Source: Henricia sp. BOLD:AAB3569
Taxonomy: Eukaryota; Echinodermata; Asteroidea; Spinulosida; Echinasteridae
Assembly (NCBI GenBank): GCA_037783545.1
Contig: JBBELK010000057.1
Span: 62,001-126,000 of the forward strand
Direction of reading: 5' to 3'
DNA: 64,000 nucleotides
Each line of letters begins with the position of its first letter. Position 1 is the first letter of the stretch. Below, piece by piece: positions 1-64,000 of the stretch. Position numbers and translations under genes: made by a program. Below the pieces are notes generated by a model. It searched no databases and was not told the origin of the DNA. It saw only the letters and a list, made by a program, of their open reading frames with translations.

Positions 1-589
1 GGTGTCTTGTTTGCATTGCTGCCGGGTTTACGTCTGAGGAGATCAAGAAAGTCAAAATGCCTCCTGGTCTTGTCGATTTAGGATATATTCTGTTTCTCAC
101 CTTGGGGTTTCAACCTGTCATGGAAATCTCCGAGCTTGGGCGCTTTGGGACAGCTTTGTCCGTGGTGAGCCAATTCCTCGGGGCCTATTAAGTGGTATTA
201 CTCGGGCTTAGTCGAAATGTCAAAAAGCAATGAAATATCTCACCAAGAATGGTCTCAAATAACATTTTCTTTACCTTTCAAGCGGTTTTAAATCCTCCAC
301 ATTTACGACAGAGGTTTCCGGTTTTTTTTTTGTCAGAATACTGAGAACACTTACTTTAGCGAAAACAACACACCCTGACTATTCGGTTTATATGCAGTCT
401 TGGCAAGTTCTTATTTGCAATGGTTGAAGTGTCTTTGATGGGCAGAGGATTTGTCCAAAAGCATATAGCCGAAAGAACTATTTGGTGGCTGGTTTTACAA
501 AATTCCGCAAATTTTGATGGAGAAACTTGTGTTGTTCGACGTGAAACCTTCACTTATTCTCTGGATATGTGATTTTTTTTATCTGCGAG

Positions 590-1733
590 AACGCAACAGG
601 TGACAGTAAATAGGGTTCTTTCAGACCCCATTGTGACGAACACAGGGTCACCACAGGGATGTGTGATTTCACCAAGTCTATTCATATTGTATACTATTGA
701 TTGCGTTTTTAAGTATCAGTCAGTGAAAATTTTGAAATACGCAGATGACACTGTCCTTCTCAGGCTGATCCGTAAAAATAACGAGGAAGATTACAGACGA
801 TATATACAAGATTTTGGTGTTTGGTGCAAGGACAATTATCTCGAACTTAATCCTAGTAAAACGAAAGAGAGGGTATTTGACTGTGTATCGCAGGAGTAGC
901 AATTTAGCAATTTAGCACATAATTGTGCTAAATTATAAATACCTGGGTACAATTATTGACAGTAGCCTAAGCTGGACTGGAGTGAACATCTTAGAGCTCT
1001 CACAGCAAAGGGTAACCAGAGACTATATTTCATGCGTAAATTACGCTCATTTTAGGTTGATAGGGTCATACTGAGTGTTTTTTTTACACCTCGGTCATAG
1101 AGAGTGCTATCATTCATGACTGTGTAGTTTGGTATAATGGAGCCAGAAAACAGGACAAAGATAAACTCAAATGGGTTGTGAAACAAGCTTCCATGATGTT
1201 GGGTGTTACTAAAAATGCGGATGCAGTCTGCAGGGAGAGGGTTTTATGTAAGGCTTTAAAGGTGGTGGCAAATGAGCAGCATCGTCTCAATATATATTAC
1301 CGATTGCTTTGTAGTGGCAAACAATTTCAGTCGGTAAAAGCAAGAACAAACAGGTACTACAGTTCATTTGTCCCTTTTTCTGTACGCATCCTAAATAACC
1401 AGCATCGGTGCTAATATTTTTAATCTCTAAGCCAAATCAGTAATAATGCAGCTGAAATTATTATTTAAAGGGGCGCAGTTTGCGTGGGCATTTTTGATAT
1501 GGTCGCCATAAGAGTGTTGTGTGGGAGGACTTGCGCAACTGTGGGGCTTTTTTGAAAAGTCATGGGCTGTTTTCAAAATTTCTGTGTACATGTATAACGT
1601 AATTGGTGGTGGTATCTTTTTGTATTCTAATTTGTTTATTTAAATACTGGATTTAATTATTCATCGCTTTTTGTGTTGCATGTAACGAGACAAATTTCCT
1701 GGAAAGGACCAATAAATTGAAATTGAAATCGAC
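590..1733 (+). mobile_element. LINE 3' fragment (L2/CR1-like reverse transcriptase tail)
   Basis: The stretch at 600-899 translates to a reverse transcriptase core with the motifs GSPQGCVISPSLFILYT and KYADDTVLL, then LNPSKTKE, the usual order in L2/CR1/Rex-like LINEs. A second open stretch (1178-1414) matches the C-terminal segment of such LINEs, including KARTNRYYSSFVP. The 3' end carries short TTGAAA-type tandem repeats after AATAAATTGAAA (about 1710-1733), as in L2-like elements. The 5' half (endonuclease) is absent, so this is a 5'-truncated copy. The two coding stretches are separated by stops and frameshifts, so it is dead. The exact clade is inferred, not proven. Confidence 0.8.
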
Positions 1734-4700
1734 CAATTTGAATTCCCTAAACATACTTATTTAAAGCCATTATATTCTGTAGGCAGGTGAGATTTTCATC
1801 CACTCTTTTCCTAATAAGATTTTGAACTCCAAAGACACATTTCACCCAGAATATCTTTATACGGTGTGCCTCGAACTGTAAAATGGGCTTGGCGTAAAAA
1901 TCGGACCCTGCGGCAGTTCTTTCCACGGAGCAAGCCTAAAATGGATGGGACACGGCAACTACGTGGGAGTATCACGCCCGAGTATATTTATCATTTTGAA
2001 TAATTTGATGGCGGTAAATGCAACCCATTCACCTTCACAAGATGATCGGTCGATTTCGGAGAAAACCTGGTCAAAAAGGCCCATATGATGTGTGGGTGGA
2101 TACAAGTTTGTCGTTCACATGTAACACACATTGTTTTTCGTGGATGTACGAAGTTAAAGGCTAGGAGGTCGCTGCAAACTACGAAACAAATGCTTGGATA
2201 TTTTGGTCACCGTCAAATATTTTGTCATCGTGCGATGGAACAACACTCTCTATTTGTTCCGGAACATAGTTTGTCAACACTCAACCTTGTGAGAGAAATA
2301 AATAAATTAATATTGAAGGGAAACCCGTAAAAAGGGTTTTTAGGTCTGGAATCGTTGTTTGAAATAATATTGTTCCACATTGTACTTTCTTACATTGTAT
2401 ACTTTGGTTAACCATTTTTGTACAGGTGGGAGTGCATGTACAAGTATTCTAATCAACTTAATATAATCGCCTAAAGGGATGGTATGATTTGTTGTAATGG
2501 TGTGAAAATTTCGTCATTTAATGCAAATGCCTTTTGACCTGTTTTTCACCCATAATCACTGGAACTTACATATATAGGACAACCAATTAATATCTTTGTA
2601 CTAAAAATCAGCTGCAGCAATGGCCTGTTAAATTGTTTCCGTCCATAACTATTGACGCTGAGATTTTTTCTTCCTTTTAGCAGCTTCCTTATTTTCTTTC
2701 AGTGAAGGTAGAGTATTATGTCGCTTTGGTTATCTGATATTGACATTTGCTCTTCTCATTGATCATCAAATCAACTTGGTGTGCATCTCGTATAACTGAA
2801 ATTGGCTTCAATCCGGTGTTACTAATTGTGCTGCCGTTTGTTATTCGGCATCTTCAGTTCACGAGTTGACGTTTGTTTCCATCCAAGACCATGCATATTC
2901 TACTTTTTAAGCGTGCTCACGACAACCATATCTGAGCACTGCTCTCATTATGTAAGCTCGAATTTTATGTTTTACTTCAATGGGAACAGAAGTGCATTTA
3001 AATTGTTTTGGGTATTTTAATATTATGGATTAATTAAACAGCTATAATTGTTTAATTGTTTTGCAACAGAGTCAGACAAAGTACAACAGACTCGAGGTAC
3101 TGTATGTGCAGTTCGTTTGCCACAGAACAACGTAGCATCGTGCTTTTCGAAGGGATCGTTTTATGATGTAGTCTTACAATCTCAATGTTGACCAGCACGA
3201 AGGTTGTTTCATATTTCGCCCGTTTACGTACATGCCCATTTTCAAACAATCGCGTTTCCCCCAAAATGATAGCGAACATTTTTCTACAAAATATAACAAC
3301 CTATACTCGTCGCAGTGACTTCACAGGTTTTCTTCTATAATTTTACACAAATCAAGTGAACAAAGATGTTGTGTATGTAATACACGACCTTGCGCGGGGT
3401 ATATATGATAACAAGGTCGCTGCTTCATATATTGTCACCTGAAATAACCGTCCTCCAATTTATTTACGCATAACTTCAGTCTGAGCAGAACAGCCTCTTG
3501 TAAACGGGTTTGCTGTGTTATATAAAATTGTGAAACACGTTTAAATTTAACAACTTTTGACGTGGGGGTGTTGCATGCCCATTACGCGTCCGCTGTCGCC
3601 ACGGAACCCCAATTCTTTCCGAAGTGTATTTACTTATGATATGCTGTGATAGATCCTTTATTGGATTTGGGAACTATGGCAATATTGTTATACAGCGGAA
3701 ATTGTGCCGCTTAAAAAGAGGGAGAGTGTGGGACATAACATTTGCCAAGTAGGAGCAACGCAAACAAACGCCGTGAATACGACGCGCCGAGCGAGAGAGT
3801 ACATGTATATGTTATACATATTATGGGCGTTTTGCGCCAGCAAGCGAGATGCATTAATTCGGCGTATGGAAATGGAACATGTACAATGTATGCCAACCGA
3901 CCGGCGTTATATCTTTACTTTGTAACGCTCAATTGACATCCCTGTAAAAGCCGAAACGGCTATAGGGGGAGATGACCACGTCTAGTGGGGGTTTGGATTA
4001 CCAGACTGCTTGGATTTGTTGCTTCAAAAACCTGATTCAAGGAGCACGCAAATACCCACTTAGGAGGTTAAGTGATGATGCCAGGAGTGGCTTGCGTTTG
4101 ACAAATCGTGGAAATACACCTTTTGCAGCTTCCTTTCTATGCAGAAAGGCAAATACAGGGAATATTATGCAAATGCATATCATGCAAATACAGGGAAAAT
4201 AGGTTATCGATAAGTGGGTTCTTGATTGACGATGTTAAACGATTCAAGAACTCACAGACATTATAGTAGACTCTACAAAACTAGAAGAATTTACATCTGT
4301 GAATTTATTTTACAGTTTACACAAATAAATGGATCCCATGGTCAGACAAATGTAGATCTACATTCTCAATGGAAAACCCAAGGAAAAAAACCTCTCCTCT
4401 GCAGTATATTATCCACTTTGGGAAAAAAACTGACACGAAATTCGCCACTTGAGACCGCATGCACTAAGTCTATGGAGCATGACATAAAAATCCTACGTGT
4501 TTTCAAAGAAAAACTTGATATGTTCTCATTGCTAAAATCTCATTTCCTAACCAATTTACACTTTCTGGAGCATTATCATGTCATATTACGAAGAATTAGT
4601 GGCGAGGGTAACGGTATTTATATCTCCACTTGATTAAGTTGATGCATTTATCACGATTTAGGCTTCGGAAGGTGTATTTAAAATATGCCGGTCATGTACG

Positions 4701-5980
4701 CACGGTCGGCAAAACGATAGTCGCTCGCTGTTGAACGTGCGTTCTGTAACAGTAAAACTCGCCAATTTATGACGATGTCCCGTCAAATGAATAAACAATC
4801 AACGGCGATATTAATTTTATCAGATTGTGGCAAGATTTACCAGCTGCATGTCATATTTCCCCTATTTCAAGTCAAGTTTGCTGTATAGTGTATACGTCTC
4901 CCTTCGTTCGGGTTCAATCGGCTACTTCAAACCAGTCTTATAACCCGAAATCGTTACTACTTTTCTTAAATTTATCATGCACAGTTTGTAAACGTCCATT
5001 TCAAGTCAAACAAGACGTTCTAACTCGTTATTTTGACGAAATTTCATGGCAAGTACATGTTTCAACATGTTCATTTCAACATCTAATTTCTGATGGTCCA
5101 GCTTACAAATGCATAGAGTAATGTGCGAGGTATTCCAGGTACCGTACAGACTTTCGCGCCCGCTAACATGTGGGTGGAAGAACTCTTCTATTCTCACCGA
5201 GCGACTTCACAGCATGTTGACCGTAGGGTCATTCCGTGTCAAAACAGCCAATGTTGAGATTTCTCGTATATGACACAGATTTTGCTGAATCTTTGTTTAA
5301 AAACACCTTAGGTTACCAAATGAAGGAATCCCAAGTTTTAGCTCAATATCTTCAATGGTTTTTGCAAGCTGCCCTCTTGAAATTTGAGTGCCAGGACCCT
5401 TTTGGATAAGTGAATTGCTCAATGCAGTTCGTAGCATCTTTGAAGTTCCATAATTTATTTTCTACTAGTGATGAGGAGCTAAAATTTGGTTTTCTTCTAG
5501 ACTACTGACCAGATTGCAAGATTATGCAGTCTGAATCATCAAGTTGCATTATTTGAGGGAGAGGTGGACCCCCAAAAATCCTAATTTATGTACAGGCGCT
5601 GACTAATTTTCACTTTTCGGAGGTCCCAGGTCTGAATTATTTTTTTCAGGTTGGAATGTAGTTTTTCTTGGTATTTGGGTGCTTTTCCATCACCAGAATG
5701 GTTTTCAGGGTTTCAGTGCCCATGGTGGGGAAATTGTGGGGATTTGAAAACCACATCAGACCAAAAATACCCTTTCCGACCCCCACATTCAGACTTCCAG
5801 ATGACCATGTGGGCACTTCATGACAATGATGAGATTCTTACAAGACAAACATAGTACACATTCATTTATACATAAAATAAGCATTGGTTTAGACAAATGG
5901 AAACAAAAGAGGGACAAAGGGAAGGAAGAGGGGGAACAAAAGCGGTACCCTTAAGTGTGTAGAAACACGGTTGTATGCGT
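1734..5980. other. No recognisable gene
   Basis: AT-rich unique-looking DNA. All open stretches are short and look random. A block at 5222-5850 beginning GGGTCATTCCGTGTCAAAAC has the feel of a dispersed repeat, but I cannot place it in a family. Nothing else is supported. Confidence 0.5.
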
Positions 5981-5984
5981 AAGG

Positions 5985-8900
5985 ATGTGGGATGTGTGTG
6001 CCTCGAGAAAGTCGCCTGCCAAGGCGCGTAGACCTCCGCTACAACAATATACCGTAAGGAACCCATGCAGCAAGTGGCCCTGGATATACTGAATCCTCTC
6101 TCTGAAACTAGCCGAGTAAACAGATATCTCCTAGTTTTTAGGGACTACTATTCAGCGGGTGTGTAGAAGCGTACCCAATCCCTGATGAAAAAGCCGAATC
6201 GGTGGCCAAATGCACTCCGACCAGGGGCGCAATTTCGAATCACTGGTCTTTTCGGAGATGTGCGAGCTTCTAGGGATTCGAAAGACACGCACAACGCCGT
6301 ATAATCCCAAACCTGATTGGATGATAGAAAGATTCAACAGGACATTGTTAGGGATGGTCTCGGTGGTGATAGAACCCCACCGCCGTCAGCGAGACTGGAA
6401 CGAAAATGTGGTATAAAACATCCGCATATAGAGCCACACCGCATGATTCGACCGGGGAATTTTCGTACTACTAGACTTGACAATGCAAGTTAGTGGCCAA
6501 GATAGTGGAAGAGAGGAGACAGATTATGCTCATAATTTGCGAGAAGCAATGGTGTTCGCCCACGAGCGGACGAAAGAGCACCTAGGAGCCAGAACTAAAA
6601 GACAGAAAAGGTGCTTCGACAAGAAGACGATGTTAACAACGCTGGCGGCTGGACAGTTTGTTTGGCTACATAATCCCAGCAAATAGAAGGGCCTATCGCC
6701 TAAGCTCCAAAAGCGTTGGGAAGGACCCTACATGATTTTGGACAAGTTATCTTATTTCACCCATAGACGTCAGAGAAAACCGGGTGGCAAAAAGAAGGTC
6801 GTTTGTTTTGACCGACTTAAACTCCATAATGTTCGACATCGCGGATGGAGCAAATAGATATGGAAGGTGAACGCGACGAGCAGCACCAAGACAATTGGTG
6901 GATTAGGCCACCTACGGTAGTGCATGCTCCGGCGACACCTGCCGACGATGTTTTGGTTAACACAGAAATCAACTGCGAAAACTTGACGAGACCGTCTGAA
7001 CAGGATTAGCCTAAGGCAGAGGCGGCGCAGAGTGCATATAATCTAGAGCAGGGTGCGGCGCCTGCGCAAAATGTGAAGCGAAATCCCCAAAGGAACCGAC
7101 GTAAGCCTAGCCGGTATCTTTAGGCAGATGTGGGGCGAGTGACACCTACGTACAGGGAGATGGGGAAAGACGAAGAGAAGTCTTCGAGACTCCGAGGGAG
7201 AAGGCAGATATATGTATTTTTGTAAATTCAGGACACATTCTTTAAATACTTTCCATCTCAAAGAGTGTGTACATAAAGTACAATTCATACAAAATGGTTT
7301 AAAAGCTATTTTAATTATTTTTGTACGAAAAATAACACATATCAGGTGTAACGGGGGACACCAAATGTCACACTTTTGGACCCCTAATTTATAAAAAGAC
7401 CCACATGCAACATCCGAATATAGAGCCACACCGCATGATTCGACCGGGGAATTTTCGTACTACTAGACTTGACAATGCAAGTTAGTGGCCAAGATAGTGG
7501 AAGAGAGGAGACAGATTATGCTCATAATTTGCGAGAAGCAATGGAGTTCGCCCACGAGCGGACGAAAGAGCACCTAGGAGCCAGAACTAAAAGACAGAAA
7601 AGGTGCTTCGACAAGAAGACGATGTTAACAACGCTGGCGGCTGGACAGTTTGTTTGGCTACATAATCCCAGCAAATAGAAGGGCCTATCGCCTAAGCTCC
7701 AAAAGCGTTGGGAAGGACCATATATGATTTTGGACAAGTTATGTGATTTCACCCATAGACGTCAGAGAAAACCGGGTGGCATAAAGAAGGTCGTTCGTTT
7801 TGACCGACTTAAACTCCATAAGCGTTCGAAATCGCGGATGGAGCCAATAGATATGGAAGGTGAACGCGACGAGCAGCACCAAGACAATTGGTGGATTAGG
7901 CCACCTACGGTAGTGCATGCTCCGGCGACACCTGCCGACGATGTTTTGGTTAACACAGAAATCAACTGCGAAAACTTGACGAGACCGTCTGAACAGGATT
8001 AGCCTAAGGCAGAGGCGGCGCAGACTGCATATAATCTAGAGCAGGGTGCGGCGCCTGCGCAAAATGTGAAGCGAAATCCCCAAACTAAGGAACCGCCGTA
8101 AGCCTAGCCGGTATCTTTAGGCAGATGTGGGGCGAGTGACACCTACTTCATACAATTCAATGAAATTTCACTGTGTTTGAATGTAATATACCGACAGGGA
8201 GATGGGGAAAGACGAAGAGAAGTCTTCGAGACTCCGAGGGAGAAGGCAGATATATGTGTCTAAGTTGCGGGGGAAGATATTTGCACCACCGCAGCCGAGT
8301 GCGGCACCTAGCAGGCGAACACGGACTGAGGATTTATCACCGGTGTCGTCGTTGCAGCCACAAGAACAACAGACGGGACATCTAGCGGTACCATTACCTG
8401 GACTGTCATCCGGACCATTTTCGATGAAGTGGCTGACATCCAGGGTGAGAGAGAAAACGATGAGCGTGGTGATATTCCATAACCATAAGACCGAAGGCAA
8501 CATGCGCCGCCAAAGAAGTAGCTCTTCCAATAAGCTGAAGGGAGCCAGCAAGTCCAGACTCCATTCCGCGAACGGAAAACAAGAGGGGGCGGAGAAAAGC
8601 AACGAATCCTCAAAGAGCGACCGGCGAAGAAGCCTACTCTCCAAGTAGAATCTACGATGTCACGTGCGCCTGAGGATACACCGACTGAGTCTACAGGAGA
8701 CAACCCTAAGGAGGTGTCCGCGCAGCCAATGGCACGTGCTAAGGCAACGGCCTTGGTGGACGCGCATACACAAAAGCCCCCGGATGTAGGCGCGTGGGAG
8801 GAAGTCGGTAGTCCGCTTTCACTAACTTCTGAAGACATGGAAGAGATTGCCGAAATCCAGTCGTCGCCTACCGCTTTGTCGCTGTGGGAACCTGAAGAGA

Positions 8901-9850
8901 CTTACGTCGACCAGCCGACGGTACCAAAGAGTCGTGGGAAACCGATTAGCATGATAAGCCTTGTCAATCAGAGTCTACCGAATACAGGAAGTACCGTTGA
9001 GGATCGACAGATCAATCCAAAACCGGTACCCCTGCTGAGTCTAACAAAGTTGATGCCTGGGAAACCAGTGAGGGTCAAGGAGAGGTGTCAGACAAACCTG
9101 TTTATAGAGGGCTCAAAGCTGTTACGTAAAGAGACAACGTGGTCTACTTACGGCAAATATCAAAATGACCGAGCGCCTGAGACAAGAATCCGTCGACTCA
9201 TCCGGTGTGAAGACACCAAGGACGAATGCGTGGGACCAGCACTTCATAATGAGGATCTACATCATCAGGTTATGGTGGGGAAGGTCACCAAGGTGACGAA
9301 AACTTCGCCAAGAGTGTTGTATCAAGATGAGCAAAAGGATATGAAAGATAAACCAGACGTGTTTATTACCTTTCTTGCCGGGATCGAAGCAGATAAATAA
9401 CGGACTCTAAAATAAACACCTATATTTGTACTAAAACGCCTTGCTAGGATAGACAGAAGGCGACAATTTTCAGTGAGTTAAGATGTTATATCATGTAATC
9501 TTTGTTATAACCTCGTTTTTGTAAGGATTCAACAGTTTATCTAAAGCGTCTAACTTTATATCGTTATGTAAGAGCTTTATTTAAGAGTTGTTCATTTATA
9601 AAGAACCTTTATCTTTTTGACTTGAAGTTTCTTGTTTTATACAGAAGATGATTAGTGTACACCTTGTAATGCGCAAACTGCTTTGCTTTATATTTATTTT
9701 GTAAGTTATATCGGTGCAGGACGGACCGAAACTTAGGGCGCGGCTTGTAGCGCAATTGGCAGTTTGCGACGTGGTGGCGGAGAGCCGCCGTAGTTTGTAT
9801 ATAGACTTATACCTAGACGTCAGCCGTGGGCTAAATACCGCGGTGTTATT
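5985..9850 (+). mobile_element. Broken Ty3/Gypsy LTR retrotransposon (fossil)
   Basis: Parts seen in order: the integrase zinc-finger/core region (about 5985-6415, with HSDQGRNFES and ERFNRTL), the integrase C-terminal region (6477-6990), a second near-identical copy of that C-terminal region (7409-8260), and a further open reading frame of unknown role downstream of pol (8202-9400). Gag, protease and reverse transcriptase are missing. The last 430 bp may be LTR-derived. The element is clearly broken, with several breaks. The two internal copies are still very similar, so the internal duplication is recent relative to the loss of the 5' half. Confidence 0.85.
6419..8262 (+). repeat. Direct duplication inside the Gypsy fossil
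   Basis: The segment 6419-7212 recurs at 7409-8262 in the same orientation with only scattered differences. A 196-bp AT-rich spacer (7213-7408) unlike either copy lies between them, and the second copy holds an extra AT-rich block of about 50 bp (8144-8193). Confidence 0.85.
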
Positions 9851-9910
9851 TTGGCACCCGACTTCCACGCACTAGTATATGAGACCGGCGTAGCTCACAC
9901 GCGGGCAGTA

Positions 9911-10190
9911 GGGGCGGTCGGGTTGGCGTACGGGTTCTTTCCTCTCCTTTCACCTCTGGCGTCCCGGGTTCGAATCCGGGGCGTGTATGTGGATTGGGTT
10001 TGCAGTCCCTACTTGTCCGCGTGGGTTTTCCCCTGGGGCATTTTTCTGGGGGTTTTCCACCAACTTCTAAAACTGCAACTCCTTCTTCGTCATCTCAAGT
10101 TGATAATATAGTATAGTTAAAGCTAAAACCGTATAGTTGATGGCTTAAAGGGCCTTAGTTGCCGAAGATGCCATAAAATATACAACAACA
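9911..10190 (+). mobile_element. tRNA-derived SINE, full-length copy 1
   Basis: The head resembles a tRNA gene: an A-box-like TTGGCGTACGGG and a B box GGTTCGAATCC (about 9967-9977). The body contains GTGGGTTTTCCCCTGGGGCA and GGGGGTTTTCCACC, similar in style to the Nin-type central domains of invertebrate SINEs (inference). The tail ends in an ACAACAACA repeat. The same sequence occurs at 10204-10345, 44745-45029 and 54814-55061. A 13-bp direct repeat ACACGCGGGCAGT flanks this copy (9897-9909 and 10191-10203), fitting a target-site duplication. RNA polymerase III transcription by LINE machinery is the family norm. Confidence 0.85.
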
Positions 10191-10203
10191 ACACGCGGGC
10201 AGT

Positions 10204-10345
10204 TGTCGGGTTGGCGTAGTGGTTCTTTCCTCGCCTTTCACCTCTCGTGTATGTGGATTGGGTTTCCCCCGGGGGATTTCTGTGGGGGTTTCCTCCAAAA
10301 ACTGCAACTCCTTATTCGTCATCTCAAGTTGACAATAATGTAACG
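10204..10345 (+). mobile_element. tRNA-derived SINE, copy 2 (internally deleted, truncated)
   Basis: Starts TGTCGGGTTGGCGTAGTGG, which fits the A box consensus better than copy 1. It then lacks the B-box segment and the 3' tail after GTCATCTCAAGTTGA. It abuts copy 1 directly, separated only by the 13-bp repeat, so copy 1 probably landed at its 5' edge. Confidence 0.75.
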
Positions 10346-10987
10346 TGCAGGGGCGCCCAGTGGAATAGCGCCACCAGGCGATAGAAGTATCGGAGGGCCC
10401 GTGCATAATTACGCATGCGCGTAGTGGACGTACAAAGTCCTGTTTCTACGGCGTGCTATGCTAACCATGGCTGTAATGTTGTATAGGTCTGAACACCTCC
10501 GGGCTGCAAGCATTTTTTTGGGCGGGCTCTCTTGGGGTAAGTTCGGAATCTCTAGAAGCGACCCTTGGGTCCTAGGTTGAATCTTGAGACATATCCTGGG
10601 GGCGAAGACCGTTAAGGCCTATTCACACTGAAGAGCGGTAACGGAAAGCGGCAACGGAAAGCGGCTTGCCGCGCGGTATTACCCGTTCATACAGAGCGCG
10701 GAACCCGTGCGGTATATGCAAATTACTCCCGTGAAACAATGGCGTCCCACGTAAAAAATCGCCGGTGCGTTGACGAAGCTCTGTTACTTCTGATATTGGC
10801 GAGAAGGTTACGTGCCAAAGAAAAGAAAAGGCGAAGAATTTGTGTTCATGAAATCCTTCAGAAAAGGGCATAGGCCTATATATGTACATGTGGTACGGTA
10901 CGACTGTGCACGTGCAACGTTACTACACGTACAAAGCGAGGCATGATGTGGTACTGCAAATGATCCCAAATCCTTGTTGTTTTTTAC

Positions 10988-11105
10988 CTGGCATGTCCAC
11001 TCTCACACTAACAGCCTCCCAGATGTCTTGTTTTTTAATAGCATCTTTGTAAGCTTCCAAACTCGTGTCATATAACTGTGGATATTTCTGAACTTCCAGG
11101 ATCAA
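10988..11105 (-). CDS. MADF-domain exon of Harbinger accessory protein (fragment)
   Basis: The minus strand reads LILEVQKYPQLYDTSLEAY followed by KDAIKKQDIWEAVSVRVDMP, matching the first half of the MADF (Myb/SANT-like) DNA-binding domain: an aliphatic-rich first helix, YP-LYD, K-D and W--VS. Such proteins accompany PIF/Harbinger transposases and help bind the TIRs and import the transposase into the nucleus. Frame coherence ends at CCAG|GTAAAA (10988/10987), a good splice donor, so this is probably a coding exon followed by an intron. The remaining exons are absent from this deleted copy. An in-frame stop lies upstream in the palindrome at 11130-11165, so the true start is not resolved. The domain call is strong, function in this copy unlikely. 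Confidence 0.7.
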
Positions 11106-11129
11106 ACTCTCGGTGCTGTTGCTTGCGTA

Positions 11130-11165
11130 TAAAAAAATGGCGTCCTATAGGACGCCATTTTTTTA
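11130..11165. repeat. Perfect 36-bp palindrome
   Basis: Reads TAAAAAAATGGCGTCC followed by TATAGGACGCCATTTTTTTA and equals its own reverse complement. It lies in the Harbinger element just upstream of the MADF exon, where both strands carry AAAATGGCGTCC. Confidence 0.9.
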
Positions 11166-11835
11166 CAGCTGGACTCGGCCAGTGCGTGACGTCATACCCA
11201 ACGCGAACGCTGATTGGCCACGACGCACAGTCTCAGCGCGGTATTGTTGAAAAAAATCGCTCTGGTTTCTAAACGCCGCGGTTTACCGTCCAACCGCGCG
11301 GTGTTCCTGCTCTCAATGTGAATGGTCCAATAGAAAACCACGTAGTCTATATTTTTTTACCGCGCGGAATCCCGTTACCGCTCTCCAGTGTAAACGGGCC
11401 TTTAGGTTTACGCAATTGGCGTCTCTGTTTGTGGAACGCATGAAGCGATAGTAGCCTTTGGTGAAATCGCAAGTATAGTCTAACCGCGAAGGAAAATCCA
11501 GGAAGTTTTCCTTTCTTGGGTGCGCGGCTCACTACGGAGAGCCGTGATTTCATTACAGTAAGGTGTCTGGTGCCATTGCCGAAAGTGGATCGTGAGAGGT
11601 CCTCAACATACATCGTGGGAAAGGAAGCTGTTGTCCACGCACTACCAAGCAGCGCACTAGCATCGTCACGTGGGGGGTATATTTACTCCCAAACGTACTC
11701 GTCTCTAGCCGCTCAGAGCGGGAATCGTCGTATGCAGTTTTCATTAAAAATGAAAGATTTTTCTCCTGTTTAAACAAATTCACATCATGATGCGAACCAG
11801 ATAAACGCCATTTCCTTTCAAGTTTCCTTCTCTCA

Positions 11836-11985
11836 CACGTTTTTGGTAGAATCGTGACGATGTGAGAATTCGGACATACTTTTTCCGATGGTCACTCCAT
11901 TGGTTGTACATACTTTTCTGGTAGAATCGTAACGCTATTGGATTTCGGACATACTTTTTATGATGGTCACTCCATAGGTGTGTGC
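11836..11985. repeat. Two-unit tandem repeat (~73 bp)
   Basis: Two diverged units share GGTAGAATCGT, TTCGGACATACTTTTT and ATGGTCACTCCAT. Confidence 0.7.
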
Positions 11986-12029
11986 ACAGTTTTAAGTCAG
12001 CAATAGAGTTCTGTAGGTCATTGGTCAGT

Positions 12030-12520
12030 CCATTGACCGAAATTTTTAAGTTGCCAATTTGTTTAGGTAGTGGTCAGTAGTCAGCATTGGCCAACATTTT
12101 TTACTTTGTCCAAATGGACTTTGGGTGGTATTTTTGGAATCTACGTTCAATGGCGAGCTAACAAATACCAACATCGACAAAACTGACCAGTGGTCAATTT
12201 TGGCCGATATTTTAAACCTTGTCGAAACTGACCAATGTTGGTAATTTTGGAATCTACGTTGTAAGGCGAAATGAATGGTACCCTACGTAATTGGTCAAAT
12301 AGTCAGTTTTGGCCCAATATCCGGACATTGTTAAAACTGACCATTGATAGTATTTTTGGAATGTACGTTTAAAGGCGAGTTCAAAAATACCAAAAACCAA
12401 CAAAAGTGACCAGTAGTCAGTTGTGGACATCGTCGAAACTGACCATTGATGGTATTTTTGGAATCTACATTGAAAGGCAAATTGGCCAATTTCCGGACAT
12501 CGTCAAAGGTCACTTTAGAG
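12030..12520. repeat. Diverged minisatellite, period ~102-113 bp
   Basis: GGAATCTACGTT-like words recur at 12136, 12249, 12358 and 12460, each preceded by an AAACTGACCA-like segment and a GTATTTTTGG-like segment. At least four units, well diverged and so old. Confidence 0.75.
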
Positions 12521-12724
12521 GGTATTTTCGATGTCACTGGAGCAGTGCGAGTTTTAAAAAAACTAGCTTTCGACGAAAAAAGTTTGGGTCATTTCGCCTA
12601 AAAGTTTACAAGTGTCGAATGTTGACGTCATTAGGCATATGTTCCAACATATGTTTTGACACGTGCTGATCACGATAGGATAGGTCTTGAAGTAAGGGTT
12701 GGAGGTTAGGGGTTGGGGTTAGGG

Positions 12725-13735
12725 GTTGGAGTTTCCTATTGGTCAAACAGATGGTGGCCTATAATTTGGAAGTGGTAAGAGATACCAGTATAGGCTCAAT
12801 GGCATTATGGATGGGTATCGTCAAGCTGTACAAAAATTAAGACAATGACCTTTGACTCTGTTTCCTATTGGTCAAACAGATGTTGGCATATGATTTCAAA
12901 GTGATAAGAGATACCAGGATGGGGTTAATGGCATTATAGTTGGGTATGGTCAAGCTGTACAAAAATTATTAGGACGATGACCTTTGACCTCGTTTCATAT
13001 TGGTCAAATATTTGTTGGCTTATAATTTAAAAGTGATAAAAGATACCAACATGGGACTAATAGTATTATCGTTAGGTATGGTCAGGCTTTTTAAAATTGA
13101 AAACGGTGACCTTTTACCTCGTTCCCTATTTGTCAAACAAGTTTTTGGCTTATAAGGGTGTACCCAAGTAAATAGGGCTCCCATATAGGAACCAATGCTA
13201 AATGCCCCATTTTCAATAATTACTCACAGAAATACTCACAACCCTCTCAGCTTCTCAGGACAACAACCAAAATACTCATTGAAGTCTCATCTTTTGAATT
13301 CTGTTCAATTTTATAAGGGTATTCCGTCACTTTTATTCCCTAATTTCCACTTGAAACAAAACTACCCCTGCAACGGTGAAAATTGCTAAACAGACCAGCG
13401 TCCATTTTGAACAAAGGCACATACGCTACTGGGCAAAATAGGGCCACTTTTATGAGCTACATTGTCCAAAATGTTTATAGTTGGAAGAAAAAAATACCCC
13501 ACATCACGGCGCGGCGATGGCTACATTCTACACAAGACTACACTCGTTCAGCTCGCAACTCTCTCTAATAAAGAAGAATTTGAGGGCATACAACATATTC
13601 ATGAGCTCGGCGCACGGATCTCTGCCTATTTACTTGGGTGCACCCATAAAGTGTTCAAAGATACCAGAATAGAGTTCGCTGTATTCTAGTCAGGTGTATT
13701 CAAGTTTTACACAAATTAAGATGATGACCTTTGAC
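12725..13735. repeat. ~131-bp tandem repeat array interrupted by a MITE
   Basis: Units begin with CCTATTGGTCAAACAGATG-like sequence near 12733, 12862, 12993 and 13125. Each runs through GATACCA, GTCAAGCTGTACAAAAATTA and GACCTTTGAC. The fourth unit stops at 13155 and resumes at 13646 after an inserted element. A G-rich stretch (GGTTAGGGGTTGGGGTTAGG, about 12706-12730) abuts the first unit. Confidence 0.8.
13156..13645. mobile_element. MITE with 21-bp TIRs in a satellite unit
   Basis: The left end GGGTGTACCCAAGTAAATAG is matched on the reverse strand by the right end GGGTGCACCCAAGTAAATAG. ATAA flanks both ends (13152-13155, 13646-13649). Joining the flanks restores the 131-bp repeat unit, so the insertion is proven by sibling units. 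No transposase. A 4-bp target site does not by itself fix the superfamily. Confidence 0.85.
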
Positions 13736-13739
13736 TCTA

Positions 13740-15670
13740 AATTTTATTACCGGTATTTTGTAATGCGGAAAAGCCCTGTGTTTATCTATAAACTCAACAA
13801 ACCTAGTTTTTTCGTGTATCATTGTATTACGCTGTAGACAGGTCAAACTACGGTTTCTTTGTGGCAGATGTTAAAAGTCCAAGTCAAAGCTTGCAAATAG
13901 TCTCATCACAGCGTTACCATTATGAAGATTAATGACACAAGCCAATGTAGCGGGCTGGCTTTGGATGTTGCCGCCGATAAACTTCTGTCATCATCAGTGT
14001 CATTTATCAAAGTTGTCTATTCTCAAGGTTAGAAAGAAATACAGTTTGTGCTCGTAACGCGTGGAAAAATGGACATCTATTAGATACACTGTTTGTGCTA
14101 GTGTCCTTAGGTTATTTGCTTGTTAATAGTTAACAAGCCATCCAACTGGGGCTGGAGACAAATTGCATTGAGGTTACGTCATTACCACCATAATGTTAAT
14201 TAATATGTCAAAATAATTTGTTTTGGCTGTTTACACTCGTTAATGGGCTACCCAGTCTACACCTGTGGTATAGCATTAGGAATAATGGAACAAGAGGCGT
14301 GACTTGGCGGGACGCCAATGTTTCATAAGTCACATAATTTTGTCCGTAATTGACTTTTTGACGTTTTACGTACTTGTGGAACAAGAACAGGAAATTGCGT
14401 TTCTGTAAAGGAGAAGTATATACAAAAGAAACAGAAGACAAGACATTGTGCTAAACGCATGCATCCAATGCACAAAAAAATATGACTCACTGAAAAGTGA
14501 AGGCAAGTAATGAGTACACAAATAAAGCACGAATACTGGACGAATATAGTGACCTTTTGCACATAACTAGAACTGTGTGGGTTTGCATGTTCTTTGCACG
14601 CCTGTCCGAGGGTGACACAGAGTACTGCGCATGTGCGAACTTTTAACGGCCGTAGGTGTGTTTTATATTTGGCGCGCTTTTTGGTGTCGAAATCGTATGG
14701 GTGTTATCCTACGCAACGTTTGGCAAAAATAAGCAATAAACAACCAATAAAAATACACAGAATGACTTTTGAAGACCTACTTTAAATAATTCCAAGGCAA
14801 ACAAGTCTTTAAAAAGGCAGATATGACACAGAATTACGGGGGGGAAAAGGCTTACTTTAATTTTTTTTTTTTTTAAATATCATTTTCCCAACATTGAGAC
14901 ATATTTGCTGGTACAGTTGATGAACTATTTAAGTGTCTGAATTTAATTTGAACGTGTAAAGGGCGGATTTTTTTGAAATTTGGCGCGAAATTAGCGTAAA
15001 AAGTGTCTAGTACATGTACTACGCGCTGTACTGTGTATACACCGTACGGTACAGTGGTCATGCTAGGCATACACGTACGTGTGGTACCGATTACTCGTAA
15101 TGTCAGTTTCAGCGTCAATATTCGATACTAATGCAAACCACGCGCCGCCGTATTTGCTCGATCATGACGATGCGATGTGTGTTTTTAAATTCAAATCATA
15201 GTCAAAATATCTCTATTGCCCGAATAAGTTTGTAATGAATATTTTGTTAAAGACTTTGGCTTTATTCGACATATATTGTTATGTCAGGGAAAATTATGGT
15301 TTTGGAGAAATTGCTCTGAACATTTTGATGAAAGAAAAAACAATATTTTGCGCCTTTTGCAAATCCACAAGATGACCTAAAATTGCAGTTTAATCCAAAA
15401 TATGTAAATAACTTTCACCAAAAAAAGTCCTCAAATATCTAACCATGTCTCATAAATGTTCCCTAAAAGGCCTCATCTATGACCCAAAATTACATTTGAA
15501 TTCTTGGTCCAGTTTTATTTTTGAACCGCTTTGAACTGCCGTCTGCAAATAGTCAGGCCCTTTTCTTCGGGGAACTAGACTTTTCTATGCCCGTTATCCC
15601 TCAAGCCACGGACAGGCGTGTTTGTACAACAATGTACGGGTTGTATTTGCATAGCGGCGTGTTTTGTTTT
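13740..15670. other. No recognisable gene
   Basis: AT-rich DNA with a T-run at about 14862-14874. Open stretches are short and unremarkable. Confidence 0.5.
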
Positions 15671-16024
15671 CTGGCTATACAGCTAGTATCCCCCACCCAC
15701 TTTTTTTAAAATAGTTTTCCTGTTTATAATGGAGGTGTGTGTTTCTACAACTCCATCACAACGTGTTTTCCACCAAAAAAGCGACAATCGGTTCCGACCC
15801 TTCTCACCCACAATTTTGAAACGCTCGAGAACACTAAACGGCCTGTGCAGTATTGAATGGAAAATATACGGAGTGTATGTTTATTATGCCTGTTTTGTCC
15901 TTGTAATTCAAATTTGTGTGAACAAAAATATGAAATTGTGGCTCACAGTGATGCTCTTTTGAAGTAAATTCCAGTGTATTGCGGCGTGGTTTTGACACGG
16001 AACGGCAGATGATAGACAGCAGTC

Positions 16025-16235
16025 CGTAGGAACCGTTTTCGCGACGACAATCAGAATCATGTTTCTAACGCAGTTGCGAATTCAACCAATGGACAGCTCT
16101 CGATGTCGGCAACCGAAGCCGTCCATTGGCTAAATCAGTAATCGCGCCAGAAAGATGTTTCTGTTGTGGTTGCGAAAACATCTATGCTCTCGTTAGCCTT
16201 CGTTGAGGTAGTGCTGTTGTGACTACTGAGAATCA
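16025..16235. mobile_element. MITE-like inverted repeat
   Basis: Left GTTTTCGCGACGACAATCAG and right (reverse strand) GTTTTCGCAACCACAACAGA are homologous, each followed by an ACAT-TTTCT segment and then CCAATGGAC. It is about 200 bp, without coding capacity, and sits inside the extra DNA of dispersed repeat copy 1. Confidence 0.65.
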
Positions 16236-16990
16236 ATACCAAGTTCCCATAGACTTTATGCACAGGTACTTCAGCGACGGGGCATAATTTCTATAAACAT
16301 GTACTTATTCTTCATAACATGACCTGACAAACCACAAAATATGTTAATCTGGTGGGAGAACATTGACATAGAGTTTTAAAAAATGTTCCGAATTTTCCTT
16401 GGAAACACAAAGGTCATACCTATTTTACTGCGTAGTATTAACTAGTACCCTTCCGCTAAAAGACTTTTGAGTTATATAATGACTTTCAGGCTACAGAAAT
16501 GTTCAAACAAATCTCAGAAATACTTTTGCTGCAAAGATTGACCAAGCGGTTGTTGTGTGATTGGTAAAATTTAATCGCTAAAAAATGTGATGTCGACTAC
16601 ATAACATGTACGTTCGCAAGCTTTTAAGGGGAGGATTTAATCAATTTTGTGGGCGACATAACGTTTGTTTATTAGAATAAAATTTTACACAAATACAAAC
16701 AAGTATCCCCTAAAACAGTACAAGGTTTCACAAATTTGCCTGGTAACACGCACTACTTCTATTTTGGAACTTTAATTTCCGTCGAGAAAACTTGCCCGAA
16801 CGCTGATGGAACTCTTCGACTTACCCGAAATTCAGGTGATTTGAGCATGGTCCTGTGTGGGGGAAAAACGTTCGAACCGGATCGATGCAATCGAGAGACA
16901 AGTAACCACACTTTTACACACACCCAAACGGTACGTGCGCAGATGGCATGCACAGTATCCGTTTTGGTCCCTTGCCGTAGTGTTTGAAAT

Positions 16991-17126
16991 AGACCCTTTG
17001 CATGGGCAGCCATGATAGGGGGAAGTCACACTGTACCAATGCGTCATGCACGAGTAGGCCATTTGTGAATCTATTGTCACCTCATGAAAACCAGCCCCCT
17101 GTCATGGCCGCCGGTGCAAAGGGTCT
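16991..17126. mobile_element. Short MITE, family M1, copy 1
   Basis: TIRs: left AGACCCTTTGCATGGGCAGC, right (reverse strand) AGACCCTTTGCACCGGCGGC. It is 136 bp. Two relatives lie at 24131-24197 (one end only) and 41065-41213. Confidence 0.85.
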
Positions 17127-17816
17127 GTCCATACTACACTCACATTTAACAACACAACTGTCGATGGTCATGCACACATCGCCGCCTGTCGCTTCAGCAG
17201 CGTCTAGGTCGGCCGGTCCAAGTTACTCCATCAGACTAGAACTTTGTCTACGCGTGACTCAGTTTTCTCTCTCTTGGAAATAGGAAAGAAGATGTTTCTG
17301 CTCTTTTTTTCATGGTGTCTGGTAAAACATACAACCACACAACTACAGGGCATATCTGTGGCTTTTTGCACGAAAAAACAAAGTCTTCAAAAAACACCAT
17401 CTTATTCTAACAGAGATGGTTTCAGAGTTTTTCGTTGGTAAACACGAGCTGCCGATCGTGTTTACTTGTGTTTCTCGGGATTGCGTCACGGGGTCACGCG
17501 CATATCATTAATACCTAATGAGCGTTTCAGATATCGCGAAAAGTTCATTTTCGAAAACAGCACTTTTGCTTGCGATGTATCCACTTAAAAGGGCAATTTG
17601 AAATAAACTGCTGTATAAGCTGGCTAAAGGGATATGTGGACTATCGGGAAAAATAGTGCAAATGCTTGATTTTTCTTCAAGGAGGATTTTAGTAAAAGTA
17701 ACGAACGCTCTCCATGAAAAGGTGTTGGTTGAGCCGCTCTTGTCGGTCTGTTCGCCGATATCTTTTCTCAAGGCGATACAACCAAGAGCATAAATACGAA
17801 TTATTATTTCAAGATA

Positions 17817-18146
17817 GGAAAATAGAATTAGGTAACGACAAAGTCATGCTAAAGCTTTTCGACTTGCACTCATCAGAGCAAAACGCAAGAATGGCGTGGG
17901 TGACGCTATCGATATAATATAAGGCTAAGGGCGGGAATGACGTGTTCAGAATGCTGCGCGCTAATTAGTCAGCTGACAACAACAGGGAGCACGCTACTGC
18001 GCATGCGCAGTTATACTACATGTAGCGTGTGTACAAATTCTTTCTGACGACATAACACGGGTTTAGTGAAGTGAATGTATGTAGCTTCGAGCATGTGCGG
18101 ATGCATGATACTGCGTGCTCTGGCCAGTACAATGAACTGCTGTTCG
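17817..18146 (-). repeat. Left inverted repeat of Penelope-like element
   Basis: Inverted relative to 18972-19322, with roughly nine in ten bases matching by eye. It carries a hammerhead-like core (TCATCAG at 17870-17876 on the plus strand). Confidence 0.8.
17845..17920 (-). ncRNA. Hammerhead-ribozyme-like core (left repeat)
   Basis: On the minus strand GTC (17904-17902), CTGATGA (17876-17870) and GAAA (17860-17857) occur in the same order and spacing as in the right repeat. The core residues are conserved while stem II differs (GTGCAAGTC) and pairs poorly. Confidence 0.35.
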
Positions 18147-18971
18147 CTGTATTGTTTCGAGCACTCGGGGTGATCAGTTTTGCGAGCGTTCTTGCTTTTT
18201 GCGGGAAGCAGGCAGGTTGCTGCGGATGGAAGATGGAACAAGTTGTTTAATGCGATCCGACAGTCTTTGAGACGTACGCCATACGTACCGAGCTTCACAT
18301 TGGCACCGAAACTCATGCATAATTAACATTGTTAAGTTGTGTGGTAGGTGGTACGTCTTTACCGACTGCCGAAAGTAACTTGCGCGCAGTGAATATTACA
18401 CGCAGCTGAACGGTGCAGTAGGCGCGCGTCACGGCTTTCGTCACTGTCTTGTTGTTCAAAAGTCTGTGAAACTTTTCCTTTCAACGATACTTTAAGATAC
18501 ACGGGACATTTCTTCGGTCTGTGAGGTCGCGGTTTAGAGCGGTTTGCGAGCGAGAGGAATACATGTTTGCTTATTACTGATTCGGGATAGCCGTTTTCGC
18601 GCAGGATTGACTTGATATGGTTTATTTCGTTGACACCAGTATATTGATCAATCCTATTTTATACCGAGTAGCACTAAATGAGTCTCATCGGGTGTAATGT
18701 CCTGTGAACGTAGGTTTCCGGTATACAGAAGTGGTAAAGCAGGTGGGTGTTTTCTCAACTAGTACGTCTAGGAACGGAAGAAAGCCAGATTGCTCCATCA
18801 CGTGGGTGAACTTGAGTCCGGGATGAAGACCGTTTAGCCTATCGTGAAAGGCTTTGCATGTTGCAACTGAATCGAACACAGCAAATGTGTCGTCAACATA
18901 ACGGTGGTACACGAGTGGCGTGCGTTTCACGGGTAGATCAGCAAAAGCCCGCTTTTCATGGTAGCCAACGA

Positions 18972-19322
18972 ACAGCAGCGAACAGCAGTTCACTGTACTG
19001 GCCAGAGCACGCAGTGTCATGCATCTGCACATGCTCGAAGCTACATACATTCACTTCACTAAACCGGTGTTATGTCGTCAGAAAGAATTTGTACTCACGC
19101 TACATGTAGTCTTAATGCGCATGCGAAGTAGCGTGCTCCTTGCTGTTGTCAGCTGACTAATTAGCGCGCAGCATTCTAAACACGTCATTCCCGCCCTTGG
19201 CCTTATATTATATCGATAGCGTCACCCACGCCATTCTTGCGTTTTGCTCTGATGAGTGCAACTCGAAAAGCTTTATCATGACTTTGTCGTTACTTAATTA
19301 TATTTTCTGATTTTGCAGTACC
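18972..19322 (+). repeat. Right inverted repeat of Penelope-like element
   Basis: Partner of 17817-18146. It carries a hammerhead-like core around 19221-19270 and overlaps the upstream end of the reverse transcriptase reading frame. Confidence 0.8.
19205..19285 (+). ncRNA. Hammerhead-ribozyme-like core (right repeat)
   Basis: The order GTC (19221-19223), CTGATGA (19249-19255) and GAAA (19265-19268) matches the conserved hammerhead core. ACGC (19227-19230) can pair with GCGT across stem I, and GATAGCG can pair imperfectly with AAGCTTTATC for stem III. Stem II (GTGCAACTC) is weak. Hammerheads in the terminal repeats of Penelope-like elements are established. Activity here is doubtful. Confidence 0.4.
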
Positions 19323-19516
19323 AAACACTTATTTATTTCAAGATAGTTCGTCCCCGAGCACATACAATAATACACCTGTAATTTAATGATATATTATGGT
19401 CTGATGGCATTCTGGCAGCGACGGCTAGATGGTAAGCTCATTTATTTATTGATTCCATTATCATGTTGTCTTTTGCAGAAGCCTGGTCTGAGTAAATCAC
19501 AACCCAGCAAGTCGCC

Positions 19517-19634
19517 ATGCAGTGGTGCAAAGTGGTACTGGCATTGGTCTCGCTGTCTGTTTGTCTGTGCGTTCTTCTTGTGGCTGCCCAACAGGAACGG
19601 CCGCGATGGCAGTATCAGGGCTGCCATCTTGTCG
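19517..19634 (+). CDS. GPA2: GPA2 gene A, exon 1 (coding part)
   Basis: ATG at 19517 in the context GTCGCCATGC is followed by a hydrophobic signal peptide (VVLALVSLSVCLCVLLVAA) and the first knot cysteine in QYQGCHLV. The donor is TCG|GTAGGT. A TTTTGCAG acceptor ends at 19478, so the exon probably starts at 19479 with 38 bp of 5' UTR and a further non-coding exon upstream. Confidence 0.9.
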
Positions 19635-22600
19635 GTAGGTTCTCGAAATGTTTGCGTTCCTTGCTTGAACCAATCCGTTATCTATCAAAGTCTTGTTTTT
19701 GTTTTGTCTACAAGCAGGTTACGGGTTGCTATACTCTCGCGTGTTTGTCCTCCAGGAGCAAGACGAGAACAATTAATGTACATTCACCTGCTACACCTGA
19801 AACATTCCTGTCATTTCTCCATGAAGCTCTATTGCTCTCTTCATCTTTAGCTGGAGGACACGCACGGGAGAGGTAGTGACCTGTAACAACGTGAGTTTGT
19901 GTTTGCATCACTGATCTATACACTGGGTTCAGCATGCGATAACAGCTGTCAATACGGTCCAAAATTAAGGCCACGCGCCGACCATCTAATGCACCTATCA
20001 ATTGTTTTTCCCACCCTTCCTCCTCCGCGCTGCCCCACTCCTTAGGTGGGGATTTAGTGACGATTTTCTTGCCCCACACTGTAACAAATGCTGGGTAAAA
20101 TAAAGTTGGAGAATTTCCTTTTGACGTTTGTTGAGTCATATTTCCTCAACATATGCAGACAAATTTTATGTTGGGTAAAACATCCTGGGCCCATGTGCAT
20201 ACAAGGCTACTAGTTTAGCTGCCAACTAGTGCTTAGTAAGATTATAAATTCCCTAGTTTATACCTACGGAGTTGGCAACTAATTTGTGTTGCATAAAACC
20301 TCACTAGGCACATTGCTTACTAGTTGCATACTAGGACAATTTGGTTTGTAACTGATTTGGGTGCTATGGCCTTGGAGAGGAGGTGATTATGTCAGATACA
20401 ATAGGCTTGTAGACAAGTTTATTGTGTTTGAGCTTCGAACCACATTCCAACTGAGCATAACTCATTTCTAAGGGTCTTTGTAACATTGCATTACTGCCCA
20501 GTACTTACAAGTAATCCGTCATTGTGAAGCAAAGCTTAGGCACAAAGTTGTTTAGCTCCATGATTCTACGAGCCATGTTGTCCAAAGGCAGACTGATTAG
20601 TTGTCATCTAGTGACTTAGAGGTACCCCAGATCAACTCTAACTTTTGCCAGAATTTTAGAATGTTACTATATCTAGTTGGGTTTTATGCATCACAATTAG
20701 TAATCAACTAGGCTTAGTAAGCAACTTAAGTCCATTTTAGTTGCCAACTAGGCCTAGTAGCCTTTTATGCACATGGGCCCAGGACACCAACGTTGGTTAC
20801 ATGCAAAGTTCTGTAAATTGGGAAATCAGCAGCTATTTATTGTGTATTTGTTTTACCTCTTGCTGAAAGTATTAAAAGGTTGAGCATATATACAGACAAA
20901 CAACCATCTGTGGGAGATTGTAAAGACAATAGAGGGCGCTTCTCAAAGTATACTGTAAAAAATTCTGGGTAAAATAAAGTTGGAGAATTTCATTTGGACG
21001 TTTGTTGGGTCATATGTCCTCAACATATGCAGAAAATGTTCTGTTGGGTAAACCATCCAAGCGAACAACGTTGGTAACATTTGAAGTTCTATACGGCCCC
21101 TACGATGTTTCTCTCATCCCTAGTTACGTTGGTCAAGGGGTCCATTTATTGGGCACTTATTATACCGTGTGCTGAAAGTATTAAAATGTTGATGAGCAAA
21201 ATATACACTCATGACATTTATCTCCAGTTATTGGGGAATTTTCAACACAAAGCAGGACTCATTCTAGCAACCGCACACCTGGGAACAACCGCATACAAAT
21301 AATAATGGGTAACTTTTGCCCAACTTTTGTTATGCGGTTCAAATATCAATATGCCCATCTTTGGGGCGCAAAATACCCTTGGGTGCATGGTACATGTATG
21401 TACAATTGTTGGTTAAATTCTATAAACCAATGTTTGGGTAGATGTGCATATCTAATCGTTGGTTAAAAGTTAATTATCCAATGTTGAGGTAAATGTGCTT
21501 GGCCAATTGTTGGTTAAATTCAACTTAAAGCAGAACTATTTTCGTATATGCCCAACATGTATCTCGGGGCCAAATAATGCTCGACCTTTGGGTAAGCCAT
21601 GTTCATGATGTGACCAACATGCTGTAGAAAATATTTGCCGTATAATTACCCAATGTGTTGAGCAACCCAGGTCTAAAGTTGCTTGGCTTTGGGTGATTCT
21701 TCTTCCAAATACTAAAAACCACACTACTTCGTTACCAACATACTGCTAAAAAACTTGCTGTATATCCAACGTGTTGGGCAGCAGAGACGTCATTTTCTTG
21801 GATTGTGGTGTTAGTAATTTTATCACAGACTTGCAAATAATAAACCCGAAACACAGTGTGACAACATATTGTTGATTTTTTTTGTATATTATGTATATTA
21901 AAATGGGCCTTTTGCTTGATTTTTTCTTCAGTTTCCTCGGCTTGCAAATAATAAACAGCAATAATAGTGTATGTACTGAATATAGTGAAGGCTGTTGAAA
22001 TATATGCTGAGGAGCGCATGTTTATGTACGTGTTTTTTTCTGGAGTTGTTCCAGATGTATATCCTGATTTTTAAATCCTATTCAATATCTTGGTGTACAT
22101 TTTACTGGTGTTAAAAAGTAACGCTAAGTGATCATGCGCGAAAATCCAGCAACTTGATAGGCTACAGGCATTTCTTAACCAATAATTGGATATGCACATT
22201 CACCGATAGATTGGTTTATATAATTTAACCAATAATTGTGCATACAATATCACCCAACTCTTGGGTAAGGCTGTTACCAAACACCAGTTGGGTATTTTGC
22301 GCCCCAAAGATGGGTATGTTGATATTTGAACCAACGTTGGGTAAAAAGTTGGGCAAAATTTGCAGGGTGGGGATTTTAATGCATATAAATCAAATTTTCA
22401 GCGAACCTGGGGGAAAAACATGCATATTTCCCCCCAGGGGTAGATATTTTGTCACCCAAATGTTGCCCCGGGGTGGGGAAAACTGACAATCCACACCTCT
22501 TAGGTGGGGCAGGCCGGGGGTGGGGGAGGGGGGTGGCGGAAACAATTGATAGGTGCAGTACTCCCAAGACAATGCTTAGCATAGACTGCTCCCCGGTCTA

Positions 22601-25600
22601 AACGATCGCTTGCATTCCACCTAACACATGTAGAGCGAAGACAGTGTAACCAGTCCAGGCAAGTACTCCCAATACAATGGGGAGAATCTAAAATCCAGTA
22701 CAGTGTGTTCCGCAAAAAAAGGAAACCCATCTTTTCAGGCAAATTACACAACAACCAAATATTTCATTCCCCTAATGGTACGTTCAGGTGAAAGATCGCC
22801 CTTGTCCTCTTTCATATGATATGAAATTTTGATAGCATCATGCTTGACTGATCAGAGACAATTTGTAGTTGCTATTTCAGATTTGGTTTTGTTCGGGATA
22901 AGTGGGCCATTTATGTACACATCATGACATCATGACATTTCTTTTATTCCATTTCTTACATGGGAATAATTCCATTTCTTACATGTTAATAGTTTAATTT
23001 CTTACATGCCAATTATCGTCCATAAACTTGAATAAAAGTAAGAAAGAAAAAAACAGATTCTCTCCCATTGTAACTACAACCACCTGTTCTGAGCAAACAT
23101 AACTCTGGCACTATGAATTCAGATTGCCTTTGCTCGGTCATCCATGACCTTTCAATAATACTTTTGGTGTCACATGAAAGAGGATACAATGAACTTTCTA
23201 ATAAGGTTAATACTTTTGAGGATATCATTTTTCATTAATAAGTAATTTACCTGATAAGATGAGTTTCCTTTTTTTGTGAGACGATGTATATCGTTCTTAA
23301 GCGTTCTACTGCCAAGACAATGACGCAGGCGAAATGAGCAATAAATATTGGTGACATTTGCAAATTTTATGACAAAACAAAAAGTGGAGTCCATAGGTTT
23401 ATCTGGCAATTTTAAATTGCTATAAGATAATTTATTTCCCTTACGGTGTCTGCCGGATGAACAAGAAATCGGCACGTCACACAAACTGACGGTGTGGACG
23501 TAACTGTGATTGCCCCCAGAAAGTCCTAACCTTTAGATAGATTATGCTTGTCATTTGGCAAAATCATATTGGCATGATTAACTGAGACGTGTTTGTATTA
23601 TCCATGTGAAACTAAAATGTACTTCCTCGGTTTGCTATTTCATATTATGCATAATTTACGATAACAGCCCCGTATCTTTTTGAATACATCATTCAAAGGC
23701 CCTCATAAATGTTAAGTACTTATAGTTTGCTCCATCCTGTTTGACCTTTTTGCAGTATGCCTCACCGCCGTTTAAAAAACCATTATAATAGATTATTTTG
23801 TAGTTTATGATGCCCATGTGTGATGCACGTTGTCCCCTATAAATCCATCGTAAGACAGGGATTTTGGTGAGCATAGGGCCATATGATCTATATGACGCAC
23901 TTGTAAGTCGACGAAAGTACAGTCCAATCCTCACCCTTGGTACACTATAATCCTCACCATACAGTACGTCCACAACAGAATAGCAAGTATCAAACACTAT
24001 GCAGCCATTACAAAAGGACGTGTTGTTTTCGAACGTGCCCCAACGCTTGCGCCACAAAATGTTGCCCATTTAGCATCACTGCGTAAAATATAATAGGTTT
24101 TCTTATTTAGCTAAATGATATGACAAAATGCCTACTCGTGCATGACGCACAGTGACAATGTGACTGCCTCTGTCATGGCCGCCGGTGCAAAGGGTCTATT
24201 CTTGTTCAGAATAGAAGTTCGTTGAATAGAGTGAACTTGTGGATATTGACAAGGCACTGATTGACCAGTTACTTTGGAATCGCCTTCAAGACTGTCCCGC
24301 TTGCGTAATTTTTGTTACACCACTGCGAGGGGAAAATGAGGGGTTTTGTACCTTTTTAGCGTCTTGAGAGGAGACTATATAATAGGTCAGGGGTTAAGGG
24401 TTTAGGGTTGGTTACTTTTAAGGAATTTAGGGTTTTGAATTGCGGTCGGTTTGCAACCAGCTTCGTGGTCTGGTTAGAAGAGAGTTCGACTTGTAATCAT
24501 AAGGTCCCTGGTTCGAATCTGTGTTGTTTGGGATTTTTCGAAATTTCTCGGTTTCTTCTTTTTCTCTAATAGTGAGAGTAAGAGTTCTGGCTATTTCCAA
24601 GATTGTCACTTGAGAAGTATCGGTCATTGGAAACTTATTAGACTCTATTCGGGTTGAAAAATTGGGGTGTACCCCTCCAAGTGGACCTGTCCTTAGAAAC
24701 GAAGTCCAAGAAAGCACATCAGGCAAATGCACATCTTGCCCAGTGGCTCTTGCGAGGGCTGGTGCAGTCAGGCTCACCACAAAATGTGTTCATACACGAT
24801 ATTTTGGGATTTGCGTGCAGGTCGAAGTCGAAGCTAATGTCATTTTTTTTGCAAATCAGACACACGCATGAGCTTTGGATGGGGTACCAACAGCGAAGGT
24901 CAACAATATAATATATAGATGGTAGACGACGTTGGTGTCCGCAGGTTTCTCTTTAACACAAAATATCACCCGGAAAACCTTTATCGGGGAAGGCTTTCAC
25001 TGTCGTCTATACCGTCACTTTCTTTAGTAATGAAACAAATTTCGTGTGTACTGTGTTCGTGTTCGCAAGTCGTGTACGAGGATCTCGTGCGTTAGCAAAA
25101 TGTCAAGGCCATTTAGGCAATATTTTAATGTGACTTTTGCAAATAGCACATTTTGCACAGAACACTGGGAAAATCCTGTCCAATATCTATGAGGTTCACT
25201 TGGTAATGTATGCACGAATCTTTTCACAGTTTGAACTTCTACATTACATGTACATGTAGGCCTACAATGTATATTTAATGATGAGGGCCATTTTCTTTCA
25301 ATGTTTCGGAAATGAGTCTGCATGAAAAGTCTCGACGAGACCGTTCGGGACCCGTGAGCGGCTGAAGCACGACGTGTGAAACCGTGTTGTGTTTCTACTG
25401 CAATTAATAAAATATACATTTAAATGCGGCGGGAGCATTTCTGACACTATCCAGTTTCTTCCCAGCCAAAATGCTTCTTTGAGCCAAAATGTTGCCGAGC
25501 CATATTTATTTCAAATGCTTCTGCCGAATCGATTTTTCTAACAAAATTCAACTGAACCACGATGGCTGTAAACATTCATGCATGGCTGGTCACATTCATT

Positions 25601-28600
25601 AAACAATGACGAGGGGTGAGAAACAAAATTGCAAGAAGTAGCACTCCAGTAATTCAAACTTGGAGCAGTCTACCTATCTGAAACATATTAGTCCACTGCA
25701 CTCTTTTAAAGGAGCGTAACCATATCACATTCTCCCATAATTCTCCGGGGCTTACGTCATGGTTCCCGAGATTTTTATATCATAACATCTGTCATTTTTT
25801 TCCCATTATGAATCTGAAACTCCCGCGCTTCTAGGCCGCATATTTCTGAGGATATCGTCGAAAAACCACCGAATTTTTGTAAACTAATTTATCGAGAGTG
25901 GATCATGTGGACAGCAGGCCTGTTGAACACACCGCCACATATGCGTCCGCATACGAAAATTTAGTACCCCGGCTTCATTTACGTGAAACAATACACACAA
26001 AGCGCTATCGCGCCCAGACTAAGTGGCATATTTTGCGAATCTTGGTGGCGCTATACAGTTTTTCGGCTCCACGATCTCGGTCGGGTTCCTAGGAGCTCAG
26101 TGCACGGTCACACAGTATATGAATGGGGCACCGGTCTCTTGTCCGACATTCATGACCATCGATATATAATCACTGAATGAACAACGACGAACAACGACGT
26201 CTAAAATTGAAGCCACCGTCCGCCATTGTACCACCAAATACAATGCCTTGCCTAGACTGTTCATACTGTCTTCACTAGTCTACATGTGTTAAGTTGAATG
26301 CAAGCGACCGCATGGACCGGGGAGCAGTCTAGGCCAAGCATTGTTCGTGGGGTACAATGGCGGCCGGCGCATGGCTTCAATTCTCGTATAGCCAACTGCT
26401 ATTGCATGCTTCATCCAGTGATTATATATCGATGTTCATGGCACTTGTCAATGTCACTTTGTCAGTTCAAAAATGGGTCAATAAAAGTCTTTTTCTTTCG
26501 AAGTACTGATCCTGTGCATTTCGATATTTCGCATGGAGGTTCCAATATTAGTAGAAATTATTCTATAGCTATTAGCACTATGAAATATAGCCGGAAAAGC
26601 AAACTTCAGTCCCGATTTCGAATTCCGGGTATAGAAGCGAAACAGCGCGATTTCAGGTTGTGTCACTATTTACGGTTAAATCGTTATTAAAGGCAGAACA
26701 CATGATTGGTAAACCGTTGCAAATGGTTTTATCTCACTGTGTGATTGAAGATATGCATGATTAAAACCTACCTGAGCAAAAACCAGCTCCGTAGCCTACT
26801 TCGTCGAACTTTTGAGAAAACAGTCAAAAAAGGCTTTACGGTCACTTTGCCCCAAAACCATTTCGCCCCGAACCACTTCGCCCTGAAGTGGTTCAGGGCG
26901 AAGTGGTGCAGGGCGAAATGGTTTTAGGGCGAAGTGAATTTTCGTCTCATGAGACGAAAAATAATTGTTTTACTCATTTCTCAAAAACTATAGCACTTTA
27001 GACAAATCAATTTCAGGGGAATTTTACTACCGTCATCATGTTTATATTGTGTAAGTTATGTGTAAATCTGTGAACATTTATGATTTTCGAGATTACTAAT
27101 GATGTGTTGTTCTAACTTTAAACTTATAATCTCAAATTTTCGCCTTAATATTTGTTTTCTTTTTCTTGTCGTGAATATTATTTTTGGGAGGTATTTTATA
27201 TGGTTGTTAAGTTAGATCTAAATCAAATTTCCAGAAAATCCGGACACGCTCCTTTAACAGAAGGGAGTGTTATAATGAATAAAAAGAAGTTATCCATCTT
27301 GGATACAACATTGTCGCTGTCACAAATCGTCTTCTCAAAGCAAGAGTCCTAATTCGACGGTCTTCTACAGGCGTTGTGACTTTTGGATTACCACTTTTCG
27401 GGCGGTCGTTGACATCTCCTATCTCGTTGATTCAAATTGGAGATAGTGCTAGGTGATACATTAAAAGGCGTGCAACACGCCTTACAGATTGTCCAACTTG
27501 AAGAAATCCTAAAGCTTGTGCACGATTGGAAAGTTTAGGCAATTTGGCAGTGCCAGTCAAAAACATGCAGTCTGTGCTACACATTTGCGTTCCATGCAAT
27601 GCTCAATCCTTCCCACATCCGTTCCTTTTGATATACAATAATAATGTCTATTTCAACTTTAAATATTTCAACTTTAAAAAGTGTTCATCAGGAACTCGTT
27701 GTTGAGTTTATGTATGCGGCAGAATATGTTGTAGTCTGTTCAGGATGAATTATCCGCCCCTCTGTATTTTCACAAAGACACAATGGTCATGTTACTTGAG
27801 CTATGTTTCTTGGTAGAAAATAAACTAATATTAGATTGCTCCAAAACCTTTTAGCTAATAATTGAGGTTTGGATCACGGCTTTAACATTGCCGACTTCAA
27901 ACCGATTCACATAGGTTCTACCTCAGCAATGAAAGGAAGGGATGCATGTTCTCTTTTCTGACAATGCTTTGGACAGCAGTCGCATTCGAAAGAGGGTCAC
28001 CACAATGTAATACTGATACTGTAGGTTATGCAATACGGCCAAGTAGCCACCTAGACGAAGCGACATGATTATGGTAATTTTCTGACGGTAGCTATAATAA
28101 GGAATATTGACGAAGGGCTCTTTTCCAACACATAAGGCGGATGTTAATGGCAACAGCGCCCTAAGGTAGACATGTGCGCTATACAAGTGTCCACCATTAC
28201 ATTATTATTATTACATTACATTTAAAGGTTGTTTTTTATTAATTTTTTTACATATATGCATGTAACTATATTATATTATTGGAAAGGTATTTTTCCTTTG
28301 TCTAAGTGCCCTTCCTGATTCCTCTCCCTGCCCCCCGGGCCCCACCCCAACTGCAATGTAAAGTGACACATGACCGTTTTTGTTGCCTTTCATTATTATT
28401 ATTTTAGGCTACTCAAAACTCGTAAAAATAGCTGGATGCCGTGAAGTGAGAGTAAGCATGAATGCTTGCAGAGGCTACTGTGAAACCTACTCCATCCTGG
28501 CGCCTTACGATGCGATGACAGATGACAAAGTCTTCTTATCAGGTGGAAGTTGCTGCTCCATTGCAGACACGCACGATGTAGGTATTTCATCCCGTTTGTC

Positions 28601-29962
28601 ACTACCCTCCTCATCTGCATTTATGCTTAACCTCAGGGGCGTTTCTGAAACCATATTATCGTGTTGGCAGAACGCGCAAACAGGGTTTAACATATCGAGA
28701 ACGAACACGCAAACGACAAGATTCAGTGGGAGTGGATAATGAACAAAAAGAGCAAAGATGGCCGACATTGTTTACATTTCTCAAGTTTGTGATTAAAAAA
28801 AAAGACCCTGCGATTTGAAATAAATAAAACCGTGCACAATGGAGTTGTATTATGGAGGAGAACTGAGGAGGTCTTAGAACTCGGGCACGAATCTTGGTCA
28901 CATCAAAAGTCTTATCTTGCCACGAACGTCAAATATGTAGGTTTCTGTTCTAAGAGCTCCTCAGAATAATGACAAGTGTTCAAAGCATTTCACGTTCGCG
29001 TTTTACGTGCATCTAAACCTCCCTATTGTACCATAATGCTGCGTCACTAATATAAATCATGCATCACTGAAAACCTTTATTTCGTCAATATGTAATCGCG
29101 GTGGAAAATTAGTCATCCACACAGTTTGTCAGATGTCGACTTTTGTTTCTTAACCTACAGACAAATTATTAATGCTACAGAGCGTGATCCAAAACTGGTA
29201 AACACTGGATTAAAATCTCAAAATTTCATAAACCGTTCATTCATAGTGCGCACATATGCAAAGGATGGCGTCAAGTTTATTACTCAGGCCCACTGCGCTT
29301 GAAGTCGCATTGTATATCACAACTTAAAACAACGAGTAAGGAACAACTGCTTTACGACCGTGATTCGAGACAACCAGTTGGCTTCATAGCTCAATTGGTA
29401 GGGTGTCTGCACGTTGAGCACCGAATCCCGGTAGAGCCAAGTTGTTTTTTACTGCATCCAGATTTTCCAAACTCATGGACATCTGTCCACATTTGTATCA
29501 AACTTAAAATAACGCAATATTTTAAATGGATATGCAGTCACTGTGATCACCAAGAAAGATCGCGGTGTATTTTATTGGTATAGTAGTAGCTTGTAACAGG
29601 TGGTAGTTATCTTATCACTGCTTGTATTTGCCTTTTCGTGGAACAAAGAAACTAACGCAACAATCGGCATGATGCCTAATAACCATTGAAACAACCACGC
29701 ATGCTAGGAATTAGAGAAAAAATAATATGGGCCAATGAGCTATAAGTAACAGAGCTATGTGGAACACAATTCAAATCGATTCTTCGGATTTTTGTGATTT
29801 TTTTAATGCTGCTTCTCTCATTTTCTTTGAATGCAGGTGATAGTAACTATTCCGTGTGAAAACAACTTACACATTGAGGTGACGTTTAGGTCGGCAAGGA
29901 CATGCCAGTGTTCACTTTGCGCCCAAGACGACCCACCGACAGCCGATATCGGCACTGTATAG
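19517..29962 (+). CDS. GPA2: Glycoprotein hormone alpha-2 (thyrostimulin alpha), gene A, 3 exons
   Basis: Three exons (19517-19634, 28408-28577, 29837-29962) splice to 137 residues. Residues 1-24 are a signal peptide. The mature chain has ten cysteines (36, 50, 60, 64, 88, 89, 103, 119, 121, 124) in the GPA2 cystine-knot pattern: GCHLVG, AGC, MNACRGYC, GGSCCSIADTHD, TIPC and TCQCSLC. The donor at 19634 (phase 1) matches the acceptor at 28408, rebuilding the conserved GCHLVGYSK junction; the second junction is phase 0. In other animals GPA2 pairs with GPB5 as a secreted hormone acting on leucine-rich-repeat GPCRs. MNACRGYC and the length set it apart from GPB5. No N-glycosylation sequon is present, unlike vertebrate GPA2. 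A 13-residue tail follows the last cysteine. Looks intact. Confidence 0.93.
19990..20085 (+). repeat. CCTTAGGTGGG dispersed repeat, copy 1
   Basis: Shares CACCTATCAATTGTTT, a pyrimidine tract and CTTAGGTGGGG with 50655-50765 (same strand) and 22415-22560 (opposite strand). Family unknown. Confidence 0.65.
20085..21215 (+). repeat. Tandem duplication in GPA2 intron 1, one unit split by a MITE
   Basis: GGGTAAAATAAAGTTGGAGA occurs at about 20092 and 20966. The sequence from there through CCTCAACATATGCAGA and on to CTGAAAGTATTAAAA is present in both units. Removing the inserted 600-bp element gives a unit of roughly 275 bp. Confidence 0.75.
20184..20783. mobile_element. 600-bp MITE in GPA2 intron 1
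   Basis: TIRs: left CCTGGGCCCATGTGCATACA, right (reverse strand) CCTGGGCCCATGTGCATAAA, both continuing AGGCTACTAG. It splits the first unit of a tandem duplication whose second unit (near 21050) is uninterrupted at the same point. Internally it holds a ~50-bp block shared with 39717-39765. Confidence 0.82.
21305..22368. mobile_element. Non-autonomous TIR element (~1.06 kb) in GPA2 intron 1
   Basis: The left arm holds TTTGCCCAAC, TTCAAATATCAATATGCCCA and TCTTTGGGGCGCAAAATACC. The right arm is the inverted counterpart with a few changes. TTGGTTAA-rich subterminal repeats follow in each arm. No transposase, so non-autonomous; superfamily unknown. Confidence 0.75.
22415..22560 (-). repeat. CCTTAGGTGGG dispersed repeat, copy 2 (inverted)
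   Basis: The reverse complement reads TGCACCTATCAATTGTTTCC, then a C-rich tract and GCCCCACCTAAGAGGTG, matching the copies at 19990 and 50655. Confidence 0.6.
22590..24130. other. Intron 1 sequence without recognised features
   Basis: Within GPA2 gene A intron 1. Contains a short TTTCTTACATG tandem (about 22938-23010) and a 126-codon open stretch on the minus strand (23689-24069) that resembles nothing I know. Confidence 0.45.
24131..24197 (-). mobile_element. Short MITE, family M1, copy 3 (half element)
   Basis: The reverse strand reads AGACCCTTTGCACCGGCGGC, then the interior GGCAGTCACATTGTCACTGT and GCGTCATGCACGAGTAGG, as in copy 1. The second TIR is missing. Confidence 0.75.
24455..24545 (+). 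repeat. tRNA-Thr-like fragment (SINE head or pseudo-tRNA)
   Basis: A D-arm-like GTGGTCTGGTTAGA, an anticodon loop CTTGTAA (anticodon UGU, threonine) and a B box GGTTCGAATCT follow in tRNA order. The acceptor stem does not close, so it is a SINE head or a decayed tRNA copy rather than a working gene. Confidence 0.5.
26151..26441. mobile_element. Inverted-repeat element in GPA2 intron 1
   Basis: Arms of about 115 bp: the left has ATCGATATATAATCACTG, ATTGAAGCCA, CGCCATTGTACC and TGCCTAGACTG. The right repeats these inverted. The spacer is about 60 bp. Non-autonomous DNA element, family unknown. Confidence 0.75.
26843..26936. repeat. 45-bp-arm hairpin of GGGCGAA repeats
   Basis: The left arm CACTTTGCCCCAAAACCATT continues TCGCCCCGAACCACTTCGCC; the right arm is its reverse complement with four mismatches. 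The loop is about 4 bp. Each arm contains repeated GGGCGAA-TGGTT words. Confidence 0.85.
26939..26960. repeat. Perfect 22-bp palindrome
   Basis: TTTTCGTCTCA followed by its exact reverse complement TGAGACGAAAA, immediately after the hairpin at 26843-26936. Confidence 0.85.
28408..28577 (+). CDS. GPA2: GPA2 gene A, exon 2
   Basis: Acceptor ATTATTTTAG|GC, donor CACGAT|GTAGGT. Encodes YSKLVKIAGCREVRVSMNAC then RGYCETYS and SGGSCCSIADTHD, five of the ten cysteines. It is nine bases shorter than exon 2 of gene B; the difference falls in the variable loop between CRGYC and GSCC. Confidence 0.93.
29383..29447 (+). repeat. tRNA-like fragment
   Basis: ATAGCTCAATTGGTAGGG matches a tRNA D arm (A box), and AATCCCGGTAGAGCCAAG resembles the T-arm/acceptor end. 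The anticodon arm and T loop are shortened, so this is a decayed tRNA-related SINE piece in GPA2 intron 2. Confidence 0.5.
29837..29962 (+). CDS. GPA2: GPA2 gene A, exon 3 and stop
   Basis: Acceptor TTTGAATGCAG|GTG. Encodes VIVTIPCENNLHIEVTFRSA then RTCQCSLC, the C-terminal knot cysteines, and the tail AQDDPPTADIGTV before TAG. The intron before it is 1.26 kb. Confidence 0.92.
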   Translation: MIVTIPCENNLHIEVTFRSARTCQCSLCAQDDPPTADIGTV

Positions 29963-30944
29963 TGTACGCTGTGAAATCCCTCCCAAATGAACCTCACAAT
30001 AATGCGTTGCAAAAGGGGAACATATGTATTTGTTTTCATTAAGGGTTCCTTCTACCTTGGGTGAATGTTCTGTGATTTCCCTCTCTTCTAAATGATCTTC
30101 CCTCTCTTCTAAATGATTTATTTGAAGTTATGACTCATTATTATACCATGAGCTTGAATTCGCCAAGCATGAATTCGCCATTTCTTTTAAACCACAGACA
30201 ATTTCAAAGTGGTTTCAAATTTTACAGGGATGATTTCTCCTTAAGAGAGTGCGGGCAATGAATCAACACGCTTCTAGTTTCATGAACCTGGGTTACAGCA
30301 GAGGTATTACAAGCAAGTTTTTATTTAATGGAATGCCAAACATGACGCATTTATTCCCATAAATACATTTTTCGCACAATCGAGTAAAATTCCCTTTTGT
30401 TTTCATAACTAACATTAATCTGTATTTTGGAATTCACGAGTATCATGCAACGTTAGCGTTGCCGCACAGTCCTCGTAGGATCAAAGAGTCTATATACAGG
30501 GTGTATCAGAAAAAAAGTAGACGCTAATAAAATTGTGGATAAAAAGAAAATTTTATTATTTTTAGAAAATTGGCTTACACATATCGGTAGGTATAGGTTT
30601 CATGTTTTCATTAACGTCGTCATAATGTTCACGCCATAAAATTTCACGCCTGGCTGAACAAAGGCTAGTTTTGTAAACAAAGCTAAAATTAACTTGCGCA
30701 TAGAAAAATGGGATATGCAAAACAGGATCAAGGAGCATGAGAGGTCAATTTGACATGTCCTTTCATTGCTATCAGCTTTTCAGAAAGTTTACCTAACCCC
30801 TCAGTCCTCCACGTGACCGTCTTTTTCTGCACACACATTTGCACGGTTAACGTTAACACCAAATGCACTCCTAATCACTGCTCTGTTCGGCCTGAGAAAG
30901 GTGACTTTGGTTCTTATTCGTTTCTCCAGGTCATCCAGTTCCAC

Positions 30945-31115
30945 GGGCAGTAACAAGAAAAACCAAGACCAGTGGTGTTAGGTCTGGTGATCTTAAGGGG
31001 GCCATTCCCAAGTCCATTTCACAAGTCCATTTCACAAAATTACCAGACCTAACATCACTGGACTTTTTATATGGGGACATCTGAAGTCCAAGTTTTTTGT
31101 TATTGTCCATGGAAC
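30945..31115. repeat. Small inverted repeat inside the left arm
   Basis: CCAGTGGTGTTAGGTCTGGT is mirrored by ACCAGACCTAACATCACTGG, and flanking CCAGTTCCA and AGTAACAA words are mirrored too. The right arm lacks this insertion. Confidence 0.7.
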
Positions 31116-31216
31116 TGGATAAGGCGCGAGGTCAAAATAGAAACGATCTGTATACCGGGAAACGGTACATAAACGATACACCGTTGCAAGGTTTTGAGTG
31201 AGCAAGCAAACGGTTC

Positions 31217-34200
31217 AGCTGGTCTGGCCATCATCATGGCCCGTCCCGTCGCAAACGACGATGGAGACGGCGTCTCTCACATTCATCAATGTACAGTCGT
31301 CTCGAAGAGGATAAACCGGTATGTCCAATGGAGACGATTGCTGGCAGTTGCCTCCCAACAATTAAGTGGCATCCCAAAAGTGGCAAGGTTACGTTTCAGG
31401 ACGTCTTTGTATCGCAGTATAGGTCAACCGCGAGGGCGAGGAGCGTCGGCAAGTTCACCATAGAGGACATCCTTGGGGATTTGGCCATCAACCTGCCTGT
31501 GCACATGACCGACCCATCGAAGGCGACGCTGTCTCAGCATGGTAAACAAATCGGCAGTTCCGGTGAGCTGCAGGATGGAGACGTTTGGGACATGATCTCG
31601 CCAGGAGATGCCAAAAATGGAACAAAGGCATCGGAAGTGGAAGGAGTTGAGACGGCGCTCTTGGCGACGGTACGTGGTCCAAGATTCACTGCAGTACAGC
31701 AGGACACTAAGTACACCGGCCATGTAGACGCTAATCTTCAGTTTGATGGAGAGGTCTCGGTTGCTCCAAACACGTTGGCGGAGATGACCGAATGTGGTTG
31801 CGGCCTTACCGATGCGGGAGTCCAGTTCAGCCCCAAGGGAGTTATTGTTGGAGATGATCGAGCCGAGGTATGCAAACTCATCAACGACATTTAGGCTAGA
31901 CCCGTTGATGGAGATCAGGGGAGGAGCTATGGAACCCTGCGAGAGGACAACTGTCCTGCCGAGGCTGATCCGCATGCCGAACTCTGACCAGGCTTTGGCA
32001 AAGAAATTATTTAGGGATTGGAGGTCGGATTCCCAGTGGGCGACAAGAGCAGCATCATCTGCGTACATGAGTTCTCTGATGAAAACGCGTCTAATTTTAG
32101 TCCTGGCACGGAGACGAGAGAGGTTGAACAGCTTTCCTGAGCTGCGGGAATGGAGCAAAACGCCAGAAGGGTCAGGAAAGGCACGCAGGAGGAGAGCCGA
32201 GAAGAAGATTCCGAACAAGGTGGGAGCAATTAAGCACACAACCTTGTTTGACGCCGCACAGGATCGGGAAAATTCCATTGAATTGGACTGTGGCTTGCAT
32301 GTCATCGTGGAAAGCTACGAGGATGATAGGCGCTTTAAGATAGAGAATAGGCCTGAGCGACTGACAGAGTCAAAAGCCTTCGTCAGGTCGATAAAGACGA
32401 CGTAGAGTGGGCGCAGTTGCTCAATGCACTTCTCCTGTAGCTGTCTAAGGAAAAAAACCATATCGACAGTTGAGCGGGAAGCACGAAACCCACACTGGCT
32501 CTCTGGAAGGACTCTATCAGCGATGACCTGTAACCAGGGAAGTAGTACACGGGCAAGGACCTTGCCGGCTATGCTCAACAAGGAAACACATCTGTAGTTG
32601 TTACAGTCATGTCTGCTACCTTTGTTTTTGAAGAGAGTAATTATATTCGCATCCTTCAGGTCTTGTGGTAGACAGCGCGAGTGCCGGCAGAGCCGGAATA
32701 CGTTGAAAAACTCGGTTGTCAGGGCAGCACCACCACACTTCAGAACTTCAAGAGGAATGCCGTCTGCACCAGGGGACTTGTTGTTTTTAAGACCACTGAT
32801 TGTCCGTTGCACTGCATACAAGGTTATGTCACTGTCAAGCTCATGCAAGATGGGAAGTTGTGGCAGAAAGGCTAATGCATCGGAGCACACTTTAACATCG
32901 CTAGCAAAGAGAGAGCTGTAGTGCTCTACCCAGTGGTCAAGCTGTGCTGATGGGCCAGTAATAGCTATGCCAGAAGCTGACAGTAGTGGAGCACTCTTCT
33001 TTGGGGTAGGACCGATAGCCTCTTTAATACCATTGTACAGGCTACGAAGATCCCCAGAGTCAGCGCAGTGTTGGATATGGGCACTGAGACCAGTCCAATA
33101 ACGGCAGAGCGCGGTACGGACAAGGCGTTGAACGTTACTCCTAGCGGCAAGTAGCACATAGGCCGAAGAGCGGGTGCGAACCATGGTGGCTTTGATTCTG
33201 GCTGTTCGTTTGGCCTCTATTGCTGGAAGCAGAATGTCAGCGCTATCACGGAACCAGTCGGGTTGTGTTCGAGTACGTCGACCAAAGGCGGTAAGAGCGC
33301 AGTCCGTGACTGCAGACTGGGATCTCGACCATGCGGGACCAGGCTTGTCAGGCGTGGGAGATGAGCCAAAACGATCAGTGAGGAGCTCTCGGAACTTGGT
33401 GACGCGGTTGATGTCTCGGGTAGCAGCTGTATCAGCTGCAGGGATTGGCTTCGGCTGAGCTAGATGAGATTTTTTTGAATGTATACTGAGCTTGCTACGG
33501 ACAAGGGCATGGTCAGTGTTACAGTCTGCCGAGTGCATGCTACGACATTGTTTGACATCGCACAGCTGTCGCTTCCTGACGATGATGTGGTCGAGTTGAT
33601 GCCAACGATGTGAGCGTGGATACATCCAGGTGGCCTTGGAGCGAGGAGAACCTGCGAAGAAAGTGCTGGTGAGACACAAATCGTGGCCAGCACAGCACTC
33701 TAGGAGGCGCTGCCCGTTGTCATTCAATTAGATCCGATGCGTGCGTTGAAGTCTCCGACAAGCACAATGTTATCCCCGGCTGGAATGCTGAGCAAAATAT
33801 TTTCGTGGAGTTGGTAGAATTCATCCTTCTCCTCAGAAGCAGCCATCAGAGTAGGAGCGTTTGCAGAGATGACAGTGACCAGATCACTCCTAAGGCGAAT
33901 CCGCATGGACATGAGACGGGGTGAGTGGGAGACAGGTTGTTGGATGCATGGGAGAAGCGAGTTCTGAATTGCGAAACCAACCCCATGCATAGGTATTGCA
34001 GTGTCAGGGTGACCACACCAACAAAAAGTTAGCCTCACGGACTGAGCCACTGCCGGTAAGCCAGGTCTCACTAAGAGCACACACATTTATGCCCAAACGA
34101 GTAAGTTCCAGATCACTTTCTTGGTGAAAAAGATTGCCGATCAGTATGGATACTCAAGGAGCGAACATTCCAACAAGCTAACACGAGAGAGGCAGTAGCA

Positions 34201-35095
34201 GGATGACGACCCGGACGCGCCTGCCTGGAACGCAGTCCTTGCCGGGCAACGGAAGTCCCCGAAATGGGTGGCCCCCGACTGGCCGGTCGCTTATTCCGAT
34301 CAAGGCGAACAACCATGACTGTGAGGGGCCGAGCGCCGAGGCAAAGTTGTAGAGAGTAAATGCTTGCCCAGGACAGACACTCTCCTCTGGACCTTGCATC
34401 CATCTGGACCTTGCATCCATCTGGACCAGCGGAATGCATGGCGTGACGGCTGAGATGAAGAAAGGTTGCCCCGCAGTGGCGAACTATCTACGCCTGATGA
34501 CGAACAACCGTTGACTCAAAGATGAGTTCCTCCGCTTGACAGTCGGCTACAGCATACCGGAGACACATAGGCCCATATATATTTATGGGGAAAGTGGCAC
34601 CGCTAAGACTACAGCTGCCAGCCCCTGCTGCCGAGCTGACATGTGGACCAAAACCCTGGTACATACAGGGCGACTGCTATTTAACCCATAGCTGGGGCAG
34701 TGGTTGACATGGCGCCAGGGCGTGTCCACATGCCGGTGGGCCTGCACACCATGTCTCTTGGGGCCCACTGCTGCTCCGAGATCTTCTGTAGATTCAGCCT
34801 GGGGTCGCAAGGTGCCCAGTTACCATGTGCTGCCACGAGGAGGCACTGCAGGAGTCTTGTACTGACAGGGGAGACTTACGCACCGGCTCCCTTTTTGCCC
34901 CTAAACGGGGCTAGCCAGCGGCAGCAGCTGAAGGTAGAAAGCGGGGCGTGCAATAGTAACTACAACAACACTACTGCACTAGACGCATCACACACGCCCT
35001 GTGGCAAGCCACCAGCACCGTCTGGCCAAACGGTAGATAATTGGCACTGTTCAACCCACCCGTGTTCGCTGAACAAACGTTTTTTTGCCCACAGA
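31217..35095 (-). mobile_element. LINE with APE endonuclease and reverse transcriptase, nearly full length
   Basis: Minus-strand element of 3.88 kb flanked by the 10-bp direct repeat CAAACGGTTC (31207-31216, 35096-35105), a target-site duplication. The 5' UTR spans about 34440-35095. Its interruption of both homologous DNA-element arms shows it inserted after that element. It resembles the chordate/cnidarian LINEs often annotated as craniofacial development protein 2-like; the clade is not assigned. Confidence 0.88.
31290..34250 (-). pseudogene. LINE endonuclease-reverse transcriptase ORF, broken
   Basis: Reading on the minus strand: LACWNVRSL (start of the APE endonuclease, near 34200-34170), VGDFNARIGSN (endonuclease, about 33730), HWHQLDHIIV-type SRSHRWHQLDHIIVRKRQL (endonuclease end), KSPGADGIPLEVLK and NYRCVSLLSIAGKVLARVL (RT fingers), SQCGFRASRSTVDMVFFLRQ, FIDLTKAFDSVSR (RT motif A), MYADDAALVAH (motif C), LYCSESWTTYRRQERRLN, then LRWVGHVHRQVDGQIPKDVL (C-terminal segment). 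At least two frameshifts (near 33725 and near 32310) and upstream disruptions break it, although long stretches stay open (470 and 293 codons), so it is fairly young. Confidence 0.87.
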
Positions 35096-35799
35096 CAAAC
35101 GGTTCCAAGAGGGATTAACTCGAACCGTTTACCGGTATACAGACCGTTTGTATTTTGACCTCGCGCCTAACCTGGGACAAATAAGAACCAAAGTCGCCCT
35201 TCTCAGGCAGAACAGAGCAGTGATTAGGCATGCATTTTGGTGTTAATACGCTAAGCGTGCAAATCTGTGTGAAGAAAAAGACTGTCACGTAGACGACTGA
35301 GGGGCTAGCTAAACTTTCTGAAAAGCTGATAGTAAAGAAAGAACATGTCAAATTTACCTCTCATGCTTCTTGATCCTGTTTTGCATCTTCCATTATTTTT
35401 AACTTTGTTTTCAAAAGTAAACGTGAGATTCCCAACATGATGACGACGTTAATGAAAACATGAAACATATGTCTACCGATATGTGTGAGCCAATTTTCAA
35501 AAAATAATACAATTGTATAAGTGTCTACATTTATTTTGATACACCCTGTATAGCCCAAACAAAATGTAAACAATGGAAAAGGATTGGTTTGTTTGCAGCC
35601 ACAACACGTTTCAAAATACACCCTGTAGTGTAATCTGACGAACATTTAGTGAACCGGACGTCTATTAGTTACTTCATTGTTAGATAACCACGACTGTCGT
35701 CTCTCTATTGTGTTGTGATGTCACGTAAAGACAATTGTGATACACAACAGGTCTGCTGCCCTCACTTGGTCAGTTTATGTTCGCTCCATGCATGGTCAA

Positions 35800-36712
35800 C
35801 AATGTCAATGACCCCACTGACGATATTAACAACAAGATTCGCTCTGCTCATCAAACATTTGGCAAGCTTTATCGTGTGTATTTTATCAACGCGGCCTGAC
35901 GCTGCAAACTAAGATCAGAGTCTACAAAGCTGTTGTGATCCCAATTCTCTATGGGTCCGAGAGCTGGACCTTTTTAATACCGAAAGAACATCAGGACTTT
36001 TGAGAGGTTTCACCAACAAAAGCTGCGAACAATCCTTGGATTCAGCTGGGAAGAACGTGTGACCAACCACTCCGTTCTAATTCGTGCCGACCTCCCAAGC
36101 ATAGAAGCTCCTGTTGCCAGAAACCAGCTGCGCTTCCTTGGTCATCTGTATCGCAGGAATGCTTCATCCATTCTTAAACAGACCTTGTATGGAGAACTGG
36201 CTCATGGTTCGAGGCCACTCGGAGGACCCAAGAGACGCTTGAAATACAAATTCAAACAGCTCCTCCGAAAGACCGGAATCCCTGCCGATACCTGGGAGAC
36301 TCTGGCTGTGAACCAGTCATCCTGGCGCCGTACGGTCTTCAACGGCACTCAGAGACTTGAAGCAGACCGTGCTCAAGCAGCGATAGAGAAGCGACGACGA
36401 AGACATCAACGTCTCTTGCTGCCTCGCCCACCTCTAACTCTGCTGTTACCTGATTGTCACCGATTTTTATACTCCCATCTTGGACTGCACAGTCACCAGC
36501 AAGCCTACCGACGGAGAAGAACTCAACACTCAGGGAGGCTGAGAAGGATGTTGAGGATCACTCTTCAAATATTTAAGCTGTTTAAAAAGGATGGGAGAAC
36601 GAGGAGGACCGATCCTCGAATACGAGGCTGCCATGATTATGGTGATGACGATGATGATGATGATGATGACGATGACGATGATGATGACGACGACGACGAT
36701 GATGATGTTATT
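35800..36712 (+). mobile_element. 5'-truncated LINE tail with (GAT)n end
   Basis: Encodes the end of a LINE reverse transcriptase: KIRVYKAVVIPILYGSESWT, LRTILGFSWEERVTNHSVL, LRFLGHLYRRN and TLYGELAHGSRPLGGPKRRL. It is related to the LINE at 31217-35095 (compare DVLYGELADAPRPRG). A frameshift/stop near 36003 disables it. The 3' end runs into a GAT/GAC microsatellite (36640-36708), the likely LINE tail. Confidence 0.82.
36640..36708 (+). repeat. (GATGAC)n microsatellite
   Basis: Run of GATGATGAC units at the 3' end of a LINE; it would encode poly-Asp if translated. Confidence 0.95.
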
Positions 36713-36809
36713 GTGTCTGTACAAACGATTTACTGCAAACATTTGTTTGCCGTGACACGATTCGGTATATACTTTATTAATATTGACAGAAACGCATTAT
36801 GTTGTTGAG

Positions 36810-39100
36810 ACATACTACATTCGAAAACTGCGTTGTACCTGATATAATGCTCAATCATACTCGTATTCTCCATCGTGTACTATTTCATTACATGCTTTAG
36901 AGTTATATTTAATAGTCAGTTTTTTCTTAATATGAACCTGTCATTGCTCTTGTAGTGCATCTATTAAGTTTCAATATATAAATTCGAAACTTATCAAATT
37001 GTGAAAACGGACCGTTGTCGAAACTACCCCATGATACTAAAACTACTCAGACAATTTATGCCTTCAATATTTGTGTGACCACATGCATGCTTTGAAAGCT
37101 TTTCCTTGGTTATTTATTTTTGTAAAAAAAAATCGATTCTAAGCTGATATACATTATATCGGCATGCAAGTGGCCGTTGATTAGTAGATAACGTTTTGCG
37201 CCATTCTTCTCTGTCTTGTACTGAAGCTGCAGATCGTACGTTGATAACGTTCAGCAAGTGCATATATCGATTTTTTTCAGCTAAAAATGAAACGGCTTTT
37301 TCGTGGTCCCGTGCCTTTTGGTCAATCAAATCGCGTAACACGCCCGATGGAAGCAGGACCGCATAGCTATGGATACTTTTTATTGTACAGTGTAAAATGT
37401 CAATTCCCATACACCAGGGGCGGATCCAGGAATTTTTCCAGGAGGGGGTTTTGCCACCAGGGAGGGGTTTTGCCCGTCAGAGGCGGACACACACAAAATT
37501 CATTATATTATATTTGTGTGTGTCGGAGCAGGGAGGAGTTTTGAAACTCCCCCCCCCCCCCCCCCCCCCCACACACCCCTGGATCCACGCCTGTACACTA
37601 TTTATTACTTGAACAGCATAGTTGTATAGTTACCATAGAGCAATTGTGACAGCATGTACCTAATAACTTGTTGGATCAAAATAAAACAAATGTTTGTCTT
37701 TTCAAATTGTAATTAAGTTTTGACTTCTTTACTTGGGATTACAATGTTTTAATATTGGGTGCTGGAGGGGTGCGGTTTTTAAATGCGATGAACAGTTATA
37801 TAAAAGACAACTAAATCATGTCTGCCTCATCCAAAGGGCTCAGTGGATCAATTAAAAGATCAAACGTTTATTACGAATTCCTGGAATAACGGCATTACAT
37901 GTCTAAAGACGAATGTTGGTAAACTAGCCTGCAGAAGTTTCAGCAACATGGATCCATCTGCCCAGCAATGCTGCAGAAAACCTTAAAAATCCAAATGTGT
38001 GTGTGTTAAGTGAAAGACAAGCAAATTTGTCTAAAAAGCATATTCAGTTGTTAATTTCTTACAAAAGGTACCATTTTTTTACAGAAATATATTTGTGATT
38101 TTTGCTTCCATTGCATAATGTCAACATATAGACCCGGTTTTTATGTAATTGATGTAAATCCCATGTAAATACGATCCTCCATTCTAAAGTTACGTACAGA
38201 TAAAATTCACGGTTTTTTATCTGGACTTAATTTCCCACAATAGTGAAGTGTTGGCAAGTCAAACTGGAATTAATAAAAAAATCCTGTGCTCAGTTTCATG
38301 TCATTGTTAAGCAGAAATGTGATACTTGTCAAAATTATTAGAACACATGGTCAAAGAGAAAGAAACTGTTTATGACAAAACAAGAAACAAAAAAGCACGT
38401 TTATGAGAAATCAGGTATGCAATAAATTCAAATTCTGGTAATTAAGAAATAAAAGTACTATCGTACTCTAATCATTTTGGCCAGTATATATACTGCTTGA
38501 CATTGTTGTACTTGGCAAGATTTGGCACAGATTTCACTGAGGCAAAAGTAATACAGAAGTCATGAAATTTTGACTGTTAACCTGTTTCTTCTGAGCACAA
38601 TTGTTTTGTACTAAGCAAGAATCTGTTCATGTCAAAAGTAAATCCATTCTTATCAGAATACAATTTACAATGTTTACCTGCAAATTCTGACTTCAAAAAT
38701 GGCTTACTCCGCTGAGGAAGGGCTTGTCTTCAAGTAGGAATATTGACTGGAAAGAAGGCATGTTTACCTTTTCAGTTAAAAAACAATCAAACGTAACGTC
38801 AATAAACCAAAACAAAAAGCAAGCAAAAATGTTGGTTGTAATTTAAAATCAGAATTTGTGACAGTCGACTCATTTACAGTTTTTTTTCCAATCGCTTACA
38901 CACAGTGTGTGTAGCAATATATTGATGGACTAAAATCCTAACACGCGTCGAGAAATAATTTTTACGAACACCTAAACTATAGGTTTGACAAAATACCACC
39001 AAAATTTGTTTCAGACACATTCGTTTTAGCGCGAATTTGAATGCAGTTTGAGATCACCGTTCAATTATTTAAAAAGAGCATTCGATTTAGTTTGTCATGA
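36810..39100. other. No recognisable gene
   Basis: AT-rich DNA with the MITE at 37415-37593 as the only clear element. Confidence 0.45.
37415..37593. mobile_element. hAT-like MITE
   Basis: The left end CAGGGGCGGATCCAGG and the right end (reverse strand) CAGGCGTGGATCCAGGGG are inverted copies. Interior with a G-rich left part and a long C run (about 37549-37571). TACAC lies next to both ends, shorter than the 8 bp expected for hAT, so the superfamily is tentative. Confidence 0.65.
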
Positions 39101-39537
39101 GGCCGTGGTGATCAGGCCCTTCTAGGCGAGGAAATGTCCCCGATTATCTTGCTCAGAAAATGACTTTCGTGGCACCCCTTTGAGAATTAATTAAATGCGA
39201 TTGATTTTTATAGATTTGGGTATGAGGAATCCGAATTTACTTGTTGGGGGTTTCCTAAACCTGCAGTTTTGTTCGATATCTGCAATTAAAGTTGCATTAC
39301 CAAAATTAAACAATTTTCGAATGAAAATGAAACTATCTCAACAATGTTATTCCGGATAATTTTTAATTGACTGCATCCGGTGATTACTGATGTAATTTGC
39401 TCGGGAAAAGGTTCACAAAGTTGTAAAAATATAAATATAAACAAGCTTATTAAAGGTGCAGTTTGTCAAAGGAGGTGAAGAAAAACTCTAATAATAAAGT
39501 CTACACTTAATAAAAGGTTTGGACATGTATGTATACT

Positions 39538-39622
39538 GTACAATCAAACCTCGTTAATAGGAAGTCCTTGCAATTTTGCAAGATACCTTGTTATAGCAGA
39601 AGTCTATTATAGTGGGAAGAAA
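39538..39622. mobile_element. pogo-like MITE end (remnant)
   Basis: CAATCAAACCTCGTTAATAG followed by TTGTTATAGCAGAAGTCTAT resembles the CAGTCAAACCTCGTTATAA ends of pogo/Tigger-type elements. Only one end is seen. Confidence 0.4.
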
Positions 39623-39716
39623 ACAATGACAACCATGCATGTGGAACCTAAATTTCCATGTTTTATAAGCAGAATGTTGTATTAACAGTGCTCTTATTAA
39701 AGGGCTGTGACATGCT

Positions 39717-39765
39717 AAACAACTTTGTGCCTAAGCTTTGCTTCATAATGACGGATTACTTGTTC
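39717..39765 (+). repeat. ~48-bp block shared with the 20.2-kb MITE
   Basis: AAACAACTTTGTGCCTAAGC continuing TTTGCTTCATAATGACGG and ATTACTTG is present here and, inverted with one change, at about 20503-20553. Confidence 0.75.
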
Positions 39766-40740
39766 AGCAAGACATACTATTGTTCGTTTGGATGTAAAAT
39801 CAATAAAAGGTGGCCTTTTTCAACTTTGAAGATTTCACCGCAATAAATCACAGACAGAGGGCGCTGTTTTCAGTGCATCACATAAGGAAGACGGAAGGGA
39901 AAAGTTAAGAAAAAACATAAGACTTCAAGTTGGACTTGTGGCAAATTGCTGCAGTTTCTACCCCCAGTTTTGTCATGGCTTACAGCAGGCAACATGTAAA
40001 ACAACTCAAACAGCCATGGATTACAAAAGTTTCAGGAAAATTGAGAAAAAAGTGGAATCGTTTGTGCACAGTTGAATGTGATTTTCCTGTGTTTGCCTCT
40101 TGTGACATGGTGACCTTGGTCATGAATATGCATATTCGTATTAGCATAAAAACTAAAAACATTTGTTTTAACCCCCAAAGCAAGCTCCAAATAGGATTTT
40201 TATGACTTTAACTGAGTAGAGTGGTTTTAAAGCATAGATTTTAAGGTTCAACTATACACGTACACTGCACAATCGGTATTAAGCATTGATCAGTGTATAT
40301 GCAGATTTGATAGGAAAACAAAATTTTAAAAGGAAAGATTATTCTAAGAAAAAAAGCATTTGTACTAGTCTCACATGTTTTGTACACAGGGAGTGAAACC
40401 ATGGTCAACTACATGTACTCAAGTCTTTCCTGTATATTTTACCAAAATCACGTGACCAAGAAACATTTTTCTAAATGTTCATGCCCACGTGTTTTGTTTT
40501 TGTCAATCATGAAAAACATAGACAGAAATGTAGTAGACATAGGCCTAATGGATGGATTTGTAAAGAAGGAAATGCATGTTAACTAAACAGGTTTTGAATT
40601 GCCAAATTAAGGCAGAAAAAGCAAACGAGTTTTTAAAAATGTCTGCCCATAGTTTAAATAAATGTTGGCCAATACAAGGAGAAAGGAACACCCAAGGTGC
40701 AGTCTACTGAAAACAAGATAATTAATTACACAGATTAACG

Positions 40741-41040
40741 CAGTGGCGTAGCTAGAGGGAGGGGGTGTGGATGTGGGGTTTGGGGTGTGGGGGCGGTGGT
40801 GTGGGGGTGGGGGTGACACCCAATATTTACTTTATTCGGCAAATTCATAGTCCTGTGGGGAAAAAAGAAAAAGAATAAAGAATAATAAAGGCACGTCTGT
40901 ATCGGCAATGCTATTACGCTGGTAATATATATTATATCTGCACTAGTAAGTTGTACCGCGAGGGCGCTCATCCCCCCCCCCCCCCCCCCCCCCCCCCCCC
41001 ACCCGCCCCCACCCCCCTGAGCGACTCTGCGAAGGCCCGG
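40741..41040. repeat. CAGTGGCGTAGC-type low-complexity repeat
   Basis: Begins CAGTGGCGTAGCTAGAGG, a start common to hAT-type non-autonomous elements, and contains long G- and C-runs (40760-40815, 40973-41000). No matching right TIR was found. Confidence 0.35.
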
Positions 41041-41064
41041 CAGCCGTAGACAAAACATGGGTAT

Positions 41065-41213
41065 AGAGCCTTTGCACGGCGGCCATGACGTGGGCAGTCA
41101 CATTGTCACTGTGTGTCAAGCATGAGTACTTTGAGTGCTTTGTGGTTCCATTGTCACATCATTTAAATAAGAAAACCTGGCCCCTTGTCATGGCCGCCGG
41201 TGCAGAAGCTCTA
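41065..41213. mobile_element. Short MITE, family M1, copy 2
   Basis: Left AGAGCCTTTGCACGGCGGCC, right (reverse strand) AGAGCTTCTGCACCGGCGGC, both ending in CATGAC and flanked by TAT(A). The interior CAGTCACATTGTCACTGTG matches the other copies. Confidence 0.85.
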
Positions 41214-42412
41214 TATACCGTATTTCACACGAAGACGCTCTGTGAGTTGGTTAGATCTGAAAGTACAAAAACCGAACATGACATTTTACTGCAAGCATCA
41301 TGAGAATGTTACAAACAACATGAAATATTTGTCCTATCTCATTTATACCACAGTCACTAGCTTTCAATACTTATGCCCTAAACCTACCGGGTAGGGCTAG
41401 AAACCGAATAAAGGGGAGTGAGGGACAAATTGAGACAAACTACAAATTACACAAATATTGTTGGGGTTAGGAGAGGGGTGATCGGAAAAACACTTCATAA
41501 AAAGAAATGCGTGTGCAAGGAAAAGTCATTCCCCTTGCATCCCAATTGTTTCGATAAGGATTTACAAGACTAGCCTCACTTCCTCTTTGCAATCATGACT
41601 TATCAGTCATCAGTAAGTGCAAATATAAATAGGAAACAAAAATTTGATATTAAAAAAAAAGACATTTTTTGTCTGCTACTCTCACAATGACTTGTGCATG
41701 AGGTCTTAGGTGATGTATGACTTCTATTTCTAGGTAAAGAATTAAGTAGTGGTCATGGCTTCAAATCCTGTGCAATTTCTTTAAAATGACTCATCTAGCA
41801 TTGGAATCTGAATGTGCGGATTTAATGGGGAAAAAAACAAAATTTCGAGTGAGAAATACATTTTTTGAGGACACACTTGGAATATTTCAGCCTCTCTCAT
41901 GTTTTGCACACAAGGTCTGAAGCCATGATCATTTCTTTCCCTCTTACCTCCTGATGATGCTTACCGGTGAACATGCATGCTGAACAGTTACTCGTTTCGG
42001 GGAAAAAAAACCAGTTGTTTTATAATTTTCCTCGATGTTAAAATACATGTGTTGCATTTTAATCTTTTAAATTGCATTTTTCTAATTAACTGCAGAAATT
42101 CACGACCCCCAACAAGCATATTTGGATTCAGCGTGTCAAAATCTATATGAAACAGCTATTATTTTTTAATTCTCAGAGGGGTGCCACGAAGGTGAAAGAT
42201 AATCGGGGACATTTCTACGCCTATTCATTCCATTATCTCAGCCGTGCCAATTGAATGGAAAGGTTCTTCGTACATACATCCCCGTACTGAGTTCTTGTTC
42301 TTGTATAAAATGGCAGCTTTAGTACGCGGTAGACGTAAAGTTGGGTTGATTAAAGACTATTTGGTCAGTATTGGAACAATTTAAATAACGAAAACGCGGT
42401 TAAACAATAAAA

Positions 42413-42755
42413 GTGTTTGAAAGTGCATGTTCGTGTAATTTTGATCAGGTCGCTATTTCTCTAATTCCGCTATTTCTCTGATTCCGCTATTTCTCTGGCG
42501 CCCAGTGAATTGTGGGGAATCGTAAAGGCACGTATTGGTTGCACATACAGTAAATAGAAAGTAAACATAGAACGCCGAAAACGCGTGAACTCAGCGTGTG
42601 CCAAATTGAGCGACGATTCGGTGGTTTGAATTTGAATGACGCAAGTTCTAAAGTGGATAGCTTATAGCTAAACGAAATTAAATAGCGTAAAAATGAATAA
42701 GAATCAGAGAAATAGCGACCTGATCAAAATTACACGAACATGCACTTTCAAACAC
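42413..42755. mobile_element. 343-bp MITE with ~50-bp perfect TIRs
   Basis: GTGTTTGAAAGTGCATGTTC continues GTGTAATTTTGATCAGGTCG and CTATTTCTCT at the left end and, inverted and unchanged, at the right end. Perfect arms suggest recent activity or gene conversion. No clear target duplication. Confidence 0.85.
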
Positions 42756-42852
42756 GAATTCGAATTCATTTCTGATGAATTCGAAGACCTATAATCACAT
42801 TGATATCAAAATAAAATATTGGATTCAGAATTCAAGACACTTGGTTCAAATC

Positions 42853-44140
42853 ATAGAGCTATATTTAGAAAACTAGAGGGAGCACTCGCTATACTTTGCG
42901 TGCTTATACGCGGGCGTGCCGCCCTGTGACCGCGTCCGCCATTTTGTTAGTGGGCAAAATGATTGCTAATTAAATACCCGGATGTATTAACTGCAGTCGA
43001 CGGCGCGGCAGCTATCAATCGGCTTTTAAATGATTTATTGGCTGTTTAACACCAGTCCCGAGTGACATTTTCCTGTATTACGTAGGCAGGTATAAATACC
43101 GTACACCTCTGACATAGTAATGTCACAGAAAGTGCGAATTTGGTTAGAAACATGATTTTAGAAATGAGAAAATATCCAGTTTTCTTTTTGGAAAACAGGT
43201 TATGCTATGCTCCATGTAGGTGCATGGACCCAACTGGCGAAGGTGAACGGTAGTTTTTCCCTTAGGCAGTCAGTTTCACCGGGAAATCTTACACCCGTTT
43301 CATACTGGCGCACCAGAGTCGCGCCGAACTAAATTATCCCAAAAATTTGAATTCAGTTCGACGTATGAAACAATTTGGAGAGACTGAAATCGAAAGATCG
43401 ACTGTTCCAGTCGGTCAGAACGACTGAACAGCGACTTGGTTTCAGACGTCGATCTTCAGTGTGCGCACGGCTCGCATTAAAAACCAAATTTTAATCGGAA
43501 CGACTGGAGTCGCTCTTAATACAATTACATGTAGTTCGGAGCGACTCTGGCGCGCCTTTATAAAACAGGTTTTACTTCCCCCCCCCCCCCCCCCCCCCTC
43601 CCCCCCAAGTCAGTGGCTGAGGTACGAGTAGACACGAAGTCGCTCTACACACGCAAAGAGCAGTGGGGACGGGACAGGAAAGAATTGGGAAGTTGATCGT
43701 GGCTTAAGTCCTTGTGTGCAAAATGTATGAGGCAGGCTGACAAAAATCCAAGTGTTTCCTCACAAAATCTTAAACTTTCTCACTCGAAATTTTGAGATTT
43801 TCTATCAAATCCGCCCATTCCATCCAATCCTTTATGAGTCATTTAACAAATTTCTTATCAACTTCCCAACTCTTATACAGTACCCGGGGGACGATTTTGG
43901 ATGTTGTTTGGCCCATGGACGAAAGAAACATGATTGGCCTAACTAAAGTTTCAATTTTTTAAGTAAAATATAAACAGGGGACAATGATCCGACATTCAGG
44001 ATGATTGTAGTTGAAAATACGCACGTCGTCGACACATTAGCACGTACTTTTTTCCCACTGAAAAAATGGCGTCCACGCAGCCTTGAGGGCACGTGGTCAC
44101 GCGATAAGCGCTCACTCTAGTTTTCTAAATATAGCTATAT
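42853..44140. mobile_element. ~1.29-kb TIR element hosting a second MITE
   Basis: The left arm GCTATATTTAGAAAACTAGA and the same sequence inverted at the right end continue into GAG-GAGC, GCCATTTT and CACGTG/GCGTCC-like segments for about 100 bp. No transposase. The element at 43292-43571 is inserted in it. Confidence 0.8.
43292..43571. mobile_element. Harbinger-like MITE nested in a TIR element
   Basis: The TIR left CACCCGTTTCATACTGGCGC and right (reverse strand) AACCTGTTTTATAAAGGCGC both continue CCAGAGTCGC and CCGAACT. TTA on both sides (43289-43291, 43572-43574) fits a PIF/Harbinger target site. Confidence 0.75.
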
Positions 44141-44744
44141 GGTTCAAATGCACACACTTTGGCCAAATTTGCGCATGCACCTCCCAAATGAACAAACAAT
44201 AATGGCAAGCTTCGTAAAACGGGAGAGGCCATGCTAACGCACAAAGCTCAATAATGTATTTTCGAGTATTTGTTTCTTTTCATTTCTGTGGTCACTATCG
44301 TGCAACATATACAATTCTTAATTAGAGAAACAAACAGATAAATATATACAAAAAAAGAGTCGAAAAGTTACGTCGTATACTGCTTCTTTATTGACATGAA
44401 AGCTATATGGGAAATCGATCACAAGTCTCAAGCGACAGTCTCAAATAGTTTATATACACTGCTACAGTAGTGACGAAGTTCTTAGCTTGAATAGCAGTCT
44501 TCCAAAAACCCACGACATTACATAACCAATAATTGTTGAGTATTACATGTACTTCCCCCTCCCCCAAACAAATATTTTAAAAACACTTGCACAATAGACA
44601 GCCGAAGTGTGACGTGCGTTGCCATGGCAATTGGCTGTAAACATCATGGCCGTCGGAAAAAGTACCATTGCAAAAGCACAGGGACACGGTTCAGTGATTT
44701 TTAGTGTAGAGCCAATTGCCTAGGCAACCAACAAAAGATGACGT

Positions 44745-45029
44745 GTTGTTGTTGTTGTATATTTTATGGCATCTTTGGCAACTAAGGCCCTTTATGCCAT
44801 CAACTATACGGTTTTAGCTTTAACTATACTATATTATCAACTTGAGATGACGAACAAGGAGTTGCAGTTTTAGAAGTGGGAGGAAAACCCCCAGAGAAAT
44901 GCCCCAGGGGAAAACCCACGCGGTCAAGTAGGGACTGCAAACCCAATCCACATACACGCCCCGGATTCGAACTCGGGACGCCAGAGGTGAAAGGCGAGGA
45001 AAGAACTCGTACGCCAACCCGACCGCCCT
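44745..45029 (-). mobile_element. tRNA-derived SINE, copy 3, with 12-bp target duplication
   Basis: Reverse-strand full-length copy of the SINE at 9911. AAAAGATGACGT flanks it exactly (44733-44744, 45030-45041), proving retroposition. The B box here reads GTTCGAATCC. Confidence 0.92.
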
Positions 45030-45572
45030 AAAAGATGACGTATTCACTTCGGCAGTCTATGGTCGATAACGTGCGTAAGATAATTACCTTAAGTTATCGT
45101 ATTCGAGACACATACAATGGTGATTTGAAGTTGATCGAGTTGTGTACGACAATCGTCAATGTTTAGAGCAACCGAACTTCCGACAAGTGAAAGGCCTTCA
45201 AGTTCACATTTCTTTCCCATTTTAGTTCTGGCGTTGTTTTCCTGAATCATATTTGATAACCGTGCCGGTCTACGTATCACAAATGAATGAGAATGACAGG
45301 TATTTTGTTTCTTTCTTCCCTCCCCTTTACCTTTCCTTCAAGACGGATGTCCTTTCTTTTTTAGATGTCCTGTAAGGCCTTCCCATCCATACATTTTCAT
45401 CTAAATATTCAGTAATATTTTGTTTTCGCAAGTGACAACTGATCGAGTTCGTGTGTTGTTTGCATTTGTTTATGTGTTGTATGCACTATTTCAATTGGTA
45501 CAAGCTTCCACTTTGTTGGAAATAATGTAACAGAAATGCGCCCAAAAGAGGTATGTCACACTGTAAAATTAT

Positions 45573-45615
45573 TGGCCTCGCGTTTCGACCCTAGCAGGGT
45601 CTTCTTCAAAGGCAG
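45573..45615 (-). ncRNA. Degenerate hammerhead-like motif at Penelope 3' end
   Basis: The minus strand reads GCCTTTGAAGA, then the hairpin GACCCTGCTAGGGTC, then GAAACGCGAGGC. The closed stem II followed by GAAAC is typical of Penelope-associated minimal hammerheads. The CUGANGA box is degenerate (TTGAAGA), so it is probably inactive. Confidence 0.4.
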
Positions 45616-47085
45616 AGAATGACTAGGACACACAGAAAATAGCACATTCAAACACCACGCTAAGGCAAACACAAAGGGAGGCAATCATGCAAAAAGAGAG
45701 GTTGTGATGAGTGAACAAAGCTGGTTGCATAATGTCTGCCTGGGATAGAAAGCTAGGGATTATAAGGGACTTTAAGGAACAAACCAAAGGACAAGATGGG
45801 GGGGGGGGGGGGTGGTGGTAGGAAAGGGGAGGGATTAGGGTTGGGAAAATGGGGAAATTCGGGGGTGGGGCGGTGTTGTGAGGAGGTATGGTGGGGCAGG
45901 CAAAAATGAGGTGGAAAGTAGGTGGAAATGAGGGAGAAAAATTAAGATAATAATCATTTCCCTCCTGAATGTTGAGACCATGTGGCTGGATGGTGCGGAG
46001 TCGTTTAATCCAAAATTTCTCTCTGCTGAGTCGAACAGAGTCTGTGTGGTGGCCAAGAGCCTCAATACCCTGTATAAACATGTCAGAGATGGAGTGATTA
46101 GTACAGTTGTTCACCAACTGGGGCGTCAGTTCTCTTGGTGTTTACTGTGGATCTGTGACCGTACAAACGTTTCTTGAGTGTGGTTTTCGTCTTGCCCACA
46201 TACTGAATACCACAGACTCTGCAAGTGATGTGACCCTTTGTCTTGAAGACAGCTCCGGTGGAATGGCTTCTGAAAGAATCAATTTCCATGGTGTGCTCCT
46301 GACATGTTATGCACCTAGAGTTACATTTAAAGGTTCCATGGGGAATGGGAGTGTTAGTGGAATTATCAGGTGGGACTGCGGATCTGACTAGAAGGTCTCG
46401 CAGATTGGGATGGTAAACTACCGATTGCTCTTCCTGAACTGACCGCTGAAGACGATCTGAGGTATGCAATATATGGAGATTAGAACTGGCAATCTGGCGG
46501 ATGGGGGAAGGGAAGAATGATAATTGACAACTAGAGGAATTCTGTTGAGGCTATGAGCTGGGGGGGTTAGGTTTCCCAGCAAGCGCAAGATCCCTGGAAA
46601 GGGGCTTGGCTTTATGAATGGACCTGTGTACCGCACGTGAACTATGCCATCGTAAAACAAGGTGTTTCTTAAGGTCCTGTGAGTGACGGGCAAAATCAGA
46701 GTCATTATAACATGCGCCGAAGGCGAAGAGCTTGGCTATATGCAATACCGGTTTTGCAATGTCTGGGATGGCAGCTGGTTGAGTGCAAGTACTGGTGTTT
46801 ATCTGTGGGTTTAACGAATAGGTCTGTGGTTAGGCCATTGTTTTCCTTGCGTACAATGACATCAAGGAAATGAGTCTCAGCGGTGGAGTACTCTGATGTG
46901 AACTTGTTTGTCCTGTGGTGGAAAGAACTGATGTGGTCAATGAAAATACTGAGGCTGTTTTCATCACTAGTCAAGACAAAGAAAATGTCGTCAATGTACC
47001 GCCACCAAATCCAAGGGCGGCACGGGCCGAGGCCAGCATGCGCTCCTCCAATTGCCCATAAAGAGGTCCGTGTTAAGTATACGTT
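45573..47085 (-). mobile_element. Penelope-like retroelement 2 (RT plus GIY-YIG endonuclease)
   Basis: Reading on the minus strand: WWRYIDDIFFVLTSDENS (RT motif C, about 47020-46970), TAETHFLDVIVRKEN and TTDLFVKPTDKHQYLHSTSC (RT thumb), then the GIY-YIG endonuclease at 46300-46100 with CRVCGIQYVGKTKTTLKKRL and H-STVNTKR. The C-terminal part (46117-45960) includes REKFWIKRLRTIQPHGLN. The N-terminal half of the RT is missing and the rest lies in several frames, so it is dead. The 3' end carries a hammerhead-like hairpin (45573-45615). Confidence 0.88.
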
Positions 47086-47092
47086 TATCCGT

Positions 47093-48060
47093 TAAACAGC
47101 TAGTATCCCCCCGTCCACATTTTTTAAGTTTTCATGTTTATCATGGAGGTGTATGTGTCTACAACACCATCACAACTTGTTTTCCACAAAAAAATCGACA
47201 GGCTTTTGCTTAAAACGCAAAGCAGTTCCGACCCTCTTCACCCGAAATTCTGAAACGCTCGAGGTCACTTGGTTTGTTTATCAACAGGGTTTTGACGTCA
47301 TCCTGAGAAACATACAAAACGGCCTGTGCAGTATTGAATGGAAAATACACGAAGTGAATGTTTATCATGCCTGTTTTGTCCTTGTGATTCAAAATACAAA
47401 CGTGAAAAACACATGTAATATGACAACAATCTACTATTACCTGTTTTGTGAAAAAACGATGAAATTGTGGCTCACAATGAAGCTCTTTTGAAGTGAATAC
47501 TGGTGCATTGCGACGGGTGGTTTTGTCACGGAACGAACGGCATTCACAGCGGTCTGTGTACAGTATGGAACGGTGCCTGCGGTCTCTGCGGCCCACGTGT
47601 TTGAACATCGGCCGGTACAAGTTAGAATGAGCGACTCATTTTTCTCTCTCTTGGTAATAGAAATGAAAAACTTTGGGCTCTTTTTTTTTCATAGTGTTTG
47701 GTGAAACATACAACCACGCAGCTACTGGGCATATCTCTGGCTTTTTGGACCAACAAAATTCTTCAAAAAACACCATCTAACAGAGACGGTTTTCCAAGTT
47801 TTGTGCGTGTAAACGTATGGAGCTAACAATCGTGTTGACTTCTCTTTCTCGGGATTGCGTCACGGGGTCACGCGCATATCATGAATACCTAATGAGCGTT
47901 TCAGAAATCGCGAAAATCTCATTTCGAAAACGCACTTTTGGTTGCAATTTATCCACTTAAAACCGACAATTAAAAAAAGAAATCCACGTCGGCAAGAGGG
48001 ATGTTTTGACTATCGAAAAAATTCTAACTGCTAGATTTTCCTTCAAGGGGGATTCTAGCT
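47093..48060 (+). repeat. Dispersed repeat, copy 2 (uninterrupted)
   Basis: Begins ACAGCTAGTATCCCCC, like the copy at 15674, and is contiguous here. It starts just beyond the truncated 5' edge of Penelope-like element 2. No coding capacity. Confidence 0.8.
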
Positions 48061-48064
48061 GTTT

Positions 48065-49080
48065 AAGATGCTTGCATTGGTCGTGTTCTGTATGGAATTT
48101 GGTGTGAAAACAACCAGAAATCTGTACGTTTGCATTCGAATATTGTGGCTTTAGTTGCACTTATCGTGTGTAAACATCGACCAATCGGGCAATACTTTTT
48201 CCATGTTTTAATACTGCAAGTGGCTCAATTACCAAGGCTACACACCATCAAAACGACAAATAACGCACTTTATGTAAATTACCAGAAGACATGTGCGTGT
48301 AGCATTATACAACTATTATACGAACCATTATTATCTAACCGCAAAGTTTTAAGTTAACGATCTAATATCCTGTAATATATCACGTATCTCGTGGCAACCC
48401 TGTTAAAATTAAGTCCAAAATTAATAAATAAAGGATAAACAAATAGCTATACATCTTGAAATCGTCGCTATTTAAATATGCGATGTTGTTTTGTGGACCA
48501 ATCGGGATACGAGAAAGCAATTTCCCTATAAAGAATTTTTAATTATACGACGAAACCAAATTTAAAAGTGTATTTGTTCCCCAAAACCTGATTTACTTAT
48601 TGCACTTGTGCAGTACACCATGGAACGAGATTTGTCAAGAGTTGACCACGAGAGGGCGATATTTCTCAAAACAAGGCACTCGTATATAGCTGATTGCAAA
48701 ATTACATTGAACTTTTTATTTTTGATATCGCTATCTACATTCATGTAATTTAAAAGCGCTGTTAGAAAGAAGAAAATAAATGACAACTAACAATTAAAAT
48801 AAAACAAACCAACAAAAAGTCACAAAGAGATAGCCCATTGATATTGCCAGCCGAACAAAGTTGGTATGTGTATGGTACGTTTCTAACTCTTTGAAATGAG
48901 AACCGGAAAATTATTAGGAGTTATCAATGCCCTTTGATTTAATATTTGTAAAATACCCTTTATTAACTTACATTTTCTTAATAGTGCTCCATATTGGTTT
49001 TTAAAAATAAATTCGGCTGAAAGTTCAGTTCCTTTAAATTATAGTTGTGACTAGAATACCCCAGTCTCTTCTAATACGGG
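48065..49080. other. No recognisable gene
   Basis: AT-rich unique-looking DNA. Confidence 0.45.
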
Positions 49081-49089
49081 TTCAGTAAG

Positions 49090-50270
49090 CCTTTTCGAAG
49101 TTATACTCGAGCACTAACCAACTCGACATTGCAACCCATTTCTTTGGCAGAACAAACGGTTCAGTCCGATAGCAACGCCTGTGCGGTTATTGGCATGTGT
49201 CAATTCTCACCAAACTTCGTGTCTTATGCGCCTGTCACACTTTGCCGGATCGGCCCTACGTACAAGAAACGGATGGTATTTCGTTTATAGTTTGTCAAAT
49301 CGTCAATCCGGTGGACAAAGTGTAAATTTCCATTTAGCAGGAGCGTACATGCACGGTCCAGGGGCCGAATAAAACGCACAAACAACGCACCTGGGGCAAT
49401 TGTATACAGGACTGTGGAACGTGCGCAAACGCATGAGAAACGAACATGCACCGCATGCCCACAGGACAAAACGCACTAGGAACGAATGGGTGACGCATGA
49501 AACGTGTATGCCCTTGCCGGTGTCAGTTGCAGGCCGGTACATATGCGTTAAACATCAGTTCCATGTCCTGTGCATATACTGTGGATGTGCTGTAGATATG
49601 CTGTAGATATGCTGTAGATATGCTGTAATCATCAGTTATGGCCGTCCTGTCCGTTTGTCATCCGTATACATGCGTTTTGACCGGTAGTCGTCCTGCAGGC
49701 ATCCTGCAGGCGTCCTGTGGCTTTGCGGTGTGTATGCGTTTGATGTGCTGTACATGCCCGTTCCATCTGTCCCATCTCTGTAGGACGCCTAGCGGATGGA
49801 AACGTGTGGAAAACGAGCAAGTACAGTACACATACAGGACAAAACGCACAACCATCGGACAAGGGCCGGATCTTGCTATCCGTTTCTGGCGAGAAAAAAA
49901 TGTTTGTGCATGCACAAAGTTTTCTGGCCGCTTTTACGGACATCAACTGACGATGAACGTCCATCCAAAGGATAAAAAGGACATGAAACGCATTTCAACG
50001 GATATCAACGGATGCAAACAATCCACATTCGTTTCTCATGCGTTTGCCTTATCTGGCAAAGTGTGACAGGCGCATTAAGAATGTTTTTTTATTTTTATAG
50101 TTGTTGTACATATAAATATAGTTGGGAAATGAAATGTCAACTATTTATATCCAAAAGAACTTTTTAAAACAATCGTATAAGACACGAAGAATGTCAATTA
50201 GGGAAGAATGGATACATGTCGGACTGAACGGTCTGTTTATCCAATTCAAAACGAAGTACAACTTCGAAAA
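49090..50270. mobile_element. Older inverted-repeat element hosting a MITE
   Basis: Outer arms: TTTTCGAAGTT, AACGGTTCAGTCCGA and CTTCGTGTCTTAT occur at 49092-49226 and, inverted (AACGGT as GACCGT on one side), at 50165-50268. The inner arms abut the younger MITE 49227-50074. Confidence 0.65.
49227..50074. mobile_element. Harbinger-like MITE (848 bp)
   Basis: TIR TGCGCCTGTCACACTTTGCC at both ends, flanked by TTA (49224-49226, 50075-50077). Subterminal regions are also inverted (AACGCATGAGAAACGAA). A short ATATGCTGTAG tandem lies at 49575-49625. No transposase. Confidence 0.82.
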
Positions 50271-50451
50271 GAATTAGTGTACAAGTTATTGTATTATGAT
50301 TACTTCGTCATTTGACTCCAGTCTTCTAAGTGTAGCTAGCAGTAGTATCGGCGGTCATTTCTGTCGTTTTGTGGCCCATCTAATAATCTTAACAGAGGCT
50401 TCAGAATCCTTGCGGTACCGGAGTGCTTCTTGGGCCGTCTGGAAAACTTTG

Positions 50452-50547
50452 CTACGGTTTACTGCAAAGCGTGCAACTGCAGTCCTTAGCCGATTTGAAC
50501 GTATTCTTGTAAATCTGGTTGTTTTCGCATTGCAACGTGAAATGAAC
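50452..50547 (-). CDS. GPA2: GPA2 gene B, exon 3 and stop
   Basis: Encodes VHFTLQCENNQIYKNTFKSA then KDCSCTLCSKP before TAG, the C-terminal knot cysteines with a three-residue tail. Intron 2 (50548-51576) is 1.03 kb and holds a palindrome and an 18-bp tandem repeat. Confidence 0.92.
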   Translation of the reverse strand, partial: VHFTLQCENNQIYKNTFKSAKDCSCTLCSKP

Positions 50548-51755
50548 CTGTTACAAAATACACAAAAAAAGTACGTCAAAAAGTTTTTTTTGGGTAATTT
50601 TCAAACAAATTCGCTTTGGAATTGGTCACAGATGTGAACGAACGGAAGTTGGCACTGGCACCTATATCAATTGTTTCCTCACCCCTCTCCTCGCTGCCCC
50701 ACACCTTAGGTGGGGGTTTGGTCACGTTTCTCATTCCCCAGGGTCGGAAATGTGACCAATTGAAATAAAAATGGGGGCGGACTGTGGGGGGTGGAGGTGT
50801 GTGTGTGGGGGGGGGGGGGGGGGGGGGTGTAGGGGGGGGGGGGGACGATTTTTTCCACAAATATGGGAAAAGTGCCAGATCCTTGTCATTATTAAATACG
50901 AAGTTTCAAAGTTTCCCTATTAACATGTAGATGTTTCGTCATTTCAGCTGGAATATTTATACAATACGTTTATTGTGCAGCTGAGTAGCACATATTTGTA
51001 GTTAAAGGAGGGTGTTGAGAGTTTTATGCCATGTCATATGTCATATTTGTCTCCTTACCATTCTAAAATTTCACGCCATTTCCCCCCACCCCCCCCCCCC
51101 CCCCCACCTATGGCAAACACCGGCAATCGTGGACGTTACCTAAAGCTACAAATTTGAAATTTGAAACGTAATATGGTTTGTGCCCTAACCTATAATGGTT
51201 TGTGAAACCTATTATAGGTTTCACAAACCATTATAGGTTAGGGTACAAACCATTTACGTTTAAAATTTCAGCTCCGTAGCGTAGCTTTAGGTAAAATTAA
51301 ATTAGGTGTCATTAAATAAACTCTTTCCTACAGAAAGTTTCTTTCCTACAGAAAGTTTCTTTCCTACAGAAAGTTTCTTTCCTACAGAAAGTTTCTTTCC
51401 TACAGAAAGATTAATGGTACGTCCCCGATTGCCGGTTAAAACATGTTTGGGTGCGTGTGTGTGGGTGTAAACTCAATCAGACTAGTGCGGTGTTTCCGTG
51501 TAATGTTTCCGCCATTCGGAAGCGAGAACGTGTTACCCATGCCAAGTGGATATCGCCTGAACTGCATTGGACTTACGTCATGTGTTGTCGATATTGCACA
51601 GCACGATCCGTGTGACGTAAATAGTTGGGTACCGTCGCTTCTGTCCATCGTGGCCGTATCAGACAAGAAGGAATATGTCAAACAATAACCTCTACACGCG
51701 TTCATCCGGATGTGGGCGACGTGGCAACCTGGTACTTTGACTTCTTTTTTGTAAC
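50452..51755 (-). CDS. GPA2: Glycoprotein hormone alpha-2-like, gene B, exons 2-3 (partial)
   Basis: Two exons (51755-51577 and 50547-50452) carry nine of the ten GPA2 cysteines. Acceptor GTGTAG|GTTAC, donor CATGAC|GTAAGT, next acceptor GTAACAG|GTTCAT. Exon 2 starts in phase 1 and exon 3 in phase 0, exactly as in gene A. Key segments: VKVPGC, MNACRGYC, THGSCC-like SHGSCCAISTTHD, and NTFKSAKDCSCTLCSKP then stop. The order and frame are intact, so it looks functional, closer to the usual invertebrate GPA2 consensus than gene A. Exon 1 (signal peptide and the GCHLVG cysteine) was not found up to position 64000; given gene A's 8.8-kb intron 1 it may lie outside. Calling it a paralogue rather than an allele follows from its position and divergence. 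Confidence 0.9.
50655..50765 (+). repeat. CCTTAGGTGGG dispersed repeat, copy 3, with G-run
   Basis: GCACCTATATCAATTGTTTC, a C-rich tract and CACCTTAGGTGGGGG. A long G-run follows (50807-50845). Confidence 0.6.
51136..51294. repeat. Foldback element with perfect 30-bp inner arms
   Basis: Inner arms 51183-51212 and 51214-51243 are exact inverted copies (CCCTAACCTATAATGGTTTG, then TGAAACCTAT) around one base. Imperfect outer arms extend it to TTACCTAAAGCTAC at each end. It lies in GPA2 gene B intron 2. Confidence 0.88.
51321..51413 (+). repeat. 18-bp tandem repeat, ~5 units
   Basis: Unit AAAGTTTCTTTCCTACAG, nearly perfect, so recently expanded. Confidence 0.95.
51577..51755 (-). CDS. GPA2: GPA2 gene B, exon 2
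   Basis: Encodes YKKEVKVPGCHVAHIRMNAC then RGYCLTYSFLSDTATMDRSD and GTQLFTSHGSCCAISTTHD. 179 bp, phase 1 to phase 0. Three codons longer than the gene A exon in the variable loop. Confidence 0.92.
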
Positions 51756-51828
51756 CTACACGAAAATGCAAATGTCGAGATTGTCAACGTTACAAATTAA
51801 ATGTATCTGTTAGTAGACTTCAAAAGCC

Positions 51829-52470
51829 ATCAGCGGCGTACGGGCTGGAGGGGATGCGCGGGGGAGCGGGGGGATGTTGGGGATTGGGGTGGGGGGGGGG
51901 GGATTGGGGTGGGGGGGGGGGGATTGGGGGGGGGGGGAGCGTGTGCGTCCGGATACCTGGCAGTGACGGATCCATGCTGTTGTCAAACACGATTGCCTAA
52001 AACATATGCCGAATGAAAGAACAGATTCGAGGGGGAGGGGGTTTTGTGAAAAAAAGGCACCCCAACCCCCACCTTCCCCCTCCCTCCTCCCTCCCTCTCC
52101 CCCCCCCCCCCCCCCTCCCCCGCGGAGTGACTTGGAACCGACCACCCAACTTGACGACCTCGGCTTGTCAGGAGTTGGAGTTTCGCTTTCAGGAAAATCG
52201 CAACGCAACCTGTTGCCGGTTTTTAGCCGTTTTAAGCCCCTGTCCCGCATTCAAGGCAGCGGCGTAGTCAGAATTTCACTGATGGGGAGAGGGGGTGGGG
52301 GGGGGGGGCATTGCTTTTTAGTTGGGTCTGGGCTGGACTGGATGAGCTGGATGGCTTCGCGCGGGGCTTGGCTGGCCTGGGTTGGCCTGGGCTGGCCTGG
52401 CCTGGCCAGGACAGGGCTTGGATGGGCAGGGCAGGGCAGGGCAAAATATACTTTTGCAGAGTTTCTGCAC
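51829..52470. repeat. G/C-run and CTGG-rich low-complexity DNA
   Basis: Contains CAGCGGCGTACGGGCTGG (51829) and GCAGCGGCGTAGTCAG (52256), starts seen in hAT-like short elements, plus G-runs, C-runs and GGCCTGG/GGGCAGG short tandems (52360-52442). The open frames here are compositional artefacts. Confidence 0.6.
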
Positions 52471-52534
52471 CAGAGGGGGCTACTCAGCTATGCAAGCGGA
52501 GCCAATTCACGTTGCCGTCTACACAACGGATCGT

Positions 52535-53105
52535 ACGAAATTTCGTCGTGGTAGACCCATAACATATTTGTCGTGGCCAGATCTTGCAACATGCCCGAAA
52601 TCTATTTCAAGTGGTCACAAGGGCTACGACACAAAGAAGATATGTCGTGGTTATGTCGTGGATGTGTCGCAAGTCAGTCGTGCGACAGTCGTGGGACCAT
52701 CGTGAGTTGTCGGGTATTGTCGGGGGGCTGTTTTTCACGTAATCAGGTCGTGGTTCACTCGTGGGATGCGCGTGCGACAGTCGTGCGACTGTCGCAAGAC
52801 TGTCGCACAACAGTCGTGGGTCACTCGTGGGACGCTCGCGCGTCCGTCTTCCGACTATATAACGCAAGACTGTCGCAAGACTGTGGTAGGACAGACTCAC
52901 GTCAGCCACAAGACATAGATACCACAAAACATCTTCGAGCAAGAAAGGTGCATGTCCAATTTTGCCTCACGACGGCAAGTCGATGCCAAGATGCTCAACA
53001 TTTCGTAGGACTGTTTTGCGACGACCCCCGATGACCAACGATTTGCCCAAATTTTCCGTCGTGTCGTGGCACAAATGCATCGTTGGTTCGTTGTGACCGG
53101 GGCTT
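52535..53105. repeat. GTCGTG/CGACTGTCGCA-rich segment (probable MITE)
   Basis: Dense short repeats of GTCGTG, CGACAGTCGTG and CAAGACTGTCGCA in both orientations. The right edge, reverse complemented, reads AAGCCCCGGTCACAACGAAC, like a Harbinger-type end. No matching left TIR was found. Confidence 0.5.
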
Positions 53106-53180
53106 TACACCGTAGTTGGTATATCAGTGAACTTAATGCGCTTTCTAATCTGTCTATTATATCTGCGGTAGCATGCAATA

Positions 53181-53275
53181 GGCCCATGTGGGGCCCATAT
53201 GGGTCAACCCTTGTTCTCTGGGGAATGATCTGGGCAGGAGAACAAGGGTTGACCCATATGGGCCCCACATGGGCC
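53181..53275. repeat. Perfect hairpin: 37-bp arms, 21-bp loop
   Basis: The left arm GGCCCATGTGGGGCCCATAT continues GGGTCAACCCTTGTTCT; the right arm 53239-53275 is its exact reverse complement. It is followed by further CCCATATGGG-type palindromic words to 53350. Confidence 0.95.
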
Positions 53276-53439
53276 TTGGGTGCAGCCCATACGGGACCCA
53301 TATGGGACCCATATACTTGCCCATATGGGGCCAATATGGGCCCCATGTGGGAATGTTACCTGGGTTATGGCGTAAGTGGACTTGCGCAATTGCGTAAAGT
53401 TTCGTGAAATCGGCTGCAGTTCACAACTTTCAGTAACTG

Positions 53440-54715
53440 GTAAAATACCGTGTTCGCCCACTTGCGCCATGCAAATCCAAGATATTTGCCATGGTCTTTA
53501 TGAATCTTTATATGATGATAGGCAGATTTCAAATCAAAGGTGAAGAAAAAAAGTCACCTTTTCTAAACATTTGTTTAGCAATTGTCTTCGTACCTGAACT
53601 TAAACTGTTTTAAATGAGAATTGATACTCCTGCAATCAAGTACCAGTCGCTGTTTTCCATTTCTATTGTATGCAACTGTCAATTGGTTTACAACGTACGT
53701 AGGGCTTACACTGAACTTCAGAAACGCAACCTTTAGTTATCAATTGATCAATATCTTCTTCAACAAAAGAAGGATTATCCATAACCAATGTTTTGTTCCT
53801 TAACTGACAGGATTCTGGCAATGTTCGAAATGGTATAATATACCCTTGGCAAATAACCGATCGTACATGTACGTGGTCATTAACATTTGCCGTATCCCAG
53901 AAATTAAATTTCTGCTTCAAGTTGCCAACGGGTGAAAAATTACTTTCTACCTGAGCAGTAGGCCGAGAAATATAATTTCCCTTTACCTGGGTTTCAGTCA
54001 AAAATACATCACAACCAGGAGAAAAATCATGAATATATTAACTTATCTTATTAGCCTTGGCTTGGCTATTGTGCGCCTGCGGGCACTCGAATTTCCAGTG
54101 ACCTGTTGTCCACAACCGAAACTAGTTCCCGGTCTTTTTGCGACTCCCGTCGCTGGCCGATATGCAGGCGTTTGGTTAACGATTTGAGATGAACGCCACG
54201 ATCCGAATCTTGTTCTTTTTCCTTTCTTGTTTAATTCCAGCTCTGCTTCTTCGTAACCCTAGCATGCCCTGATCATCTTTTTCTCGTCGTCGGAGTCCGA
54301 TGCGAGAGGGTTGGCCTCGTACTCCTTCACCAGCTTCCATCCCATTTCGGAGGCATCGGCCATGCGTATCAGTTTCTGTCCATGATTATTAAGCGCAATA
54401 CCCTCGGCGATGTCCTTCACTGCTTGCCCCATATTCATGGCTCCTTCCATGTTGCTTTGTGCGTCCCGCAGCTTTGTCGTCACTTTGGCATTAAACTTGT
54501 ACTGATCTTCACAGCTCTTTCTTTTGTAGGTGTAATTGTCGTTGACCAAAATGGCGTTCTGAATCTTTGCGAGCTGATTTTCCGAAATATCTTGCCGACT
54601 GTTGCTGATCTTCTCCTCGAAAAGGGCGAATTTGCTTGAAATTAGTCCGTCTAGTTTGTCCATTAGTGCGGCTTGCGAACTAATGACGGCCGACTGCACT
54701 CTTTTTTTTTATAAA
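53440..54715 (-). mobile_element. DIRS-like tyrosine-recombinase retroelement fragment (fossil)
   Basis: Two parts on the minus strand: an ORF1-like domain (54699-54259) with the QKLIRMADASEMGW and SDSDDEKK signature shared by DIRS/Ngaro-type ORF1 proteins, and part of the reverse transcriptase region (about 54000-53440), with DLKSAYHHIKIHKDHGKYLG recognisable near its downstream end. The recombinase and terminal repeats are not seen. Broken, with several breaks. Confidence 0.75.
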
Positions 54716-54813
54716 ACGTGCTTGTTGTCCGGGCTCCATTGTGATCAATGTATGTACGAGTGGCTGACAAAAGCGTGTGTGTGTCCGCTCACATGGAGAG
54801 TGCCCGACTCTAT

Positions 54814-55061
54814 GTTGTGGTTGTTGTTGTTTATTTATGGCTTCTTAGGCAACTAAGGCCCTTTATGCCATCAACTATACGGTTTTTAGCTTTAACTATA
54901 CTATATTATCAACTTGAGATGACGAAGAAGGAGTTGCAGTTTTGGAAGTGGGAGGAAAACCCCCAGAGAAATGCCCCAGGGGAAAACCCATGCGGTCAAG
55001 TAGGGACTGCAAACCCAATCCACATACACGCCCCGGATTCGAAGCCGGGACATCAGAGGTT
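54814..55061 (-). mobile_element. tRNA-derived SINE, copy 4 (5'-truncated)
   Basis: Reverse-strand SINE matching 44745-45029 from the TTGTTGTTG tail to just past the B box (GATTCGAAGCCGG on the plus strand), where the 333-bp satellite begins. The A box is lost. Confidence 0.85.
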
Positions 55062-55063
55062 GT

Positions 55064-55501
55064 TTTTAAGATGTTTTATTATTTCGAATAAAACACGCCA
55101 GCCAGGTCAAAGTCCAGTCCAATGTCGATGCCGATTAAACCAGTTCCTCGTTCGTAGTCGTTGCCAGTCCAGGTCATTATCCTGCGAGAATCCCAACGTG
55201 TATTCTCCACCACAATCGTCACCAATCCGGTTCGATCGTGTCCGAGTAACCACAGGTATATCCTCATAAATCCACAATCGTCACCAGTCCAGGTCAGGCA
55301 AACATCAAGACCACAGACACGGATCCAGTCGTGTTCCAAAATTCCGCCGACATTCCCAGTGACGTACTGGTCACTCAATTGAGCAACGTTTCAGGACATC
55401 ACACGGGATTCCGCGAGAAAAACTCCTCCAAACTACCTATGTGCAAGGGTAGTCAAGTCCAGTCCAATGTCGATTCCGTTTATAACCAGATCCTCAATCA
55501 T
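55064..55501 (+). repeat. 333-bp satellite, left part
   Basis: A diverged unit (with partial duplication) of the satellite seen at 60318-62135: AATAAAACACGCCAGCCAGG, GTCGTTGCCAGTCCAGGTCA, CAGACACGGATCCAGTCGTG. It is cut by the foldback element at 55502. Confidence 0.85.
55497..55501 (+). repeat. Target-site duplication (left) of foldback element
   Basis: ATCAT, repeated at 60313-60317. Satellite units read TCAATCATTGTCG at this point, so only one ATCAT pre-existed. Confidence 0.75.
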
Positions 55502-55769
55502 AGAGCAGGAGCCCAGGGGGGTTGGGTTAGCTGGAAAGGTAACCAATTGCCTTGTACATCACAATGTTCCCAGTGCATCCCAGTGTATGAAACCCGACGA
55601 CTGGCAAGCCTGCTGTGGTGGGTGTGGCCACGGGGGTAATTAAAAAGTTGCATAAAAGCTGAACTAGATCAGCTTTTATTGGTAACCACATCAAATTAAG
55701 TACAATATGTCAGGTATGACTCCAAGAACAGCAAATGGCCAATGCCAGTAATTGTCGGTGGTGGGGTAC

Positions 55770-56740
55770 CCTTGCCAGTCATTAATATTTGACCCCTCAT
55801 GGATGACCTAGATCAGCTCATGAGGTAACCGATTAAAACCTACTGGAAAATGACCGGGAGGACTCCATATGTAAATAATGGGCCTTTCCAGTAATTTCCA
55901 TTGGTGGGGTACCCGTGCCAGTGGCCCCCCAAAATGCCCCGCCCCCTTATTGACCTAGGTCAGCTCATGAGGTAACCGATTAAAACCTACTGGAAAATGA
56001 CCGGGAGGACTCCATATGTAAATAATGGGCCTTTCCAGTAATTTCCATTGGTGGGGTACCCGTGCCAGTAGCCCCCAAAATGCCCCGCCCTCTTATTGAC
56101 CTAGGTCAGCTCATTAGGTAACCGATTAAAACCTACTGGAAAATGACCGGGAGGACTCCATATGTAAATAATGGGCCTTTCCAGTAATTTCCATTGGTGG
56201 GGTACCCGTGCCAGTAGCCCCCAAAATGCCCCGCCCTCTTATTGACCTAGGTCAGCTCATGAGGTAACCGATTAAAACCTACTGGAAATTGATCGGGAGG
56301 ACTCTATATGTAAAGAATGGGCACTTCCAGTAAATTATATTGGTGGGGTACCCCTGCCAGTGCCCAACCCCCCCCCCCCCCCCCCCCCCCCAAAAAAAAT
56401 GCCCCGCCCCCTTATTGACTTAGATCAGCTCATGAGGTAACCGATTAAAACCTACTGGAAAATGATCTGGAGGACTCCATATGTAAAGAAGGTGCACATC
56501 CAGTAAATTATATTGGTGGGGTACCCCTGCCAGTGCCCAACCCCCCACCCCCCCCCCCCCCCCCCCCCCAAAAAATGCCCCGCCCCCTTATTGACTTAGA
56601 TCAGCTCATGAGGTACATGTAAGTTACCTCAGGTAACCAATTAAAAGCTACTGGAAAATGACCGGGAAGACTCCATATGTAAAGAATGGGCACTTCCACT
56701 AAGTTATATTGGTGGGGTACCCCTGCCAGTGTACGCACCT
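55770..56740 (+). repeat. Tandem repeat domain, left foldback arm
   Basis: Six units with CCTACTGGAAAATGACCGGG and ATTGGTGGGGTACCC at 55841, 55988, 56134, 56280, 56453 and 56649 (steps 147, 146, 146, 173, 196). The two longer steps contain poly-C expansions and an extra AGTTACCTCAGG segment. Confidence 0.92.
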
Positions 56741-57173
56741 CCCCCAATGCCCCTCTATATTACACACTTCGGACACAAAAAGCAGCATGTACTGGCATCA
56801 TGGATTATCTCACACACAACGCTCATAGCATGTATGACTATATCTGCATAATATATTACAGTATTGTGTGTTTTGTTTTGACAACATATTTACATCTTGT
56901 TTTAATCATAATGTATTGAAAGCTATACTGGAAAATTCCGACAAACTGTAATGTATCGAATAAAGCTACATTGATCAGAACATCAAAATACAATGGTACC
57001 GTATAATCTCCACAGAGATTAGTTGCTTTGCTAAAAAAAAAAGCAACTCAAAGTTAGTGCAATAAAAAATAACACCATTTTCTCTCTTTACAAATTAAGA
57101 TGGTTCCTATATCAGTGAAAAGAGAATATATTCACCTTAGTTTCATTTTAACATGTGATCTGGCAGTACATGT

Positions 57174-57843
57174 ACAGTTAACAAAATTATTCATACCCTT
57201 AGGCCTACTAAAATTTCAGTTTTGTGTGGTTTTCTAAAGAAAGAAAGGTGGACACAGGCCCACTTGCAGAGAAACAACACCACAGCATGGTGCTCCCACC
57301 TCCAAACGTCACGGTCGGCACAGTGTTCTTTGAGTTAAATGCTTGTATTGCTTGACCTTTCTTGCGCCAAACGAAGGAAATATCCCTGTCGCCAAACAGC
57401 TCCATTTTCGTCCCGTCTGACCATAGAACTCATGACCAGAAACTTTGATCCTTGTTTCGGTACCCTCTGGCAAATGCGAGTCGAGCTTTTCGATGCCTGT
57501 GGGTGAGGAGAGGGATCTTTCTTGTGCAGTGTGCGGCGGTTTGTCTGCGCTGAAACCTTGGTGCCCAATCTGCCCATCTCACCCAAGTTGTCCTGAAGTG
57601 CCTTTGATTGTTGTTCTGGGGTTGGAAAGGGCCTCGCGGCACACTTTCCTAACCAGACGAGTAGACACCTTCGGCTTCCGTCCACGCTTGCCGATGTTTT
57701 TCACGGTTGAACTTCTTGTACTTCTGGACGATGCACTGTACGGTGGGAATTGGTAGTCTGAAGAGCTCGGAAATGGCTTTATAGCCTTTCCCATCTTTGT
57801 GGGCATTGACAATGCTCATGCGCGTATGCAACGATGCGTACAT
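57174..57843 (-). pseudogene. Tc1-like transposase remnant, left arm
   Basis: Minus strand: an N-terminal helix-turn-helix (MSIVNAHKDGKGYKAISELF then RLPIPTVQCIVQKYKKFN), RGRKPKVSTRLVRKVCREAL with NPRTTIKG (second DNA-binding helix), then MELFGDRDISFVWRKKGQAI and TFGGGSTMLWCCFSASGPV (DDE catalytic region). Frameshifts separate the parts, and the last third, including the final acidic residue, is absent. It ends at a Tc1-style terminal segment, AAAATTATTCATACCC (about 57183-57198). Confidence 0.85.
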
Positions 57844-57958
57844 CCTCTAGGAATATGCTAAGAATTTCACCTATTGTAAGTGATTTGTGGAATGTCATTG
57901 TCAGTACTCTGCTTCTAGAGTAAGTGGAATCGTGGAGTCTTCCTCAGTTGTTGTGAAC

Positions 57959-58640
57959 ATGGCGAAAACTAAAGAACTCTGTGAGGATCTCTCCGCATGA
58001 GCATTGTGAATGCCCACAAAGATAGGAAAGGCTATAAAGCCATTCCAAGCTCTTCAGACTACCAATTCCCACCGTACAGTGCATCGTCCAGAAGTACAAG
58101 AAGTTCAATACCGTGAAAAACATCGGCAAGCGTGGACGGAAGCCAAAGGGGTCTCCTCGTCTGGTTAGGAAAGTCTGCCGCGAGGCCCTTTCCAACCCCA
58201 GAACAACAATCAAAGGCACATCAGGACAACTTGGGTGAGATGGGCAGATTGGGCACCAAGGTTTCAGCGCAGACAAACCGCCGCACACTGCACAAGAAGG
58301 ATCCCTCTCCTCACCCACAGGCATCGAAAAGCTCGACTCGCATTTGCCAGAGGGTACCGAAACAAGGATCAAAGTTTCTGGTCATGAGTTCTATGGTCAG
58401 GCGGGACGAAAATGGAGCTGTTTGGCGACAGAGATGTTTCCTTCGTTTGGCGCAAGAAAGGTCAGGCATTCAACTCAAAGAACACTGTGCCGACCGTGAC
58501 GTTTGGAGGTGGGAGCACCATGCTGTGGTGTTGTTTCTCTGCAAGAGGGCCTGTGTCCACCTTTCTTTCTTTAGAAAACCACACAAAACTGAAATTTTAG
58601 TAGGCCTAAGGGTATGAATAATTTTGTTAACTGTACATGT
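57959..58640 (+). pseudogene. Tc1-like transposase remnant, right arm
   Basis: Inverted twin of the left-arm remnant. It begins with a plausible start, MAKTKELCEDLSA (57959), that the left arm lacks. Then come MSIVNAHKDRKGYKAI, MELFGDRDVSFVWRKKGQAF and TFGGGSTMLWCCFSARGPVS, broken by frameshifts and stops, ending at GGGTATGAATAATTTTG. The two remnants point away from each other. Confidence 0.85.
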
Positions 58641-59084
58641 ACTGCCAGATCACATGTTAAAATGAAACAAAGGTGAATATATTCTCTTTTCACTGATATA
58701 GGAACCATCTTAAATGGTACAGAGAGAAAAGGGTGTTATTTTTTATTGCACTAACTTTTAGTTACTTTTCGTTTTTAGCAAAGCAACTGATCTCTGTGGA
58801 GATTATACGGTACCATTGTATTTTTATGTTCTGATCAATGTAGCTTCATTCGATACATTACAGTTTGTCAAAATTTTCCCAGTATAGCTTTCAATACATT
58901 ATGATTCAAACAAGATGTAAATATGTTGTCAAGACAAAACACACAATACTGTAATATATTATGCATATACATGTATATTCATACATGCTATGAGCGTTGT
59001 GTGTGAGATAATCCATGATGCCAGTACATGTTGCTTTTTGTGTCCGAAGTGTGTAATATATAGAGGGGCATTGGGGGAGGTGCG

Positions 59085-60055
59085 TACACTGACAGGGGTA
59101 CCCCACCAATATAACTTAGTGGAAGTGCCCATTCTTTACATATGGAGTCTTCCCGGTCATTTTCCAGTAGCTTTTAATTGGTTACCTGAGATACCTCATG
59201 AGCTGATCTAAGACAATAAGGCGGCGGAGAATTTTAGGGGGATGGGGTGGGGGATGGGGTGGGGTGGGGGATGGGGTGGGGGGGGGGGGGGACTCGCAGG
59301 GGTACCCCACTAATATAATTTACTGGATGTGCACCTTCTTTACATATGGAGTCCTCACGATCATTTTCCAGTAGGTTTTGATCGGTTACCTCATGAGCTG
59401 ATCCAAGTCAATAAGGGGGCGGGGCATTTTTTTAAGGGGGGGGGGGGTGGTGCACTGGCAGGGGTACCCCACTAATATAATTTACTGGAAGTGCCCATTC
59501 TTTACATATAGAGTCCTCCCGATCAATTTCCAGTAGGTTTTAATCGGTTACCTCATGAGCTGACCTAGGTCAATATGGGCGGGGCATTTTGGGGGCCACT
59601 GGCAGGGGTACCCCACCAATGGAAATTACTGGAAAGGCCCATTATTTACATATGGAGTCCTCCCGGTCATTTTCCAGTAGGTTTTAATCGGTTACCTCAT
59701 GAGCTGACCTAGGTCAATAAGGGGGCGGGGCATTTTGGGGGGCCACTGGCACGGGTACCCCACCAATGGAAATTACTGGAAAGGCCCATTATTTACATAT
59801 GGAGTCCTCCCGGTCATTTTCCAGTAGGTTTTAATCGGTTACCTCATGAGCTGACCTAGGTCAATAAGGGGGCGGGGCATTTTGTGGGGCCACTGGCAGG
59901 GGTACCCCACCAACGGAAATTACTGGAAAGGCCCATTCTTTACATATGGAGTCTTCCCGATCATTTTCCAGTAAGTTTCAATCGGTTACCTAATGAGCTG
60001 ATCTAGGTCATCCATGAGGGGTCAAATATTAATGACTGGCAAGGGTACCCCACCA
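59085..60055 (-). repeat. Tandem repeat domain, right foldback arm
   Basis: Inverted counterpart of 55770-56740 with the same unit order, including the two longer poly-C/G-expanded units next to the centre and the shorter units outward. Confidence 0.92.
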
Positions 60056-60317
60056 CCGACAATTACTGGCATTGGCCATTTGCTGTTCTTGGAGTCATAC
60101 CTGACATGTTGTACTTAATTTGATGTGGTTACCAATAAAAGCTGATCTAGTTCAGCTTTTATGCAACTTTTTAATTACCCCCGTGGCCACACCCACCACA
60201 GCAGGCTTGCCAGTCGTCGGGTTTCATACACTGGGATGCCCTGGGAACATTGTGATGTACAAGGCAATTGGTTACCTTTCCAGCTAACCAAACCCCCCTG
60301 GGCTCCTGGACTATCAT

Positions 60318-62135
60318 TGTCGTTGCCAGTCCAGGTCAATATCCACTATCATCACCAGTCCAAGTCAAGCCACATCAAGACCGCAGACACGGATCCAATC
60401 GTTGTTGTTGCCAGTCAAGGTCAATATCCACTATCATCATCAAGACCGCAGACACGGATCCAATCGTGTTCCAAAATTGTACCGGCATTCCCAGTGACGT
60501 ACATACTGGTCACTCCATCATTGAGCAACGTTCCAGGACATCACACGGTATTCCGCAAAACAACTCCTCCAAACCACCCATGTGCAAGGGTATAGTCCTT
60601 TGGAAAGCGGTCATCACAGGCTTTTTATAAAATGTTTTATTCGTCCCAATAAAACACGCAAGCCAGGTCAAGTCCAGTCCATTGTCGATTCCATTTAAAC
60701 CAGTTCCTCAATCATTGTCGTTGCCAGTCCAGGTCAATAACCACTATTATCACCAGTCCAGGTCGAGCCATCATCAAGACCGCAGACACGGATCCAATCG
60801 TGTTCCAAAATTGTACCGGCATTCCCAGTGACGTACATACTGGTCACTCCATCATTGAGCAACGTTCCAGGACATCACACAGGATTCCGCAAAACAACTC
60901 CTCCAAACCACCTATGTGCAAGGGTAGTCCTTTGGAAAGCGATCATCACAGGCTTTTTATAAAATGTTTTTTCGTCTGAATAAAACACACAAGCCAGGTC
61001 AAGTCCAGTCCAATGTCGATTCCGTTTATAACCAGTTCCTCAATCGTTGTCGTTGCCAGTCCAGGTCAATATCCACTATCATCACCAGTCCAGGTCGAGC
61101 CATCATCAAGACCGCAAACACGGATCCAATCGTGTTCCAAAATTGTACCGGCATTCCCAGTGACGTACATACTGGTCACTCCATCATTGAGCAACGTTCC
61201 AGGACATCACACGGTATTCCGCAAAACAACTCCTCCAAACCACCCATGTGCAAGGGTATAGTCCTTTGGAAAGCGGTCATCACAGGCTTTTTATAAAATG
61301 TTTTATTCGTCCCAATAAAACACGCAAGCCAGGTCAAGTCCAGTCCATTGTCGATTCCATTTAAACCAGTTCCTCAATCATTGTCGTTGCCAGTCCAGGT
61401 CAATAACCACTATTATCACCAGTCCAGGTCGAGCCATCATCAAGACCGCAGACACGGATCCAATCGTGTTCCAAAATTGTACCGGCATTCCCAGTGACGT
61501 ACATACTGGTCACTCCATCATTGAGCAACGTTCCAGGACATCACACGGGATTCCGCAAAACAACTCTTCCAAACCACCTATGTGCAAGGGTAGTCCTTTG
61601 GAAAGCGATCATCACAGGCTTTTTATAAAATGTTTTTTCGTCTGAATAAAACACACAAGCCAGGTCAAGTCCAGTCCAATGTCGATTCCGTTTATAACCA
61701 GTTCCTCAATCGTTGTCGTTGCCAGTCCAGGTCAATATCCACTATCATCACCAGTCCAGGTCGAGCCATCATCAAGACCGCAGACACGGATCCAATCGTG
61801 TTCCAAAATTGTACCGGCATTCCCAGTGACGTACATACTGGTCACTCCATCATTGAGCAACGTTCCAGGACATCACACGGTATTCCGCAAAACAACTCCT
61901 CCAAACCACCCATGTGCAAGGGTAGTCCTTTGGAAAGCGATCATCACACAGGCTTTTTATAAAATGTTTATTCGTCCGAATAAAACACGCAAGCCAGGTC
62001 AAGTCCAGTCCATTCCATTGTCGATTCCATTTAAACCAGTTCCTCAATCATTGTCGTTGCCAGTCCAGGTCAATAACCACTATCATCACCAGTCCAGGTC
62101 GAGCCATCATCAAGACCACACACAGTCAGTCCGCA
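60318..62135 (+). repeat. 333-bp satellite with 666-bp higher-order repeat
   Basis: Unit starts (AATGTTT after TTTTTATAA) lie at 60631, 60963, 61297, 61629 and 61963: steps of 332, 334, 332, 334. Alternating units carry linked variants (ATTCGTCCCAATAAAACACG with CCATTTAAACC, versus TTCGTCTGAATAAAACACAC with CCGTTTATAACC), so the true period is a 666-bp dimer. Every unit starts with a small hairpin (TTTTATTCG...AATAAAA) and contains repeated CCAGTCCAGGTC words. Confidence 0.92.
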
Positions 62136-64000
62136 GCGCGCTAAAAAGTGCTTGTTTTTATGTGCACAATATGCACGCGTGACCTCAACCAGTTACGGTC
62201 GTGCATATTTAATGAGCTTGAACAGCCCGTCGAAAACTAAGGATTTCTTAGTCGTTTCCAGAAATCTGACCTATAACACTAGAATTTTCGGAAAGAAGAG
62301 AAACATATCTGTCGTCGAGTATCACTATTTCATGTTTTTTTTGCATTTTGAGGTGAGAAATATTCAGGAAAAAACACGTCCAAAAACACGACAAACGACA
62401 CCCCAAAAATCGGCCAAAATCTTCCCTTGTCACTACAATCAGCAGTCCATGTTTACCTTTTATACAAAGAATATGTAATATTCTACCCACAAATAATGAA
62501 AATTGTACGTACTTTTGTCTAGTCCAGTCAGGATGCAGCGAAATCCATCGTCATTCCGAATAAACACAAACCCAAAATTACCGCCGTGGCACCGCATAGT
62601 TTCCCGTTGTCCGATTGGCTAACGATGACGTCATTGCTAGTTCCAGATTAGACTGGTTTCTAGTCCACCAATTTTTTCGTGGGTTGTACACACGGAGCTA
62701 TTTATTGAATGCATGTATAGGTCTACCTTTATTTCCTTTTCTCCTCTTCGAACAGTATTGTTAAGCCCCCATAAATCAAGTTAAATTCAAACCGGTTAGG
62801 TGTAAAAACTCTCAAACCATAGCCAAGTGTGTAGTCAATCTTAGTTTTGATCATTTTTTCCTAAAAATCACTTAGCCGGGATCTGAAGCTTTTTTTATGT
62901 TTACACAAGAGTGAAGTAATTTCCTAATGTTCTTTTTCCTTGTTCTATGCCTCCATCTGCCCAAATAAATTTTAAACAGTAATCAGTCCAGTTGGGCAAA
63001 GGATTATATGACACAGGAAACACGACAGATTGTTAACGGTTCTTTTTAATTTATTCAATGTCACACATCTTTGGATACTACACAGCAACTGATAAATAAA
63101 TCTGTTAAAACATGTACATGACTTATGATCGACATATGGTGGACTTAAAACAGTTATTATTGCCAAAAATGTAACCATAATGAAAAACCACGAGCGGAAT
63201 AGTCACAACAGGTTCTGTTGTTGCAAAGAGTATATAATTACAAAAATATTATAAAAAAGTTTTGAAAACTCGTTAACTGCCACACATGTAAACACTCAGA
63301 TTAGAGTTTCTAAAGTATACTGGATAAACTGTAAAAGACAAATACATGTATGACGATACAAAATATATGGTTCATTGATTGTATTTCAAGCTGCAGAGAT
63401 CCCAAAAATAAAATATAGGTTGTATCTCTCATCACTGACATCAGCTGGTTTAACATTATATTCATGTAAACTCTAGGTGGGACTTGCTCTAACAACACAT
63501 GCATATAAAACATGAAGTTATGAAAATCAGTTGACAATTTTGACATGCATTGTAATTAGATCATGTGAGCTTATTTTAGGAAGCAAAAAGCTCTTACTTT
63601 TGACCGTGTTTTTTTCTGGTGTCATGCTGGGATTTAAATTTGTTGGGTGTATTTCTGCTAGCAAGCAAAACAAATGCAATCTATATCGAATAAATTGGGC
63701 AATAGAAAGTGCATCAGGTTTCTCAGATTGTCAATTTTTGACATGATAAGGTGGCTCCACCTTGAACTCATGCGTCCACAAGCTTTATGGCCCACACATA
63801 GGTTTGTTACAGGTTTTGTTTTTACCCCCAGATCTTGTTTTACCCCAGCGTAAGTTTGCAAGTAAGTGAGTAAGAATGACTAAAATTACCAGAGATAAAT
63901 GCCGGAGTCTCTGTGAAGTTGTCGGGAGATGACTGTCTCAGATTAACTTTGCGTTATCCTATGCCATTGTGCTTTTGATGCTGCATACATGTACATAACA
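62136..64000. other. No recognisable gene; promoter-like patch at 62610-62640
   Basis: Unique-looking, moderately AT-rich DNA beyond the satellite. No exon with similarity to known proteins was seen, including no GPA2 exon 1. Confidence 0.45.
62611..62640. promoter_or_regulatory. CCAAT/CRE-like pair
   Basis: CCGATTGGCT (inverted CCAAT box) lies 7 bp before a perfect palindromic cAMP response element TGACGTCA (62626-62633). Such pairs occur in animal promoters, but no downstream gene is seen, so this is only suggestive. Confidence 0.3.

Follow-up and report, generated by a model that had tools for sequence, protein, structure and literature searches.

The window analysed here, 64,000 nucleotides of Henricia DNA, raises the question of whether a starfish carries two neighbouring genes for GPA2-type glycoprotein hormone alpha chains and, if so, how old the pair is and with what its products would combine. 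A preliminary description of the locus proposed two such genes arranged tail to tail, and the gene models, Pfam and the nearest relatives all uphold that proposal.

Structure of the two genes

The motif NACRG[YF]C has two matches in the six frames of the window, one in each gene, and the coding exons are distributed as follows (window coordinates).

19517-19634, + strand: gene A coding exon 1, from a hydrophobic start to GCHLV-G, phase 1 donor
28408-28577, + strand: gene A exon 2, cystine-knot core MNACRGYC...GSCC, phase 0 donor
29837-29962, + strand: gene A exon 3, last Cys-x-Cys-x-x-Cys, then stop
50452-50547, - strand: gene B exon 3, last Cys-x-Cys-x-x-Cys, then stop
51577-51755, - strand: gene B exon 2, cystine-knot core
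78078-78195 (window-equivalent; contig C57:140078-140195), - strand: gene B exon 1, outside the window

Gene A is complete on the + strand, as had been thought: its three predicted exons give an intact open frame of 137 aa with GT/AG at both introns, in phases 1 and 0, and the exon-1 signature (a hydrophobic start, then C-x-x-x-G running directly into GT) has its single match on either strand of the whole window at this gene's first exon. Exons 2 and 3 of gene B, assigned to the - strand in the preliminary description, likewise have AG acceptors, a GT donor and the phases of gene A, and encode 91 aa in an intact frame, exon 1 not counted. The missing first exon was found by neither strict nor relaxed signatures inside the window; it lies 14 kb past the window, at the contig position given above, completing a product of 130 aa across an intron 1 of 26.3 kb.

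In the spliced models both intron positions and phases are common to the two genes, and the earlier estimate that they differ at about half their residues was accurate, 45 of 88 aligned residues (51%) being identical over the exons common to both. The alignment scores 239 against a maximum of 48 among 2000 shuffles. Codon positions 1, 2 and 3 differ at 37, 29 and 59 of the 88 codons, with dN at 0.48 and dS saturated and not computable; the pair has evolved under constraint. The loop of A is three residues shorter than that of B, and the 3' ends face each other across 20,490 bases, the 20.5 kb originally described. Scanned for Rfam families and tRNAs, the window gave no match.

Integrity of the pair

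An assembly artefact or a pseudogene copy could in principle mimic such a pair. Two observations might be read this way, namely that gene B exon 1 sits 26 kb from exon 2 and outside the window, and that the haplotig C862 stops short of gene B exon 2. Against this, C862 matches gene A exon 1 with 1 mismatch in 118 bases, exon 2 at 169 of 170 bases, exon 3 at 125 of 126 and gene B exon 3 at 95 of 96, and the two haplotypes, about 97% identical, have the same order. Because the other haplotype carries every exon of A together with exon 3 of B, we conclude that the pair withstands the artefact check that the preliminary description had set. The two genes moreover differ at half their residues and have kept both reading frames and splice sites intact, and other starfish have orthologs of both, so that we regard an artefact or pseudogene as exceedingly improbable.

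Family assignment

Gene A, and gene B even without exon 1, both exceed the Pfam Cys_knot and DAN cut-offs. The GPA2 domain features C-x-G-x-C, C-x-C and a hydrophobic start are present in A and in full B, and both proteins are predicted, from hydrophobicity alone, to begin with signal peptides. The mature part of each has ten cysteines, which align with those of other GPA2 proteins (B having been aligned without exon 1), and both A and B have the alpha-type CC and final CxCxxC pattern. Used as the sole query, gene A had no match in the protein database at E 0.001; with a two-row profile, the best named database matches, among the matches listed, were echinoderm thyrostimulin alpha-2 proteins.

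The best solved-structure match by sequence is, for both A and B, chain A of 8enb, whose title describes an LGR ligand alpha2/beta5 from C. elegans (PDB 8enb, 8end, 8enf); this alpha2 chain is about 26% identical to orthologs of A and B in structural alignments. Gonadotropin beta chains were absent from the PDB matches of A and B up to E 10. A scores about 18-20 bits against the linked beta genes GPB5a and GPB5c, as does B against GPB5c, compared with 74 bits or more for A against GPA2 rows. The molecule name of 8enb_A in the PDB had suggested a bursicon reading, which was dropped in view of the entry title, and the ten cysteines in the mature parts of A and B compare with eleven given for bursicon in PMC4772807. 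In predicted models the fold points to no single family: for the ortholog P0003, the AlphaFold model scores Z 9.5 against C. elegans alpha2 and 9.6 against Norrin, which Foldseek put in first place, and that of the B-type ortholog P0002 scores 10.4 and 9.7; gaps of less than one Z unit amount to a tie.

Orthology and age of the duplication

The protein search found 141 proteins, of which the best 120 were listed and 35 fetched; 30 of these with A and B make up a 32-row tree (134 columns), P0011, P0013, P0091, P0108 and P0111 being fetched yet left outside it. Removal of amphioxus and nine protostome-side rows gave a 22-row tree (133 columns). Both hold GPA2 rows only, with bursicon and GPB5 kept out, and the groups used for clade tests were defined after the first tree had been seen. 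Rows without a name were P0006, P0010, P0044, P0050, P0054 and P0055 in the larger tree and P0006, P0044, P0050 and P0054 in the smaller. We assigned P0006 to sea cucumber GPA2 because its 132 aa and RR at 34-35 fit the published AjGPA2P1; P0044 and P0054 were assigned by tree place, beside P0006 or A. japonicus, and P0050 was likewise grouped with the hemichordates.

A clusters with Asterias amurensis, Patiria and Acanthaster (100/99 in both trees), its nearest tree row being 58% identical, and B with A. rubens and Acanthaster (99/97 in the 32-row tree, 96/94 in the 22-row tree), its nearest row being 73% identical. Within the B group, the entry from A. rubens carries the name alpha-2-type 2 and has the 130 aa of the published ArGPAP2-2, while the nearest relative of A, from A. 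amurensis, has the 135 aa of ArGPAP2-1. These sequences make A orthologous to Asterias GPA2-1 and B to Asterias GPA2-2, and the duplication that separates them is older than the split of Asterias and Acanthaster.

A sea urchin and a brittle star likewise have at least two GPA2, and the snails Babylonia areolata and Bradybaena similaris at least two GPA2-like entries, such copy numbers being lower bounds in protein lists of capped length clustered at 90%. In Acanthaster, S. purpuratus and Amphiura the contigs bearing the two copies are equally long, which suggests that both copies lie on the same contig. The preliminary description had spoken of a lineage-specific, old duplication. According to the trees it is indeed old, common to asteroids and probably to echinoderms; the possession of two GPA2 is not confined to the starfish lineage, since the two snails also list second GPA2-like entries.

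The duplication is probably older than the split of the eleutherozoan classes, a point that the trees leave unsettled. It might have occurred within asteroids only, with separate duplications behind the second GPA2 that sea urchin, brittle star and sea cucumber each have. Free trees do leave asteroid GPA2-1 apart from the other type-1 rows, and a shortened loop (28-30 residues) is found only in the four asteroid type-1 rows, with 32 residues in the other 18 of 22. Forcing all asteroid rows, seven counting both types, into one clade costs 5.6 lnL in the 32-row set, where it is marginally rejected (p-AU 0.0495), and 5.4 lnL in the 22-row set, where it is not (p-AU 0.0675). By contrast, a single clade of all eight type-1 rows is not rejected in the larger set (p-AU 0.44) and scores above the free search in the smaller (p-AU 0.55). 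Two features noticed post hoc follow the same division, [VI]T before xxSA in 7 of 8 type-1 rows and none of the 14 others, and Y-x-[DN] at that place in all 14 others and no type-1 row. Among separate duplications in other classes, an ophiuroid-only event is rejected (p-AU 0.027), and echinoid-only (p-AU 0.114) and holothuroid-only (p-AU 0.127) events are not, all in the 22-row set. We therefore think an asteroid-only origin unlikely.

We give still less credence to a duplication before the echinoderm-hemichordate split, with hemichordates keeping one copy. Asteroid GPA2-1 adjoins the hemichordate rows weakly in the 32-row tree (75/71), and beyond asteroid GPA2-1 the best match of A comes from the hemichordate Glandiceps; but asteroid GPA2-1 is a long branch of unsure placement, hemichordates have Y-x-[DN] as type 2 does, and one clade of all 18 echinoderm rows is not rejected (p-AU 0.39, 32-row set).

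A second alpha chain is not in itself new, since one starfish and one sea cucumber already have two in the literature. The precursors of Asterias rubens comprise two of GPA2 type, which are 135 and 130 aa long and have ten cysteines, and three of GPB5 type, whose lengths are 136, 141 and 130 aa and whose cysteines number 8, 10 and 10 (Open Biol. 2016, PMC4772807). That section covers the precursors and is silent on gene order or linkage, and the present genes come from another asteroid. Apostichopus japonicus, of another echinoderm class, also has two GPA2 precursors, AjGPA2P1 and AjGPA2P2, and the authors refer to GPA2a/GPB5 and GPA2b/GPB5; the part of that paper dealing with them names one GPB5 and gives the second GPA2 as partial (PMC6586643). 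Beyond the known starfish transcripts, the gene order and likely age of the pair are informative.

Linked GPB5 genes and possible dimers

Where bilaterians have a GPA2/GPB5 gene pair, the two GPA2 genes here share one stretch of about 0.57 Mb with three GPB5 genes, of which GPB5a starts 1.1 kb outside the window. Their products are 136, 143 and 128 aa long, contain 8, 10 and 10 cysteines and matched vertebrate beta chains in the PDB; with GPA2 of 137 and 130 aa, they repeat the two alpha and three beta chains of A. rubens and their cysteine counts. The preliminary description had thought a different dimer partner possible, and these three GPB5-type products are candidate partners. A search of the genome for PF12369 (GnHR_trans) gave no match anywhere, the controls being equally silent.

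We are fairly confident of the following account as a whole. A and B are GPA2-1 and GPA2-2 of asteroids. They encode cystine-knot proteins with ten cysteines, alpha subunits of the GPA2/GPB5 (thyrostimulin) type, and arose by an old local inverted duplication. Each product would be secreted, and most likely both combine with at least one GPB5 chain from the cluster, the dimers acting on an LGR1-type receptor. GPA2-2, which outscores GPA2-1 against all four hemichordate-type rows (122-137 bits with B, 98-119 with A), is slow-changing and therefore probably keeps the ancestral role; the faster-changing GPA2-1, with its shorter loop, probably has a divided or altered role, through its site of expression or its choice of beta partner.

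Zandawala et al. leave room for monomers or homodimers (PMC5627052), and gene A might have ceased to be a GPA2/GPB5 alpha chain, its product working on its own, as a homodimer or together with a partner other than GPB5; the asteroid type-1 branches are longer than those of type 2 in the 32-row tree, and the loop is shortened. This we doubt strongly, as A has lost none of the ten cysteines and still shows the alpha-type CC and CxCxxC, alpha2 is the best solved match by sequence, and GPB5 genes are linked.

Returning to paired subunits, TSH, LH and FSH arose in vertebrates from an alpha2/beta5 pair after gene duplication (PMC4079206). We speculate, without quite favouring the idea, that the alpha chain was duplicated in the stem of the echinoderms or of the eleutherozoans, separately from the event behind the two vertebrate alpha chains, and that both copies stayed linked to as many as three beta genes in one cluster; a starfish could then form as many as six different dimers, perhaps with one receptor for all of them. 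An independent expansion of this kind, in which two alpha genes are clustered with three beta genes, would make it possible to compare how duplicated subunits share out partners and receptors. One GPA2/GPB5-receptor ortholog is described for most echinoderms in the relevant part of PMC8286064, and gene models of all five subunits make the puzzle around the number of these orthologs testable.

Structure of the paired GPA2 genes

The GPA2-type alpha-subunit genes GPA2-1 (gene A) and GPA2-2 (gene B) stand tail to tail in the window, which sits at C57:62001-126000 (C57 being contig JBBELK010000057.1) of the 740.7-Mb assembly.

Exons of the two GPA2 genes (window positions unless a contig is named)
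19517-19634, 28408-28577, 29837-29962, plus strand: gene A, three exons, 137 residues
51577-51755, 50452-50547, minus strand: gene B, exons 2-3
C57:140078-140195, minus strand: gene B, exon 1, with a phase 1 donor, beyond the window

The gene A product has a hydrophobic start followed by ten cysteines. The preliminary description had proposed that the two genes share intron positions and phases and differ at about half their residues, and both points were borne out: the two introns lie at the same places with the same phases (1, then 0), and 45 of 88 aligned residues are identical, far above shuffles. The first exon of gene B, which that description sought, was not found within the window and was located in the assembly sequence outside it; it encodes a hydrophobic start and AGCHLV-G, has the same length as exon 1 of gene A (118 bases) and, across an intron of 26.3 kb, completes a protein of 130 residues. 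In intron 2 of gene B an 18-base unit is repeated perfectly 4.9 times (window 51322-51409).

That one copy might be an assembly artefact can be weighed against a second contig, C862, which behaves as the other haplotype of the C57 region: its matching pieces (at least 400 bases, above 92% identity) sum to 28,033 bases at 97.1%, with order kept. Because C862 carries gene A exons 1-3 and gene B exon 3, with one mismatch per exon, the pair is not an artefact; the contig stops short of gene B exon 2. When the gene A exon 2 product was searched against the assembly (E up to 10), three places were found, namely gene A, its haplotype copy and gene B. Codon positions 1, 2 and 3 differ between A and B at 37, 29 and 59 of 88, dN is 0.48 and dS is not computable, the mark of an old pair with constraint kept on both copies.

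Identity as GPA2

The Pfam Cys_knot and DAN cut-offs are passed by gene A and by gene B without its exon 1, and the best solved relative by sequence of both is 8enb chain A, from an entry titled as the alpha2/beta5 LGR ligand of C. elegans. A two-row profile against the protein database returned thyrostimulin alpha-2 proteins, best in echinoderms; the matches listed for an 11-row profile also include hemichordates, amphioxus, molluscs, annelids and arthropods, one slug entry among them bearing the name bursicon alpha. In a 32-row GPA2 tree, A groups with Asterias amurensis, Patiria miniata and Acanthaster planci (100/99) and B with Asterias rubens and Acanthaster (99/97); A adjoins Asterias and B adjoins Acanthaster. 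In B's group the A. rubens protein, named alpha-2-type 2, is 130 residues long, as ArGPAP2-2 is in PMC4772807, and the A. amurensis protein nearest A has 135, the length given there for ArGPAP2-1 of A. rubens. By these relatives the animal is inferred to be an asteroid. Despite the name glycoprotein hormones, an N-glycosylation sequon occurs in none of the 22 GPA2 proteins taken as ambulacrarian, A and B included.

Two GPA2 have already been published in a starfish (PMC4772807) and in a sea cucumber (PMC6586643), and a brittle star database entry is already named alpha-2.2.

Linked GPB5 genes

Searching the assembly for Cys_knot yielded 13 places. Four GPB5-type exons score above the cut-off: one on C57, the counterpart of this exon on C862, and two more on C862, at 380 kb and at the contig start. 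A fifth GPB5-type place, below the cut-off and near the end of contig C266, carries the exon of the C862 start once more. Read from their neighbourhoods, the three genes, all outside the window, have two exons each, split by an intron at a shared position.

GPB5 genes linked to the GPA2 pair
C57:60700-60897 and 41340-41552, minus strand: GPB5a, 136 aa, 8 cysteines
C862:382189-382386 and 380221-380409, minus strand: GPB5b, 128 aa, 10 cysteines
C862:9715-9957 and 174-362, minus strand: GPB5c, 143 aa, 10 cysteines

The C266 version of the last GPB5c exon (C266:1465102-1465269) is probably the other haplotype; a tyrosine there replaces a cysteine of the C862 copy. A cystine-knot exon with a CRCC motif, which we take to be bursicon-like, lies at C266:636339-636623, 0.83 Mb from the GPB5c copy on the same contig, and at C171:1492791-1493081.

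The PDB matches of the GPB5 products include vertebrate beta chains, whereas those of A and B do not. The C. elegans beta5 chain is also among the matches of GPB5b and GPB5c, and for GPB5c Gremlin-2 stands slightly above every beta chain. The cluster spans about 0.57 Mb in the order GPB5c, GPB5b, GPB5a, GPA2-1 (plus), GPA2-2 (minus), a distance measured on C862 and, for the distant portion of gene B, on C57. The GPB5a coding sequence starts 1.1 kb to the left of the window. In bilaterians alpha2 and beta5 are usually closely linked (PMC4079206). For echinoderms, our literature search, with most subscription journals outside its scope, returned nothing on gene order or on alpha and beta genes linked in a cluster. 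The numbers of subunits here agree with the five published for A. rubens (PMC4772807), and PMC5627052 describes an eight-cysteine GPB5, without the final two, for A. rubens, O. victoriae and S. purpuratus.

Age of the duplication

Both types are present in Asterias and Acanthaster, which makes the duplication older than the split between them. The old duplication that had been proposed is upheld; having a second alpha chain is not confined to this lineage, since second GPA2 copies seem to have arisen outside echinoderms as well, two snails having at least two GPA2-like entries each among the matches listed (Babylonia areolata, P0075/P0076; Bradybaena similaris, P0064/P0066; contigs unequal in size). 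Acanthaster, S. purpuratus and Amphiura likewise have at least two GPA2 entries each among the matches listed, the longest contigs of pairmates being equal in size. Sea cucumbers have one named GPA2 entry among these matches and the other type as unnamed sequences, one of which fits AjGPA2P1 as published (PMC6586643).

The duplication probably also came before the split of the eleutherozoan classes, a point that the trees do not settle. Free trees keep asteroid GPA2-1 apart from the second type found in urchin, brittle star and sea cucumber; the 32-row tree puts it beside hemichordates, weakly (75/71). The tests do not reject a clade of the type-1 (GPA2-1-like) rows (p-AU 0.44, 32 rows; 0.55 with 22 rows taken as ambulacrarian, where the likelihood is better than that of the free search), nor a clade of all echinoderms (p-AU 0.39, 32 rows). 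A duplication confined to asteroids borders on rejection (p-AU 0.0495 with 32 rows, 0.0675 with 22); among the 22 rows a brittle-star-only duplication is rejected (p-AU 0.027), and urchin-only (0.114) and sea-cucumber-only (0.127) duplications are not. Two patterns before the SA motif, both noticed post hoc in the 22 rows, follow the types: [VI]T stands in seven of the eight type-1 rows and none of the 14 others, and Y-x-[DN] in all 14 others and none of the eight, Patiria type 1 having neither. The crinoid row joins asteroid type 2 (96/88 with 32 rows, 80/86 with 22).

Other elements of the window

Between GPB5a and gene A lies an open frame of 288 aa (window 8534-9400, plus strand) with no Pfam match, which may be an exon belonging to an unknown gene. 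A retroelement with an RVT_1 match (31427-33727, minus) lies between gene A and gene B. Two minus-strand fragments, 46101-46550 (with a weak GIY-YIG match that misses the Pfam cut-off) and 18688-19050 (no GIY-YIG match), look to us like Penelope-type elements. Tandem arrays occupy 55804-62124; their units measure about 146-173 and 332 bases, and those of 146-173 bases run in both orientations.
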